A stretch of DNA of 64,000 bases from an uncultured Adlercreutzia sp. (GTDB lineage Bacteria > Actinomycetota > Coriobacteriia > Coriobacteriales > Eggerthellaceae): positions 30,073 through 94,072 of the forward strand of contig CAJUFS010000002.1 in NCBI GenBank assembly GCA_910585575.1, written 5' to 3'. A model generated the notes under the pieces. That model did no database searches, was not told the origin of the DNA, and saw nothing but the letters and a program-made list of their open reading frames with translations. Positions within the stretch are counted from its first letter, which is position 1. Every line of letters begins with the position of its first letter. Of the stretch, positions 1 through 64,000 are shown in pieces. A program made the position numbers and the translations under genes.

Positions 1-30
1 GGTGTCTGAAAGAATGCCGATGCGCGTCAT
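1..30 (-). CDS. Start of a leftward metallophosphoesterase-like gene (partial)
   Basis: Only the first ten codons lie in the window, read leftward from an ATG at 30-28. They encode MTRIGILSDT, which resembles the first beta strand and metal-binding D-x-H start (ILSDTH) of YfcE/MJ0936-type phosphodiesterases. A good ribosome binding site (AAGGAG) lies just upstream, at about 36-41 on the reverse strand. The gene diverges from metF, leaving about 200 bp for both promoters. The family call rests on ten residues, so it is tentative; that a gene starts here is more secure. Confidence 0.55.
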   Translation of the reverse strand, partial: MTRIGILSDT

Positions 31-95
31 GGATGCTCCTTCGCCTGGCCCGATGGCCATCCTTTGGTCTTTTGCATAACCGCAGGGCAAAGCCG

Positions 96-126
96 TTGTT
101 TCGTCTTTGCCGCTTCTCTTTATAAT
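96..126 (+). promoter_or_regulatory. Probable metF promoter
   Basis: A perfect TATAAT -10 box is at 121-126. The best -35 candidate is TTGTTT at 96-101, with a long 19-bp spacer. It would give a leader of about 70-100 nt before metF. Confidence 0.5.
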
Positions 127-137
127 AACGGTTGCAT

Positions 138-189
138 CAAGCCTTGAGGATAGTGGTTGCGTAACGGTCGCCCTGGCCTCAAGGTCTTG
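138..189 (+). promoter_or_regulatory. Long-stem inverted repeat in the metF leader
   Basis: CAAGCCTTGAGG (138-149) pairs with CCTCAAGG-T-CTTG (177-189). This forms a 12-bp stem with one bulged T and a 27-nt loop, between the putative promoter and the metF start. No U-tract follows, so it is not a simple terminator. It could be a leader hairpin or an operator. It does not look like a SAM or cobalamin riboswitch core. The function is unknown. Confidence 0.4.
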
Positions 190-230
190 GTTTCCCAATT
201 ATGTTCGAGAAAGAGAAAGCCGAAGCCCCC

Positions 231-1187
231 ATGAAAACCGTCGCCCAGGTATTTGAAGACTGCCGCGCTTGCGGCACGCTGCCGTTTTCGGTGGAGATGT
301 TCCCGCCCAAAGGACAGCTGACCCTGGATGCGGCGCGCGAGGTAGTGGGTGGCATGGCCCAGGCGCGGCCCGACTTCGTGTCGGTGACGTGTTCCGCCGG
401 CGGCAGCGGCAACGCGGGGCAGACGGTCCCCATCGCCCAGCTGGTGCAAGACGAGGCCGCAATTCCGTCCGTAGCGCACTTCACCTGCGTCAACGCCACG
501 CACGAAACAGCCCGGGCGGCCATTGAGGAGCTGCGAGAGGCCGGGGTGCGCACGGTGCTGGCCCTGCGCGGCGATCTGATCGACGGCCAGGAGCCGGTGG
601 ACTTCCGTTACGCCTGCGACTTGATTCCCCTGCTGAAGGAGGCCGGCCTGTGCGTGGGCGCGGCTGCCTATCCGGAGGGGCACATCGATTGCTTGGATCC
701 GCGTCGGAACATCGAGCACTTGAAGGCGAAATACGAGGCTGGCGCCGATTTCTTCGTGACGCAGCTGTTCTTCACCAACGACGACTTCTACCGTTTCCGC
801 GAGGCGGCCCAGGCGGCCGGCGTGGAGGCGCCCATCACCTGTGGCATTATGCCGTTTCTGGGGAAGTCGCAAATCCAGCGCATGGTGTTCCTGTGCGGAA
901 GCTCGCTGCCGGCGCCTATCATCAAGTTGCTGGCGAAGTACGAGGACGATCCTGTCTCGCTGCGCCAAGCGGGTATCGAGTATGCCTGCCGCCAGCTGGT
1001 TGACCTGGGGCGCCATGGCGTGGACGGCCTGCACGTGTACGCCATGAACCAGCCCGATATTGCCCAGGCCGCGGCCGCTGCGATAGCGGCGGCCGGGCTG
1101 CGGCCAGCCCTGGCGAATGCCGATGACGTGGTAGCATCTTCGGGCGCTGCGGGGGTAACCGCCGCAGCGCTGCACGCGACCAATTAA
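231..1187 (+). CDS. metF: 5,10-methylenetetrahydrofolate reductase (MetF)
   Basis: Flavoenzyme that reduces 5,10-methylene-THF to 5-methyl-THF, the methyl donor for MetH. It is a single TIM-barrel domain of 318 aa from this start, close to the usual MetF length of about 290-320. Visible motifs are FSVEMFPPKG near the N-terminus, containing the conserved Glu, then VSVTCSAGGSGN, LALRGD, a THETA-like 'FFVTQLFFTNDDFY' stretch, and GIMPFL. The start is uncertain. An in-frame ATG at 201 gives ten more residues but has no visible Shine-Dalgarno; the ATG at 231 follows a purine-rich GAGAAAGAGAAAG stretch. It is the first gene of a metF / activation-domain / metH operon and is separated from the next gene by 83 nt. 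Confidence 0.93.
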   Translation: MKTVAQVFEDCRACGTLPFSVEMFPPKGQLTLDAAREVVGGMAQARPDFVSVTCSAGGSGNAGQTVPIAQLVQDEAAIPSVAHFTCVNATHETARAAIEELREAGVRTVLALRGDLIDGQEPVDFRYACDLIPLLKEAGLCVGAAAYPEGHIDCLDPRRNIEHLKAKYEAGADFFVTQLFFTNDDFYRFREAAQAAGVEAPITCGIMPFLGKSQIQRMVFLCGSSLPAPIIKLLAKYEDDPVSLRQAGIEYACRQLVDLGRHGVDGLHVYAMNQPDIAQAAAAAIAAAGLRPALANADDVVASSGAAGVTAAALHATN

Positions 1188-1270
1188 CGGAGGACCCTCG
1201 CCAAGGTGTCCTGCCTGCTACTTTTCTGACAGCGCGGCAGCACGGCGAAGGCAACCCAAGAAAGGACACC

Positions 1271-1987
1271 ATGGAGCTGACGGCTCAGGTTGACATCGAC
1301 GAAGCCCTGGCCTTCCTGGGCCATCGCGGCCAGGCGCTCGGGCCCGATCTGGCTGCGCGCATCCAACGAGCAGCCGCCCTCTGCGAGGCCGAGCTAAGGC
1401 CGCGCGGCGTGTGGCAAACGCTGCCCTGGGAGGACGCGCGCCTGTTCCTGACGGGCGGAGATCTTGCCGCCCACGTGGCCGGCTGCTCCGAGGTGGTGCT
1501 CATGGCTGCTACCCTGGGGCCGGAAAGCGAGCTGGTGCTGCGCCGCGAGTCGGCGCTAGGTGCGACGGACGGCCTGCTGGTAGACGCCTGCGCCTCGTCC
1601 CTGGTGGAGCAGGCGGCCAACCAGCTGAATCGTCTCATTGTCGAGGAGGCTGCCGCCCGCGGGCTGACCGCCACGAGCCGCTACAGTCCGGGCTATGGTG
1701 ACTTGCCCCTGACGTGCCAGCCGGCGTTTCTTGCGGCGTGCGGCGCCGATCGCGCCCTGGGCCTGCGCACCACGGCGGCGAACATGCTGGTGCCCACAAA
1801 GAGCATTACGGCGGTTATCGGCCTGAAGCCGGCAGAGGAAGGGGAGGATGTCGGCGCTCCACAGAAGGCCCCTGTAACAGCGGGAGGCGCCAGCTCCGCG
1901 ACTCAAGACCGTTGCGCCACCTGCCCTCTCGCCCCCACGTGCTCGCTTCGCGCTCAAGGAAGGACCTGCTATGGCAACCCCGCGTAA
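1271..1987 (+). CDS. Stand-alone methionine synthase activation-domain protein
   Basis: A 238-aa protein matching the AdoMet-binding reactivation domain that forms the C-terminus of classical MetH, which remethylates oxidised cob(II)alamin. Diagnostic segments are TSRYSPGYGDLPL at about residues 137-149 and MLVPTKSITAVIG at about 175-187. The C-terminus carries a four-cysteine cluster, CATCPLAPTCSLRAQGRTC, which may bind an Fe-S cluster or metal. The RBS AAAGGA is about 6 nt before the ATG. The end overlaps the metH start by 17 nt, so the two are likely translationally coupled. metH here lacks this domain, so the two proteins together replace the single-chain enzyme. The role is strongly supported; the purpose of the cysteines is unknown. 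Confidence 0.88.
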   Translation: MELTAQVDIDEALAFLGHRGQALGPDLAARIQRAAALCEAELRPRGVWQTLPWEDARLFLTGGDLAAHVAGCSEVVLMAATLGPESELVLRRESALGATDGLLVDACASSLVEQAANQLNRLIVEEAAARGLTATSRYSPGYGDLPLTCQPAFLAACGADRALGLRTTAANMLVPTKSITAVIGLKPAEEGEDVGAPQKAPVTAGGASSATQDRCATCPLAPTCSLRAQGRTCYGNPA

Positions 1988-4742
1988 TCTAACCGTGACC
2001 AGCGACCATCTGGCAGCCGTGCTGGAGGGCCGCGCCTACTTGCTGTGCGACGGCGGCATGGGCACGCTGGTGCAGGCAGCGGGTCTGCACACCGTTCACG
2101 AAGTGCCCGACCTGCTCAACCTCACCCATCCCCAGGACATTGCTGCCCTTCAGCGCCGCTATGTCGAGGCGGGAGCCGACTGTATTACCACGAACACCTT
2201 CAGCGCCAATCGTTTGAAACTGAAGGACACGGATGCCACGGTGGCCCAGGTGTATGCTGCTGCGGCGGCTATTGCGCGCGAGGCGGGGGCGCCCCTGGTG
2301 GCGGGAGACATCGGCCCCACGGGCGCGCTGCTGGAACCCCTGGGTCCGCTGACCTTCGATGAGGCCTATGACATTTTCGCCGAACAGGCTCGTGCGGCCG
2401 AGGCCGCGGGATGCGACGTGGTGCTCATCGAGACCATGGCGGATTTGCTGGAGGCAAAGGCCGCGGTGCTGGCGGCCGTGGAGCACACGTCGCTGCCGGT
2501 TTTCGCCACCATGACCTTCGGCGAAGACGGGCGCACCTTCTTGGGTACCACGCCCGCCATTGCCGCTACCACCTTGTCGGCTCTGGGCGCCCAGGTCGTG
2601 GGGCTCAACTGCTCGCTGGGCCCGGTGGAGCTGGCGCCTTTGGTGGACCAACTGGCACCGGCCGCGCGCTCGTTGGTGATGGCGCAGCCGAATGCCGGCT
2701 TGCCGCGTCTGCAGGACGGCGAAACGGTCTTTGACGTGGGTCCCGAGGAGTTTGCTCAGGCCATGGAGGCCCTGCTTGATGCCGGCGCCACCGTGGTGGG
2801 CGGCTGCTGCGGCACCACGCCCGAACATATCCGGGCCTTGCGCACCGTGCTCGACGGGCGCTCGGCGCCGAGCCCGGCCGTCGGAGCCCCCATGGCCTCG
2901 AGTGCATCTTCCGAAGCGCCGATGGCCGCATCTAGCTCGTCGGCTGAAGCGCCGGCGCGGGAAGAGGCTGCGGCGGCCGCACCGACGGCGCCTTCCAGCA
3001 CCCCTGCCAGCAAGCGCTCCGTTCCCAACCCGCGCTACGAGGCTGTCTTTGCCGTGGCCAGCGCCCAGCGACTGGTGCTTCTTCCCCAGGGACAGGCGGC
3101 GGTAGCCGTTATCGGCGAGCGCATTAATCCTACGGGCAAGAAGAAGCTGAAGGCGGCCTTGCAAGCGGGAGACGTAGACTACCTCGTGGCCGAGGCGGCG
3201 GCCCAGCAACGGGCTCGCGCCGACATCCTGGACGTGAACGTGGGCGTGCCCGGCCTGGATGAGCCCGCGTTGCTCACTCAGGTGGTGCGCACGCTGCAGG
3301 CCACGGTGCCCTTGCCGCTGCAGCTGGACTCCTCCGATCCGGCGGCTATCGAGGCGGCCGCCCGCATCTACGCGGGGCGTCCGCTGGTGAACTCCGTGAA
3401 CGGCAAAGCGGCGAACTTGGCAGCGGTGCTGCCCGTGGTGGCGCGCTACGGCTGCACGGTGGTGGGGCTCACCCTGGACGAGAACGGCATACCGCCCACG
3501 GCCGAGGAGCGCCTGGCCATTGCCCGCCGCATTGTGGAGGCCGCGGCGAACTACGGCATTCCCCGCGAGGACGTGGCCATTGACTGCCTGGTTATGGCGG
3601 CGGCCACCAACCAGGCCGAGGTGCGCGAAATTCTGCGCGCGGTGACGCTGGTGAAGCAGGAGCTGGGCGTGCGCACGGTGCTTGGCGTGTCCAATGTCAG
3701 CTTCGGATTGCCCCAGCGTCCGTTGGTAAACGCCACGTTCTTGGCGGCTGCTTTCGGCGCGGGCCTGGACATGCCCATTCTGAATCCGCTCAATGCCCGC
3801 TATCGCGACACGGTGGACACCTTCCGCGTGCTCAACGGCCAGGACGAGGGTTGCCGGTACTTCCTCGACACCTATGCAGGTGTGGCCGACCCCTACGACG
3901 GGCCTGCGTCGGGCACGGCGGAAGCATCGGCGGGCGCGGCTGCCCCCGGTGAAAGTGCGAGGGCATCGGGTGCTGCTGGCGCTGCGACCGATACTGCATT
4001 CAACCGTCAAGGCGGCGCTGGCGCGCCATCCGCAGCCACCTGCCCCATACCCGTTACGGCCGCATTCGCCGACGTACCCGAATCCGTAGCCGCTCTGGCC
4101 GCGTATGCCCTGGAGGGGCGGGGCGCCCCCTTGGCCGAAGCCACGGCCCAGCTGCTGGAGACCCACGATGGCCTGGCCATCATCAACGACATCTTCGTGC
4201 CCGTGCTCGATGTGGTCGGCCTCAAATACGATGACGGCACCTTCTTCCTGCCCCAGCTGATGGCCTCAGCCGAGGCAGTCAAAGCCGGCTTCGACGTCAT
4301 CCGCGCCCAGCAGGAAGTCGCGGACGCCGCGGCAACCTCCCCGGACCACGCCGCACCCTCCCCATCCAACCGCGCCATTGTGGTGGCCACGGTGGAGGGC
4401 GACATCCACGACATCGGCAAGAACATCGTGAAGATGCTGCTGGAAAACTACGGCTTCCCCGTTATCGATCTGGGGCGCGATGTGACACCGCAGGCCATTG
4501 TGGATGCGGCGGGGGAAGCAGGTGCGCGCCTCATCGGGCTTTCGGCCCTGATGACCACTACCGTGGGCGCCATGGAGCGCACCATCCAGCTGGTTCACCA
4601 GCAGTTGCCCCAGGCGGCGGTCATGGTGGGCGGCGCCGTCATCACCCAGGAGTTCGCCGACCAGATTGGCGCCGATTTCTACGCTAAGGACGCCGCCGAG
4701 TCCACGCGCATCGCCACGCAGTTCTTTGGCGAAGAGGCCTAG
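1971..4742 (+). CDS. metH: Cobalamin-dependent methionine synthase MetH lacking the activation domain
   Basis: Transfers the methyl group from 5-methyl-THF through cobalamin to homocysteine. Domain order in 923 aa: homocysteine-binding barrel (1 to about 290) with zinc ligands Cys214 (GLNCSLG) and Cys279-Cys280 (GGCCGTT); an Ala/Ser/Pro-rich linker (about 300-350); a pterin-binding barrel starting with VIGERINPTGKKK (about 378-640); a second Ala/Gly linker (about 645-700); a helical cap; and the B12-binding Rossmann domain with the DxHxxG signature Asp811-x-His813-x-x-Gly816, where His813 is the expected cobalt ligand. The chain stops after the B12 domain, and the missing reactivation domain is the preceding gene. 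The start at 1971 follows AAGGAAGGA. The two long low-complexity linkers are unusual but do not disrupt the domains. Confidence 0.95.
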   Translation: MATPRNLTVTSDHLAAVLEGRAYLLCDGGMGTLVQAAGLHTVHEVPDLLNLTHPQDIAALQRRYVEAGADCITTNTFSANRLKLKDTDATVAQVYAAAAAIAREAGAPLVAGDIGPTGALLEPLGPLTFDEAYDIFAEQARAAEAAGCDVVLIETMADLLEAKAAVLAAVEHTSLPVFATMTFGEDGRTFLGTTPAIAATTLSALGAQVVGLNCSLGPVELAPLVDQLAPAARSLVMAQPNAGLPRLQDGETVFDVGPEEFAQAMEALLDAGATVVGGCCGTTPEHIRALRTVLDGRSAPSPAVGAPMASSASSEAPMAASSSSAEAPAREEAAAAAPTAPSSTPASKRSVPNPRYEAVFAVASAQRLVLLPQGQAAVAVIGERINPTGKKKLKAALQAGDVDYLVAEAAAQQRARADILDVNVGVPGLDEPALLTQVVRTLQATVPLPLQLDSSDPAAIEAAARIYAGRPLVNSVNGKAANLAAVLPVVARYGCTVVGLTLDENGIPPTAEERLAIARRIVEAAANYGIPREDVAIDCLVMAAATNQAEVREILRAVTLVKQELGVRTVLGVSNVSFGLPQRPLVNATFLAAAFGAGLDMPILNPLNARYRDTVDTFRVLNGQDEGCRYFLDTYAGVADPYDGPASGTAEASAGAAAPGESARASGAAGAATDTAFNRQGGAGAPSAATCPIPVTAAFADVPESVAALAAYALEGRGAPLAEATAQLLETHDGLAIINDIFVPVLDVVGLKYDDGTFFLPQLMASAEAVKAGFDVIRAQQEVADAAATSPDHAAPSPSNRAIVVATVEGDIHDIGKNIVKMLLENYGFPVIDLGRDVTPQAIVDAAGEAGARLIGLSALMTTTVGAMERTIQLVHQQLPQAAVMVGGAVITQEFADQIGADFYAKDAAESTRIATQFFGEEA

Positions 4743-4800
4743 AGCCGCGAAACTGTTCCCATGCGGTTATGCGTGAATTCCGCGCAAGTGGGTCAGGTAT

Positions 4801-4809
4801 TGCTATTAT
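4801..4809 (+). promoter_or_regulatory. Extended -10 promoter of the small acidic protein gene
   Basis: TGC followed by TATTAT forms a TGN-extended -10 box 44 nt before the start codon at 4853. No convincing -35 box is seen, as is common for extended -10 promoters. The same TGCTAT core recurs at four other promoters in the window. Confidence 0.55.
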
Positions 4810-4852
4810 GGGGCCATCGCATATTGTCCGACTGACGCACAAAGGAGCCTCC

Positions 4853-5170
4853 ATGGGAAAGAAGGACGTCGAAGCTCTGGAAATTACCTTCGAAGAGCTG
4901 CCCACGTACCTGCACACCAACCATGCGGTCTATATGGAAGTGGCCGATGGCCTGTACTATCTGACCGATGTCAACGACCGTTACTGGCGCGCCCAGGACA
5001 CCAACCAGTTCAACGAGAAGGGCCACTACGTCGATTGCAGCGCGCTGGTGCCCACCATCGCCGAATTTGTGGAGCTGCCTTTCTGCAATGGCAAGTCGGT
5101 GCAAGACCTGTTCGCCGAGGCCACCTTTTACGCCTCGGGCGACGGCAAGGACATGCCGGAGGACTTCTAG
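4853..5170 (+). CDS. Small acidic cytosolic protein of unknown function
   Basis: A 105-aa soluble protein beginning MGKKDVEALEITFEELPTY. The start at 4853 follows AAAGGAG with ideal spacing; an ATG further upstream in the same frame (4769) would lie before the predicted promoter. There is no signal peptide, membrane segment or recognisable catalytic motif. It has two isolated cysteines (VDCSALV and LPFCNGK) and an acidic C-terminus. It has its own extended -10 promoter and is followed after 150 bp by mrp, which also has its own promoter, so the two are neighbours rather than a clear operon. I do not recognise the family. Confidence 0.75.
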   Translation: MGKKDVEALEITFEELPTYLHTNHAVYMEVADGLYYLTDVNDRYWRAQDTNQFNEKGHYVDCSALVPTIAEFVELPFCNGKSVQDLFAEATFYASGDGKDMPEDF

Positions 5171-5221
5171 GCTCGTTTGATGAGCGGCATGCCTTTCGAA
5201 AAGTGAAGAATGTGGTGAACA

Positions 5222-5253
5222 AGCACAACGGCGCAGAAATGCGTCGTTGTGCT
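5222..5253 (+). promoter_or_regulatory. 14-bp inverted repeat with GAAA loop over the mrp promoter
   Basis: AGCACAACGGCGCA (5222-5235), a GAAA loop (5236-5239), and TGCGTCGTTGTGCT (5240-5253) form a 14-bp stem with one G-U wobble. The right arm contains the TGC and first T of the mrp extended -10 element, so it could be an operator. As RNA it would be a hairpin with a GNRA tetraloop ending the upstream transcript, but no U-tract follows. Confidence 0.5.
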
Positions 5254-5258
5254 ATGAT
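5250..5258 (+). promoter_or_regulatory. Extended -10 promoter of mrp
   Basis: TGC plus TATGAT is a TGN-extended -10 element 63 nt before the mrp start codon. It is identical over nine bases to the element at 60551-60559. Confidence 0.55.
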
Positions 5259-5321
5259 GCCGTCGAATTAACTTCCGGCGGCGCAAAGCTGCTGACCAGC
5301 GATGAGAAAAGAGGAGAAGAC

Positions 5322-6173
5322 ATGGCAGAAGAATGCTCTCACGAGTGCTCAAGCTGCGGCGTTTCCGGCTGCGGCGACCGCACGGCGGAGGCTGGCCCCA
5401 GCACCCTTGAGGCCAACAAGCGCTCCAACATCAAGCACGTTATCGGCGTGGTGTCCGGCAAGGGCGGCGTGGGCAAGTCCCTCGTCACCAGCCTGCTGGC
5501 TTCCGAGATGCAGAAGCGCGGCCAGAAGGTGGCCATCCTCGACGCCGACATCACCGGCCCTTCCATCCCGAAGTCCTTCGGTGTGGACAGCCGCCTGACG
5601 GCCGACGCCGACGGCATCAACCCCGCGAAGACCGCTAGCGGCATCGAGGTCATGTCCGTGAACCTCATGCTGCCCGAGGGTGACATGCCCGTTGCGTGGC
5701 GCGGCCCGGTAGTCACCGGTGCTATCAAGCAGTTCTGGCAGGAAGTGAACTGGGGCGATATCGACTACATGTTCGTCGACATGCCTCCGGGAACCTCCGA
5801 TGTGTTCCTGACGGTGTTCCAGTCGCTGCCCGTGGACGGCATCGTCACCGTGTCGGCTCCGCAGGAGCTGGTGGCCATGATCGTGGGCAAGGCCGTGAAC
5901 CTGGCCCGCTCCATGGACGTGCCGGTGGTGGGCCTGGTAGAGAACATGGCCTACTTCAAGTGCGACGACTGCGGCAAGGAGCACCACATCTTCGGTGAGC
6001 CCCAGGGTGCCGCTGTGGCCGAGAAGTACCAGATTCCTGCCGTGGCCACGCTGCCCATGGACCCGAACTTCGCCCGCCTGGTGGATCAGGGCAAGGTGGA
6101 GGCCTACAACGTGGAGGGTGCCCTCGACGGCATCATCGACCAGGTAATCGCCACCGCTGAGGCTGCCGAATAG
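5322..6173 (+). CDS. mrp: Mrp/NBP35-family Fe-S cluster carrier ATPase
   Basis: A cytosolic P-loop ATPase of 283 aa that carries and inserts [4Fe-4S] clusters into apoproteins. The deviant Walker A GKGGVGKS is at residues 46-53, followed by DADITGPSIPKSFG, a Walker B/switch VDMPPGTSDV, and the family's C-terminal CxxC (Cys214, Cys217, in FKCDDCGKEHHIFG). The N-terminus has a further cysteine cluster (Cys5, Cys9, Cys12, Cys17), as in NBP35-type members. The start at 5322 is chosen because AGAGGAGAA lies just upstream; an upstream in-frame ATG at 5247 would sit inside the promoter. A strong terminator follows. Confidence 0.92.
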   Translation: MAEECSHECSSCGVSGCGDRTAEAGPSTLEANKRSNIKHVIGVVSGKGGVGKSLVTSLLASEMQKRGQKVAILDADITGPSIPKSFGVDSRLTADADGINPAKTASGIEVMSVNLMLPEGDMPVAWRGPVVTGAIKQFWQEVNWGDIDYMFVDMPPGTSDVFLTVFQSLPVDGIVTVSAPQELVAMIVGKAVNLARSMDVPVVGLVENMAYFKCDDCGKEHHIFGEPQGAAVAEKYQIPAVATLPMDPNFARLVDQGKVEAYNVEGALDGIIDQVIATAEAAE

Positions 6174-6209
6174 CTCGCAAGTGTCGAGCGGCTTATAGCG
6201 TCCAAGGAA

Positions 6210-6239
6210 AGCGCCCGCATGACCTGCGGGCGCTTTTTT
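6210..6239 (+). terminator. Rho-independent terminator after mrp
   Basis: A ten-base stem AGCGCCCGCA / TGCGGGCGCT (6210-6219 with 6225-6234), a five-base loop, and a run of six T. It ends the mrp transcript 37 nt after the stop codon. Confidence 0.9.
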
Positions 6240-6261
6240 GTGTTGCGGAAGAAGGGAAAGA

Positions 6262-6315
6262 GCGCGTTGTGCATTGCGCCCTGGACGGGGCGGAAGGGGC
6301 GCGTCGTGCATTGCG
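6262..6315 (+). repeat. Short direct repeat upstream of the protease gene
   Basis: GCGCGTTGTGCATTGCG at 6262-6278 recurs at 6299-6315 with one substitution (T to C), offset by 37 bp. It lies in a 328-bp gene-free stretch (6240-6567) that also holds the shared 67-bp block. No gene is visible in this stretch. Confidence 0.5.
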
Positions 6316-6376
6316 ACGGCGCGGGGCGTTGCGGAGGTGCAGGACGACCGAGCATCCGACGAGCTGTGCCCGCGCC

Positions 6377-6443
6377 GAGTTCGCGAAACGTATGGCCGAG
6401 GGTGCGAAATGCGGGGTCGCGGGATGGTGCGTTTCGATAGGAT
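6377..6443 (+). repeat. Copy A of a 67-bp block shared by two surface-protein gene leaders
   Basis: Begins with GAGTTCGCGAAACGTATGG, identical over 19 bases to 10909-10927, and stays alignable without gaps to GGAT at 6440-6443. It lies 124 bp before the protease start codon. The identical core contains the palindrome TTCGCGAA. It may be a regulatory site for surface-protein genes or a dispersed intergenic repeat. Confidence 0.6.
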
Positions 6444-6567
6444 GGAGGACGATATCTGCTGGCTGCGGCTCGATAGAAGGCCTGCAGCTGGCACCGCCGA
6501 CGCATAATAGCCGACGGGGCAACCCTGCCACCGATGCGCTATCGCATAACATCAAGGAGGCTTTCCC

Positions 6568-8904
6568 GTGGCCCGTTACCACGCACATCGCGCTCAATCG
6601 CCCGGCGCCGCCCGGAGCTGCCGGCGCCGACTGCCCCGCGGCCTGGTGGCCGCCTTTCTGGCGTGCGCCCTGACCATCGCCCCGCTGGCTGCCTCGGCCG
6701 CCGAAGACCAGGGCTCCGCGTCGGCGCAGGTGTGGGCCGAACGCTTGACGGTGGGGAAGTCGGACTCGCCCCTCAAGACGCCCGAGGGCGTCTTGCATGG
6801 CACAACGTCCGCCGATGCGTCTGCGGTAGCCCCGTTGGCGGACGAAGCACTGCCTGAAACCTACGATCTGCGCGACGAGGGCCTCTCCACCTCGGTGAAG
6901 AGCCAAGGGTACTTCGGCAGCTGCTGGGCCTTCGGCGATGCGGCGGCGTTTGAGAGCGGGCTGCTTAAGCAGCGGGACGCCGATCCCGCCGACGTCGACT
7001 TGTCCGAGCTGCAGCTGGCCACGTTCTCCGATTGGGTTGCCACCGAAGAGGAAGCGGCCACGCTGGGAGCGCCCGGTCAGGCCGGAGAGGGGGTGCAAAT
7101 CGAAGGCTGCTCACCGCTCGATTTCGGAGGTGCCCTCTTAAAGAGCTTGGGTGTACTCTCCCGTGGCACTGGCTTTGTCGACGAGGACGATGCGCCCTAC
7201 CGCAACAAGGAAGGAAAACTCTACATCGCTACCGTGCGGGGCTGGGATGGAAAGGACCACGAGAGCTCGCAGTGGGATTCCGAAGGCGATTGGTCGGTCG
7301 ACCGGTCGCTGGCCACCAAGCAAACTTACCAGCTTCAGGCGATGGGCGGAGGGTCCGTCGAGCCCGTTGCCGTGTCGGAGCTTGCGCAGTTCGCGGACTA
7401 TGCCGCCGCGAACCCCGATGCCTACGTGTCCGACCCCTCTTATATCGACTCCATGAAGGCGGCCATGATGGAGCACGGCGCACTTGGCTTCAGCTACTGC
7501 GCTTCGCAGGCGACTTTCGGCAACGAGACAATCAGCCTCGACGAGTACACCAGCGAAAAGAACGGGGCGATTTTCGTCGACCTGCCCCTTGAGGCCAACC
7601 ACGTGGTCACCGCTGTTGGCTGGGATGACACCTTCAGCAAGGAGAACTTCGACGAAGGCCACCAGCCCCCTGCCGACGGCGCTTGGATTCTGAAGAACAG
7701 CTGGGGGAGCGACCCGGCAGCCGAGGGCAATGTCTGCTACTGGGGCATCGACGGCACGGGGTATTTCTACCTGTCTTACTACGATGCCACTATTGATGAG
7801 TACCATTGGCTCGACCCGGTTGATGAGGCTTCCGAAACGTCGCTAATACTGCAGCATGACTTACTTGGCACCACGACGGGGACCTTCAGCGGGTTTATGG
7901 ATAACGAGCCAGTAGCCGCTGCGAATGTGTTCGTGGCTCAGGAAGACATGGAGCTCTCCGCGACAACGGTGTTTACCGTCTCGGCGGATACTGAAGTCGC
8001 GGTGGAAGTGTACCTGCTTGCGCCCGATTGGAGCACGCCCACCGACGGCAACCTGGTGGCGCAGAAAACTCATCGAACCACCGACGAGACGTATCTACGT
8101 ATCGGGCTGGACGAACCGGTGGCCATTGCCGCAGGGCAGCCGTTTTCCATCGTGCAGACGCAGTGGTCGGCGGCCGATGGCGAGAAGCTCTGGTTTACGG
8201 GGGTAGAGCTAGCGCTCACAGACGTGACCAACGAGGGAACCGAGAATGAGATCTCCCTGCGTGCCACGGCTGTTGTCAATCCTGGGGAAAGCTACCTGCT
8301 TGATGACGAGGGGTGGCGCGACGTGTGCGACGTGTATAGCGAATTCGATGAGCTGGACGCCCAAAGCATTTACGATGAGGCCTATGGCAATGTCATGATC
8401 AAGGCCCTGGGCAACCCCGCGCAGCTGGCCGAGGGCGAGGGCGTGTACGTGGCTCCCGCCGAGCCCGGCGGCGATGGGGGCGATGCGAGTGCGGGCGAGG
8501 GCGACGGCTCGGGCAACATGGGTGCGGGTGACGGCAACGCGGGCGCGGGCGCGAATCCGCCGTCCAGCGAAGCGAATGGTTCCGGCGGCAACGGCTCTGG
8601 CGCCGCAGGCAGCGGCGAGAACCTGCAGCCTGGCAAGGGCGATGGCAATCCGAACGAGAACGCGCAGCCCGATGGGGGCGGGGGAGAAAGCGATGCGAAA
8701 ACCGATGAGCCCGAGGAGAAGGACGATGCCGGCCAAGACGAGGCGAAGGAATCTCAGTCGGAAGGTAGTCAGAAGACCGGCGAGCCCCTAGCCCAGACCG
8801 GTGACGTTGCCTCTTCCGCACGTCCGGCGATCACCTTGGCCCTGGCAGCGCTAGCAGCCTGCACCCTGGCCCTGCGCCAACGGCGTCTTGCCCCGCGTGA
8901 ATAA
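6568..8904 (+). CDS. Secreted papain-family (C1A) cysteine protease with LAQTG sorting signal
   Basis: A cell-surface peptidase of 778 aa starting at a GTG preceded by AAGGAGG. An N-terminal signal peptide (Arg-rich start, hydrophobic core about residues 26-46, ending ASAAE) is followed by a C1 catalytic domain (about 90-400). The oxyanion Gln113 and catalytic Cys119 (QGYFGSCWAF), His345 (EANHVVTAVGWDD) and Asn377 (WILKNSWGSD) are all present, so it should be active. Residues about 420-600 form a beta-rich accessory region. A Gly/Asp/Asn/Glu-rich spacer (about 630-735) leads to LAQTGD at 741-746, a hydrophobic segment and an Arg-rich tail. That is a sortase signal with Ala instead of Pro. No long propeptide is obvious beyond about 40 residues. 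The closest family type is the lectin-like-domain C1A proteases of gut bacteria. Likely roles are host-protein degradation or surface processing. Confidence 0.9.
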   Translation: MARYHAHRAQSPGAARSCRRRLPRGLVAAFLACALTIAPLAASAAEDQGSASAQVWAERLTVGKSDSPLKTPEGVLHGTTSADASAVAPLADEALPETYDLRDEGLSTSVKSQGYFGSCWAFGDAAAFESGLLKQRDADPADVDLSELQLATFSDWVATEEEAATLGAPGQAGEGVQIEGCSPLDFGGALLKSLGVLSRGTGFVDEDDAPYRNKEGKLYIATVRGWDGKDHESSQWDSEGDWSVDRSLATKQTYQLQAMGGGSVEPVAVSELAQFADYAAANPDAYVSDPSYIDSMKAAMMEHGALGFSYCASQATFGNETISLDEYTSEKNGAIFVDLPLEANHVVTAVGWDDTFSKENFDEGHQPPADGAWILKNSWGSDPAAEGNVCYWGIDGTGYFYLSYYDATIDEYHWLDPVDEASETSLILQHDLLGTTTGTFSGFMDNEPVAAANVFVAQEDMELSATTVFTVSADTEVAVEVYLLAPDWSTPTDGNLVAQKTHRTTDETYLRIGLDEPVAIAAGQPFSIVQTQWSAADGEKLWFTGVELALTDVTNEGTENEISLRATAVVNPGESYLLDDEGWRDVCDVYSEFDELDAQSIYDEAYGNVMIKALGNPAQLAEGEGVYVAPAEPGGDGGDASAGEGDGSGNMGAGDGNAGAGANPPSSEANGSGGNGSGAAGSGENLQPGKGDGNPNENAQPDGGGGESDAKTDEPEEKDDAGQDEAKESQSEGSQKTGEPLAQTGDVASSARPAITLALAALAACTLALRQRRLAPRE

Positions 8905-8915
8905 GACACAGAGGC

Positions 8916-8940
8916 GAGACAGTGCCCCCAGGGGGGTCTC
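8916..8940 (+). terminator. Hairpin after the protease gene
   Basis: GAGAC (8916-8920) and GTCTC (8936-8940) enclose facing C5 and G5 runs, giving a compact GC-rich hairpin 12 nt after the stop. There is no T-run, so termination here is only possible. The rest of the gap to the tRNA (8941-9083) holds the tRNA promoter and one weak 40-codon reading frame. Confidence 0.35.
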
Positions 8941-9038
8941 ATGGCGCGAATGAGCCGCGTGGTGACCTTCGAGCAGGACGCAAGGATGCGCTGCGAGTGC
9001 GCCGACGGCGCTTTCGCGAAACTTTTTCAAAAAAGCTC

Positions 9039-9066
9039 TTGCGTCGGGGAGCCGTTATGCTAATAT
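9039..9066 (+). promoter_or_regulatory. Promoter of tRNA-Ala
   Basis: TTGCGT at 9039-9044, a 16-bp spacer, and TAATAT at 9061-9066 preceded by TGC (extended -10). It ends 17 nt before the tRNA. Confidence 0.65.
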
Positions 9067-9083
9067 AGTCCTCGCACTTTTTC

Positions 9084-9159
9084 GGGGCCTTAGCTCAGCT
9101 GGGAGAGCGCATGGCTGGCAGCCATGAGGTCAGGGGTTCGATCCCCCTAGGCTCCACCA
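9084..9159 (+). tRNA. tRNA-Ala (GGC anticodon)
   Basis: A 76-nt cloverleaf: acceptor GGGGCCT pairs with AGGCTCC (one G-U); D-arm TTAGCTCAGCTGGGAGAGC; anticodon stem CATGG/CCATG with loop CTGGCAG (anticodon GGC, reading GCC); T-arm AGGGGTTCGATCCCCCT. The 3' CCA is encoded. A UUCG-loop terminator follows 9 nt later. The 3' end is the left boundary of the hipBA cassette. Confidence 0.97.
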
Positions 9160-9168
9160 AATTTTATC

Positions 9169-9200
9169 GAGCGTCTACTTCGGTAGGCGCTCGTTTTTTT
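9169..9200 (+). terminator. Terminator of tRNA-Ala
   Basis: A ten-base stem GAGCGTCTAC / GTAGGCGCTC closed by a TTCG tetraloop and followed by G and seven T. It is nearly identical to the terminator after hipA. Confidence 0.92.
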
Positions 9201-9201
9201 G
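9175..9201 (+). repeat. Left copy of the direct repeat flanking hipBA
   Basis: The 27 bases starting CTACTTCGGTAGGCGCT match 10852-10878 at 26 positions. Just upstream both copies also share CCAAATTT (9157-9164 and 10837-10844), which here includes the tRNA 3' CCA. Two such copies bracket the hipBA operon. Confidence 0.7.
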
Positions 9202-9225
9202 TATCTTCCTGTCATATTGGGTTAT

Positions 9226-9280
9226 TGTCCAGAATTCTGGATAACTATGCTATAGTGCGCAATATCAAGTATTCTGGACA
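9226..9280 (+). promoter_or_regulatory. hipBA promoter with operator palindromes
   Basis: A 14-bp perfect palindrome TCCAGAATTCTGGA (9228-9241) is followed by an extended -10, TGC TATAGT (9248-9256). A further half-site ATTCTGGACA (9271-9280) is the exact reverse complement of TGTCCAGAAT (9226-9235). The sites bracket the -10, as expected for autorepression by the HipB-like protein. Confidence 0.7.
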
Positions 9281-9289
9281 GGGGGCAGT

Positions 9290-9562
9290 ATGTGGACGAA
9301 CTCGTACACGCTCGGTCAGATTGGGGAGTTTATCGCCGATGCACGCAAAGAGCGCGGCCTTACCCAGGCGCAATTTGCGGAGCGGCTAGGTGTTTCGCAC
9401 ACGACGCTCTCCAATCTCGAGCAAGGCAAGGCTGTTTCCTCTGATACGTTGCAGCGTGCCCTCCAACTGCTCGATATGCGTCTGGTCATAGCGCCAAAGT
9501 CCGCCATTGTGGTTGTCACAGAGCGCCCTGAAACCGAGGAGGCATCCCATGGCATCGCTTGA
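9290..9562 (+). CDS. hipB: HipB-like XRE-family antitoxin/repressor
   Basis: A 90-aa DNA-binding protein with a helix-turn-helix at about residues 12-65 (IADARKERGLTQAQFAERLG, then VSHTTLSNLEQGKAVSSDTL), the Cro/CI-type fold of HipB antitoxins. The start has an AGGGGG purine run 5 nt upstream. The last 14 nt overlap hipA. It should bind the HipA-like kinase and repress its own promoter through the CCAGAATTCTGG sites upstream. The length is normal for the family. Confidence 0.88.
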   Translation: MWTNSYTLGQIGEFIADARKERGLTQAQFAERLGVSHTTLSNLEQGKAVSSDTLQRALQLLDMRLVIAPKSAIVVVTERPETEEASHGIA

Positions 9563-10808
9563 GGTTCGCCTGGGCGCCCAGTCAATCGGCGTACTTGAGA
9601 GAACGCGAAAAGGCGCCCGTCTACGCTACAGCGAGGGCGTGGTGGAGGCCTATCAGGGTCGTCCTTTGCTCTCTACGTCGCTGCCGGTCAAGCGTCGTCC
9701 CTACGGCGAGGGGCTCACAGGAGCCTGGTTTGAGAATCTTCTGCCGGAAGGCGATCGACTTACGCGCCTTTGCCGCGAACTTCAGTGTGCGCCGGGTGAT
9801 TATTATCGGCTTCTGGAGGAGGTTGGCTGGGAGTGCGCGGGCGCGGTCTCGATTGTACCTGAGGGCTGTTCCGATCCAGCGAGCACGAGCGTAACAGCCC
9901 TGTCTGATATTGAGCTCGCAGAGCGCTTGCGGGACTTGCCCGCCTACGATGCGGTGGAGTCGGTGGCTCTGCGCGTGTCGCTTGGAGGCTACCAGGAGAA
10001 GATGATTGTGGCCGCCGAGGATGTTGTTGTGCAAAATGGTTACGTGGCTGAGGCGCGTTTTGGCCTGCCGCAGGGTGCTGCCCTCTCAACTCATATCCTG
10101 AAACCCCAGCTGACCGGGAAGTACCCGGGGCTCATTGAGGCGGAAGCGTGGGCGATGTCGGTCGCTTCTGCGGCGGCTCGCTGTGCCGAGACGGCCCTCC
10201 TGCGCAGAGAGAACGCTCCGCTTACGTTGGTTGTGCGACGCTTTGATCGGGCGATTACTCCCGAGGGGACGATTCGTCTTCACCAAGAGGATTGCTGTCA
10301 GGCGCTCGGATTGCCGCCGGCGTCTAAATACGCCTCGGTCGCTCGCTCTCCCGGTAGCGATCCGTCATATCGGGGCATAGCGCAGAGGCTCACGGCCTAC
10401 GCTGCTGAGTCTCAGCGTGAGCTTGGCGAGTTGCTGCGTCAGCTTGTTGTGAACCTCGCGCTTGGAAACGTGGATGCCCATGCGAAAAACCATGCGTTTC
10501 TCTACAGGGAAGTATGCAGCCCCGAACTCTCGCCGCTTTACGATGTAGTGCCCGTGCGCGATATCGAGCCGGAAGCGCGCCATCTTTCGCTGCGCGTCAA
10601 CGGCAAGGTGCTCGCCGATGATGTGGCTCGCGAAGATGTAGTAGCGGAGGCGATCTCGTGGGGGCTGGCTGCTTCCGAGGCCGGTGCTATTTTGGACGAG
10701 ACGCTTGCATCACTTGAGGGCGGGCTTGCGCGGGCCTCAGGACTTTATCCATCGGCTGCCGATAGGCTTGAAGCGCCGGCGCGGCGTCGCATTGCGCTTT
10801 TGAGCTAG
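9549..10808 (+). CDS. hipA: HipA-like serine/threonine kinase toxin
   Basis: A 419-aa protein of the HipA kinase family, whose E. coli member phosphorylates glutamyl-tRNA synthetase and causes persistence. The N-terminal subdomain has PYGEGLTGAWFENLLPEGD; the ATP-loop region is VSLGGYQEK (Ser144 to Lys151); then RRFDR and RLHQEDCCQALGLP; the catalytic motif GNVDAHAKNHAFLY has Asp309 and Asn314; the metal-binding LSPLYDVVP has Asp332. Those three numbers coincide with the ones I recall for E. coli HipA. All key residues are intact, so an active toxin is expected. The start at 9549 has AGGAGG upstream and overlaps hipB. Codon choice looks somewhat less GC-biased than in the flanking genes. The target is not deducible from sequence. 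Confidence 0.9.
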   Translation: MASLEVRLGAQSIGVLERTRKGARLRYSEGVVEAYQGRPLLSTSLPVKRRPYGEGLTGAWFENLLPEGDRLTRLCRELQCAPGDYYRLLEEVGWECAGAVSIVPEGCSDPASTSVTALSDIELAERLRDLPAYDAVESVALRVSLGGYQEKMIVAAEDVVVQNGYVAEARFGLPQGAALSTHILKPQLTGKYPGLIEAEAWAMSVASAAARCAETALLRRENAPLTLVVRRFDRAITPEGTIRLHQEDCCQALGLPPASKYASVARSPGSDPSYRGIAQRLTAYAAESQRELGELLRQLVVNLALGNVDAHAKNHAFLYREVCSPELSPLYDVVPVRDIEPEARHLSLRVNGKVLADDVAREDVVAEAISWGLAASEAGAILDETLASLEGGLARASGLYPSAADRLEAPARRRIALLS

Positions 10809-10847
10809 CTCTGCCCTGCCCGATTTCTGGGTTTCGCCAAATTTGGG

Positions 10848-10877
10848 GCGCCTACTTCGGTAGGCGCTTGTTTTTTT
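10848..10877 (+). terminator. Terminator after hipA
   Basis: An eight-base stem GCGCCTAC / GTAGGCGC with TTCG loop, then TTG and seven T. It is almost the same sequence as the tRNA-Ala terminator. Confidence 0.9.
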
Positions 10878-10878
10878 G
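10852..10878 (+). repeat. Right copy of the direct repeat flanking hipBA
   Basis: Matches 9175-9201 at 26 of 27 bases and is preceded by the same CCAAATTT (10837-10844) that abuts the tRNA 3' end on the left. Confidence 0.7.
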
Positions 10879-10908
10879 CCTGCGGAAAGTGGGCGGCTGG
10901 CTGACGCT

Positions 10909-10975
10909 GAGTTCGCGAAACGTATGGTTCGGGGTGCGGAATGCAGGTTCCCCGAGGTACAGGTTTCGGTAGGAT
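10909..10975 (+). repeat. Copy B of the 67-bp block shared by two surface-protein gene leaders
   Basis: The gapless counterpart of 6377-6443, with its first 19 bases identical and about two thirds of the remainder conserved, including GGGTGCG, AATGC and TTTCG-TAGGAT. It lies 64-178 bp before the LPETG protein start. Confidence 0.6.
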
Positions 10976-11086
10976 TACTTCGAATAAGCGAAAGCGGTGC
11001 GCTCGGGGAGTGGGGCGCGCTGTTGCGAGAGGAGCGCCATGAATGGGAAGGCGCCTTGGAGTGCTTCGGAGAGAAGGAGCCTGCCG

Positions 11087-14000
11087 ATGAGTACGCGAAC
11101 GATGGAAAGCGGAAAAAAGCGCCGGGTAGCGGCGGGAAGGGCGGCCCTCGCGCTGGTGCTCGCCCTGGGCCTGGGGCTGCCGGTGGCGGCTTTCGGCACC
11201 GGCGAAGGTTCTGCGATGTCCTTCGGCGAGGAGCTGTCGGACGTGCCCGGGCCCACAGAGAATGCGAAAGCGCTGGTGACGACAACGGGCGAAGGCGCCG
11301 ACTCGGCCGGGAAGGCCGGCGGCGAGGCTGGCTCGACGGGGGAAACCGACGGGAATGCCGGCTCGGGCCTCGAGGACAGCGCTTCAGGAGAGAAGGGGCC
11401 CGCGCACGGCGACGACTCCGGCACTCTGGGCGAAGGGGCTGATGGCGCCGGCAGCAGCATCCCCGTGCGCGAGGGTGACTCTGGCGATGAGGGCTCAAAA
11501 GATCCTGAGCAAGTATCGGACGGCAGCAGTGAAGAGAGGCCAGCTGCCGAACTGGCCGGCGTAAGCATTGAGCCTCTGTCTGTCGCCTCGCCGACGGTGG
11601 AGGTCGATACGCAGCTGTACCTCAAGGAGCAGAACGGCCAGACGACTTACTCCACCGAGGCCGACGGCGCGAACCCGCAGGCCTACACGGGTCCCATCAC
11701 CTTGGAATTCAAAGACGGCAGCGCGTCTGTGACCGTGGAGGGCGCCGCGGACATCATCATTGCCAAGGGCACCACACTCACGGGTGCCAACGACGGCCCC
11801 GTCTTCGACTTCAAGTCGGGCGCCTCCACCCTCACCATCGCCGAGGGCGCCAGCGTCTCGCTGACCGGTGCGAGCGATTACGCCGCCATAAGAGTGACCG
11901 AGAGCGCCACACTGACGCTCCTGGGCGCCGGCAGCCTGCGCGCGACGGGCGGAGACGGCTTCGGTAGTCCGGCAATCGGTGCAGGGTGGAACGATGACGA
12001 TCCGTTCGGCGCGGTGCGCCTGGCCATGACGGGGAGCCTTCGTCTTGACGGCGTGGGCGAAGCGCCTGCACTGGGGGATGTCCTCGACACTAACCCTGCA
12101 GGGTCGGTGGAGTTCCTCTCGGGTTCTTCGGTATTGACCTCAGGAGGCACTTGGAAGAGCCCTGCGGTTAACGTTGCGGAAGCGACGGTGGCGGGAGGCA
12201 GTTTCACCTTGTCTGGCCAGGCTAAGCCCACCCTGTATGGCACCTATGCCACCGGTCCTGCAGCGCCGTTCCCTGTAACGGGTGTCCAGTTGACGGGTTT
12301 GCCCGCCGGACTCGACCTCACGCAAGTTGCGATCACTATCGGAGAGAGCGCGGTTTACGACCCCGGCTTTTTCAAGGAAGGCGATAACGGTGCGTCGGCT
12401 GGCTACAACGTGGCCGGCTTCAATCCTCTGGTCGAGGGGGCTGCTCCTTGCGTGTACCTCCCGAAATCCGACAGTCTCAAGGCAGGGGCGAAGATAAAGA
12501 TTGCTTTTGGCGACGGCTCTTATGAGGGCATTCTGGGGGGAGGAGAGCAAAGCCTAAGTGTCTCTTTGCAATATGTACCGAATGAATACGTAGAGCGCGG
12601 AGTGAAAGATCCGACGCTTGATTTGAACCTGCGCTGGGGCCCAATTCAGCTTAGAGACGAATTGGGCGTTCAGAAGCAATACAGGTATTACCCAGACCGG
12701 GAGTGGACTGACTATCAAGGCACCCTGACGCTTACGGGTGGTAATCGGGACTACGAACCGGATGACACAATGCCGGATTATGTCAGTCACGCCCGCGGTC
12801 TTCTTAGCGTGCTTTCTGGCGATCATAAGGTTAATCTGAAAAACACGTTTGTCGACATAGACACCGACACTCCAGCCGTCAGTGTGACGGGGGGCGCAAC
12901 GGTCGAATTGACCCTCTACGGCTCTAATGATTTTAGAACGGGTGGAATAGATTCGGGAGCGACTGCTCCTACGATATTCATCGGTGAAGGGTCTACGCTT
13001 ACGGTTGGGGGCAAGGGCAAACTTAATGTGACCAATTATGGCGACCCAGCGTCGAGATTCGATGAGGGTTGGGGCTGCGCCGCCATTGGGGCTGGATCTG
13101 GAATCTCAAAAGGAGGGGGTAGATATGCGAAAGGCGGCACATTCGTCATGCGAGGGGGAACGTTGACGGTGAGGCGGGATAGCGGTGACACAGAGTGGGG
13201 GGTGGCTATTGGTGCCGGGCAAGGAGGAACGTTTGGCTCGATTATCATAACCGGTGGCAATCTCTCTACATCGTCGCCGTTCGCCCTTGGTGGAGCGCCT
13301 CGCATGTCTGAGAGGAATACACCCGCTGGCAAGGTGCAACAAGTTTTAATCTCTGGCGGCACGGTCAACTTAGGCAGGAGTTGGCGCGGGATCGCTAATG
13401 TCGACTCATGTCGCATCACGGGCGGATCGGTGCTGCCCGCAGGGAATGGAGTGATCGTTGAGCCTGTCGCCCAAGCGGCTGCGGCGCCGTTGAGCGCGGT
13501 GGCCTTTGATGCGCCGGTGAGCGACGTGGCGGTCGCGCTGGCGGATGACGGGGGAGTCGCGGCGCTCGCGGAAGAGGGCGGCGCCGACGTCGATGCTGGT
13601 GCAGCCCCGGGTGCCGATGGCGGCACGACTGGTGCCGACGACGGCAATCTCGACGGGGAAAGCACCTCAGTGACACCGGTGAACGCGTTCGGGGAGGAGC
13701 TTGTGCCCGTAACGTTCATGGGGCTGCCGGCCGACACGAACCTGGCCGATATCGGCTTCCATATCGTGAACATCGACTTGAACGGGGCCGAGCGTGGCCT
13801 GGACGACTCCGTGGCCGTCAACGAATATGGCGTCTACGACGTGGTCACCACCGACGATGGCTCCATGACCTTCTACCTTACCAACGGGCAGGCCTATCGG
13901 CGCCTGGTGCTGGCCGCCTGGAACGGCGGTACCTACGCGGGGATGATCGCTCCGGGTGCCGACGGCGCCATGGCCTGCATGATGCGCCCCACCGACGCGA

Positions 14001-14677
14001 CGCTGTTCTACGAGGGACACACCTTCGAGGACGGGTGGCTGTGCGAGGACGCGGGCATCTTCTGGGCCACCGACGGCTCCATCACGGGAAGCGAGAAGGG
14101 CCCGGCGCTGACGGCCATCCGGTTCGCTACGCCCATCGAGGGCCTGACGATCAACTACGCTGCTGACAACGGCGCGGGCTTCGGCGAGATGGTCGCCTCC
14201 GACGATATCACCGGCGAGCTGATGGAGCCCATGGTGAGCCTGAAGGCCTCGCTTTCCGGCGAGGCGGCCGCCGGGCGCGGCATCGAGTACCGCGCCTACG
14301 TGCAGGACGCCGGCTGGACGCCCTGGGCCCGCGACGGCGAGGCCACCCGGGCCTCGGGCGACGCGCCCGTGCTCGCCGTGGAGGCGCGCCTGACGGGCGG
14401 CGACGCCGATGATGCTGGCGCTGAAGAGGATTCCTCCCCGGACATCTCGGAGGCGGTCAACCCTGATCGGGTCGATGACTTTGGCAAGGATGCTGATGAG
14501 ACGAAGAAGCTTCCTGAGACGGGGGATGCGGCGTCTGCTATGCTGGGGTGGGCCCTTGCAGCGGCCGTGGCCGCTGCCGCCGCGCTCGCAGCGTGTGCCG
14601 CGCGCTCCCGTCGGGCCGCCGGCCTCGCGCCGAGCGCTCGGGCCGCCGCAGGGCGTCTCCCCCAAAGACGCCGCTAG
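11087..14677 (+). CDS. LPETG-anchored surface protein with beta-helix-like repeats
   Basis: A secreted wall-anchored protein of 1,196 aa. The start at 11087 follows AAGGAG; an alternative in-frame ATG at 11039 also has a GAGGAG site and would add 16 residues. A signal peptide (about 1-37, ending PVAAFG) is followed by a Gly/Ser/Glu-rich low-complexity spacer (about 40-160). Then come stretches of short strands and turns such as TLTIAEGASVSLTGAS and TLTVGGKGKLNV, with a GAGQGG-type loop, typical of right-handed beta-helix surface proteins. A second acidic Ala-rich spacer lies near residues 800-865, and a beta-rich C-terminal region follows. LPETGD is at 1142-1147, with a hydrophobic segment and Arg tail. 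No catalytic motif is evident. The stretch at about 12520-13440 is visibly poorer in GC than the rest, suggesting mosaic origin. It could be an adhesin or a carbohydrate-binding protein. Confidence 0.85.
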   Translation: MSTRTMESGKKRRVAAGRAALALVLALGLGLPVAAFGTGEGSAMSFGEELSDVPGPTENAKALVTTTGEGADSAGKAGGEAGSTGETDGNAGSGLEDSASGEKGPAHGDDSGTLGEGADGAGSSIPVREGDSGDEGSKDPEQVSDGSSEERPAAELAGVSIEPLSVASPTVEVDTQLYLKEQNGQTTYSTEADGANPQAYTGPITLEFKDGSASVTVEGAADIIIAKGTTLTGANDGPVFDFKSGASTLTIAEGASVSLTGASDYAAIRVTESATLTLLGAGSLRATGGDGFGSPAIGAGWNDDDPFGAVRLAMTGSLRLDGVGEAPALGDVLDTNPAGSVEFLSGSSVLTSGGTWKSPAVNVAEATVAGGSFTLSGQAKPTLYGTYATGPAAPFPVTGVQLTGLPAGLDLTQVAITIGESAVYDPGFFKEGDNGASAGYNVAGFNPLVEGAAPCVYLPKSDSLKAGAKIKIAFGDGSYEGILGGGEQSLSVSLQYVPNEYVERGVKDPTLDLNLRWGPIQLRDELGVQKQYRYYPDREWTDYQGTLTLTGGNRDYEPDDTMPDYVSHARGLLSVLSGDHKVNLKNTFVDIDTDTPAVSVTGGATVELTLYGSNDFRTGGIDSGATAPTIFIGEGSTLTVGGKGKLNVTNYGDPASRFDEGWGCAAIGAGSGISKGGGRYAKGGTFVMRGGTLTVRRDSGDTEWGVAIGAGQGGTFGSIIITGGNLSTSSPFALGGAPRMSERNTPAGKVQQVLISGGTVNLGRSWRGIANVDSCRITGGSVLPAGNGVIVEPVAQAAAAPLSAVAFDAPVSDVAVALADDGGVAALAEEGGADVDAGAAPGADGGTTGADDGNLDGESTSVTPVNAFGEELVPVTFMGLPADTNLADIGFHIVNIDLNGAERGLDDSVAVNEYGVYDVVTTDDGSMTFYLTNGQAYRRLVLAAWNGGTYAGMIAPGADGAMACMMRPTDATLFYEGHTFEDGWLCEDAGIFWATDGSITGSEKGPALTAIRFATPIEGLTINYAADNGAGFGEMVASDDITGELMEPMVSLKASLSGEAAAGRGIEYRAYVQDAGWTPWARDGEATRASGDAPVLAVEARLTGGDADDAGAEEDSSPDISEAVNPDRVDDFGKDADETKKLPETGDAASAMLGWALAAAVAAAAALAACAARSRRAAGLAPSARAAAGRLPQRRR

Positions 14678-14747
14678 CTTGACGGCCTGCAACTGAATGC
14701 CCAGGGTCCGCTACGCCGGGCCCTTTCCGAAGAGAACGGAGCGCCCC

Positions 14748-15458
14748 ATGCGCCTCGCCGTGTGCGACGACGAACCCGCAGCCCGCGATGAGCTGGCTGG
14801 GCTGCTGCGCGCCTGGGCCGAGCGCGAGGGACACCCCGTCGAGGTAGTCTGCTACGCCACGGCCGAGGATTTCCTTGCCGCCGCACGTAGCACCTTCTTC
14901 GACGCGGTGTTCATGGACGTATACCTAGGGGATGACGTGGGCACTCAGGTGGTGGCTTCGTTAAGTGACGAGCAGCGCCGGCGCACGGTGTTCGTGACCA
15001 CGAGCCTCGATCATGCCATCGAGGCCTACGGGCTGCGGGCCGCCCACTACCTGGTGAAGCCTGTGACGGCCGAGGCAGTGGCCGAGGCCCTTGCTCGCTG
15101 CCTTCCCAACGATGCGCCGCGGACGCTGACCGTGCGCACGGCCACGGGCCCGGTGCCAGTGCCCGAGGCCGCTATCAGCTACATCGAGGTGCGCAACAAG
15201 GTGTGCGAGCTTCACACTGACCAGGGCCTGCTGCGCACCTACACGAGCCTCGACGCCCTGACCGACGCGCTTGACTCGGAGCGGTTCCTCAGGGTCCAGC
15301 GCAGCTTCGTTGTGAACATGGCGCGCGTGAGCCTGTTCGGCTCGGGCAGCGTGGAAATGGACGACGGCGCCGTCATCTCGCTTTCGCGGGGCAACCGCAC
15401 CGAATTGCGCGAGCGCTACCAGCGCTTCCTGTTCGCCATGGCCCGGGGGCTGCGATGA
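14748..15458 (+). CDS. LytTR-family response regulator (AgrA/LytR type)
   Basis: A cytosolic transcription regulator of 236 aa. The receiver domain (1 to about 120) starts MRLAVCDDEP with the acidic pair Asp7-Asp8, has the phospho-acceptor Asp in AVFMDVYLG and the conserved Lys in YLVKPVT. A LytTR DNA-binding domain (about 135-230) has ISYIEVRNKVCELHT and FLRVQRSFVVNMARV. The start at 14748 follows CGGAG; the longer frame upstream lacks an RBS. The stop overlaps the start of the kinase gene by 4 nt (ATGA), a typical coupled two-component pair. No precursor-peptide gene is visible nearby, so the signal is unknown. Confidence 0.93.
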   Translation: MRLAVCDDEPAARDELAGLLRAWAEREGHPVEVVCYATAEDFLAAARSTFFDAVFMDVYLGDDVGTQVVASLSDEQRRRTVFVTTSLDHAIEAYGLRAAHYLVKPVTAEAVAEALARCLPNDAPRTLTVRTATGPVPVPEAAISYIEVRNKVCELHTDQGLLRTYTSLDALTDALDSERFLRVQRSFVVNMARVSLFGSGSVEMDDGAVISLSRGNRTELRERYQRFLFAMARGLR

Positions 15459-16810
15459 CAGCCGCCGTGTTCGTTCGCCTGCTGCTGGGCTACCTGGCCC
15501 AGGTGGTTCCCTTTGCCGTGCTGGCCCTGTATCCCTATCGCGACCAGCTGCGCCTGGCACCACGGTCGGCGGCGGTGCTCACGGCGGCCCTGGTGGGCGT
15601 GCTCGGCATCCTGTTCGCCGGGGTGGGATGCTCGGCCGCAGCTGTCCTTCCGCCGACCATCGAGCTGTACAACGTCGTGAACGCTGCGTTCTTCGTGGCG
15701 CTTTTGCCGTGCTTGGGGTACTACTGGGTCCTGGTACGGGCGCCGTGGCAGGAGAAACTCTTCATCTTCGACTTCGCGTTGACCAGCGCCTGGGCGGTGA
15801 CGGCGGCGTGCAACCTGTTTGCCACGGGACAACTCGATGCGGCTGGCTACGACGGGCTGCCCTATCGCAGCTGGAGCCTGTGGCTCATCGTGGGTGCAAA
15901 CGTCGTGGCACTGCCGCTGCTGACGGCGGTGCTGCACCGGTGCTTCCTGCCCGTGCGCGACGGGCTCTCCGTTCGGGAGAGCAGTCTTTTGGCGGCGCTT
16001 TCGGCCGTGCTGTTCGTGCTGTTGGCGGCCGTGTTCGCCTGTATCAGCTTCTCGTCGCTGGTGAATGCGGTGGCCGTGGCGCTCTTCTGTTTGCTCCTAG
16101 CACTGGTGGTGTTCGTCTACGGCACGGTGCTGCTCACTGTGCGCGCGGCCCACGACCAGATGGCCGCGCGCCGGGCGGCCGATGATGCGGCGCTGCTGGT
16201 CGCTGTGCAGGCCGAACAGTACGAGAACCTGTGCGCCACCTTGGAAACTGACCGTCGCGTGCGCCATGATGTGCGCCACAACCTGGTGGCCATCCGAGGA
16301 CGCCTGGCGGCGGGCGATAGGGCCGGGGCACTCCAGCAGCTCGACGACTACCTGGCGCTTATGGAGCCGCTCGCCGTGACGCACTACGGCGCCGATGACA
16401 CGCTCAATGCGCTGCTCAGCCACTACCGTCGCAAGGCCGAGGAGGTCGGCGTGGCCTTCGAGGCTCACGTGGCGCTGCCGGGAAAGGTGCCGCTGCCCGA
16501 TACCGACCTGGCCGTAGTGGTGGGCAATGCGCTGGAAAACGCCCTGGCCGCAGCCGCCGACGCCGCGCCTGAGGGCCGCTTCGTCCGTGCTGCCGTGGCT
16601 CAATCGGGCCGTATGCTGGCCATCACGGTGGACAACGGCTTCGGAGGAGCCCTCGTGCCATGGGGCGACACCTACCGCTCCACAAAGCCGAACCACGGCG
16701 GCCTTGGCCTGCGCAGCATAACCGCCATTGCCGAGCGCCACGCAGGCACCGCCACGTTCTCCCATGAGAGCAGCGTCTTCCATGTCTCCATCATGCTGCA
16801 GGGCGCCTAA
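15455..16810 (+). CDS. GHKL-family sensor histidine kinase (AgrC-like)
   Basis: A membrane sensor of 451 aa, partner of the preceding LytTR regulator. The N-terminal half (about 1-225) contains roughly six hydrophobic segments. Then comes a coiled linker and the H-box with phospho-acceptor His271 (RHDVRHN). The ATP-binding domain lacks a classical HATPase G2 region but has the GHKL N-box VVVGNALENAL (about 352-362) and GGLGLRSI. It phosphorylates the LytTR protein at its receiver Asp. The ligand is unknown; AgrC-like sensors often detect peptides, but no peptide gene is present here. Confidence 0.92.
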   Translation: MTAAVFVRLLLGYLAQVVPFAVLALYPYRDQLRLAPRSAAVLTAALVGVLGILFAGVGCSAAAVLPPTIELYNVVNAAFFVALLPCLGYYWVLVRAPWQEKLFIFDFALTSAWAVTAACNLFATGQLDAAGYDGLPYRSWSLWLIVGANVVALPLLTAVLHRCFLPVRDGLSVRESSLLAALSAVLFVLLAAVFACISFSSLVNAVAVALFCLLLALVVFVYGTVLLTVRAAHDQMAARRAADDAALLVAVQAEQYENLCATLETDRRVRHDVRHNLVAIRGRLAAGDRAGALQQLDDYLALMEPLAVTHYGADDTLNALLSHYRRKAEEVGVAFEAHVALPGKVPLPDTDLAVVVGNALENALAAAADAAPEGRFVRAAVAQSGRMLAITVDNGFGGALVPWGDTYRSTKPNHGGLGLRSITAIAERHAGTATFSHESSVFHVSIMLQGA

Positions 16811-17111
16811 GGGTCCTTAAGGAAAGCTCCGATCGCTCTACTCTTGCGTCGTTGCTCTGACTCTGCCAGTCATTTTCAGGTTCTTTACAGGAATATGTGC
16901 GTCATTGTGCAACTCTGTGTAGTCTCTGTGATTTGCGACACCGTGTTAATTAGCCGAGGAATAATAGCGGCCTAACCACAGAATGGTTACAATATCCAGT
17001 TAGCGCTCAGATTCTGGTATGACCCGACGCCCCTGGGAGGGACGGCATGGCATCGGCTGGGCAAGGATGCAGGCGCATAGGGCGCCTCCAGGAAGAAAGG
17101 TAGAGGGATTC
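16811..17111 (+). other. Gene-free stretch before the foldase gene
   Basis: A 301-bp AT-richer intergenic region. TCCTTAAGGA (16814-16823) is a 10-bp palindrome right after the kinase stop. A TACAAT -10-like box is at 16988-16993 without a clear -35, which would give a leader of about 115 nt for the foldase gene. A TTTACA box at 16884-16889 has no matching -10. No small gene or RNA is recognised. Confidence 0.4.
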
Positions 17112-18521
17112 ATGAAATTCACCTCGTTTATGAAGGGCGCGGCGCTCAAGCGCGTGGGTGCTCTTTCGCTGGCGTTGGCGCTTGGCGCTGGCCTGGCTGG
17201 CTGCGGCAGCGACGGTGCTGCCGGCGGCGACGTGGCTGCCACGGTGAACGGCCAGGACATTATGGAGCAGACGGTCACCGACTACGTGGCCGATTTCCGC
17301 AAGTCTGCCTCGCTGGAAACCGATGAGGCCTGGGGCCAGTGGCTCGTATCCAACGGCTACACCCCCGAAACGGTTCGCCAGGAAGTTATCGACTACTACG
17401 TGAACCAGGACCTGTACGAGCAGGCCGCTGCTGAGTACAACGTCACGGTCGAGCAGGCCGACATCGACGAGGCCCTGGAGCAGACCAAGTCCATGTTCGA
17501 AAGCGAAGAGGCCTTCCAGCAGGCTCTCGAGGCCAGCAACATGACCGAGGAGTCCTACATCGAGACGGTCATCCAGCCCAACCTGCTGCAGACCAAGCTG
17601 TCCGAGGCTGTGGCTGCGGCCGACACCACCGAGGGTGGCGACGATGCCAAGCTGCAGACCGCCCAGGAGATGGCCGACAGCTGGAACGGCGCGAAGAAGT
17701 CCAGCCACATTCTGTTCAGCGTCGAGGACGAGGCCAAGGCCCAGGAAGTGCTCGATCAGATCAACAACGGCGAGATTGCCTTTGAGGACGCCGCCAAGGA
17801 GTACTCCACCGACACCGGTTCCGCCGAGCAGGGCGGCAACGTGGGCTGGGACAAGCTGACCAGCTTCGTTACCGAGTACCAGGATGCCCTGAACGGCCTG
17901 GAGACCGACCAGGTGTCCACGCTGGTGAAGAGCGACTACGGTTACCACATCATCAAGTGCACCGAAACCTTCACTGTGCCCGAGGGTGGCATCACCTCCC
18001 TGGACCAGCTGCCCAGCGAGTTCCAGGAGTACCTCACCTACATGGAGTCCACCAACGCCTCTCAGAACTTCTCCACTTGGTTCGCTGAGTACCGCGAGAA
18101 CGCCGAGATCACGGTGAATCCGATGCCCGAGGGCCTGCCCTACGCCATCGACCTGACTCCCTACGAGGAGCAGGCTGCCGCTGACGCTGCTGCTACCGAG
18201 GGTGACGCAACCGTCGAGGGCACCGACGCTACGGCTGCCGACCAGGCCGCTGCCGAGGGCGACGCTGCTGCCGCCGAGGGCGATCAGGCCGCTGCCGAGG
18301 GCGACGCTGCTGCCGCCGAGGGCGATCAGGCCGCTGCCGACCAGGCCGCCGCTGCCGATCAGGCTGCTGCCGAGGGTGATCAGGCTGCCGCCGAAGGCTA
18401 TCAGGCCGCTGCCGAGGGCGACGCTGCCCAGGCCGAGGGCGACCAGGCCGCTGCCGAGGGCGACGCCGCTGCCGCCGAGGGCGATGCCGCTGCGGCCGAG
18501 GGCGACGCTGCCCAGCAGTAA
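17112..18521 (+). CDS. prsA: PrsA-like peptidyl-prolyl isomerase lipoprotein
   Basis: An extracytoplasmic folding factor of 469 aa. A lipoprotein signal peptide ends LAGC with lipidated Cys31. A SurA/PrsA-like helical N-domain (about 40-190) precedes a parvulin (PpiC) domain at about 193-287: KKSSHILFSVEDEAKA, GGNVGWDK and YGYHIIKCTETF. A short helical segment (290-350) follows, then an unusual Ala/Glu/Gly/Asp/Gln repeat tail of about 110 residues to the end, which standard PrsA proteins lack. The start at 17112 follows AGAGGG. It sits immediately before the giant exported protein and has its own terminator. The inferred role is to assist folding of secreted surface proteins, plausibly including the giant one. 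Confidence 0.9.
   Translation: MKFTSFMKGAALKRVGALSLALALGAGLAGCGSDGAAGGDVAATVNGQDIMEQTVTDYVADFRKSASLETDEAWGQWLVSNGYTPETVRQEVIDYYVNQDLYEQAAAEYNVTVEQADIDEALEQTKSMFESEEAFQQALEASNMTEESYIETVIQPNLLQTKLSEAVAAADTTEGGDDAKLQTAQEMADSWNGAKKSSHILFSVEDEAKAQEVLDQINNGEIAFEDAAKEYSTDTGSAEQGGNVGWDKLTSFVTEYQDALNGLETDQVSTLVKSDYGYHIIKCTETFTVPEGGITSLDQLPSEFQEYLTYMESTNASQNFSTWFAEYRENAEITVNPMPEGLPYAIDLTPYEEQAAADAAATEGDATVEGTDATAADQAAAEGDAAAAEGDQAAAEGDAAAAEGDQAAADQAAAADQAAAEGDQAAAEGYQAAAEGDAAQAEGDQAAAEGDAAAAEGDAAAAEGDAAQQ
18230..18515 (+). repeat. In-frame repeat tail of the foldase gene
   Basis: A degenerate tandem repeat of units encoding AAAEGD or DQAA, built on GCCGCTGCCGAGGGCGA-type sequence. It is entirely inside the reading frame and gives the foldase a long flexible, negatively charged C-terminus. 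Such tracts are prone to length change by slippage. Confidence 0.8.
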
Positions 18522-18547
18522 GCGCTGCCTTCCCGCAAAACATGACC

Positions 18548-18582
18548 AAGGAACCCGCCGAATCGTGCGGGTTCCTTTTTTA
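18548..18582 (+). terminator. Terminator after the foldase gene
   Basis: Nine-base stem GGAACCCGC / GCGGGTTCC with an eight-base loop, flanked by AA and a run of seven T. It separates the foldase transcript from the next operon. Confidence 0.9.
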
Positions 18583-18596
18583 TCGGGCGCATTCTC

Positions 18597-18625
18597 TTTA
18601 CATTTGTCCGCGGAATTGTTAAAAA
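18597..18625 (+). promoter_or_regulatory. Promoter of the 182-aa / giant-protein operon, possibly leaderless
   Basis: TTTACA (18597-18602), a 17-bp spacer, and TAAAAA (18620-18625) preceded by TGT (extended -10). Initiation 7-8 nt downstream would fall at or next to the ATG at 18633, which has no Shine-Dalgarno, so the first gene may be translated from a leaderless mRNA. Confidence 0.45.
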
Positions 18626-18632
18626 TGCACCT

Positions 18633-19181
18633 ATGGAACTGGCCCCGACATATCCATCCCGCGCATCGCGTGAGGACGCGACGCGCTGCGATTCGAACGC
18701 CCATTGGCATACCGAGGTTGCGGCAACGGCGGCGCCCCTCAGCTCGTTCTCCTCGCGTGCCTGGACGATAGTGTTGGCATTATGCCTGGTTGCCGCCTTG
18801 GCCTGCACGGTGTTCGGCGGCATGGGGAGCACGGGCCGTGTGAGCACGGTGCTCGACAACGCAACGCCTTTGGCGGCGTCGGTGGCCGGTGACAGCTCGC
18901 GGTCGTTGGCGGTTACGGGCACGGAGTCCATTGCCGACGATCGTACCCCCATGGCAGCGGGCCCGACTGGTGCTTCAAATGACATTGCGAGCACGGCGGC
19001 TCCCTTGGCGTTGGTTTCGGCGGTCGGTTTGGTGATGGTCGGCGCCGCCTTTAAGGCGACGCGTCCGCAGCCGGCTGTATCAGAATGCCCAAACTGGCTT
19101 TTCAGGTCGTTTCGATCAGGGAAAGTCGGAGGGCGAGGAACAAAAACGGAGCAACACCATGGAACACAATACGCAAAATAA
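18633..19181 (+). CDS. Small membrane protein sharing the leader of the giant surface protein
   Basis: A 182-aa protein of unknown function. Residues 24-79 align without gaps to residues 40-95 of the giant protein downstream, 27 of 56 identical, including AHWHTEV, a hydrophobic export segment (about 44-66) and DNATP. After a short Ser/Thr/Ala-rich middle there is a second hydrophobic segment (about 132-152) followed by basic residues. Just before it lies SLAVTGTES, a possible degenerate sorting motif. No catalytic residues are evident. The ATG has no RBS and sits where transcription is predicted to begin. The 3' end overlaps the giant gene by 23 nt, suggesting coupled translation. It could be an accessory wall or membrane partner, or a decayed surface protein of the same family. 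Confidence 0.6.
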   Translation: MELAPTYPSRASREDATRCDSNAHWHTEVAATAAPLSSFSSRAWTIVLALCLVAALACTVFGGMGSTGRVSTVLDNATPLAASVAGDSSRSLAVTGTESIADDRTPMAAGPTGASNDIASTAAPLALVSAVGLVMVGAAFKATRPQPAVSECPNWLFRSFRSGKVGGRGTKTEQHHGTQYAK

Positions 19182-22100
19182 TCGTGGAAACGCCACGAAT
19201 AAGGGAGGCCTGGCGGGCGCCTTTGCGAAGGGGCGCAGCGACCGTCAGCGTGAAAACGCCTACGACTCCCAAGCCCATTGGCATACGGAGGTGCCGGCTG
19301 CCCCGGCGCCGATAAACTCCTTTGCCGCGAAAACGTGGACGAAGGTTTTGTCGGTGTGCCTGTCGCTGCTGCTGGCGCTGACGATGTTCGACGCCACGGC
19401 CCTGACCTCCTACGCCGACGAGCTGGCTGACAACGCCACGCCCATGGCCGACACGGCCGATCAGGAAGAGGCCGCCAAGGCCGCTGAGGAAGAGGCGCGT
19501 CAGAAGGCCGCCGAAGACGAGAAGACGGCCTGGGCCACCACGGTGCAGGGCGCCGCGCTCGACCAGAAGGTGCTGGCCTCGCTGGTGCCCCAGAAGCTCA
19601 CGTCCGCTACCGAAGTGCTCCCCCAGGTAACGGTCGACGCCGATCAGGCGAAGGAAACCAAGAAGGCCGACCTGGCTTCGCGCGTGCGTCCCAACCTCAT
19701 CATTTCCGGCGTTCCCTACAGCGGCGCCCAGGGCCTGTACGTGAAGGGCACCAAGGCGCGCGCCAACTTCGAGCTGGGCAACTTGGACGCCAGCCTGGAG
19801 GGCGGCTTCATTGCCGGCTCCCGCGAGGGCGATCGCTTCGTGTTCACCATTGAGGCTCCGTACCTGTACACCGACGACGAGGGCAACGTAGCCACCACCT
19901 ACTCTCAGGAAGAATGGAAACTGCGCACGGCCCTGGCCAACGAGGCTTCGCGCGCCATCGCCAAGGCCGACAATGCCGCCACCTCGCTGAAAGACGCCCA
20001 GACCGCCGCTGCCACCGCCGCTGCCGATGCAGCCACGGTGAAGGGCGCCATGCGCGCTGCCGTGTTCGCCGACGCCCTGCCGGCCGGCTGGTCGTTGTGG
20101 CAAGAGCATGACGGTCAGTACCTGCAGCTTTCCGCCGACGACCTGAAGGCCGGCGTGTCTGGCCGCCTGGTGTTGCGCTACGACGCCAACGGCGGCAAGC
20201 TCGACGCCAACGTGGCGCTTCCCCAGGTACAGCTGGGCTTCGTGGGCGGAGCACCTGAAGGTGCTCCCGTATCCGTCTACTACGGATACGAATACCACTC
20301 CTTCACGGGCGCCGAGGAGGGCGCCAAGCCCCAGTACGGTAACGTGAAGCGTGGCAGCGCCGGCATGTACGCCCTGGTCAACGAAACCAGCGATGCCAAG
20401 GCGAACCTGGCTGTGAAGCCGCTGTCCGCCGCTATGCCTCGCACGGCCGACGGCCGCGGCACGGGCTACCTGACTCAGCTTATTGCCTACGCGGTGCCCG
20501 AGAAGGCCCCCGACGCTACGGCCGTGGCTTTGGGCGCGTTCTTCCCGGCCGACTATCAGGGCAAGGGCGGTCTGGGCCTGGAAACTCTCATGGCCTACAA
20601 GATGAACAAGGACGACCAGCCCGAGGCCAACCGCTCCAAGGGCGAAGTCGATACCTCCAAGAAAACGCGCGAGGACAACACCTTCGTGGGCGTGCCCGGT
20701 AAGGGCGGCGTCATGGTGCTGGATGTTACCGGCCTGTCCGACGAGGAAATTGCCTCCATCAACCCCCTGAAGGCCTCTACCGTTGAGGCCCTGGGCCTGG
20801 AGGCGCTGCCCTACTCTGTTACCGAAGAGGGCCGCATCCAGTTGTCGCGCTCCGGTAAGGACGGTCATATCGACGCTGGTCAGAGCCGTACGCTGTATGT
20901 GGCTGCTCCCTATGCGGAAAACACCGTGGCCTTCGAGGGCAACGCGGACAAGTCTCAGCTGGTGAAGGCGCATTTCGATGTGCAGGTGGCCGCAGTGGCC
21001 GCCGGCGACAACACGGTGTACGCCGAGTCCTTTGATATCGAGACAGCCTTCCAGGCCGCCGAGTACGGCGAGGCCTTCATGACCGACGAAGAGGTCGAGG
21101 CCCAGCAGAAGGCCGAAGAAGAGCCTGCTCAGCCAACCGATCAGCCCCAGCTGCCCGGTCTGCCCACCATCGGTGGCGAGGGCAACCAGCCCGCAAGCAC
21201 CGACGAGCCCGAGGGCGATCAGCCGGCCCAGGGCGACCAGCCCGCCGACGAGCCCCAGGGGGCCGATCTGCCCGAGCCGCCGGCCGAGGCCAACCAGCCC
21301 GAAGAGCCGGCCGAGCCCGAAGAGCCCGCGGCCAACTACGTGGAGCATCCCGAAAGCGCGCCGGCGCAGCTGTACGACTCGGTAACGGGCTTCGATTTCC
21401 TGCTCACCTCCATGACCGGCATCATGCCCTTCGCCAACGACCGCGTGGACAAGCTGCCCGATACCTACTTGGATCCGAACCTGCATATCGGCAACGGTAC
21501 GCCGGTGCCCAACACTACCAATACGGTGATGATCAAAACATCGGAGCAGGTGTACATGAGCCTGCAGCCGAACCCTACGTACAAATCGGGCTATCTAGGT
21601 AAGTCTGAAATATATGAGATGGACGAGCGCCGCGATCAGGCCGTTATCTTCCGCTTAGATATTCCCTACCTTTACTTCGATGCCAAGGGCTCCAAGGAAA
21701 CGCTCAGCGTTGATGAGTGGGAGAAAGCTCAGCTGGTACCTGAAAACCAGGTGAAGTTCAAAAACGACCACCAGCGCTTGGCCTACTTTCCCGACACCGA
21801 TGCCATCAATCGTTACGATTTCTCGCAGGATGGCAACAACTGGTATACCGCAGAAGAGATGACCGATGAGGAGACGGGCCCCCTCAATACTGGCCTTTCT
21901 GGCACTTGGTACGTTCGCTATAAAGGTACGAGTAGTGAGAAGCTGTACCAATTGCTTCCTGGTGCCTCAACGTTAACGGGCCAGGTGCGCTTCGTCGGCA
22001 CGGTGCCCGATAACACTGGCGCCACCATTCTTTTGGGGTACAAGTATCAAACACTCACCAATGCCGATGGCACCGAAAAAGTGGGTTACAGCCCTACTGA

Positions 22101-25100
22101 GGTTGAACCTGGTCGACCTCGTGCTCAGGGCGCTTCCAACGTGCTGCGTGCCACTTTTATTCAAACGAACCTGAAATGGGAGCTCACCAACCGCTCTATG
22201 AATACGCCCGTGTTGTGGGATCAGTACAACTATGCGGTATATAAGGTGCAGGTGGAAAATACCTCCGATACGCGCGACTCCGAAATCGACTTCCTCAACT
22301 ATGTACTTATGTTTGATGCAGCCACGGGCTCTACCCCCGGCATCCGAGCCGAGGACTTGCTTACCTGGAAGCAGAAGAACGGTACGGGCGCGTTCAACAA
22401 GAACGATAACGTTGCCTACGACGAGAAGTCGGCCATGTATATCGGAAAGCCGAAGCAGGGCGGTGCCCTGGTGTATGACGTGTCTAAGCTGACTGATGAT
22501 GAGATTAATCAAATTGACTTTGTTGACTTCTCGAATGTGAAAGATTTTGGTCTACAAGAGCTTGCCTACGGTACGGGCGGCAAGGCGGGCCAGATTGCGG
22601 TCGATATTCGAGAAGAGGATATGCCGTATGGTAAACACCTGTTCTCTCATACCGATAAGGCTAATCTATCGGTAAGTCCTACTTATACGCCGCCTGAGGA
22701 TGAGTCAAACGTTCACACGTTGCTGGTGGCCATGCCCTATACAACAAACTACGGCAGTGGCGACAAGGATCTACCCACTGCTAAGCTGAAGACTTACGCT
22801 ACGGTGAACTTCGGTAACCGCGGTTACGACAAGGACGGCAACTCCAATGACTACCAATGGATGGAGGAGAAGCAGACTATTTCCAAGTTTGCTAATCCGA
22901 AAAATGAGGTAACGCTAGCAAAAAGTGCCAAACATATCAGCACTGGGGCTTTGGCTGAACGTCAGGATGCTCCGCTTGGCGAGATGGTCACGTACACGAT
23001 CGACTCTATCAACAATAAATCAAACACTCCGCTGTTTGGTGTGGATGCGAAGGCCACCTACGGCCCCGAGTTGTCCGACCAGTTGCCCCATGGTTTCCAG
23101 TTGTCAGGCATCACTATCCGTGTGAATGCGAGCGAAGAGTCTCAGATGGTGGGCGAAGGCGACGAGGCCCATCGTTCGGCGGCCCTGTCCGACTGGTACG
23201 ACACCACCAAAAATAATGGAGTCATTCAGTTCCAGGTTAAAGACAAGAGTAACAATGTAAGCTGGGTAAACCTAGATGCTGCCCTCACCGAGGTGGAACG
23301 CGCCGCCGACGATAGCTACGCCTTGTACCGCGTAGGCACGGTCGACACCGTGAGGGGTGGCATCGCTCAGATGCTGCGCGCCAAGAAGATCGGTGAGATC
23401 CCTGGTCGTAAATACACTTTCAAAGATGGCGAGATCGAGGCTGTCTTTACGGGCGTGTTCCGTGTGCTGTTCAAACATCAGTTACCCACTGATACCAAAG
23501 TGTCTAGCTCGATTGATGTTACGGGCCTCATGATGGAGCGCGTATCGAATGGCACTAGCGGTCGGTATGACAACTACGCTGACATCACCTATGGTGAGCG
23601 TCGCTGGAGCGCGCAGAATAATAAGTTCAATCAGCCGAAGGTGACGACGCGACCCGTGATGGCCGCTTTTGCCCCCAAGAATCCTGTGCCTCTGAATGTA
23701 GACAAGGTATTCTCTATGTATGACGGGTCGGGCACAACCGACTCCAATATGGCCAAAGAGGCGGACAGCCGGAATGCTTTGGTTAAGCAGCCTAATGCCG
23801 GCTATCGCTTCCGTTTTGGCAATGAATCTGAATCGCGTATGGCTCCGGCTGTCATTACTATCGGCCCTATTCCCGACGGCATGCGCCGCCTGACCGATGC
23901 TTCGGGCAATACGGTGCTGGATCCCACGACGCCTCGTAAAAATATGTTTGTGGCCAGCAAAATCAAGCTGGGGCCCGGTTTCTTCGGTGACAACGCGGTG
24001 GCGCCCATCGAGAAGATCACCTTGGGCTACTACGCTACCAATAACACCGGCGATGTGCTGCGCCGCACGAAAGAGGTATCAGTCAGCTCCTTTAAGCCCG
24101 AGTACAAGGACGGCGTTGCTACGGGCAACTACTACCTCGATTTGGAACCGTTGGGCATTGCCTACCTGCTGGATGTGCAAATCAACCTGGAAGAGTTCTC
24201 GAAGAGCAAGACCGTCGAGCAAGCTCAAGCTATGGTGGAGATCATCGGTACGCCTGACGAGGTGGGCGACATCACGGTGTCTTCCTACTTCCGTACCGAT
24301 TATGAGAATGCGAACTCGAACCTAGGCAAGGGCGACAGCGCCACGCTGCACTCCATGTATGTGCCGATCGCTCCGGCCGTCAGCGCCTCCTACGGTTATA
24401 TCGATGCTGCGGGAAACAATCAGGCCAGCGCGGTACCCTATCGTTGGGGCGACATGGAAGACGAAATCGCCTACTTCCGCTACAACCTCACCAACGACTC
24501 CAACTACTCCATCAGCGATTTCGACACTGATTTGCTGGTGAACAACTTGACCAAGGCCAACGATGGCACGCGCGATGTGTGGCGCGGCTTCCTGACGCGC
24601 TCCATAGTGGTGCCGGGCTTCAAGTACGGTGCCGTGGCGGTGTTGGATAGCGAAGGCAATCCGATGCAGGATGAGACTACCCACCAGCCCATCACCGAGA
24701 CACGTTGGTACTACCAGTATGGCGAGATCAGCTCCATCGACGTGTTTGATCAGCACAACGCCACAGGCACCATTATGAAGGACGAAAAAGAGGTGGCTCC
24801 CAACAAGAGCTACGACATCGTCGCGGCCCTGAAGAAGCTGGGCGCCTCGGGCGGCTCGGTGGACATGGGCGACGGTTCCACCTTGGTCATGGATGCCGCC
24901 AAGGGAACTCTTACGTTGAAGGTGGCTACGAATGGCCTGGTAAACGGCACGGTCTCTGCGGGCGCCTCCGAGAAGGCTCCCGTGAAGATGGTGCGCGTGC
25001 GCTACAGCAAGGTGAACGACCATGCCACGGGAAGCAATGCTCCGGTGGTGTACCTGTACGGTCGTGCCGACAGCCATACTAATGTGTCGACGAACATCCG

Positions 25101-28100
25101 CGGCTTTGCCACCACGGCCTCGTACGGCCCCGACATGATGCTGCCCATCGGCAAACGCATGAGCGGCAACACCAACCTCATGGCCGGCGGCACCACCATG
25201 ACCTTCGGCACGTTCGGCTCCAGCATTGATTGGACGGTCACCAAGAGCAAGAACGCCCGTCCGAAGCTGGGCACCGAAGTAACCGGCGCCGCTAACACCG
25301 CGGTAGAGGTGGCCAATTATTCCGACGGCAACGCCTACACCTTCACCATGAAGAATGCGGGCTACAACCGCGCCGACGACACCACGCTGTCGGTGAACAT
25401 CGACGACCTGAGCCCCTACCTGAAGGACCCGGTCAACGACGTTCAGGGCTTCAAGACACGCACGGTCACTCTCAACGACGCTCTGTTCAACTTCGGTACC
25501 ACGGTGCGCCAGGACAACGATCCCTCGAAGTTGGGCAGTGCTCTTCTGGGTGCCACCTTTTACTTCCGCGATGTGAAGGACGAGGGCGGCACGAAGACGG
25601 CCGTGGCCAAGGGCAAGACAGTCGAGCTGACCCTGGCTCAGCTGCAGGCGCTGTATACGGCGAACAAGCAGGCTGACAACACCTTTGAGCTGGATATGAC
25701 CACGGGTGACTTCGCCGACTGCGCCGATCTGTATTTGGAGCGCATCGAGTTCAACTACTCCGAAGTGGACCCGCATTTTGCCGCAGGTCAGAAACATGTG
25801 AACGCCGCCAATAACCGCGACGTGAAGGTGAAGCTGACCGGCAAGGTGAACCACTGGTACAACAACAAATTCTCCGAAGGCACCATCAGCGGCCAGAACG
25901 CACCCATTGAGTACTCGAAGGTGCGCGCCACGGCTCAGGTGTTGCAGACGGCGCCGCTGGATCACCCCAACAACAAGAATAGCGCCCAGGCCTACTTCAA
26001 GGTGTATTTCCCCGCGCTAGCGCTGCACACCTATGGCCAGTACGGCCCCAACTTCAATGACTATATGAACAAGCATGCCGTGGGCGACGGCAACTGCTCC
26101 GATGGCTCGCGCACGGTTATGGGCATTCCCTACGACCGCGATTTCAAGCTGTGGGCCAACCTGTACAACGAGCGCTCGGTATCCACGTTGGACGACCTGG
26201 ACGTTACGCTGCAGCTGCCCCTCGAGTACGAATCGGCGCTGCAGCTGGACGGCTCGTCGAAGAGCGACTACACGGGTTTCCATACCACGCGCGTTACGGT
26301 GAATGCCGAGCTGTTCGAAACCTTCAAGCGCGGCACCGTGGGCTCCATTGTGTTCACGGGCTACGACGAGGGCGCCGGCGCCAACACTAAGCCGGCCGTG
26401 ACGGTAGAGCTCTTCCCCGATCCGGACTACCGCGCTTCCAGCCGCACGCCCGTGCCGGCCGAAGAGGCGCTGCCCGATTACTTCGTTGACGCCAAGGGCA
26501 ACCAGTATACGTTCAACGACGAGGGCGATTTCGTCATCGAAGAGAAGACCCTGCGCGAGTGGGGCATTAAGAACCTCAAGACCGTGAAGCTGTCCTCGTG
26601 GCAGGACATGGCCGTCGACCACTCCTCGAATAAGAGCGAGCAGAATGTGGTGTTCGAGGGCTTCTCCGATCAGAACTTCGATACCTCGAAGTACCTGACG
26701 GCCACAACTGAGAATTACCTGCTGAAGTTGCGCGGCGCGAACATGATTCCCGGTATGCTGGGCACGCCGGTCACCCGTGCCGACCGGTCGCAGATCTATC
26801 TGTCGAAGATGTACTTCGACACCATCAACCGCGCCGGTCTGTACGACTCCAACGCCAGTGGCACTACCAACGCCCCGGGCGCGGGTCATCGCTTCTCGCA
26901 GTACACCTATGGCTCATGGGACAACTGCCATAGCCATCACAACAGCTCCTACGCCTCCAATGGCGAGTACAACTATGCCCTGGACGTGGGCTATAAGTCC
27001 CAGGTGTCGCTGCTGGCCGATTTCCGCCAGGTGAACACCCAGTACAACGAGTACGGCCCCGAGAACACCTGCCATACTGAGCAGGGTCCCTGGAGCTCCT
27101 ACAACTTCAGCGGCCGCAACCTGTACTTTGTGGGCGCCGAAACCTACAACACCGGCATGGTGCTGCACATGACCCAGACCATGCCCAACAACTACTTCGA
27201 CTCTTACTATCTGAAGATCCGTCGTCAGGCGGCCCAGTATGTGGACAAGCTGACGGTTACCTACTCCGACGGCAAGAAGATGGAGATCCAGGGCGACGAG
27301 ATCAAGGCGCTCCTGGCTGGCACCGACGCCGACTCGGTGCAGAAGGACTACGATAGCAAGCAGTACTTCCGCGTGAACCTGCTGGCGCGCGACGCCAACG
27401 ATGAGCCGGTAAAGAGCTTCGGCGACGACAACGGCGCCGGTTCCTACCGCCATCCCATCAACGACTACGAGAACGTGACGGTCACGCCCGGCTCGCCGAA
27501 GTTCACCGTGACCAAGGTGGAGTACGACATCCGCATCAACCAGCATCAGTTCGCTACGGGCGAGAACCGCTACATCTCGGGTCAGGGCGACTGGACCGAG
27601 AGCGATACGGCGAACGCCAAGGTGCGCCAGCCCGATTACGGCAGCTGGTTCGGCAAGACCTACAAGTCCATCGAGGACATCGTGAACCAGATGTCCTTCG
27701 AGGTGAATGGTCGTATGTACACCGAGACCACCACCGCCGGCATGAACATGTACGTCGACACCTCCCTGGAGGTGGGCGGCACGAACTCGGGCAACAACCG
27801 TCCGGGTCACGTGGCGCTTACCCGTTCCGATACGCCCGAGCGTCATGCCAACGATCGCTATGCCAGCGCGTGGTCCTACCAGGACTACCATCGTACGGGC
27901 GACTACTGGCATCACTACGATGGCGTGGCCTACATGCGCCACCTGCGCAGCCGCACGAACGTGGTGGCCCGCACCGACGGCAACTACACCATGGAGGGTA
28001 TCAACTGGGGCGGCAAGGATCAGACCCAGCTGAACGATTACGATAACTATGTCAGCGGCACGAGCCACGCCCTCTTCGGTGGCGACGTGAACTTCGCCAC

Positions 28101-31100
28101 CTCGTTCTACCGACATACTATCTATAGAGGTATCTATTCGGGCGATCAGAGCTACACCAGCACCTGGGGCTCCGACACCTATTACCCCAATGACTGGGGC
28201 TGGAATTACACGTCCTTCGCCGACAAGGTGAACATTGGCGACACGCTGCCCTGGTGCCAGCCCGACGAGGACTTGGGCTACTATGGCTTCTTGTCCACGG
28301 GCCTGCAGGTGAAGGCCGGTGTGCTGAACCATCTGCGCAGCTACGACCGCGCCACCATCACCTTCACCACGAAGAAGTGGCACGCCACCGAGGATCTGAA
28401 CACCGACGGCTTCGCCATCTTCGAGCAGGAGGCCGAGGGCCGTACCTTCCAGCTGCGTCAGGACGGTCTGTACGAAAAGAACGGCGAGACTTGGAACAAG
28501 ATTTCCAATGAGGGTCTGGCCTTCCTGACCGCAGGCGGCACGGCTGGTTCCGGTGGCTACATTCAGTTCAGCCGTCCCGACGAGGAGCCCCACAAGGAGA
28601 TCATCGACTACAAGGCCGCCAATGGCAACCGTATGGTCACCATTCCGCTGGACACCAACGAGTTCATTGCCACCTACGACATGAACCTGGGCCCCTACAA
28701 CGGCAACGGCGACATTACGGGCGAGCACACGGGCCTGTCCGTGGATCGCGACGGCAACAGCGGCGTCATCGACATCCGCCTGCTGGGTCGCCCCTACATT
28801 TATAAGGGACAGAAGCACCCTGCCTACAAGTTGGCTTCGGGCAAGCACGACAGCTGCGGTGACGTAGTGGATGCCCGCAACCATGTCAGCTCGCGCTCCT
28901 ACAACTTCAAAGATCTGTCCACGCCCATCGGCAGCTACACGGCCCAGTCGTTCTCGGGCGTGCACCCGGGCCACACCGACTGGAAGAGCTCGAGCAACGC
29001 CAGCATCGAGCATCGCAACCGCGACACGGCCTACTTCCTGGGCTACCTGATCCCTTACGGCTATCATTCTTGGCTGTCGGTAAATCGTAACGGCGACAAC
29101 TACCACAGCCTGAACCGCCCCGACGTGCCCGACTACCAGGCCGATAACTTGACGCCCAACGTGGTGCGCTACGAGACGCGCTTCCGGAATATCAACGACG
29201 TGAACGAGGGCGTGGACGACGAGAACCGTGCCGCCCATATCAGTCAGGTGCGCCTGCGCACCAGCTGGAACCCGGCGTTTACCCAGCCTGTTACCGGTGG
29301 GGCCGACTCGCTGCGTGTGCAGAAGGTGTACGTGCCGGCTCAGTTCGTGCCCGTGGGAACCCACAGTCGCGACGACAACTGGTTCCGGGCTCAGGACTTC
29401 CAGTTCACGGTTTACCACGTGCAGCTGGGCACCACGGCCACCGTGCGCCTTTCCTGGAACGATATGATCAACCTGGGTATTCTGTCCGGTACGGTGTCGG
29501 GCTCTGGCACCTCGGCCACCTTCACCAGCAACACCAATGCCAGCTCGGTGTACCCTGGCTGCTTCGTCATCGACATCGAGAAGTATCTGCGTATGACCGA
29601 GGTGAAGCAGGCCAACGCCGATAAGTCCACCGACGAGCTGTTCAAACTGTTTGCCGATGAGTTTGGCGCGAACCTGGCCGGCTACACGTTGGCTGCGGGT
29701 CAGACCGAGGCTGACGCCAAGAAGCATGTGGTCGATCTGGTGCAGGCTGGTATCGTGGGCCACTATGCGGCTACGGGCAAGACAAACACCCTGGGCGGCG
29801 CCTTCGAAGCCGACCCTTCGGTGAACCTTACCTATGCGGCACCCTATGTTACCTCGGCGCAGTTCCTGTTCGTCTCGCCCCACTCCAACCGCGAGAAGCC
29901 GGCCACCATGCTGGACTCTGGTCAGTGGCTGGGCGCGAACCGCTCGCGCAATAACGAGGATTACCAGAACAACTTCGCCTTTGCCTATGATGGCGTGTAT
30001 GCCGATCGCGAGGTGGAGGACTTCCGCACCGCCGCGGAAACGGGCAACGATCCGGTGAAGGGCAACTGGAACTACTGGTCCACGCCTACCTTTGACAAGC
30101 AGGGCAACGGCTTCGGCGGTATGCGCATGACTACGGGCCTGACGGTGTCCGACGTGGTCACCCGCGACCCCAACAAGAAGAGTATCGTGCGCCACGAAGA
30201 CAACACGCGTCAGTACGACCTGTCCCATCGCCTGGGCGTGCTGACCACCGACATGCAGCGCGGCAAGAAGGTGCAGATGAACGGTACTACCACCTCCATC
30301 TTCGCCTACGACGCCGACAGCAAGTCCGCTACGTCGCCGGTCAGCTACAACCCCGATGCCACTACGGGCACCAACGGCAGCGGCATCCCCAACGGCGACC
30401 TGTATGCCGGTGACTACGTGGAGTACCGCCTGTACGTCGGTGCCGGATCGCAGAAGGTGCGCACCGATCTGACCAACAGCGGCTCCGATGCGGGCACTCC
30501 CTTCGAGCTGGATCCGCTGCCTCTGCAGCATGTGGATGCCCGCTTCGAGGTGGGCAAGGGCCAGCGCATTGTGGGCTGGGAGGTAGAGAAGTACTACGAC
30601 AGCACCAAGAAGAAGTGGGTGGATAACAACAGCGCTGCCCAGGGCTCCGGTGCGGTACTGCCGGTGACGGCGAAGCTGACCCAGGCCGATGGCTCCGGCG
30701 CCATCAACGTGGATCCCCAGGTGGATCTGTCTCGCGCCACGGCAGGGGAGGGCGACGGCCGCACCTTCGGCACGGGCGACGAGCAGTACGACCAGAACCG
30801 CAACCTGGTGTTCTCCATCGGCGACGCCTACACGGCCACCAAGAACAACGCCAACGCCACCAGTCAAATCGATCCGGGCCGCGGCGTGTGGATCCGCGTT
30901 ATTACCCAAATGACCGACGAGTGGGAAGAGGACGAGGCCTACAACGACGAGGCCAACCAGACGAACCGCAACGACGAGCCTTCCTACAAAGGCAAGTCAC
31001 TGCGCGCCAACTTCTATGCCGTGGCGGCTCCGCTCCATGGCTACACCCAGTACCGTTGCTACAACAACGACGGCTCGGGCGGCGGCAACAACAAGGCTAC

Positions 31101-34100
31101 TGCTGACTTCGCCAGCGATGCTGACGAAATCGGCTATATCCGCGGCGCCCATTCCACGGGCAATGGTGTGGCCGACAACTGCGTGGCCAACGACTCTACG
31201 CTGCTGAAGTACAGCTTCATCACTAAGGCCGACGAGCGCACCGTGCGCTTCGACGGCTACAACCAGCTGGCCGCTCACGATCACTCCAACGTAGTGTTCC
31301 ATACCCATGTGAAGGAAAAGCCGGGCGACGAGAATGACGCTAACCGCGTGGCTATCACGCCGGAGTTCTGGGATTGGGAGACCAAGAAGCTGAATCCCAC
31401 GTCGGCTTCGGGCCAGCCGGCCAACGCCGACGGCAACCGCATGCGTCTGCGCTTGACCAACATTCGTAACAGCACCTGGCACGAGGCCACCATGACGGTG
31501 ACGGTGTCCTTCATGCGCGGCGTGAACGGCACGGGTACGGTGCAGGGCTCCTACAACGACAGCACTCAGGGCTTCGATGCCTATGGCAATCCGGCGGGCA
31601 AGCGCTTCTTCGAGCTGACCCGCAAGCCCACCTACACCGCCGACGAGACCATCGAGGAGCTGGGGTACCCCCGCGCCGATGTGACCGATAACGCGGAGTG
31701 GAACAACACTACGCCGGCCAAGCGCCTCGGCCTGTCCAGCACGGCGTCGGATGCGGCGCGCAGCCGCGCCCTGCTGCCCGGCAGCAAGAACCTGACGGGC
31801 GACGGCGTTGACACGAGTGCGGCCGATCGTCGTCCCGAGGTGAAGATCGAGTACTACGTGCCCGATTGGAACAAGACCGCCACGCCGGCCACCCTGATGC
31901 TGGAAGAGCGTGAGACTATCACGCCCTTTGCGGTGAATGCGCCCACGGGCGACGGTGCCTGGGTTAGCTACGAAGAGCTGGCGGCCCGCTACACCGTGGG
32001 CGACGTGACCGAAGAAGGTGCGCAGACCCCCGAAGGCCACACCGCCAACGGCAACGTGTTCCGTGACGTTACCGGCGTGCGTATGACCTATTTCGACCTG
32101 CCGGCCACGGCCGACGGCGTTACGGCCTTCCCGCTGGACGACGTGTCCCTGCTGGGCGTGTCCCGCTACCAGGACACGCGCCTGGACAACACGGCCGTGG
32201 GTCATACCGGTGGCGAGCAGCAGAACCTGTGGCAGCCCTTTAGCCAGGCCGACGTGTCCTTCACCCATACCGACAAGCAGGAGACGGTCATCGACTTCGT
32301 CGACACGGCGAAGAGCACCGGCCCTACGCCCGTGATGGTGGACAACGACCCGGTATCCCACGATGTCATGCTGACCAAACAGGACGAGGGCAAGCGCAAG
32401 ATGACCACCATTTGGCGTCGCACTCCCGTCATGCGCTTCCAGAGCCAGGTGTTCCAGAGCGCCGACGAGGCGGCAGCCCTGTACGACGCCAACGCCAAGC
32501 AGAAGACCGGCTACATCCCCGGCGAGCAGTTCTGGTACAAGAACAGCCTGACCAACGTGCCGAAGCGCACCAACGTGGGTATTACCACGCTGGAAGGCGA
32601 GCTGTACAACCCGGTGTTCTACGAGATGATTCCCACCCAGTACCTGAAGGATGAGAAGGATCAGACCATCACCGCCGAGTACCTGGCGAAGCACCTGAAG
32701 GTCAGCTGGTACGAGAACTACCAGAAGCGCGGCAGCAGCACCTGGGTGAGCAACAACGACGTTTATGCGAAGCGCACGAACGGCATGAAGCTCATTGTGG
32801 AGCCCGTGGCTGACTACAACCTGCCCGACTACGGCGGCGCCATGATCTACAACAACACCTACGTGACCACGGGCGGTGGCCATGGCGACTACTTCGCTGA
32901 TCTGGATCCGCGCGGTACGCTGACCGAGGGCGATGCCTCTAAGAAGGTCAGCCAGGAAACCACGTTCACGCTGTTCAAGATTTCCTGGATTCCCGTGGGC
33001 CAAGAGCTGCCTAAGGGTGCTGCGGAGGTAAGCCGCGTCGAGAACGCCGGCGATCAGGGCGGCTCCATTGTGGATGACGCGCTGCAGTACGATCGCCCCA
33101 TCGACGAGATTATGCCGGACTCCACCCGCATGGAGGTGGGCGACCGCATCGAGTTGTACTTCGACGTGTACGCTTCGGTGGACAACTTGCCCCAGGTGTA
33201 TCAGCGCCAGGGCATTACCGACGATCGCCTGAACGTGGCTACGGGCACCACGGGTATGGAGCCTGCTTACTTCCCCCGTGTGGGCGAGTACTACTATACC
33301 GACTACTGGCATGAGGGTTCTGGCTGGACGGGCCATGTGAGCCCGCTGGGCAACAATGGCGATGCCTACACGGGTACGGCCTGGACCGATCAGTCGGTTC
33401 GCGACAGCTGGGGCGCTTTCCGCTTCGCCACGGAAAACGTGTACATGGACATGGACTACCTCATGCTGGACTCGGCCTTCTCGGGCGATAAGCCGGAGCA
33501 GACCGACACCTGGGAGATGTTCGACGGCTCCTACACCTACATCCCCGGTGAGGGCAATTCCTACGGTCAGTACAGCACCGGGTGGAACATCAACGGCTGG
33601 GGCATCAATGGCATGGGCATGTACGCCTATCCCTACAACTCCGGTAATGGCTCCGATCGCAACTACCACACTAATATTCAGACTACGGGGGCAGCCACTG
33701 ACAACTACAGCTTGGGCTATCTGCTGGATACTGATATGAAGGTGTCCAACAACAAGCAGGTTACTCGCTACACGCCGCGCCCGAAGCCGGGCACGAAGGC
33801 TTCGGTGGAGAACCAGCTGCCCAGCGATACCCACTATGTGTGGTGGTACGACAGCTCGAACAGCCATAACACGGGCGGAAGCAGCCAGAACAGCGAGAAC
33901 GCCCTGACCAATGGCGCCAGTGCCCTGGAGAACCGCCATCGCTTCGTGCGCGACTGGTATGCCTACGTTACCAAGCCGCGCGTGAACGCCACGGCTGACG
34001 ACGATCGCTGGGAAAGCACTACGCCGTTGGTGTGGTCCGAGACCCGTCTGCATCTGCAGAAGGCGTGGCTGGCCACGTCCTCGCGCTTCATTTCCGGTTC

Positions 34101-37100
34101 CACGGCCACGGCTGGCTCCGGTGTGTCCGATTACGAGACCCGTCGCTATTACAGCAGCGAGGACACCCATGCCGGATGGCAGCCGGCCAACTACGACTAC
34201 TCTGGCGAGCACTATCGCGACCATCGTGGCGTCATGCTGGGCCAGTACACCACGGCCCTGCAGTACAACCAGGACTTCGTCAGCGAGCTGATTGCCTACA
34301 ATTACGGTGACCGCAACCTGGACGGCGTGGAATTCACCTACGTGATGCCCCGCGGCGTCGAGCCTATTCTGGACGGCACCGTCACCGACATCCCCACCGA
34401 AGGCGATGACGACCTCGAGGAGAACGTCGTGTCCTATAAGGGCCAGGTGTCGCTGCGCGTTGATGCCGATGGCCTGGAAGAGCCCATCATTGTGGACGTG
34501 GTGAACGCCACGGGCAATGTGGCTATCGAGAACTTCGAGCTCACGCCGAACACCACCATGGTGCTGGGCGGCGACGACTTCACGCTGCCCGAGGGCGACT
34601 ACTGGATTGTCATCAAGTCGGTAGGCACCACCCCTGAGGGTCTGCCCTTCCAGGAGGGCGAGTACACCTACCGCGTGCTGGTTGCCGGCGAGGACGGCAA
34701 GCAGAAGGTAGAGGAGCGCACCACCAAGTGGAAGCCGCTCAGCTTCCACATCACCGCCCACGAGTCCATGGTGGAGGCCAACCCCTCCGAGACCACGGGC
34801 GAAGACGGCGAAAAGGTGTCTACGGGTATCGTTGCCAGCGTCGACGCTGCCACGAAGGACGAGAAGAAGAAGGTATACGCTGAGAACGGCACGCCGGTGC
34901 GCCTGTCTAAGTACGAGGGCCCGGTGAATGCCGACGGCACCAACGCCGACGGCGTGGCTGTCATCACCATTGGCAAGAAGAACTACATCAAGGACGAGGC
35001 TGGCAAGTTCGTCTCGTGCACCGAAGAGGGTCGCTACGTTGAGGTGAACGTCTATGACTCCGAGGTGCCTTCGCAGGTAAGCGGCTCGCTGTCGCTGAAC
35101 CGTATCGAGGTGAAGAGCCCCGTGTCGGTTACTCTGCATGCCGAGGGCGCCAGCCCTGAGGCCCCGGGAACCGTGGCCATTGTGTCCATGACCGAGCAGA
35201 AGACCTCTGAGCCGAAGGTGGACGAGGAGGGCAACCCGGTCACGGACGAAGAGGGCAACCCCGTCATGGAGGAAAAGGTCACCTACGTGGAGGGCCCCGT
35301 GGTGGAGGGCTACGAGGCTGTGCCCGTGGCTGCCAACGGCAAGGTGCAGGTGGCAGAGCTGCCTCGCGGCCACTACGGCATCAAGGTGACATCCTCGCCC
35401 CAGATGTCCAGCGAGCTGGGCGGCGGCCTGGGCTACACCACGCCCGCCGGAGCTGACCACTTCTACGTGGTGGGCCTGGGCGATCCCATCGAGCGCGAGT
35501 ATACGCTCGAGCATATCTGGGATGCCAGCCCGGTGAACCTGACCGTGTCGGCTTACGGTGCCGATACCCCGGCCTACGTGGTCATTCGCACCGAGGGCGG
35601 CGATGTGGTTGATCCGGCCACCGGCCAGGTGGTTCTGCCGGCTGAGGGCGAGGAGACGGTGGACGAGACCGCCTACCGCATTCCCGTGACGAAGGACGCG
35701 AAGACTCTGTTGGCCACCCTGCCCAAGGGCACCTACTTCGCTCAGATGGTGCAGGCTCCCACCATGGCCTACACCTATACGATTTCCGAGCCCGAGTACG
35801 ACAAGAACGGCCAGCCCACTGGCAACGAGATCGAGGTAGAGAAGAACGGCACCTGGGACTTCATTGCTCCCGCTGAGGTGTCGTACTTCGAGGCCGACGG
35901 CCACGGCACCGTTATCGACCTGGCCATGGAGTGCACCTTGGCCGAGGCTCCTGCGGTGGTGGCGGGCCAGTCGACGGTGCGCATCGACATCGCTGCCGCG
36001 GGCGTTGCGGCGTCCGACACGGCCAAGTACAGCCTGAGCCGCGTGAAGATTGTGGGTGAGGGCGAGTCGGCGGTGGCCACCGAGGAGCAGATGGTGCAGC
36101 GCGCCAGCGTTGGCTTAGGCCGCCCCGTGTTCCTGAAGAGCCTGGCCCCGGGCACCTATCGCCTGCGTCTGGTCGAGTCGCCCAAGCTGGCTGACGGCAC
36201 CACCTTTGCTCTGCCGGCCGATCCCATTGAGTTTGTGGTCGAGGACGGCGGCGCGGCCGTGGATCTGTCCCTTACCCTGGAGCCCGGCGCTAACGCCGGC
36301 CAGGTAACGGTGACGGCCCCTACGGATACCGCCACCTTCGTCGACGGCGCGGAGTTCACCTTCCATGTGGAAGATGCCTCCGGTGCCGTGGTGCCCGTAC
36401 AGGGCGCCGACGGCCAGCCCGCCGAGCGCCGCACCATGAAGGTAGTGGACGAGACGGTGCTGGGCACGCTGGAGGCCGGCACCTACACCTTAGTGATCGA
36501 CGAGCAGAGCTGGAGCGACAAGCCCTACCTGTGGAGCACGGCCTTCACCGTGGACGGCACCGGTGCCGTCACGGTGTTCAAGGTTACCGCGAAGGACACC
36601 GCCGAGGTGCGTACGGCTTCGCTGGCCGGCGGCTTCGCGGCCTTCGCCCTGGCCTGCCTGGACGAGGCAAGCGCTCTGATCGAAGAGGCCACGGGCCTGT
36701 CGACTGACGCCGATGGTGCCGCGGCGCCCGATGCTGCGCTGCCCGCAAGCCTGACCGGTACCGACACGGTGCTGGCCCAGGCCACGGGAGCCGTGGACGA
36801 GGCGGCGGCCGAGGCCGTCGAGACGGCCGATCTGTTCCAGGTGACCGCGGCTTCCGCTGAATCCGATGCGGCCATGCAGGCCGTGACGCCCACCATGCCC
36901 GCCGTGGCCGAGGACGGCGAAACGGCCGAGGAGACGCCCAACGGCGAGTTCTTCGACGCCGCCGATCAGGCGGCGATTGCCGAGGCCCTGTCCCGTGGCC
37001 TGGCCGAGGTGTCCTCGGTTGAGGACGACGCGTCCGCCGATGAGTCGGTTGCGGCCTCGGTACCCACCGACGGCGTCGGCAGCCCCACGGCGTTCTACGA

Positions 37101-40100
37101 CGCCGAGGCCGAAGAGGGCACGGCGCCTTCCGAGGGCACGGTGGACACGAACGACCTGGAGAAGCTGGCTACCCAGATCAAGCCCCAGGCCTTCCTGCTG
37201 AAGAAGACCACGGCGGTGGGCGGCAACTACTCGCAAGACCCCTATGCCGCTACCGAGTGGATCGACATCAGCGACCTGCTGGAGCTTGAAGTGGTGCAGA
37301 CGCCCACGAGTGCCTTCGCCGACTACTACGCGCCCAGCGCGATGCAGGATCCCGGTCGCTCCAGCGTGGCTGCCACGGCCAACACCGACAAGAACACCTA
37401 CACGGCGGTGGCCGCTGAAGGCTCCACCAATCATTCGATCAGCTATCGCGACAGCTCGCAGCCGTGGGTGCTGAAGATCAAGGTGAAGCAGGATCTGGCC
37501 AAGTGGTTCGGCCGCAACATCGATGGTCGCACCTGGGATGCGGCCGACCCCGACGTGGTGCGCCGCGGTGGCGCCTACGCCCAGTACGCCAAGGCTATCG
37601 AGGACGCCCTGAAGGGCAACGGCGGTTACCAGATTAAGGTGAACATCCCGTCCCACGTGTTCGGCAACAACGAGAACGAGGGCTGGTTCGACCGCGTGCT
37701 TACCCGTCCATGGGATCGCCCCGCCGAGGAGGGCGGTGTCACCGGTCAGGACAAGGGCAAGGGCCAGGAGCCCAGCCGCTCGAGCGCCTATTACCAGATT
37801 TACGACTACGACCACTTCGAGGGTCTGGCCAAGGATCGTACCCGCAATATGCAGCCCTTCGGCATGGACTACAAGTACACGCTGCAGCGCTACTACCGTA
37901 CGCGCACGGGCGAAACCCAGCTGGCCGGCTCTCCCAACATGCCGGCGGTGAACGGCTGGACCGTGCAGAATAACACGGTGCGCACGACCGAGCCCACGGA
38001 TACGGCCACGGTGGTCGATCCCATGGGCAAGGCTGCGGCCAACCTTGACTTCTGGAAGAAGGCCTACAAGGACGAGACCACGGACGGGCCGGTGCTGTAT
38101 GCCCAGACGGGCACTAACGCCGTGATGCGCAAGCCCGTGGTGCGCGTGTGGAACTCCATCAGCCTGCCCGACGTGCTGGGCGGCAACCAGGAGGACGGCA
38201 CCATCACCGATGGCGTAGGTTCGACCTCGGCCAACTACTACATGGAGGCTGAGACCGATACCCGCCAGGTGAACGTGCATGTGGAGAACCGCTTCTGGTG
38301 GGATGCCTTTGCGCGCCACTACGCCGACAACAACTGGCGCGGCTGGGTCATCAACGAGAACCGCTGGGCCACCTACTCCAAACTGGGCGGCCAGATGGGT
38401 GATTTGGTGCTGCCCGTGGTTACCGTGGTGCTGCCCTACGGCATCACGCCGGTGCACCGCGAGACCCGCAAGCCCTATGGCCAGTGGGCCGACCAGACCC
38501 AGGAATTCCTCTACGAGGACTGGGACATCGCGCAGTCCACGAACGCCAGCTGGGGCAATGCCGGCGAGGTGAACCAGAACGAGTCCCTGGAGTGGCTGAA
38601 GGAGAACTTCACCGCCACGGTGACCTATGAGAAGGTGGAGGCCGACGCTACCCAGTATCCGGCCAGCCAGATTAATACAGAGAACTACCGCTTCGTGGTG
38701 CGCTTCCTGCCCAAGGGCGACGATCTGAACAACGATCCCGCCACCGAGCAGCGCATCCTGTCGCATCAGATGGACACGTTCAAGTTCTCGGTGGCCATGA
38801 CCTCCGAGCCCGAGTGGGCCGAGCTGCCGGCTCACAAGGAGGCGGCGCGTACCACCGAGTCGATCCGCACCTACGTGACCAGCGCCATGACCGGCTACAA
38901 GTCGCTTATCGACAACAACATCTCGCATCCCAGCTGCGGTGCCGACCCCTACACCGTCGGTGCCCCGGCTCGTTTCCGCGGCGCTGGCGACTGGCGCCAG
39001 CGCGACGTGCGCCTGGATGCCGTGTCGGCCTCCTACGCCACGCGCTGGGGCGACAGCTCGTCGTGGGGCTCCATCGGCCACAACACCACCAACCATCTGG
39101 GCACCGCCTACTACGGCGACGCCCATGGTTGGGACGCCTATCGCTATCAGTGGGAGTACGACAACGTCTTCAGCGGCAACTACACCTACAGCCACAACGG
39201 CTGCTACATTCAGTCGAACGGGCAGTGGTACCACCGCAGTCACTGGTGGAACACCATGGAGTTCGTGTCGCGCCTGCCCTACAACTTCTACAATGCCGGC
39301 ACCCAGACCAACGACCAAGTGCAGTACAACCATTTGACTGGTTACTTCGGCACCTACACCGAGCAGGGCGGCTCCACCCGTCCCGGCGCGGCCACGGTGC
39401 CCCTGGCCGGCCCTGCGGGCAACCGCGGCATGAACGTTTCGGAGTACAACTTCCGTACCCAGTACGGCCTGTCCACCGAAACCACGAACAACCTGAACAA
39501 CAACAAGCAGGATGAAACCGGTGCGCTGACCACCGACAGCACGAACTCGGCGGCGGCGAAGACCGAGAAGTTCGCCACCCGCGCCGATGGCAAGCAGGCC
39601 ACCCATGTGGACGGCGGCGTGTTCGCGGCCAGCAAGCTGCGTCTGAAGACGCCTACCCTGGGCTCCGACTACAAGATCCAGAACACCCCGACCGACAAGC
39701 CCACTGACAGCACGGTGGCCGGCGGCAACCTGACCGACAGCGAGGCCCTGCCACTGCCTGGCACCGAGAAGGGCGCGCTGCTGGGCAACACCCAGGCCGA
39801 TGCCAAGGAAGGCACCTTCGAGTACGACGACGAGATGTGGTTCTCCGCTACGTTCCGCAACTCCATCATCGGCAACAAGAACGCCTCGGGCCAGCAGGGC
39901 AAGGAGGGCGCGCTGCAGCACGCCAAGCTGGTGTTCTCGGTGTACCTGCCCGAGCAGGTAACCTTCTATAACCAGCAGAAGCTGATGAACCTGGGCGAGG
40001 TGGTCAACCCCAACCAGTTCGAGAAGCTGTTCTGCGATTACACTGGCGACGACTACTCGTTCTACGTGGAGTACACCTATAAGGACCGCCACACCGACAC

Positions 40101-43100
40101 CGGCAAGGTGAAGGATCCGGAGACGGGCTCGGCGGTGTATCCGAAGCGCGAGACGCAGCAGAAGAAGTATATGCGCCTGACGCCCAAGCAGCTGATCGAG
40201 CTGGGCTGGACCGTGCGCGTGCGCGTGCAGTCCGACTACGACAAGGACACCTACAGTAACGCGGCTAAGAAGCATACCGAGTACGGCAAGCCCGACGTGG
40301 ACGACCCCGACGACGGCGTCGATGCCGACGACGTGAAGAGCCGCAGCCACGCGGGCGAGACCATCGTGTTCGAGCTGACGCCGCCCGACGACGCCAACGA
40401 CGCCGAGTTTGTGAAGCACAACAGCCTGCTGTCTGCCTTCTGGGACAACGTGCGCGCCGACGGCTATGTGGGCGCTGGCGACGTGGTCACCTTGAAGGTG
40501 CGCACCCGCATCGACAATCTGGGCGATGAAGAGTCGGCCCTGGAGGGCCTGACCGACGCCGACGGCGAGCTGCTTACCTATGCCCAGCAGCTGGAGACCA
40601 TCCGCTCCTGGTCTACGCAGGCCACCAAGGCCTACTTCGCCACTGAGGATCGAGACGTGGCCTGGCTGCCGCGCGAGACCGGTTGGAGCCATCGCTTTGC
40701 CGCCGACACCACGGCCACGGTGTCCAAGGACGCGAAGATCTTCCGCGCCAAGAAGGACACCAAGGGCAACGTGCTCTACGGCGAGGACGGCTACCCGCAG
40801 GTGGAGTCGGTGGTGGACGCCAACGGCGCCGATGAGCAGACCGTTACTTTCAAGGCGGGTGAGCTGTACCTGAAGCCCACCATCGAGGAAAACTCCACGG
40901 CCGTGTACGGCGTGGGCGGCTTCAACAACCAGTCGCCCGAGTACTTCCAGTGGGTAGATGAGCCCTCTTTGGTGTACGACGAGGCCGAGCATCAGGATCC
41001 CGATACCCAGGACATGGTGCCCGCGCAGGACTACGATAAGGACGGCGTCTACGAGAGCGGCGATGCCATCACGCGCCCCGACGGCACTCCCATCGTGCGT
41101 CCCGAGCGTCATATGTCCTCGGTGTCGGGCGTGTTCAAGATTCGCAAGCCCTCAGCCAGCGTACGCGTGGACACCGGTATCGTGCGCGTGCCCACCAACG
41201 ACACCGACTCTACCGACTCTACCCAGGGTGGCAACAACAACCTGTACGTTACCCAGGCCATTAACACCGGGGCGGCGGTGAACTCGTTCATCGTCGACTG
41301 GCAGGTGCCCCTGTGGGCCCTGGGCAGCCAGTCCAACGAGAACGTGCCGCTGAACAGCGTGACCACCCCCACGGGTAAAGTGACCCCCGATATCGAGAAG
41401 GTGAACTCGGGCGTGTGGGAGATCCCCGGCACCTACGAGCACCGCATCACCAACCCGGTGACGGGCGAGGAGTACGTTACCTCCGAGGGCAGCCACTACT
41501 TCACCGACACGGGCGAGGAAGTGGGTTCCTGGCGCATTGACTTCTCGAAGGGCTTCACCCAGGATGGCAAGACCGTGTGGCCCTACTACGCCAACGACGA
41601 TAACGACTACCTGGCCAAAGACGGTACGGTCATCGACCGCGACGACTACGACAAGAACAAGGACAAGGCGGCCGTGGTGTCCCGCACATCGACGGTGCGC
41701 ACGCCCATCAATACCCCCGAGGCTGCGGCGAACCGCGCCATCGAGGACAAGCTGTGGGTGCTCGTGTACGTGCGCCGCGCCAGCACGAATCTGAAGGACA
41801 AGGTGAACGGCTACGTCGAGCAGAACGGCGCCGCCTACAACGACCGTGAGAACTTCTCGGTTCCTGGCACCGACGCCGATCGCGACTACTTCTTCGGCGA
41901 GGATGACGCCTACGACTACAACACCGCCGGCGAAGGCGACGGCTACGGTTGGGAACTCGTGGGTTACACGAACGTAGGCGCTAAGCAGAATATGTCGTTC
42001 TCCAACGGAGTGGCCAAGGCCGGTACGCAGATCCGCCAGATCCGTTGGGTCATCCGTGCTTGCGACGTGGACAAGAACGGTCGCCCGATCATCGACGATG
42101 ACACCCTGTCGCACAAGGTGCCGGTGCCCACGGGCTTCCGCCTGGCCGTCGATGCCGACCCCGATACGCCCCAGAGCGAAGAGGCCGATCAGGTCGATCC
42201 GCACCGCAACAACACCGCCTGGGCCAAGCAGAAGGGCGGTGACCTGAAGGCGAACGGCGTCTATAACGAAGACATCATCTACAAGTACGTTGACCGTACT
42301 CTGGGCAACGTGAATTACTTGGATATGTCCAAGGTATACAAGATCGGTCCGAACCAGCTGTACTACTTCGGTGAGATCATCACTACGAGGAAGGGGAGCG
42401 GCGGTCGTGAACTGAGCGCGGCTGAGCTGGCTGCAGCCAAGAGGGGCACGGCGCCCAATCCGGCTGTAGGTGGCGAAGACTGCTGGGATCGTACCATGCA
42501 GGGCGACTTGGTAGTGGAAGACTATCAGCCCCAGTGGGTGACGGGCTCCTCCATGCCCGAATCCATGACGCGCAACGCTGCGGGTATTCTGGGCCACGCC
42601 TTCATCAGCGAGCTGCCGAAGGTTCAGGCCACTGCGCCGCTGTACGGTGTCATGTCCCTGACCGAGCGCGAGCCCGGCCAGGACATCACGCTGCTGGCTG
42701 ACAAGAGCACCCCCGAGGTTATTACCCAGGCGGTGTCCGATGCCATGACCGACGCAGGCCTGAACACCACGGTGGAAACTTACGCCGAGGGCGAGGACAC
42801 CAAGTTGGAGAAGTCTGACTCGGTGCACGTGAACCACTTCGCCACGGTGGTGCCACGCTACGATGATACGAAGTACGCGCAGTTCGAGCGCAGCCGCGCC
42901 GGCTTCTTCCGCTCCGATGAGAAGCCCACCATTAAGATCGATGCCAAGCAGTGGTATTTCTCTGGCACTGCGAATAATGGTTATGGGTGGACGAGCGAGT
43001 CCATCATGCTGGACCCCGAGGACTCCCTGTTCCTGCGCTACGAGGTAACCCTGTACAACATCTCCGAAGGCCAGCTGCGCCTGCTGGGCTTCGAGCCCGG

Positions 43101-46100
43101 CGATGACGGCGATGGCTACAGTGTGGACACCTGCACCAACCCGTCCATCTCGGCGCTGCTGCCGCGCATCCAGAATTTCGGTCCCACCCCGGGCTCGATG
43201 TTCAATTCGCTGCCCGACTTGACAGCCAATCAGAAGAAGCGCATGACTCAGGCCGACGAGGTACGCGCCATCGGCACCAAGCTGCAGGCGCTTCTCGACG
43301 ACTCCGATCGCGCCGCTTTTGAGGCGCAGCTGACCAGTTTGGCCAACCAGCTGGAGAAACTGTGCGGTAAAGAGCGCACCGATACGGAGGCGGCCATTGC
43401 TCCCACCATCCTGAACGGCGATGCGGTGCCCGAGACGTCGCGTACCGAGGTAGAGGGCATCATCAACGCCCTGCGTGCCCAGGTGAAGTCGCTGCGCGGC
43501 TATCATCCGCGCTCAGTGGCCGACGACGGTACCGTCACCGAAGAGGGCTACGACCTTTCGTCGGTGCGTCCCTCGGACGTGAAGGCCGCTGGCCGCAACA
43601 TCTACGCCCAGGGCAACGCGCTGGAGAAGCGTGTGACCAAGGAGCGCCCGTTCAGTCGCGTGTTCCAGTACATCCCCTATCAGGACATGCTGAAGACCGC
43701 CACAAAGGACGGCCAGCTGGATGCCACGGGCTTGGCGGTTAAGAGCGGTGCGGCTCTGAGCCCTCTGTCTGAGAGTTACCGCCGTAATCCTACGTCGAGT
43801 TCTGCGGGGGATGCCTCCCATATGAATACCCAGGTGCCCTTGTGGACCTATCGCGTGGTGAAATTCAAGGAGTATATGCGCGACGACTTGGGCTACCTGT
43901 GGCTGCAGAACGACGACCAGAGTTGGTCCTATGTGGGTATAATGACTGACGAAGGCACCATTAACCGCGAAATTCCCGAGGGCGAGACTGCTCCCGCGGC
44001 GCCCGCTGGCAAACCGGTGGCTCTGGGTAGCCTCACTGAGTTCGACGAAGTGCCCATCGGCACGTCCACTGCGGCTTTGCGTCCGGAAGAGGGTATGACC
44101 AAGCTCGGGCAAGGGGTTTTGGCCAATGGCGGTTCTTCCATCACCTCGAAGGACGAGTTTGCCTACTTGTACGATTTGAACGGCGGCGCTGGTGACGGTT
44201 CCGAAACCACCAGCGGCACCGCTAACACCCGTCGTTCCTTCACCTGGAACTTCATGGGCCAGAACGGCAGCCGCGGCACGTTGAACCCCGGTGAGGCCAT
44301 CATTGTGGATTTCATGATGCAGTTCAGCCCGCAGTCTTCGGCCTCCACCGACGTGGGCAACGCTCTCATCCTGTCGGCTTATGCTGACAAGGCCGGCAGC
44401 TACAACTTCTATGACTATCCGCTGTTCCGCACCGAGACGGTTCCCGGCACCAATCAAAAGTTAACGAAGCTGGTGACGAAGGCGACCATCAACGATCCGG
44501 AGACCTCCATCACCAAGGACTCCTCCTATCGCTCCGACATCAACGACGGTAACGGCAACAATGACCGTTCCGAGACGCTGTTGCGCAAGGACACCTCGTC
44601 CATCGGCTGGTCCAACAACGACCAGGTAGTGCAAGAAAAGATGGTGCAGCCGAAGTACACTGACGAGAAGTTCTCGAAACGTTCGCAGACCGCGGCCGTG
44701 CCCGAGGGCACGTCCTACACCTACGAGCTCATTCAGCAGTACACCGGCATCAACGACAATACGGCCCTGCTGTACAAGCACTCCACCTTCGCCGACACTA
44801 TGCCCTTCTTGGGCGACAAGGAAACGTCCACCTACGACAACAACGTGAAGAAATACAACCTGCGTCAATCCCAGTGGAGCGGCTGGCTGCAGGACCTGGA
44901 TTCCATCAAGATGGAGTACACCGACACCACCCCCACCGAAGAGGGCGACATCAAGGGCAAGTACGAGCTGCGTCTGACTGAGGAGAAGGACAAGGTCACC
45001 GGTGAGCCGCTGCATGCCCAGGCCCAGGTGTGGGTCGGCCCCATCAAGGTGGAGGGCGACAGCAAGAGCGGCACCCTAAAGCTGACGCCGCTGACCACTG
45101 ACGAGATGGTGCAGCCAGTCGATGTGGCCAAGGCTCAAGCCGGATCCGAGGGTTGGGGCGATGACGAGCTGGACGAGTTCATCACCCGCTGGACCACCCA
45201 GAAGACCACGGGCATCACCTACGGCAGCGACGGCAAGACGGTCACCGAGCAGGTAGCCGTGTCGCAGTCCATGGCCTCCATTAACATGATCGACCTGAAC
45301 GAGCTGAAGACCTACGTGAAGAGCCATCCGGCCGAGAAGGAAGCGCTCACGCGCTGCATCGGCTCCATCTGGTGCCGTGTGCTAGATGATAATCTCGTTC
45401 TGATGGCCCGCAACGGCGACGTGCGTTTGAAGTACGATCTGAAGGCTCCGCTGAACCTGCCTAAGTACCTGGGCAGCGCCGACAAGACCTTCAAGTCCAT
45501 CGACGGCCTGCAGGAAGATTCCACGGTGCTGCAGAAGAACCTGTACGCTACCAGCCAGTGGAACACCTTCATGTCCATGGTCGACTACCGTTCTGGCGAG
45601 AACGGCCTGACCTACCGCAAGCTGGAGAACAAGCCGGCCGGCGTGTACGTGGACGCCCCCGAGGGCTATGGCTACATCGGCAGCTATGTGTGGCTCGACA
45701 GCAACTGGGATACCCTGCAGAACGACACCAAGGGCGAGGTGACCCAGGACCTGTTGGGCAACGACACCACCTATCATAAGGCCACGAACGGTCGCTACAT
45801 CCTGTCCACTGAGAAGTCCATCAAGGACGGCAAGTACGCCTACACCTACGACGGCGGCAAGGACACCTCCAAGCTGATGCAAGACCTGGACTACGACGGC
45901 AAGCCGGACGATCCGGGCGTAAACGGCGTGAAGGTCGAGCTGCTGAACGAGTGGGGCATTCCGGTGAACCGCAATGGCGAGGCCGTGGTGCAGGTGAAGG
46001 AAGACGCCACCTCCTCGAAGTTGATCTGGGTGAAGGCCGATCCGAAGACGGGCAAGGCCATCAAGGGCCTGTACGGCTACGAGCCGGTGACCACGGCCGA

Positions 46101-49100
46101 GAACGTTGATCTGGGCGCCTACGTATATACCACGGAATCCGACTACTACAACAACCAGGGCTACTACATGTTCTCGATGCTGAAGCCGGGCAACTACCGC
46201 CTGCGCTTCACCTTCCCGAAGCAGTACTCCAACTATGCCCTTACCACCAAGCGCATCGGCGCCAAGGAGGCTCCGGTCATCGATGAGAAGGGTGTGGATC
46301 AGGGCGCTACCGAGGACATCTCCTCCTACATGATGGTGAACCGCACGAGCGGCCAGATGGTGGCTACCTCCGAGGTTATCAAGGTGGAGCCGGTAGCCTT
46401 CGACGCCGAGCGCTATGCGGCCGGCCTGGAAACCAACGGCAACGAGATCTACGATGCCAAGATGACCAGCTACAACGTGGGTATCGCCCTGCCGGTTACC
46501 TACTCCGGCGTGGCCTACCGCGACGACAAGCTGGCCGGCTACGAGGATATGGAAGAGGATCCCGAAGAGGGCGGCTCCGGCGAGGGTGACGGCGACGGCG
46601 ACAACTCCGGCAACGAGGGCGGTGGCGACCTGTTCGGCAAGTCCGCAGCCCCGGCGTCGGTGGCCGAGCCGACGGCGGCCGACGATCTGCTCACGGGCGA
46701 CCTGGGCATTGCCCCGCTGTCCCTGACTCCCGATAACGCGCCGGCCTACGACGCCTCCCAGGGCGAGCTGCCCCCGTTCATCATGGTGAACGGCAAGCCC
46801 ACCCTGAACATGAACAAGTACGTGGAGGACGACGGTTCGGTGGATCCGGAGCTCATCGACGGCGTGCTCGACTGGGTGAACGTGAACCTGGACGAGTCGA
46901 ACCCCTATGAGTACGCACTGGCAGTGGAAGAGCTGCGCCTGAAGAACATGCAGGTGCAGGTGCAGGTGTACGACGAGAAGAGCCGCACCTGGAAGCAGGC
47001 CTACGATACCGACGGCAACAAGGCCATCACTCAGACCGACTGCTACCTGGAGGTGACCCTGGACAAGGGCGCCACCTGGCAGCGCGCCTTTGACGCCAAT
47101 GGCAACAACCGCGTCAGCGCCGAGGTGCTCGACAGCCTCGATCCGGCCACGGAGTGGCGCTGGACGCCCATCAGCTCGGGCAATGCCACCGAGGCCACGG
47201 GCTCCTTCACCTTCGACCTGGAGCCGGGCCATACCTATAAGGTGGTTTGCCGCGACATGCGCAACCGTATTCTGAAGCCCTCGGTTATGACGTGGGAGAA
47301 CGACCCGCTGAAGCGGCCGACCCAGAATGCCGAGGATCAGAAGAAGGATGCCGAGGGCAAGCCGGTGGACCAGGTGGCCGCCATGTGGGACAACGACCTG
47401 TGGCTGAAGAGCGGCGTGGCCGAGACCAACAGCTTCGAGGCCAAGGTGCCCGTGGATTCCAAGGGCCGCGCCATCTACGAGGATCCGAAGAACCCGTGGA
47501 AGGGCTTCAAGATCTACGACAAGCTGGCTCTGGGCTGGATCGACGGCACCAAGGGCTTCCTGGGCAACTACATCTGGAGCGATAAGAACGACGGCGTGGA
47601 CGCCAACGGCAATCCGCTGTACTACGACGGCCTGCAGGGCGACGTGCCGAACATCGGTGTGGGCCAGGTGAAGGTGACGCTGGAGCAGTACTACTGGCGC
47701 CCGGCCGATGCCGACTCCTCCGACCCCACCCAGTACCGCCCCGGCACTGTTGACGGCGATGGCGACGGCGAGTGGGTGCTGAACGATCTGGAGTACAAGA
47801 CCACGAAGTCCTCCAGCGCCGGCAGCTACATCTTCAAGGGCGTGTCCACTTATGTGATCGACCCCGAGGCGCCGAAGACGGTAGACGACGAGCAGAAGGC
47901 TCACTACCTGGCCGGCTACCGCGTGCGTATCGATCGCGACGACCTGAAGCTCATCACGAAGGACTGGGGTCTCACGTTCCGCAACGCGCCGAAGAGCGGC
48001 CTGACGGGCGGCTTTGACGAGGAGATCGACTCCGACGCCGCCATGAGCGTGCAGAAGGTGAAGAACGCCGACGGCTCCGACTACCTGAAAGATGGCAAGC
48101 CCGTGTGGGCCTACTATCTGAACGAGATGAACAGCGGCTCGGCCATGGTGCCCGGCATTGCCGTGGGCAGCCAGGGCGTGGGCGGCGGTCATGACGCCGA
48201 CGTCTCCTACCAGCAGATGATCGTGGTGGCCGGCAACGTGGACACCCTGGCCCGTGAGAACCTGGGCGCCTACCTGAAGGGCAAGAACGTCATCAGCGAG
48301 GCCGAGGCGGAGACGTTGACCATCGACGAGATGATGGCCCGCATGGACGAGGCCATGATGCGCGACTACCTCATCACCAGCAACGCCATGGCCGAGAGCG
48401 AGACGCCCACCGTGAACGCCATGAAGCGCATGATCGCCAACTTGAGCGGTGCCTCCGAGGGCAATGTGCGCACGGTGAAGGGCGGCTATTCCAACACCTC
48501 GCCGCGGGCCGGCTACGATCTGGGCGCTGCCCAGCGTATCGAGCATTGGGATGTGGGCCTGGTCGAGGTGCCGCGCTCCTCTATTACCGGCAAGGTGTGG
48601 CACGACGAGAACTACGACGGCATCATGGATACCGACGAGGACGGCCTGCCGGGCGAGTCGGTGTCCGTGGAGCAGTACTACTATAAGGACGGCGCCTGGG
48701 TGCGCAACGATCGCTTCGGCTCGGATGAGCGCACGAGCGTGGCCGCCGCCTGGAAGACCGAGAAGCGCAACGACTTCCAGGGCAAAGAGGAAACCTGGTG
48801 GGTGCGCGAGTACGCGGGCGTCGACGGCAAACCGGTGAAGGTGGAGATGAAGGCCGAGCTGGACGGCGACGGCAAGCCGCTGGTCGGGGCTACCTATCCC
48901 TCGGGCGAGACGGTCGCCAACGGCTTCGTGACGGTGCACACCGACGAAGAGGGCGCCTATACCTTCGAAAATCTGCCCACGGCCTATACCAATGAAAACG
49001 GCGAGCACTTCCTGGCGGCCTATCGCGTGGTGCTGAATGGCCTGCATCAGGACGTCACCACCGACGAGAAGGGCAACCCGCTGTACGCTACGCCGTGGAT

Positions 49101-52100
49101 GATGACCCACTACCATCAGGGTAGCGACGTACAGGCTGACTCCGACGTGCGCGACAGCCAGCCTGGCACCCTGGGTGCCTACAAGGTGCTGGGTCGCGAG
49201 ACCGTGGGCGTGGGCGACGGCGCCTCTACGGTGCAGCGCGCCCTGGACGGCCAGATCATCCTGGCCGCTGAGGTGGGCGCGGGCCGTGAGTATCCGGGCC
49301 AGATCTCCCAGATTGAGGTGTCGGCCGCCGATGTGCACGAAGGTGCTACCGGCACGGTGAAGTACGACTACCTCACCAAGCGTGCCAATAAGGTGCAGGG
49401 CGGCGACGTGGGCGAGCTTCCGGTGCCTCGCCGCGAAATTTCCGGCCGCGTGTGGCACGACGAGAACTACGACGGCATCCAGGATGCCGAGGAGCAGTCG
49501 GTGCCGGTGCTCGACGACGAGGGCAATCCCGTGGTCGACGCGGAGACGGGCGAGACGGTCACCACCACTGAGCGCGTGTTTACCGAGCCCGGCCTGGAGG
49601 GTGAGACCGTTGCCCTGACCCAGTGGTACTTCGACCCGGCCACCGGCGAGTGGGTGCGCAACGAGTCCTTCGGCCACGACGGCTTCAACTTCCTGGCGGC
49701 TATCGCCACCGACGAGTGGGCCGAGGGCGCCGACCATGAGGCCACCCTGTCCGATGACGGTATCGTGACCCTGACCACCAATGCTGAGGGCCGCTACAGC
49801 TTCAAGAACCTGCCCACGGCCTACGTGGACGACCAGGGCAACCTGTACCTGGCCAGCTACCGCGTGCAGCTTGTCGGCCTGCATCAGCAGGAAGTGAAGG
49901 ACGCCGCCGGCAACGTGGTGTCCCGCATCCCCTGGATGATGACCCGCTTCCACGACGAGAACGCCGCCCTGGTGGCCGACTCCGACGTGGACGATGCACT
50001 GCTGGGCACCGAGGAAAGCTACACGCTGCTGGGTCGCCAGGACGCCTTCGAAGAGGCCACGCCCGAGGGCCAGCGCGCCCTGGACGGCCAGGTCATCCTG
50101 GCCGCGCCCAAGGCCGCCACGGCGCTGGTGGAGGAGACCAAGACCACCCTGGTGAACCTGAACCAGAACAACGTGATCGAAAACGCCGAGGGCACCGTGG
50201 TCTACGACATCATGCGCGCCAAGCAGGAGGCGGCCTATGACGGCGGCGACGCCGGCCAGCTGCCCGTGCCCACCCGCTCCCTCGAGGGCCTGGTGTGGCG
50301 CGACGCCGACTACGACGGCCTGCAGGACACCAAGACCACCGAGACGGTCACTAACAAGGACGGCAACCCGCTGAAGAAGCTGGTGGAAGAGGGCCTTGAG
50401 GGCCAGACCATCACGCTGGAGCAGTGGTTCTACAACCCCGCAGCCGTGAACACCGAGAAGCCGGTCTTCCTGACCGACGACTTCGACTACGCCACGCTGA
50501 ACCTGTCCGGCAAGATCGATGCCAACTACGAGAACCACTGGTTCAAGAACGAGAACTTCGGCACCGACATCTACACGCTGCTGAACGACGACGAGCATCC
50601 GCTGGTTCAGGGCGACTGGGCCGCCGACGCCTCGGTGGCCGACGGTGTGGTGACCATCAAGACTAATAAGAAGGGCGTGTACCGCTTCGACAACCTGCCC
50701 ACGGCCTACACCGACGAGAACGGCAACCAGTTCCTGGCCGGCTACCGCGTGAAGTTGGGCATGCTGACCGAGAACTACAACTCCGACCATTACGATATGC
50801 CCCAGGAGGGCGCGTGGATGATGACCCGTTTCCATGCGGGTACCGCCGCCGAGGCTCTGACGGCCGACTCCGACCTGCCGGACAACCTGGGCATTACCAA
50901 GAACTACCCGCTCATCGGGCGCGAGGACTTTGTGGCCGATACCAGCGAGCCCGACGAGGCCGGCAACGTGACCGTCACGCCCAAGCGCTACCTGGGCCAG
51001 CGCCAGGAGATGCTGGAGGGCCAGGTTATCCTGGCTGCCGTTTCCCAGGACAACGACGGTGCCGGCCGCGGTGCCACGGCCAACGCCACCACCGCCGGCT
51101 CCGACTTCCAGAACAACCTGACCGATCCCATGACCTTCGACTGGATGGCCGCCCGCGCCTACGCCGAGGACGAGGACGCCGTCGAGGGTGGCGACGCCGG
51201 CCAGTTGCCGCCGCCCACCCAGGATATCGTCGGCATCTTCTGGAACGACGCCGACAACGACGGCGTGCAGTCCATCGATGAGTACGGCAACCCCGTGGTG
51301 AACGACGCGCAGGGCAACCGCATCATCATCGACTACAACGCCGACGGCACCATTCAGGTGTTCGAGGCGCTGCTGCAGGCCGACCCATCCACCAACGGCA
51401 CCGAGGACGCCGACACCATGAAGGTGGTGAAGGGCAAGCGTATCCAGTACTCCGAGGCCAACGCCGACGGCAAGGTCACGCTGTACCGTCTGGCCGCCGA
51501 CGGCACTACGTTCGAGGTGCAGAAGGTCTACGAGGCCAACCAGCTGAACGAGGCCTACCGCAACGGCGACGTGTACGACGAGAAGGCCAGCGAGGATGGC
51601 ATCAACAACGCCCGTGTCACGCTGGAGCGCTACATTCCCGACGCCGACGGCAACTGGGTGGAGGATCCCGAGTGGGCCAACAGCGACACCTACGAGCTGG
51701 GCGGCAAGACTTGGGATGACTACCGCAGCAACCCGGCCACGGTGTGGGGCGATGACCCGCAGCACGTGCAGTACACCAAGGTGCAGGAGGCCTCCGACGG
51801 CACCGTGCGCGCCGGCGTGTACCGCTTCGAGGATCTGCCCACCCAGCGCGCCGACGCCGACGGCAAGAAGATCGTCTACGGCTACAAGGTTCGCTACACC
51901 GACTCCGGCTACCAGCAGCGCGCCTGGATGATCGCGAAGTACCAGCAGAAGGACAACTTCACCCAGGACTCCGACCTGATCAACCTGAACGCCAACCTCA
52001 TGCAGGATAACGAGGTGGACGTGCTGCTGAACCGCAAGGACGAGAGCTCGGTGTTGGGCAACATCACCGAGGGCAACGCCTCGAACAACGACAACCAGGA

Positions 52101-55100
52101 CAAGGGCCTGCTGTCGCTCGACGAGGCCCTGGCCCAGAAGAAGGACGCCGCGGCCAGCCTGCCGGCGGCGAATACCCTGGCCACGGGCTTTGCCAGCGTG
52201 CTGGCCTCGACGGTGGCGAATACGGCCCAGTCCATGGGTGCCAGCCCCTTGGCCGCCGGCGCCGAGCTGTACGACCTGGGCGCCGGCTCCGACCGCGCCT
52301 ACAACGACGCGGCTCTGCTGAAGCGCAAGACCGGCACCATCGAGGGCGTGCTGTTCCAGGATGAGAACTACGACGGTGTGCTCCAGGGTAAAGAGGCGCG
52401 CCTGGCCGGCAAGCGCGTGTACCTGCATGCATGGGGCCTGAAGCTGGTGGCCGACGGTTCCGCCGAGTGCACCTGCAACGACGACGACAAGACCACCGGC
52501 GAGGGCCAGTTGCCCGCTTCTGCCGGGGCCATCACGTCGCCGCGCGAGGGCTACCACTACGAGTGGGTGCCCGAGGACGACGGCATCACTTCTACGACGA
52601 CCGACAAAGAGGGTCGCTACGCCTTCGAGAATCTGCCGGCTGCCACCCGTCACGTGAAGACGGGCGATAGTGGCTCCTGGAAGGACGAAGTGGGTGGCGA
52701 CAAGGACACCCTGGTGACCGATAACTTCGACGAGTGGTATCTGCTGGGCTACACCATCGAGGTAGAGGGCGCCGCTGCCGATACGCTGGACGCCGATCAT
52801 AAGGATGAAACGGTGATGGGTCTGCCCGTTACCCGCCTGCTGAGCGACGATGCGGTGGAGGGCGACGAAGAGGAAGAAGCGGAGCCCGTGTCCGAGGCTG
52901 CCTCCAAGGTGCACCGTGCCATGGATTCCGACAAGCTGAACGAGCGTCTGGCCAACAGCGCCGGCTACGGTGCCGACCGTTTCGCCATCACTATGAACCA
53001 GGTGAACGATCAGGGCGAGACGAAGTCGGTGCTGGACGGCCGTCTGGTGCTGGCCGACCGCGCCACCACGGCCGAGGATGCCGTGGGCGCCACCGATCCT
53101 ACCTATTATGTGAATGCCAACGGCATGGAGTTCGACCTGTCCACCATCCGCGACGCCGACTGCATGAACGGCGGCTTCGGCCCGTTCGGTACCGCCACCA
53201 TCGCCGGTGTGGCCTGGAACGACGCCAACTACGACGGCATTCGCGACTACGTCACGTCGCTGGACGTGCCCGAGGAGGGCGATGAGGGCGAGGACGGCGA
53301 GCCTGCCAAGCCCACGCCGCCCACTTCGGTGGTGAACCTGGAAGAGCCCCTGGTGGGCGAGACCGTGTACTTGACTCAGGAGTACCTGGACCCGACCACC
53401 AACAAGTGGGTGTTCAACCCCGACTTCGGTGGTGCGCTCGATCCGAAGGTGGGCGACTTGTCCGCGACGGACAAGTCGGTGACAGTGCGTACGGTTACCG
53501 CCAATACCGAGTACTCGATCAGCGGCTTCGTCGACGGCGATGGCAACCCGGCCGAGATTTGGTTCACCGAGCCTCACGATCCGAACCTCGACAACCAGAC
53601 GGTGTTCCCGTGGCCTGGCGAGCCCGGCGAGTTCACCGATGGCATGACGGTGACGACGACCGACGAGGACGGCAACGAAGTTACCTATACCTTGACCGTC
53701 ACGCCCAACACCGAGTACAAGGTCACTTGCCGCCAGAAGGGCTCCGATGGCAGCTACGCCGTCAGCAAGACGCCGGTGTACGTGGCCACGCGCGGCGAGT
53801 CGAAGCTGGCTGACGTTGCCTTTGCCGAAGGCGAGATGATGGCCACGGCTACGAAGATCATGTTCACCGAGAAGCCGCTGTGGTGGCGCGACCTGGCCGA
53901 TCCCGACCTGGCCACGGCCGACGAGCAGGAAGGCTGGAACGGCTGGGAGTACGCCGCCGTACCGGTGGACGCAACCGATGATGACATCGAGGCCCTGGAC
54001 AGCAGCGCTTGGTTCCACAAGAACGCAGCCGGTCTGGTAACCATCGACAATCTGACCCAGCGCACCCACTACCGCGTGGTGGCCCGCATTCGCGCCTTCG
54101 ATGAGTTCGATCTGCCTGACGTGGCCGCCAAGGCCGCGGAAGACGCCGTAGCCGAGCTTGAGGCCTTGGGCCTGGTGGTGGAAACGGCTCAGGAGCACAC
54201 CGACGCTGTGCCCAACGGCGCGGTCATCCGCACCGAGCCGGCCGCCGGCGCCACGGCCAAACCGGGCATGACCGTGAAGGTGATCGTGTCCAGTGGCCCG
54301 CGCCAGCCGGTGACGGTGCCCGATGTGACCGGTCTTGACTTCGAGGCGGCCAAGGAAGCTCTGACGGCCGCCGGCCTGAAGGTGAGCGCCCAGGTGCCCA
54401 CCGAGGAATTCAGCGACGAGGTGGCTGCCGGCCTGGTGCTGAGCACGAGCCCGGCCGTCGATGCCGAGGTGCTGGAGGAGACCGAGGTGCGCCTGGTGCT
54501 GTCGAAGGGCCCGGAGCCGGTGGAGCCCACCGAGCCTACCGAGCCCGGCGAGTCCACTGACCCGAGCGAGCCGACGGATCCGACTGACCCGAGTGAGCCG
54601 ACCGATCCCACCGAGCCCGGTCAGGGCGAGGATGGCGACAACGCCGGCGGCGACGAGGGCGACGGCTCCGATACCGGTGACACGGGCGAGGGCGAAGGTT
54701 CCGACGCTGGCACCACCGAGCCCAGCCAGGGCGAGGGCGCCGAGGCGGGCACCGACCCGCTGGCGGGCGCCGCGGCGGCCTTCAACCTCATGCGCGTGGC
54801 TGGCAGCCCGCTGTTCACGGCGACTTCCTTCCCGACCATTGCGCCGCTGGCTGCTGGGGTTCACAGCCGTTACGAGGATGTGGACGAGAACGGCGCGGTG
54901 CGCACGCTGAAGACGCTGGCCATGATCCAGGGCGAGGCCACGGGCTACGTGCCCGAGGGCGCCACGGATCCGCAGAAGCCCGAGAAGCCGGCGCCTCCGG
55001 GCTCCCGCCGTGCGGAAACGGACAAGGAGGGCATCTACCGCTTCGACGACCTGCAGGTGTACGTGCAGAAGAACAAGAGCGGCAAGTTGGTCAGCTACGA

Positions 55101-57486: not shown

Positions 57487-57529
57487 GGCGCACCGCGATG
57501 CTCGAGCATGCTGAGCGTGCCGTGTAATT

Positions 57530-57559
57530 CGAAGGCCCTGGCCCAAGCCGGGGCCTTCG
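57530..57559 (+). terminator. Hairpin after the giant gene
   Basis: CGAAGGCCC (57530-57538) pairs with GGGCCTTCG (57551-57559), a nine-base stem with a twelve-base GC-rich loop, 44 nt after the stop codon. Only a weak T content follows, so the terminator call is moderate. The remaining gap to 57764 shows no recognisable gene. Confidence 0.5.
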
Positions 57560-57764
57560 TGCGTTAGGGACGTTTTGGCGGGAGCGCCTTCACGTCAATA
57601 GGACAGGGGCGGTCGAAGCCGCACTGTGAGAAGGGGTAACGCGCCGTCAATACCAGAGAGACGGTGAATACGCCGAACGACGCGTCAAAAAGGCGCCCTG
57701 TTGCGCTATTCTGATTCGAGGAACGACGTGGGGCCGATGATGGGCTGGGAAGAGGTGGCCGACG

Positions 57765-59156
57765 GTGTATTGCAGCTTTTGCGGGAAGGAAATTCCCGAC
57801 CAATCGACGTTTTGCGGCTATTGCGGCAAGAAGCTGGTATACATCGGCGATCAGCCCGATGATGACTCCTATGAAGAATACGACCAGGAGGTTGCCTCCT
57901 GGTTCGGTGTGCCCTCGTGGGGCTACTACGAAGAAGAATGGGATGAGGAGACAACCCCTGCCGAGGAGGTCGTCATCGAGGAGAGCGACGGCGCCGATGC
58001 CGAGGGCGACCCCGAGGAAGGCGTGACTGAGGCTTCCAGCGATGCTTCCGATGCTGAGGCGACCGAGGGCGAAGGCGCAGATACTCCTGAGGTTGAAGGC
58101 TCTGAAGTGCCCGAGAGCGGCGAGGCTGCGGCGGATGCGGCTTCCGACGAGAGCGCCGACGCGTCCGACGGGGAAGAGGCCGACGAGAGCGAGTCTCGTG
58201 ATCGGGCCGCAGCCGCGCTCGATGACGGCGACGTGCCCGTTCCGGGTGAGCCTGCCTTCGGGCCGGTGCGGCCTGCCATGCGCCCGCTTTCGCGCGATGC
58301 CTTTGCCGACGCCGCTTCGGGGGGCGTGTACGTGCCGCAGGTGGCCGCGGCGGCCTCGCGCAAGCGCGGCATTGCGGCGCCGGCGGTCGTGGGCATCGCG
58401 GCTGCGGCGCTGATCGTCGGCGCGGCGGGGGCCTTCGCCCTGGCCGGTCCGTTTTCTCCCTTCGCCCCCAGCGCCGATGGCGAAGGGCCTGCAGCCACGC
58501 AAACGACGTCGTCCGACGGGGCGGCGGCAGGCAAGGACGCGGCGGGTGCCGGCGATGCAGCTGGCAGCGGTGACGCAGCAGTCACCCCCGAGGAGGCGGA
58601 GGCGCCTTCTGACGGCGATGCTGCCGAGGACGTGGCGGCTCAGACGGGCTTCAGCTCGGCCAAGAAACTGGTAGCCGCTTTGGAAACGCCGCTGTACGAT
58701 GCGCTCGGTGAGCGCTTCTCCCATGCCACCATGCGCCTGCTGGTTATCGACGAGCTCGATTTCATGGTGCCGGCTTACGCCGAGGCCCTAGCCCGGGAAG
58801 CCGGTTTCTCTACCGTGAAGGAATTCGCCCGCAACGCCGAGGACACCGAGGCCAGCCAATTCGGCGACTATGCCGGCACCTGGTCTTTCGCGCTGGCGCG
58901 CGGCTCGAAGTGCTCTGCGCGCACGGTGGAGCGCATGGAGCGCCAGTGCCAGCTGCTCGGCGTCGACCTCGCCATTGACAAGGCCTACAAAATTGAGGCG
59001 GTCACCAGCAACTACCCGTCCGACTATCAAAGCGACAACGTCGACGACGAGGGGCTCTACCATAAGGTGACACCCTATACGGCTATCCAGGTGGACGGCC
59101 GCTGGTATCTGTACACCGATGCGCTGGCGCCGGTCAAGAGCGACGACGAGGCCTAG
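57765..59156 (+). CDS. Zinc-ribbon single-pass membrane protein (first paralog)
   Basis: A 463-aa protein starting at GTG with AGAGGTGG upstream. A zinc ribbon at the very N-terminus (Cys3, Cys6, Cys17, Cys20; CSFCGKEIP, FCGYCGKK) is followed by a strongly acidic Glu/Asp/Ala spacer (about 35-150). A membrane segment AAPAVVGIAAAALIVGAAG lies near residues 205-228, then an Ala/Gly/Asp spacer, and a C-terminal extracellular domain (about 290-463) with YKIEAVTSNYPSD and DGRWYLYTDAL. The layout is zinc ribbon inside, sensor-like domain outside. The same architecture is encoded 10 nt downstream, indicating duplication. The function is unknown. Confidence 0.8.
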   Translation: MYCSFCGKEIPDQSTFCGYCGKKLVYIGDQPDDDSYEEYDQEVASWFGVPSWGYYEEEWDEETTPAEEVVIEESDGADAEGDPEEGVTEASSDASDAEATEGEGADTPEVEGSEVPESGEAAADAASDESADASDGEEADESESRDRAAAALDDGDVPVPGEPAFGPVRPAMRPLSRDAFADAASGGVYVPQVAAAASRKRGIAAPAVVGIAAAALIVGAAGAFALAGPFSPFAPSADGEGPAATQTTSSDGAAAGKDAAGAGDAAGSGDAAVTPEEAEAPSDGDAAEDVAAQTGFSSAKKLVAALETPLYDALGERFSHATMRLLVIDELDFMVPAYAEALAREAGFSTVKEFARNAEDTEASQFGDYAGTWSFALARGSKCSARTVERMERQCQLLGVDLAIDKAYKIEAVTSNYPSDYQSDNVDDEGLYHKVTPYTAIQVDGRWYLYTDALAPVKSDDEA

Positions 59157-59166
59157 GGGAGGGGCT

Positions 59167-60444
59167 ATGAACTGCGAATTCTGTGGCCAAGAGCTTTCCG
59201 ATGACATGCTGTTCTGCACCCGATGCGGTCGCCCCACTCCGCTGGCGGGCGAAGAGGCTCCGGCCTTCGTCGAATCTCCGGACGCCACTGGGCCCCTGCC
59301 GCGCCTCGACGACGAGGGCAACCCCGTCGAGGGAGCGCTAGCCGCCGAGGAGGACGACCTGACGGAGGAAGCCGCGACGGGCGCCGAGGAGGACGACGCG
59401 GCGGCCGAGGTGGCTGAGGACGCCGAGCGCTTTACCGAGCAGAGTGCGGCGTTGGAGACATCGGCTGAGGCCACGGCCGGGGATGACGCGGACGCTAGTG
59501 CGGAAGCCGCGGCCAAAGAGGCCCAGAGCGCCTCGGACGTCGATGCCGCGATAGAAGAAGCTTCGGGCGCGACCGTTGCGCCGGCGTCCGCCGGGGAGGC
59601 TGGGTCCCGTGCGACAGCGGACGTTGCCCGTTCGTCTTCGACGGTGCCGGTGGTGGCGGTGCACAAGAGTCGTGTGCCTCTGGTCATTGGCAGCGTCATC
59701 GTGGCCCTCGTCGTTGGCTGCGCGTGCTTCGTCGGTGGCCTGTACGTAGCGAAAACGGGGGCGCTCAACGAGATCTTCCCCGGCCTGGCTGTCGAGCAGC
59801 CGGCAGAGCCGGCAACGGCCCCTGAACCTGCGGCCCCCGAAGACCCTGCGGCGGCGTCGGGAGATGCGGCGCCCGTCGAGCCTTCCGACGACGAAGAGGC
59901 GCCGGGCGTTGTCAGCGCCGAAGAGGTTTCCCTGGCGGTGCAGGAGGGCTGGGAGGCGCTTATCGCCAATGAGTTCAGCGACGAGGCGCGCCAGGCCTGG
60001 ATGGAGACGGTGCTGTCGCTGCAGCCGACGGGCGTGCTCGAGGCCTACGAGGCGCTCGTGGGCATTGAGGGCGACTCGCTGCTGCCTTTGTACCTGTACG
60101 ATGATCTGCCGCTTGCCTATCAGCAAAGCGTGGAGGATTTCCTCCAGGGCGATACGGCGGCCGTCACCGTTCAGAATACGCCGGCGGGCAAATCGGCGCT
60201 GGCGGCCATTACGGTGTACTTCGGTGAGCTCGGGCAGAGCGTCGCCGGTCAGGTGGAGCAGCTTGACTTGCCTCTCGAAGTGACGGATGCCTTCGTGCTG
60301 GGCCTGGAGATTGCGCCGACTTCTGACGGGGCTCTGGGCAAGGACACCGTCGCTATCAATGAGGGCACCGACGGCTATCTGGCCTACGAGTACGACGGTC
60401 GCTGGTACCTGCTGGCCCCACAGCTCGAGCGCACTGACGTCTAG
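59167..60444 (+). CDS. Zinc-ribbon single-pass membrane protein (second paralog)
   Basis: A 425-aa protein in the same operon, with GGGAGG just before the ATG at 59167. The zinc-ribbon cysteines are at the same positions as in the preceding protein (3, 6, 17, 20; CEFCGQELS, FCTRCGRP). An acidic Ala/Glu spacer (about 35-165) leads to a membrane segment VPLVIGSVIVALVVGCACF (about 170-195), an Ala/Pro/Glu spacer, and an outer domain (about 255-425) ending YEYDGRWYLLAPQLERTDV, which parallels the DGRWYLYTDAL ending of the first paralog. The outer domains otherwise differ, so the pair may sense or bind different things. No enzymatic motif is seen. Confidence 0.8.
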   Translation: MNCEFCGQELSDDMLFCTRCGRPTPLAGEEAPAFVESPDATGPLPRLDDEGNPVEGALAAEEDDLTEEAATGAEEDDAAAEVAEDAERFTEQSAALETSAEATAGDDADASAEAAAKEAQSASDVDAAIEEASGATVAPASAGEAGSRATADVARSSSTVPVVAVHKSRVPLVIGSVIVALVVGCACFVGGLYVAKTGALNEIFPGLAVEQPAEPATAPEPAAPEDPAAASGDAAPVEPSDDEEAPGVVSAEEVSLAVQEGWEALIANEFSDEARQAWMETVLSLQPTGVLEAYEALVGIEGDSLLPLYLYDDLPLAYQQSVEDFLQGDTAAVTVQNTPAGKSALAAITVYFGELGQSVAGQVEQLDLPLEVTDAFVLGLEIAPTSDGALGKDTVAINEGTDGYLAYEYDGRWYLLAPQLERTDV

Positions 60445-60550
60445 GCTGGCGCATTCGGCGCTTTCCTTGCTCAGCGCGTCCAAAGCGGATTGCGGGGTAG
60501 GCAAAGGAGGCTGTCTCTCGCGTCTGCCAGGGCCGCTTTTCGCAACGATT

Positions 60551-60559
60551 TGCTATGAT
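60551..60559 (+). promoter_or_regulatory. Extended -10 promoter of the deaminase gene
   Basis: TGC plus TATGAT, 29 nt before the GTG start. CGCAACGA occurs as a direct repeat on both sides (60541-60548 and 60568-60575). There is no clear -35. Confidence 0.55.
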
Positions 60560-60588
60560 GCCCCTATCGCAACGAGAAAGGGGCCGCC

Positions 60589-61890
60589 GTGCTGTTCGCT
60601 GATATTGATCTTCTTGACGAGAACTTTAAGGTGCAGCCCCATCGCTGGGTAGGCGTGCGCGAGGGCCGGGTGGCCTACGTGGGCAGCGTGCCGCCCGCAC
60701 CCGATGAGGCGGTGTCCTTTGGCGAAACCTATAACGGCGCGGGCAAGCTGCTTATGCCGGCGCTTTACAACGCCCATGCCCATGCGCCCATGACTCTTCT
60801 GCGCGGTTATGCCGAGAACCTGCCGCTGCAGCGCTGGCTCGAGGAGAAGTGCTTCCCCTTCGAGGACAAGATGACGGCCGACGATTGCTATTGGGGCACG
60901 GTGCTGGCCTGCGCGGAGATGGCGCGCTTCGGCGTGGTCAGCTTCTCGGATATGTACTACGCCACGGAAAAGCGCTGCCAGGCGGTGCTGGAGGCAGGCA
61001 TGAAGGCCAATATGTGCGAGGGGCTGGTGGCCTTCGAGGACAAGCCCTATGCGGACTATCCCATTGCCGCGCAAATGGAGGCGCTGGTACGTGACTGGCA
61101 CGGAGCGGGGGAGGGCCGCATTCGCATCGACTACAACATTCACTCCGAGTACCTGTCCACCGAGCGCGTGTGCCGCGACATCGTGGATCTGGTGCGCGGA
61201 ACCGACTTGCGCCTGCACATCCATCTGTCGGAAACCCAGAAGGAAGTGGCCGAATGCCGCGAGCGCCATGGCGGTCTCTCGCCGGTGCAGTACTTCGAGC
61301 AGCTGGGCTTGTTCGACCTGCCGGTGACGGCGGCCCATTGCGTGTGGGTCGACGAGGACGACTTGGATATCCTGCAGGCCCACGGGGTGTTCGTGGCCAA
61401 CAATCCTGCGTCCAACATGAAGCTGGGCAGCGGGTTCGCGCCCATTCCCGAGATGCTGCGCCGGGGCATTCCCGTGTGCCTAGGCTCTGACGGCATGGCC
61501 TCGAACAACAATCACAACTTGTTCCACGATATGTACCTGCAGGCGCTTATCTACAAGGGGGCCAGCCTTGATCCCACGGCCGTCACGCCGCAGCAGGCCC
61601 TGGCCGCGGCCACCCGCGTGGGGGCCTTGTCCCAGGGGCGCCAGGATTGCGGTGTGGTGGCCGAGGGCATGCGGGCCGATCTGTGCGTGCTGGACATTAT
61701 GGGCCCCTCGTGGTGCCCCGCGCCCGATCCCGTGTACAACGTGGTGTACGCCGGCAGCGGCAGCGACGTGGTGCTGACCCTGTGCGACGGGCGCGTGATC
61801 TACCGCGACGGCACGTGGCCCACCATCGACGTGGAAGAAGCCAAGGCCCAGTGTGCCGCCCGCACCGCCCGCATTATCAGCGAGCTGTAG
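60589..61890 (+). CDS. mtaD: 5'-methylthioadenosine / S-adenosylhomocysteine deaminase family amidohydrolase
   Basis: A cytosolic metal-dependent deaminase of 433 aa that converts SAH and MTA to their inosine analogues. The composite-domain start strand leads into the barrel metal site His63-x-His65 (NAHAHAPMTLLRGYAENLPL). Further motifs are HIHLSET, AAHCVWVDEDD with the metal His, the ASNMKLGSGFAPI substrate loop, and LGSDGMASNNN with the catalytic Asp. The LQRWLEEKCFPFE segment is characteristic of MtaD-type enzymes. It starts at GTG with AAAGGGG upstream and is transcribed alone. It deals with by-products of the methyl cycle that metF/metH feed. Related guanine or cytosine deaminases are less likely. 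Confidence 0.88.
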   Translation: MLFADIDLLDENFKVQPHRWVGVREGRVAYVGSVPPAPDEAVSFGETYNGAGKLLMPALYNAHAHAPMTLLRGYAENLPLQRWLEEKCFPFEDKMTADDCYWGTVLACAEMARFGVVSFSDMYYATEKRCQAVLEAGMKANMCEGLVAFEDKPYADYPIAAQMEALVRDWHGAGEGRIRIDYNIHSEYLSTERVCRDIVDLVRGTDLRLHIHLSETQKEVAECRERHGGLSPVQYFEQLGLFDLPVTAAHCVWVDEDDLDILQAHGVFVANNPASNMKLGSGFAPIPEMLRRGIPVCLGSDGMASNNNHNLFHDMYLQALIYKGASLDPTAVTPQQALAAATRVGALSQGRQDCGVVAEGMRADLCVLDIMGPSWCPAPDPVYNVVYAGSGSDVVLTLCDGRVIYRDGTWPTIDVEEAKAQCAARTARIISEL

Positions 61891-61909
61891 GGGCGGGCGG
61901 CGGCGGACG

Positions 61910-63994
61910 CTAGTTGCCGGCGGCGCGGGAGGCCTCGTAGGCTTCCACGAGCTTCTTTGTCACGTCGTGAGGCGCCTGCTCGTAGCCCTCAAGCTCCAGG
62001 GTGTAGGAGCCGGAGCCGCGGGTCATGGAGCGCAGGTCCTTCGTGTAGTTGATCACCTCGGCGTAGGGCGCGCGCATCTTGATGATGGTCTCGCCGGCGG
62101 CGAAGCCCGCGTCGGTGCCCACAATGCGGCCGCGGCGCGTGGAGATGTCACCCATGATGGTTCCAGCGTATTCTTCGCCCACCGTTACCTCCAGCGTGGC
62201 CCAGGGCTCCAGGATGATGGGATCGGCCTGGGCGCAGCAGGCGCGGAAGCCGATGCGGGCCGCCGTCTTGAAGGCCATTTCGTTGGAGTCCACGGAATGG
62301 TACGAGCCGTCGAACACGGTGCACTTGATGTCCACCATGGGGTAGCCGGCCAAGAAGCCCTCTTCCATGGCCTCGCGCACGCCTTTGTCCACGGCGGGAA
62401 TGAGGCCGTTCGGGATGGCGCCGCCCTTGATCTCATCCACGAACTCGTAGCCTTCGCCGGGGATGGGGGCCAGGCGCAGCCAGCAGTCGCCGAACTGGCC
62501 GGCGCCGCCGGTCTGCTTCTTGTGGCGTCCCTGGGCCTCGGCCTGCTTCGTGATGGTCTCGCGGTAGGGGATGCGCACGGGCACCAGCTTCGCCTCCACG
62601 CCCGACTGCTCCTTCAGGCGCGCCAGCAGCATGTCCACCTGGGTCTCGCCCATGGCGTGGATGATGGTCTGGTGGGTGTCCTCGTCGCGGGTAATGCGCA
62701 GGGTGGGATCGGCCTCGGCGGCGCGGGCCAGGAAGGTGCCCAGCTTGTCCTCTTCCTTCTTCGACACCGCCTCGATGGCCACGGGGTACAGCGGCTCGGG
62801 CAGGGGCAAAGGCTCGATGGCGATGGTGCCCTCGCAGGACAGGGTGTCGCCGGCGCGCACGTCGGTCAGTTTCGGCACCACTACAATGTCGCCAGCCTTC
62901 GCGCTTTTCACGTCCATGGGCTCCTTGCCCATCATCACCTGGATCTTGCCCAGGCGCTCCTTCTTGCCCGTGCGGCCGCAGACGAGCTCAAGGCCGGGCT
63001 CCAGATAGCCGGAGATGACCTTCAGGAAGGTGAGGCGCCCGACGAACGGGTCCGAGATGGTTTTGAAGGCGAAGGCGCAGGGGGGCTTGGTCTCGTCGAT
63101 GCGTACGGTGACGTCGTCGGCCATTTGGAAGCGACCGTGGCTGCGCGGATGCGGGAAGTAGGTGCAGATGTCCTCCATGAGGCCCTGGATGCCCTGCTTG
63201 ATGATGGTGGAGCCCACGAACACGGGGATGACCAGCTCTTGGGCAATGGCCTTGTCCAGGAGGTTCTCCAGCTCCTCCTGGGTCAGCTGCTCTTCGCCGT
63301 CCAGGTACTTCATCATCAGCTCGTCGTCGGCCTCGGCCACCAAGTCGCACAGCTTGTCGCGGGCGTTGCGGGCCTCTTCCTGGTATTTCGCGTCCAGGGT
63401 GTCCACGTCTTCCACGCGCTCGGCGGTGCCGTCGGCGTCGAAGTAGCGGGCCTTCATGCGGATGATGTCGATGACGCCCTTGAAGTCGGGGCCCTGGCCG
63501 ATGGGGATGGTGACCGGCCCCAGGCGGCCGCCGAAGCGAGCGTGCAGCAGCGCCATGGCGGCGTCGAAGTTCGCGCCCTCGCGATCGATGTGATTGATGT
63601 ACACGGCGCGGGACAGGCGCATGTCCTCGGCCTCGCGCCACAGCTTCGTGGTCATGACGCCCGGGCCGTCGACGGCGTCCACCACGAACAGCGCCATTTC
63701 GGCGGCTTGCATGGTGGCCAGGGTGTCGCCGATGAAATCGGGATGGCCTGAGGTGTCCAGCACGTTGATCTTGTAGTCCTTGTAGGGGATGGGCGCAATG
63801 GAGGTGGAGATGGTGAACTTGCGTTTGATCTCCTCGGGGTCGTAGTCCAGGTACGACTTGCCGTCATGGGTGGTGCCCATGCGCGGGGTCTTGCCGGAAA
63901 CGAAGAGCATGGCCTCGGCCAGTGAGGTTTTGCCGGCGCCATCCTGTCCCACCAGGACGATGTTTCTGACGTGTTCGGGAGCCGGAGCTGCCAT
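61910..63994 (-). CDS. Elongation factor G-like GTPase (EF-G paralog)
   Basis: A translational GTPase-type protein of 694 aa, complete, with its ATG at 63994 near the window edge. G1 is GQDGAGKTS with Lys22; G3 is DTSGHPDF, where canonical EF-G has DTPGH; G4 is NHID instead of NKxD. Domains II-V follow, including GDIVVVPKLTDVRAGDTL, a domain IV start ETITKQAEAQGRHKKQTGG, and a domain V MGDISTRRGRIVGTD. It fits the EF-G-like subgroup with extra paralogs rather than the main fusA in an str operon. The GTPase deviations suggest altered nucleotide handling. It converges with the deaminase gene, with 19 nt between them. It could be a stress or ribosome-rescue factor; the cellular role is not deducible. 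Confidence 0.87.
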   Translation of the reverse strand: MAAPAPEHVRNIVLVGQDGAGKTSLAEAMLFVSGKTPRMGTTHDGKSYLDYDPEEIKRKFTISTSIAPIPYKDYKINVLDTSGHPDFIGDTLATMQAAEMALFVVDAVDGPGVMTTKLWREAEDMRLSRAVYINHIDREGANFDAAMALLHARFGGRLGPVTIPIGQGPDFKGVIDIIRMKARYFDADGTAERVEDVDTLDAKYQEEARNARDKLCDLVAEADDELMMKYLDGEEQLTQEELENLLDKAIAQELVIPVFVGSTIIKQGIQGLMEDICTYFPHPRSHGRFQMADDVTVRIDETKPPCAFAFKTISDPFVGRLTFLKVISGYLEPGLELVCGRTGKKERLGKIQVMMGKEPMDVKSAKAGDIVVVPKLTDVRAGDTLSCEGTIAIEPLPLPEPLYPVAIEAVSKKEEDKLGTFLARAAEADPTLRITRDEDTHQTIIHAMGETQVDMLLARLKEQSGVEAKLVPVRIPYRETITKQAEAQGRHKKQTGGAGQFGDCWLRLAPIPGEGYEFVDEIKGGAIPNGLIPAVDKGVREAMEEGFLAGYPMVDIKCTVFDGSYHSVDSNEMAFKTAARIGFRACCAQADPIILEPWATLEVTVGEEYAGTIMGDISTRRGRIVGTDAGFAAGETIIKMRAPYAEVINYTKDLRSMTRGSGSYTLELEGYEQAPHDVTKKLVEAYEASRAAGN

Positions 63995-64000
63995 GGGCGA

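Follow-up and report, generated by a model that had tools for sequence, protein, structure and literature searches.

The locus described here raises the question of whether an open frame of 12,775 codons in an uncultured Adlercreutzia sp. is one real gene and what its product might do. The frame lies within a window of 64,000 nucleotides (the whole stretch of DNA that was analysed), on contig C2 of a 2.76-Mb genome assembled in 136 contigs. A sequence-only reading had described a single uninterrupted frame running from a ribosome binding site to a terminal LPQTGD signal, and this was borne out: the sole stop in the translation was the final codon, and the contig carrying the gene contained no N. 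Given the base use at each codon position of this frame, 254 stops were expected and the probability of encountering none was about 1e-111; the remaining five frames of the same stretch contained between 25 and 536 stops. The GC3 of this DNA was 0.84. Since such GC-rich DNA also leaves an antisense frame open for 4,054 codons, the length of the giant frame alone does not prove coding, and its coding status was established from its conservation in relatives. The antisense frames of up to that length were rejected as genes and read as high-GC3 shadows. The features of the locus are collected in Table 1.

Table 1. Features of the window, in window positions; residue numbers refer to the giant protein.
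Feature	Position	Strand	Remarks
Papain-family protease, lectin-like domain, 778 aa	6568-8904
HipA-type gene	9507-10808		adjoins the papain-family protease gene
1,226-aa LPETG-ended protein	10997-14677		body without Pfam or NCBIfam match; LytTR regulator and GHKL kinase genes next
LytTR/GHKL two-component genes	14697-16810
Peptidyl-prolyl isomerase, PrsA/SurA-like, 500 aa	17019..18521	+	Rotamase and SurA_N domains
Terminator-like hairpin	18548..18577	+	3' of the foldase gene
Promoter-like site	18597..18626	+	only one found in 16800-19400
182-codon gene, two hydrophobic segments	18633..19181	+	paralogous to the giant's N-terminus
RBS-like GGAG	19148..19151	+	7-nt spacing to ATG; kept in G001 and G002
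Giant gene	19159..57486	+	12,775 codons, ATG start; predicted product 1.397 MDa, pI 4.5
Extended signal region, residues 39-86	19273..19416	+	AHWHTEV motif, hydrophobic core near residue 60
Head, residues about 87-9780	19417..48498	+	non-repetitive; large parts homologous to other giants
Modelled part of head, residues 130-1215	19546..22803	+	two beta modules (model residues 1-520 and 640-1086); low-confidence linker
Mid-region family, residues 3160-4240	28636..31878	+	found only in Eggerthellaceae giants; structure model pLDDT 40
A/V/E-rich insert, residues about 5082-6006	34402..37176	+	paralogues g9 and g23 without insert; mostly missing in G002
Antisense frame beneath giant	45382-57546	-	open for 4,054 codons
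Stalk, residues about 9783-12403	48505..56367	+	SdrD_B-type motifs, PASTA (two stretches), P/E/T-rich linkers
Sorting signal	57340..57483	+	LPQTGD, hydrophobic span, RRR tail

The giant gene is intact and conserved along its full length in cultured Adlercreutzia. Orthologous frames were identified in four isolates, with 12,741 codons in G001, 12,633 in G004, 13,426 in G003, and 12,860 in G002; their identities to the window giant were 66, 64, 57, and 45%, respectively, and the share of the window giant that could be aligned was 96, 94, 93, and 78%. In a fifth orthologue, G008, the frame leaves the contig end after about 6,050 codons. The close pair G004-G008 exhibited a dN/dS of 0.074 over 6,048 codons, each 1,000-codon block giving a value of 0.059–0.096. 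Between the window gene and G001, which are much further apart, dN/dS was 0.40 (0.29–0.54 by block), at synonymous distances of 0.53–1.14 and with synonymous sites near saturation in places. Within the genus, the first 2,000 residues were matched in seven of nine genomes, the window's own included and G007 through a 199-codon fragment only, and had no match in the other two, one of them the single-contig G005. In this G005 genome (99% complete), the giant family had no match, and the longest frame with an LPXTG-type match had 4,094 codons. The earlier claim of one real polypeptide, for which export and sortase signals are predicted, is sustained by the whole-frame conservation, by purifying selection, and by the hydrophobic segments at both ends described below.

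When the rest of the genome was considered, the window gene proved to be one of five related giants. Their frames comprised 23,358 (C1), 12,775 (C2), 11,324 (C7), and 10,349 codons (C18), together with a fifth giant on C1 of about 10.5 kaa that a 10-N scaffold gap (G000:C1:116311-116320) splits into frames of 1,197 and 9,349 codons; the five add up to 68,352 codons, or 7.4% of the genome bases. The window giant was homologous to the 23,358-codon one, and members of the family vary in the inserts of the head and in how many modules the stalk has. A model of the N-terminal region (1,565 positions) matched 23 of the 138 Eggerthellaceae genomes, including the window's own. Frames longer than 9,000 codons were present in 16 of the 23, spread over five genera, and the remaining seven, with no frame of 9,000 codons, matched through fragments or the signal region alone. 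Across the order, the N-terminal search matched 27 of 395 genomes, 11 of which had no 9,000-codon frame (fragments or signal region only); four genomes outside Eggerthellaceae matched in the signal region only, in frames of 562–4,694 codons. Likewise, a model of the mid-region (residues 3160–4240) matched 19 of the 395 order genomes and 4 of 396 genomes sampled from the phylum, all of them Eggerthellaceae and all in frames of 3,000–34,927 codons. In the family, order, and phylum searches, each genome held at least the number of matches recorded for it. Residues 3160–4240 had no match in either the plasmid or the phage collection, and a plasmid or phage origin was rejected on this basis. Homologous-protein searches with a 10,000-aa reference recovered only 2 and 4 proteins. 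The longest frames read had 34,927 codons (G135:C39, L112-L117) and 30,639 codons (in the single-contig G136); both are free of N and terminate in LPQTSD. The initial description of the window product as among the largest bacterial proteins holds in kind, but larger relatives exist both in the same genome and in the genus.

Regarding the two ends of the protein, the only hydrophobic stretches able to span a membrane were one around residue 60 and another around residue 12,740. The signal region follows the conserved pattern AHWHTEV...WVRVLSVCLSLLLA.TMFDATAL.SYADE and is likely cleaved after SYA, as judged by eye. The PF00746 anchor (cut-off 20) reached 26.7 bits when the genome was scanned and 23.0 when only the last 455 aa were, but 19.3 within a 4,775-aa piece. 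From its sequence, the giant is predicted to leave the cell and to be attached to the cell wall via the C-terminal LPQTG signal. Of three sortase genes identified, two scored over the cut-off and one under it; all three lay on contigs other than that of the giant. The full motif of sortase-assembled pilins, WxxxVxVYPK, was absent from the giant, in which the bare VYPK occurred once, and no pilus sortase was adjacent; membership in a pilus was rejected because of the missing motif and the location of the three sortase hits.

Between these ends, the protein is composed of a long head and a stalk. The mid-region had been described as matching no recognised family, and the searches agreed: Pfam gave no match in residues 1–8000 at E 0.01, NCBIfam gave only a sub-threshold DUF11-type match in residues 1–7500, PDB profile searches returned nothing significant for residues 130–1215 (best E 0.37) or 3160–4240 (best E 0.2), and the matches to the model of the latter residues were confined to the Eggerthellaceae frames mentioned above. 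A weak lumazine-binding match was observed in one of eight mid-region members, and a single PASTA hit in one of eight. Residues 130–1215 are Ig-like in the structure model, and adhesins are among the proteins with modules similar to the modelled ones. SdrD_B, PASTA, and the anchor all lay in the C-terminal 4,775 residues; SdrD_B (PF17210) was over the cut-off in three of ten C-terminal pieces and weaker in two more. The motif G-x-V-W-x-D-x-N-x-D-G occurred seven times in the window giant, all between residues 9,811 and 12,342, and 16 times in the 23,358-codon relative, all from residue 15,248 on (means after residue shuffling of 0.04 and 0, respectively), as well as three times in the 9,349-codon frame. 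From these counts and positions, the giants have a long head in common and a stalk of variable length. When compared to seven neighbour genes, the giant was richer in D, T, S, N, and K and poorer in R and C, with a similar content of E (6.8 vs. 6.1%).

The giant gene starts 0.6 kb after the end of the peptidyl-prolyl isomerase gene, whose product was labelled PrsA-like in this analysis from its Rotamase and SurA_N domains. An isomerase match on the same strand and shortly upstream of the giant was present at six of the eight named loci tested (L075, L076, L078, L079, L080, and L082) and absent at L077 and L081, a ninth named locus on a 3.2-kb contig (L083) being left out; matches were also found at the unnamed loci L089 and L094. 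No isomerase match preceded the 23-kaa giant within 16.8 kb, nor was there one upstream of the C7 and C18 giants, where only about 1.4 kb was covered. The neighbouring isomerase likely helps to fold the giant outside the membrane. The window genes between Mrp and PrsA (those for the protease, HipA, the LPETG protein, and the two-component pair) had no match in the eight named loci. We also considered and rejected LytTR-type binding repeats in the region ahead of the giant, as these occurred once each in G004 and G008 and in none of the other four, and were never paired. Because the repeats are unpaired and the genes unmatched in the eight named loci, we make no regulatory claim for LytTR/GHKL. 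The 182-codon gene runs 23 nt into the start of the giant in a different frame, and the two are likely co-transcribed. Upstream of the giant, G001, G004, and G008 have a TTGACA-like box separated by 16 nt from TACAAT, and G002 and G003 have weaker versions of this promoter, all read by eye. In the alignment of the window with G002, the stretch holding the promoter was deleted in the window, where the 182-codon gene overlaps the giant's start instead.

Of 39 giant 5' regions, which were selected for matching the N-terminal model, 11 showed a run of 9–13 G located from −67 to +174 nt relative to the open frame; two of the 39 (G058b and G079B) belong to short frames at contig ends. Six of the runs were within the 5' coding region. 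Those of G133a and G003b were in frame with an upstream ATG, and those of C7, C18, and the C1 gap gene of the window's genome and of the 34,927-codon frame were out of frame with an upstream ATG. In C7 and C18, a further ATG in the giant's frame lies just 5' of the run, and in G135:C39 a G13 run stands between the 34,927-codon frame and an out-of-frame signal region. The five upstream runs were those of three orthologues of the window gene (G001, G004, and G008) and of G058a and G057B. The loci with G runs include C1, C7, and C18 of G000, L084, L090, and L112, and the orthologue leaders L028, L032, and L040. The other 28 regions, including that of the window, had no such run in −67 to +174, and the window gene had no run of seven or more G from position 18001 to 1.5 kb inside the gene. 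Runs of at least nine G numbered 22 in the window's genome (three at giant starts) and 36 in G001, both merged by eye; the frames were examined around 13 of the 22, at three giants and ten non-giants. The densities of these two genomes lead to an expectation of about 0.05 runs by chance in 39 stretches, a figure for which densities vary and the 39 regions are not independent. For example, overlapping nine-G matches numbered 2 in G002, 184 in G058, and 2–76 in ten genomes other than G058. G-run lengths in assemblies are unreliable, and a miscounted run may make giant genes appear broken or split. Judged from the assemblies' letters, the runs at the 5' ends of several giants suggest phase variation; none of the matches listed in the literature was a published poly-G switch for Eggerthellaceae giants.

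The Sdr/Clf MSCRAMM adhesins of staphylococci have Ig-like outer modules, an N-terminal DEv-IgG N2/N3 pair, SdrD_B modules, an LPXTG anchor, an SD repeat, and a YSIRK signal. The window giant shares with them the modelled Ig-like modules, the SdrD_B modules, and the LPXTG anchor, but it is about ten times longer and the profiles of two parts of its head match no solved structure; neither an SD repeat nor a YSIRK signal was found in it, and MSCRAMM membership was therefore rejected. Within its own genus, which is known to produce equol from soy isoflavones (PMC3778203), two giant genes of 74–75 kb were published for A. equolifaciens in 2013 (PMC3778203). Likened to these genes by description, the window gene belongs to a known kind of giant Adlercreutzia LPXTG genes, with a single frame of more than 10,000 codons and a C-terminal LPXTG motif. 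The surface-type composition of that kind, rich in D, E, T, S, and N and poor in K, R, and C, is mirrored in the window gene for D, T, S, N, R, and C but not for E and K. In contrast to the published sizes, it is part of a group of 12–13 kaa beside a PrsA-like foldase, and the text of PMC3778203 mentions neither a layout of head and stalk nor a G run nor a wider family. A 24,922-codon frame of A. caecimuris B7, of the size of the published giants, was homologous to the window giant. Homologues of 37,689 and 61,890 bp are given for subsp. celatus in an extract of PMC8142583, and a swine relative is noted as lacking giant LPXTG genes in an extract of PMC4599084. As far as the available part of PMC12863079 describes them, Giant1-5 of Apilactobacillus kunkeei are extracellular proteins of 3–8 kaa encoded by five consecutive genes that make up about 6% of a small genome; by this description they resemble our giants in number and genome share but differ from them in size (10–23 kaa in the window's genome) and in arrangement, ours being spread over four contigs. 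In Bifidobacterium breve, according to a portion of PMC9187656, the reading frame of a sortase-anchored pilus gene is set by a run of G within the gene, close to its start. From that portion, the likeness lies in a gut actinobacterium with poly-G early in a gene for a sortase-anchored surface protein, whereas the pilus operons carry their own sortase, the giants are single genes, and the window gene has no G run. Within the literature searched, what appears new is the family map, the head/stalk anatomy, the foldase synteny, and the G runs.

We consider it probable that the intact 12,775-codon gene encodes a secreted, wall-linked, very long single-chain adhesive fibre. The C-terminal SdrD_B stalk would adjoin the wall and carry the head of ~9,700 residues outward, where it could reach the surroundings, be it mucus, host, or other microbes; the adjacent PrsA-like isomerase would aid folding of the chain beyond the membrane, and several family members, not the window gene, would likely be switched on and off by slippage at the 5' poly-G. 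The giants could instead constitute a mechanical or shielding layer, a fuzzy coat against phage, host factors, or grazers with no specific ligand. Such a coat would suit the five acidic giants occupying 7.4% of one genome's bases, poly-G at 11 of 39 giant 5' regions fits evasion of a predator or a host response, and the faster amino-acid change in the distant pair (dN/dS 0.29–0.54) would be tolerable for it. We nevertheless regard it as unlikely: the head is non-repetitive, purifying selection was strong in every 1,000-codon block of the one close pair (6,048 codons), exceeding what a mere spacer needs, and the modelled Ig-like modules resemble adhesin modules, among others.

The giant could also be a scaffold that captures nutrients by binding or keeps other surface proteins in place, a purpose other than attachment; PASTA is present and the large head without a recognised family leaves space for other domains, yet no catalytic or transport domain was over the cut-off, either with Pfam in any part or with NCBIfam in residues 1–7500, and this function seems improbable to us. 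It is scarcely credible that the frame is a fossil or a mis-assembly not translated as one chain, since frames of similar length occur in four isolates, dN/dS is 0.074 in the close pair, and the contig is free of N, even though the assembly is fragmented (136 contigs) and the promoter of G001, G004, and G008 is missing in the window, within the stretch deleted relative to G002.

The adhesive fibre is thus the reading that we prefer for the window gene. For the family as a whole, we tentatively propose, as possible rather than probable, an arsenal of giant wall-anchored fibres (10–35 kaa, up to five per genome) private to Eggerthellaceae, with a head family not known elsewhere, SdrD_B stalks of adjustable length, and, for one class, a neighbouring foldase. 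Poly-G slippage at the first codons or in the leader would toggle the giants individually, and the cells of a clone would differ in their combination of megadalton fibres; the 12.8-kaa giant of the window species, off its own promoter and joined to the upstream small membrane gene, would be the constant member. If the G runs are functional, a single strain would be a mix of surface types, a point of relevance to colonisation, phage sensitivity, and strain-level metagenomics. Surface proteins of 10–35 kaa, taking up 7% of a genome, are an obvious candidate for how Adlercreutzia holds on in its habitat.
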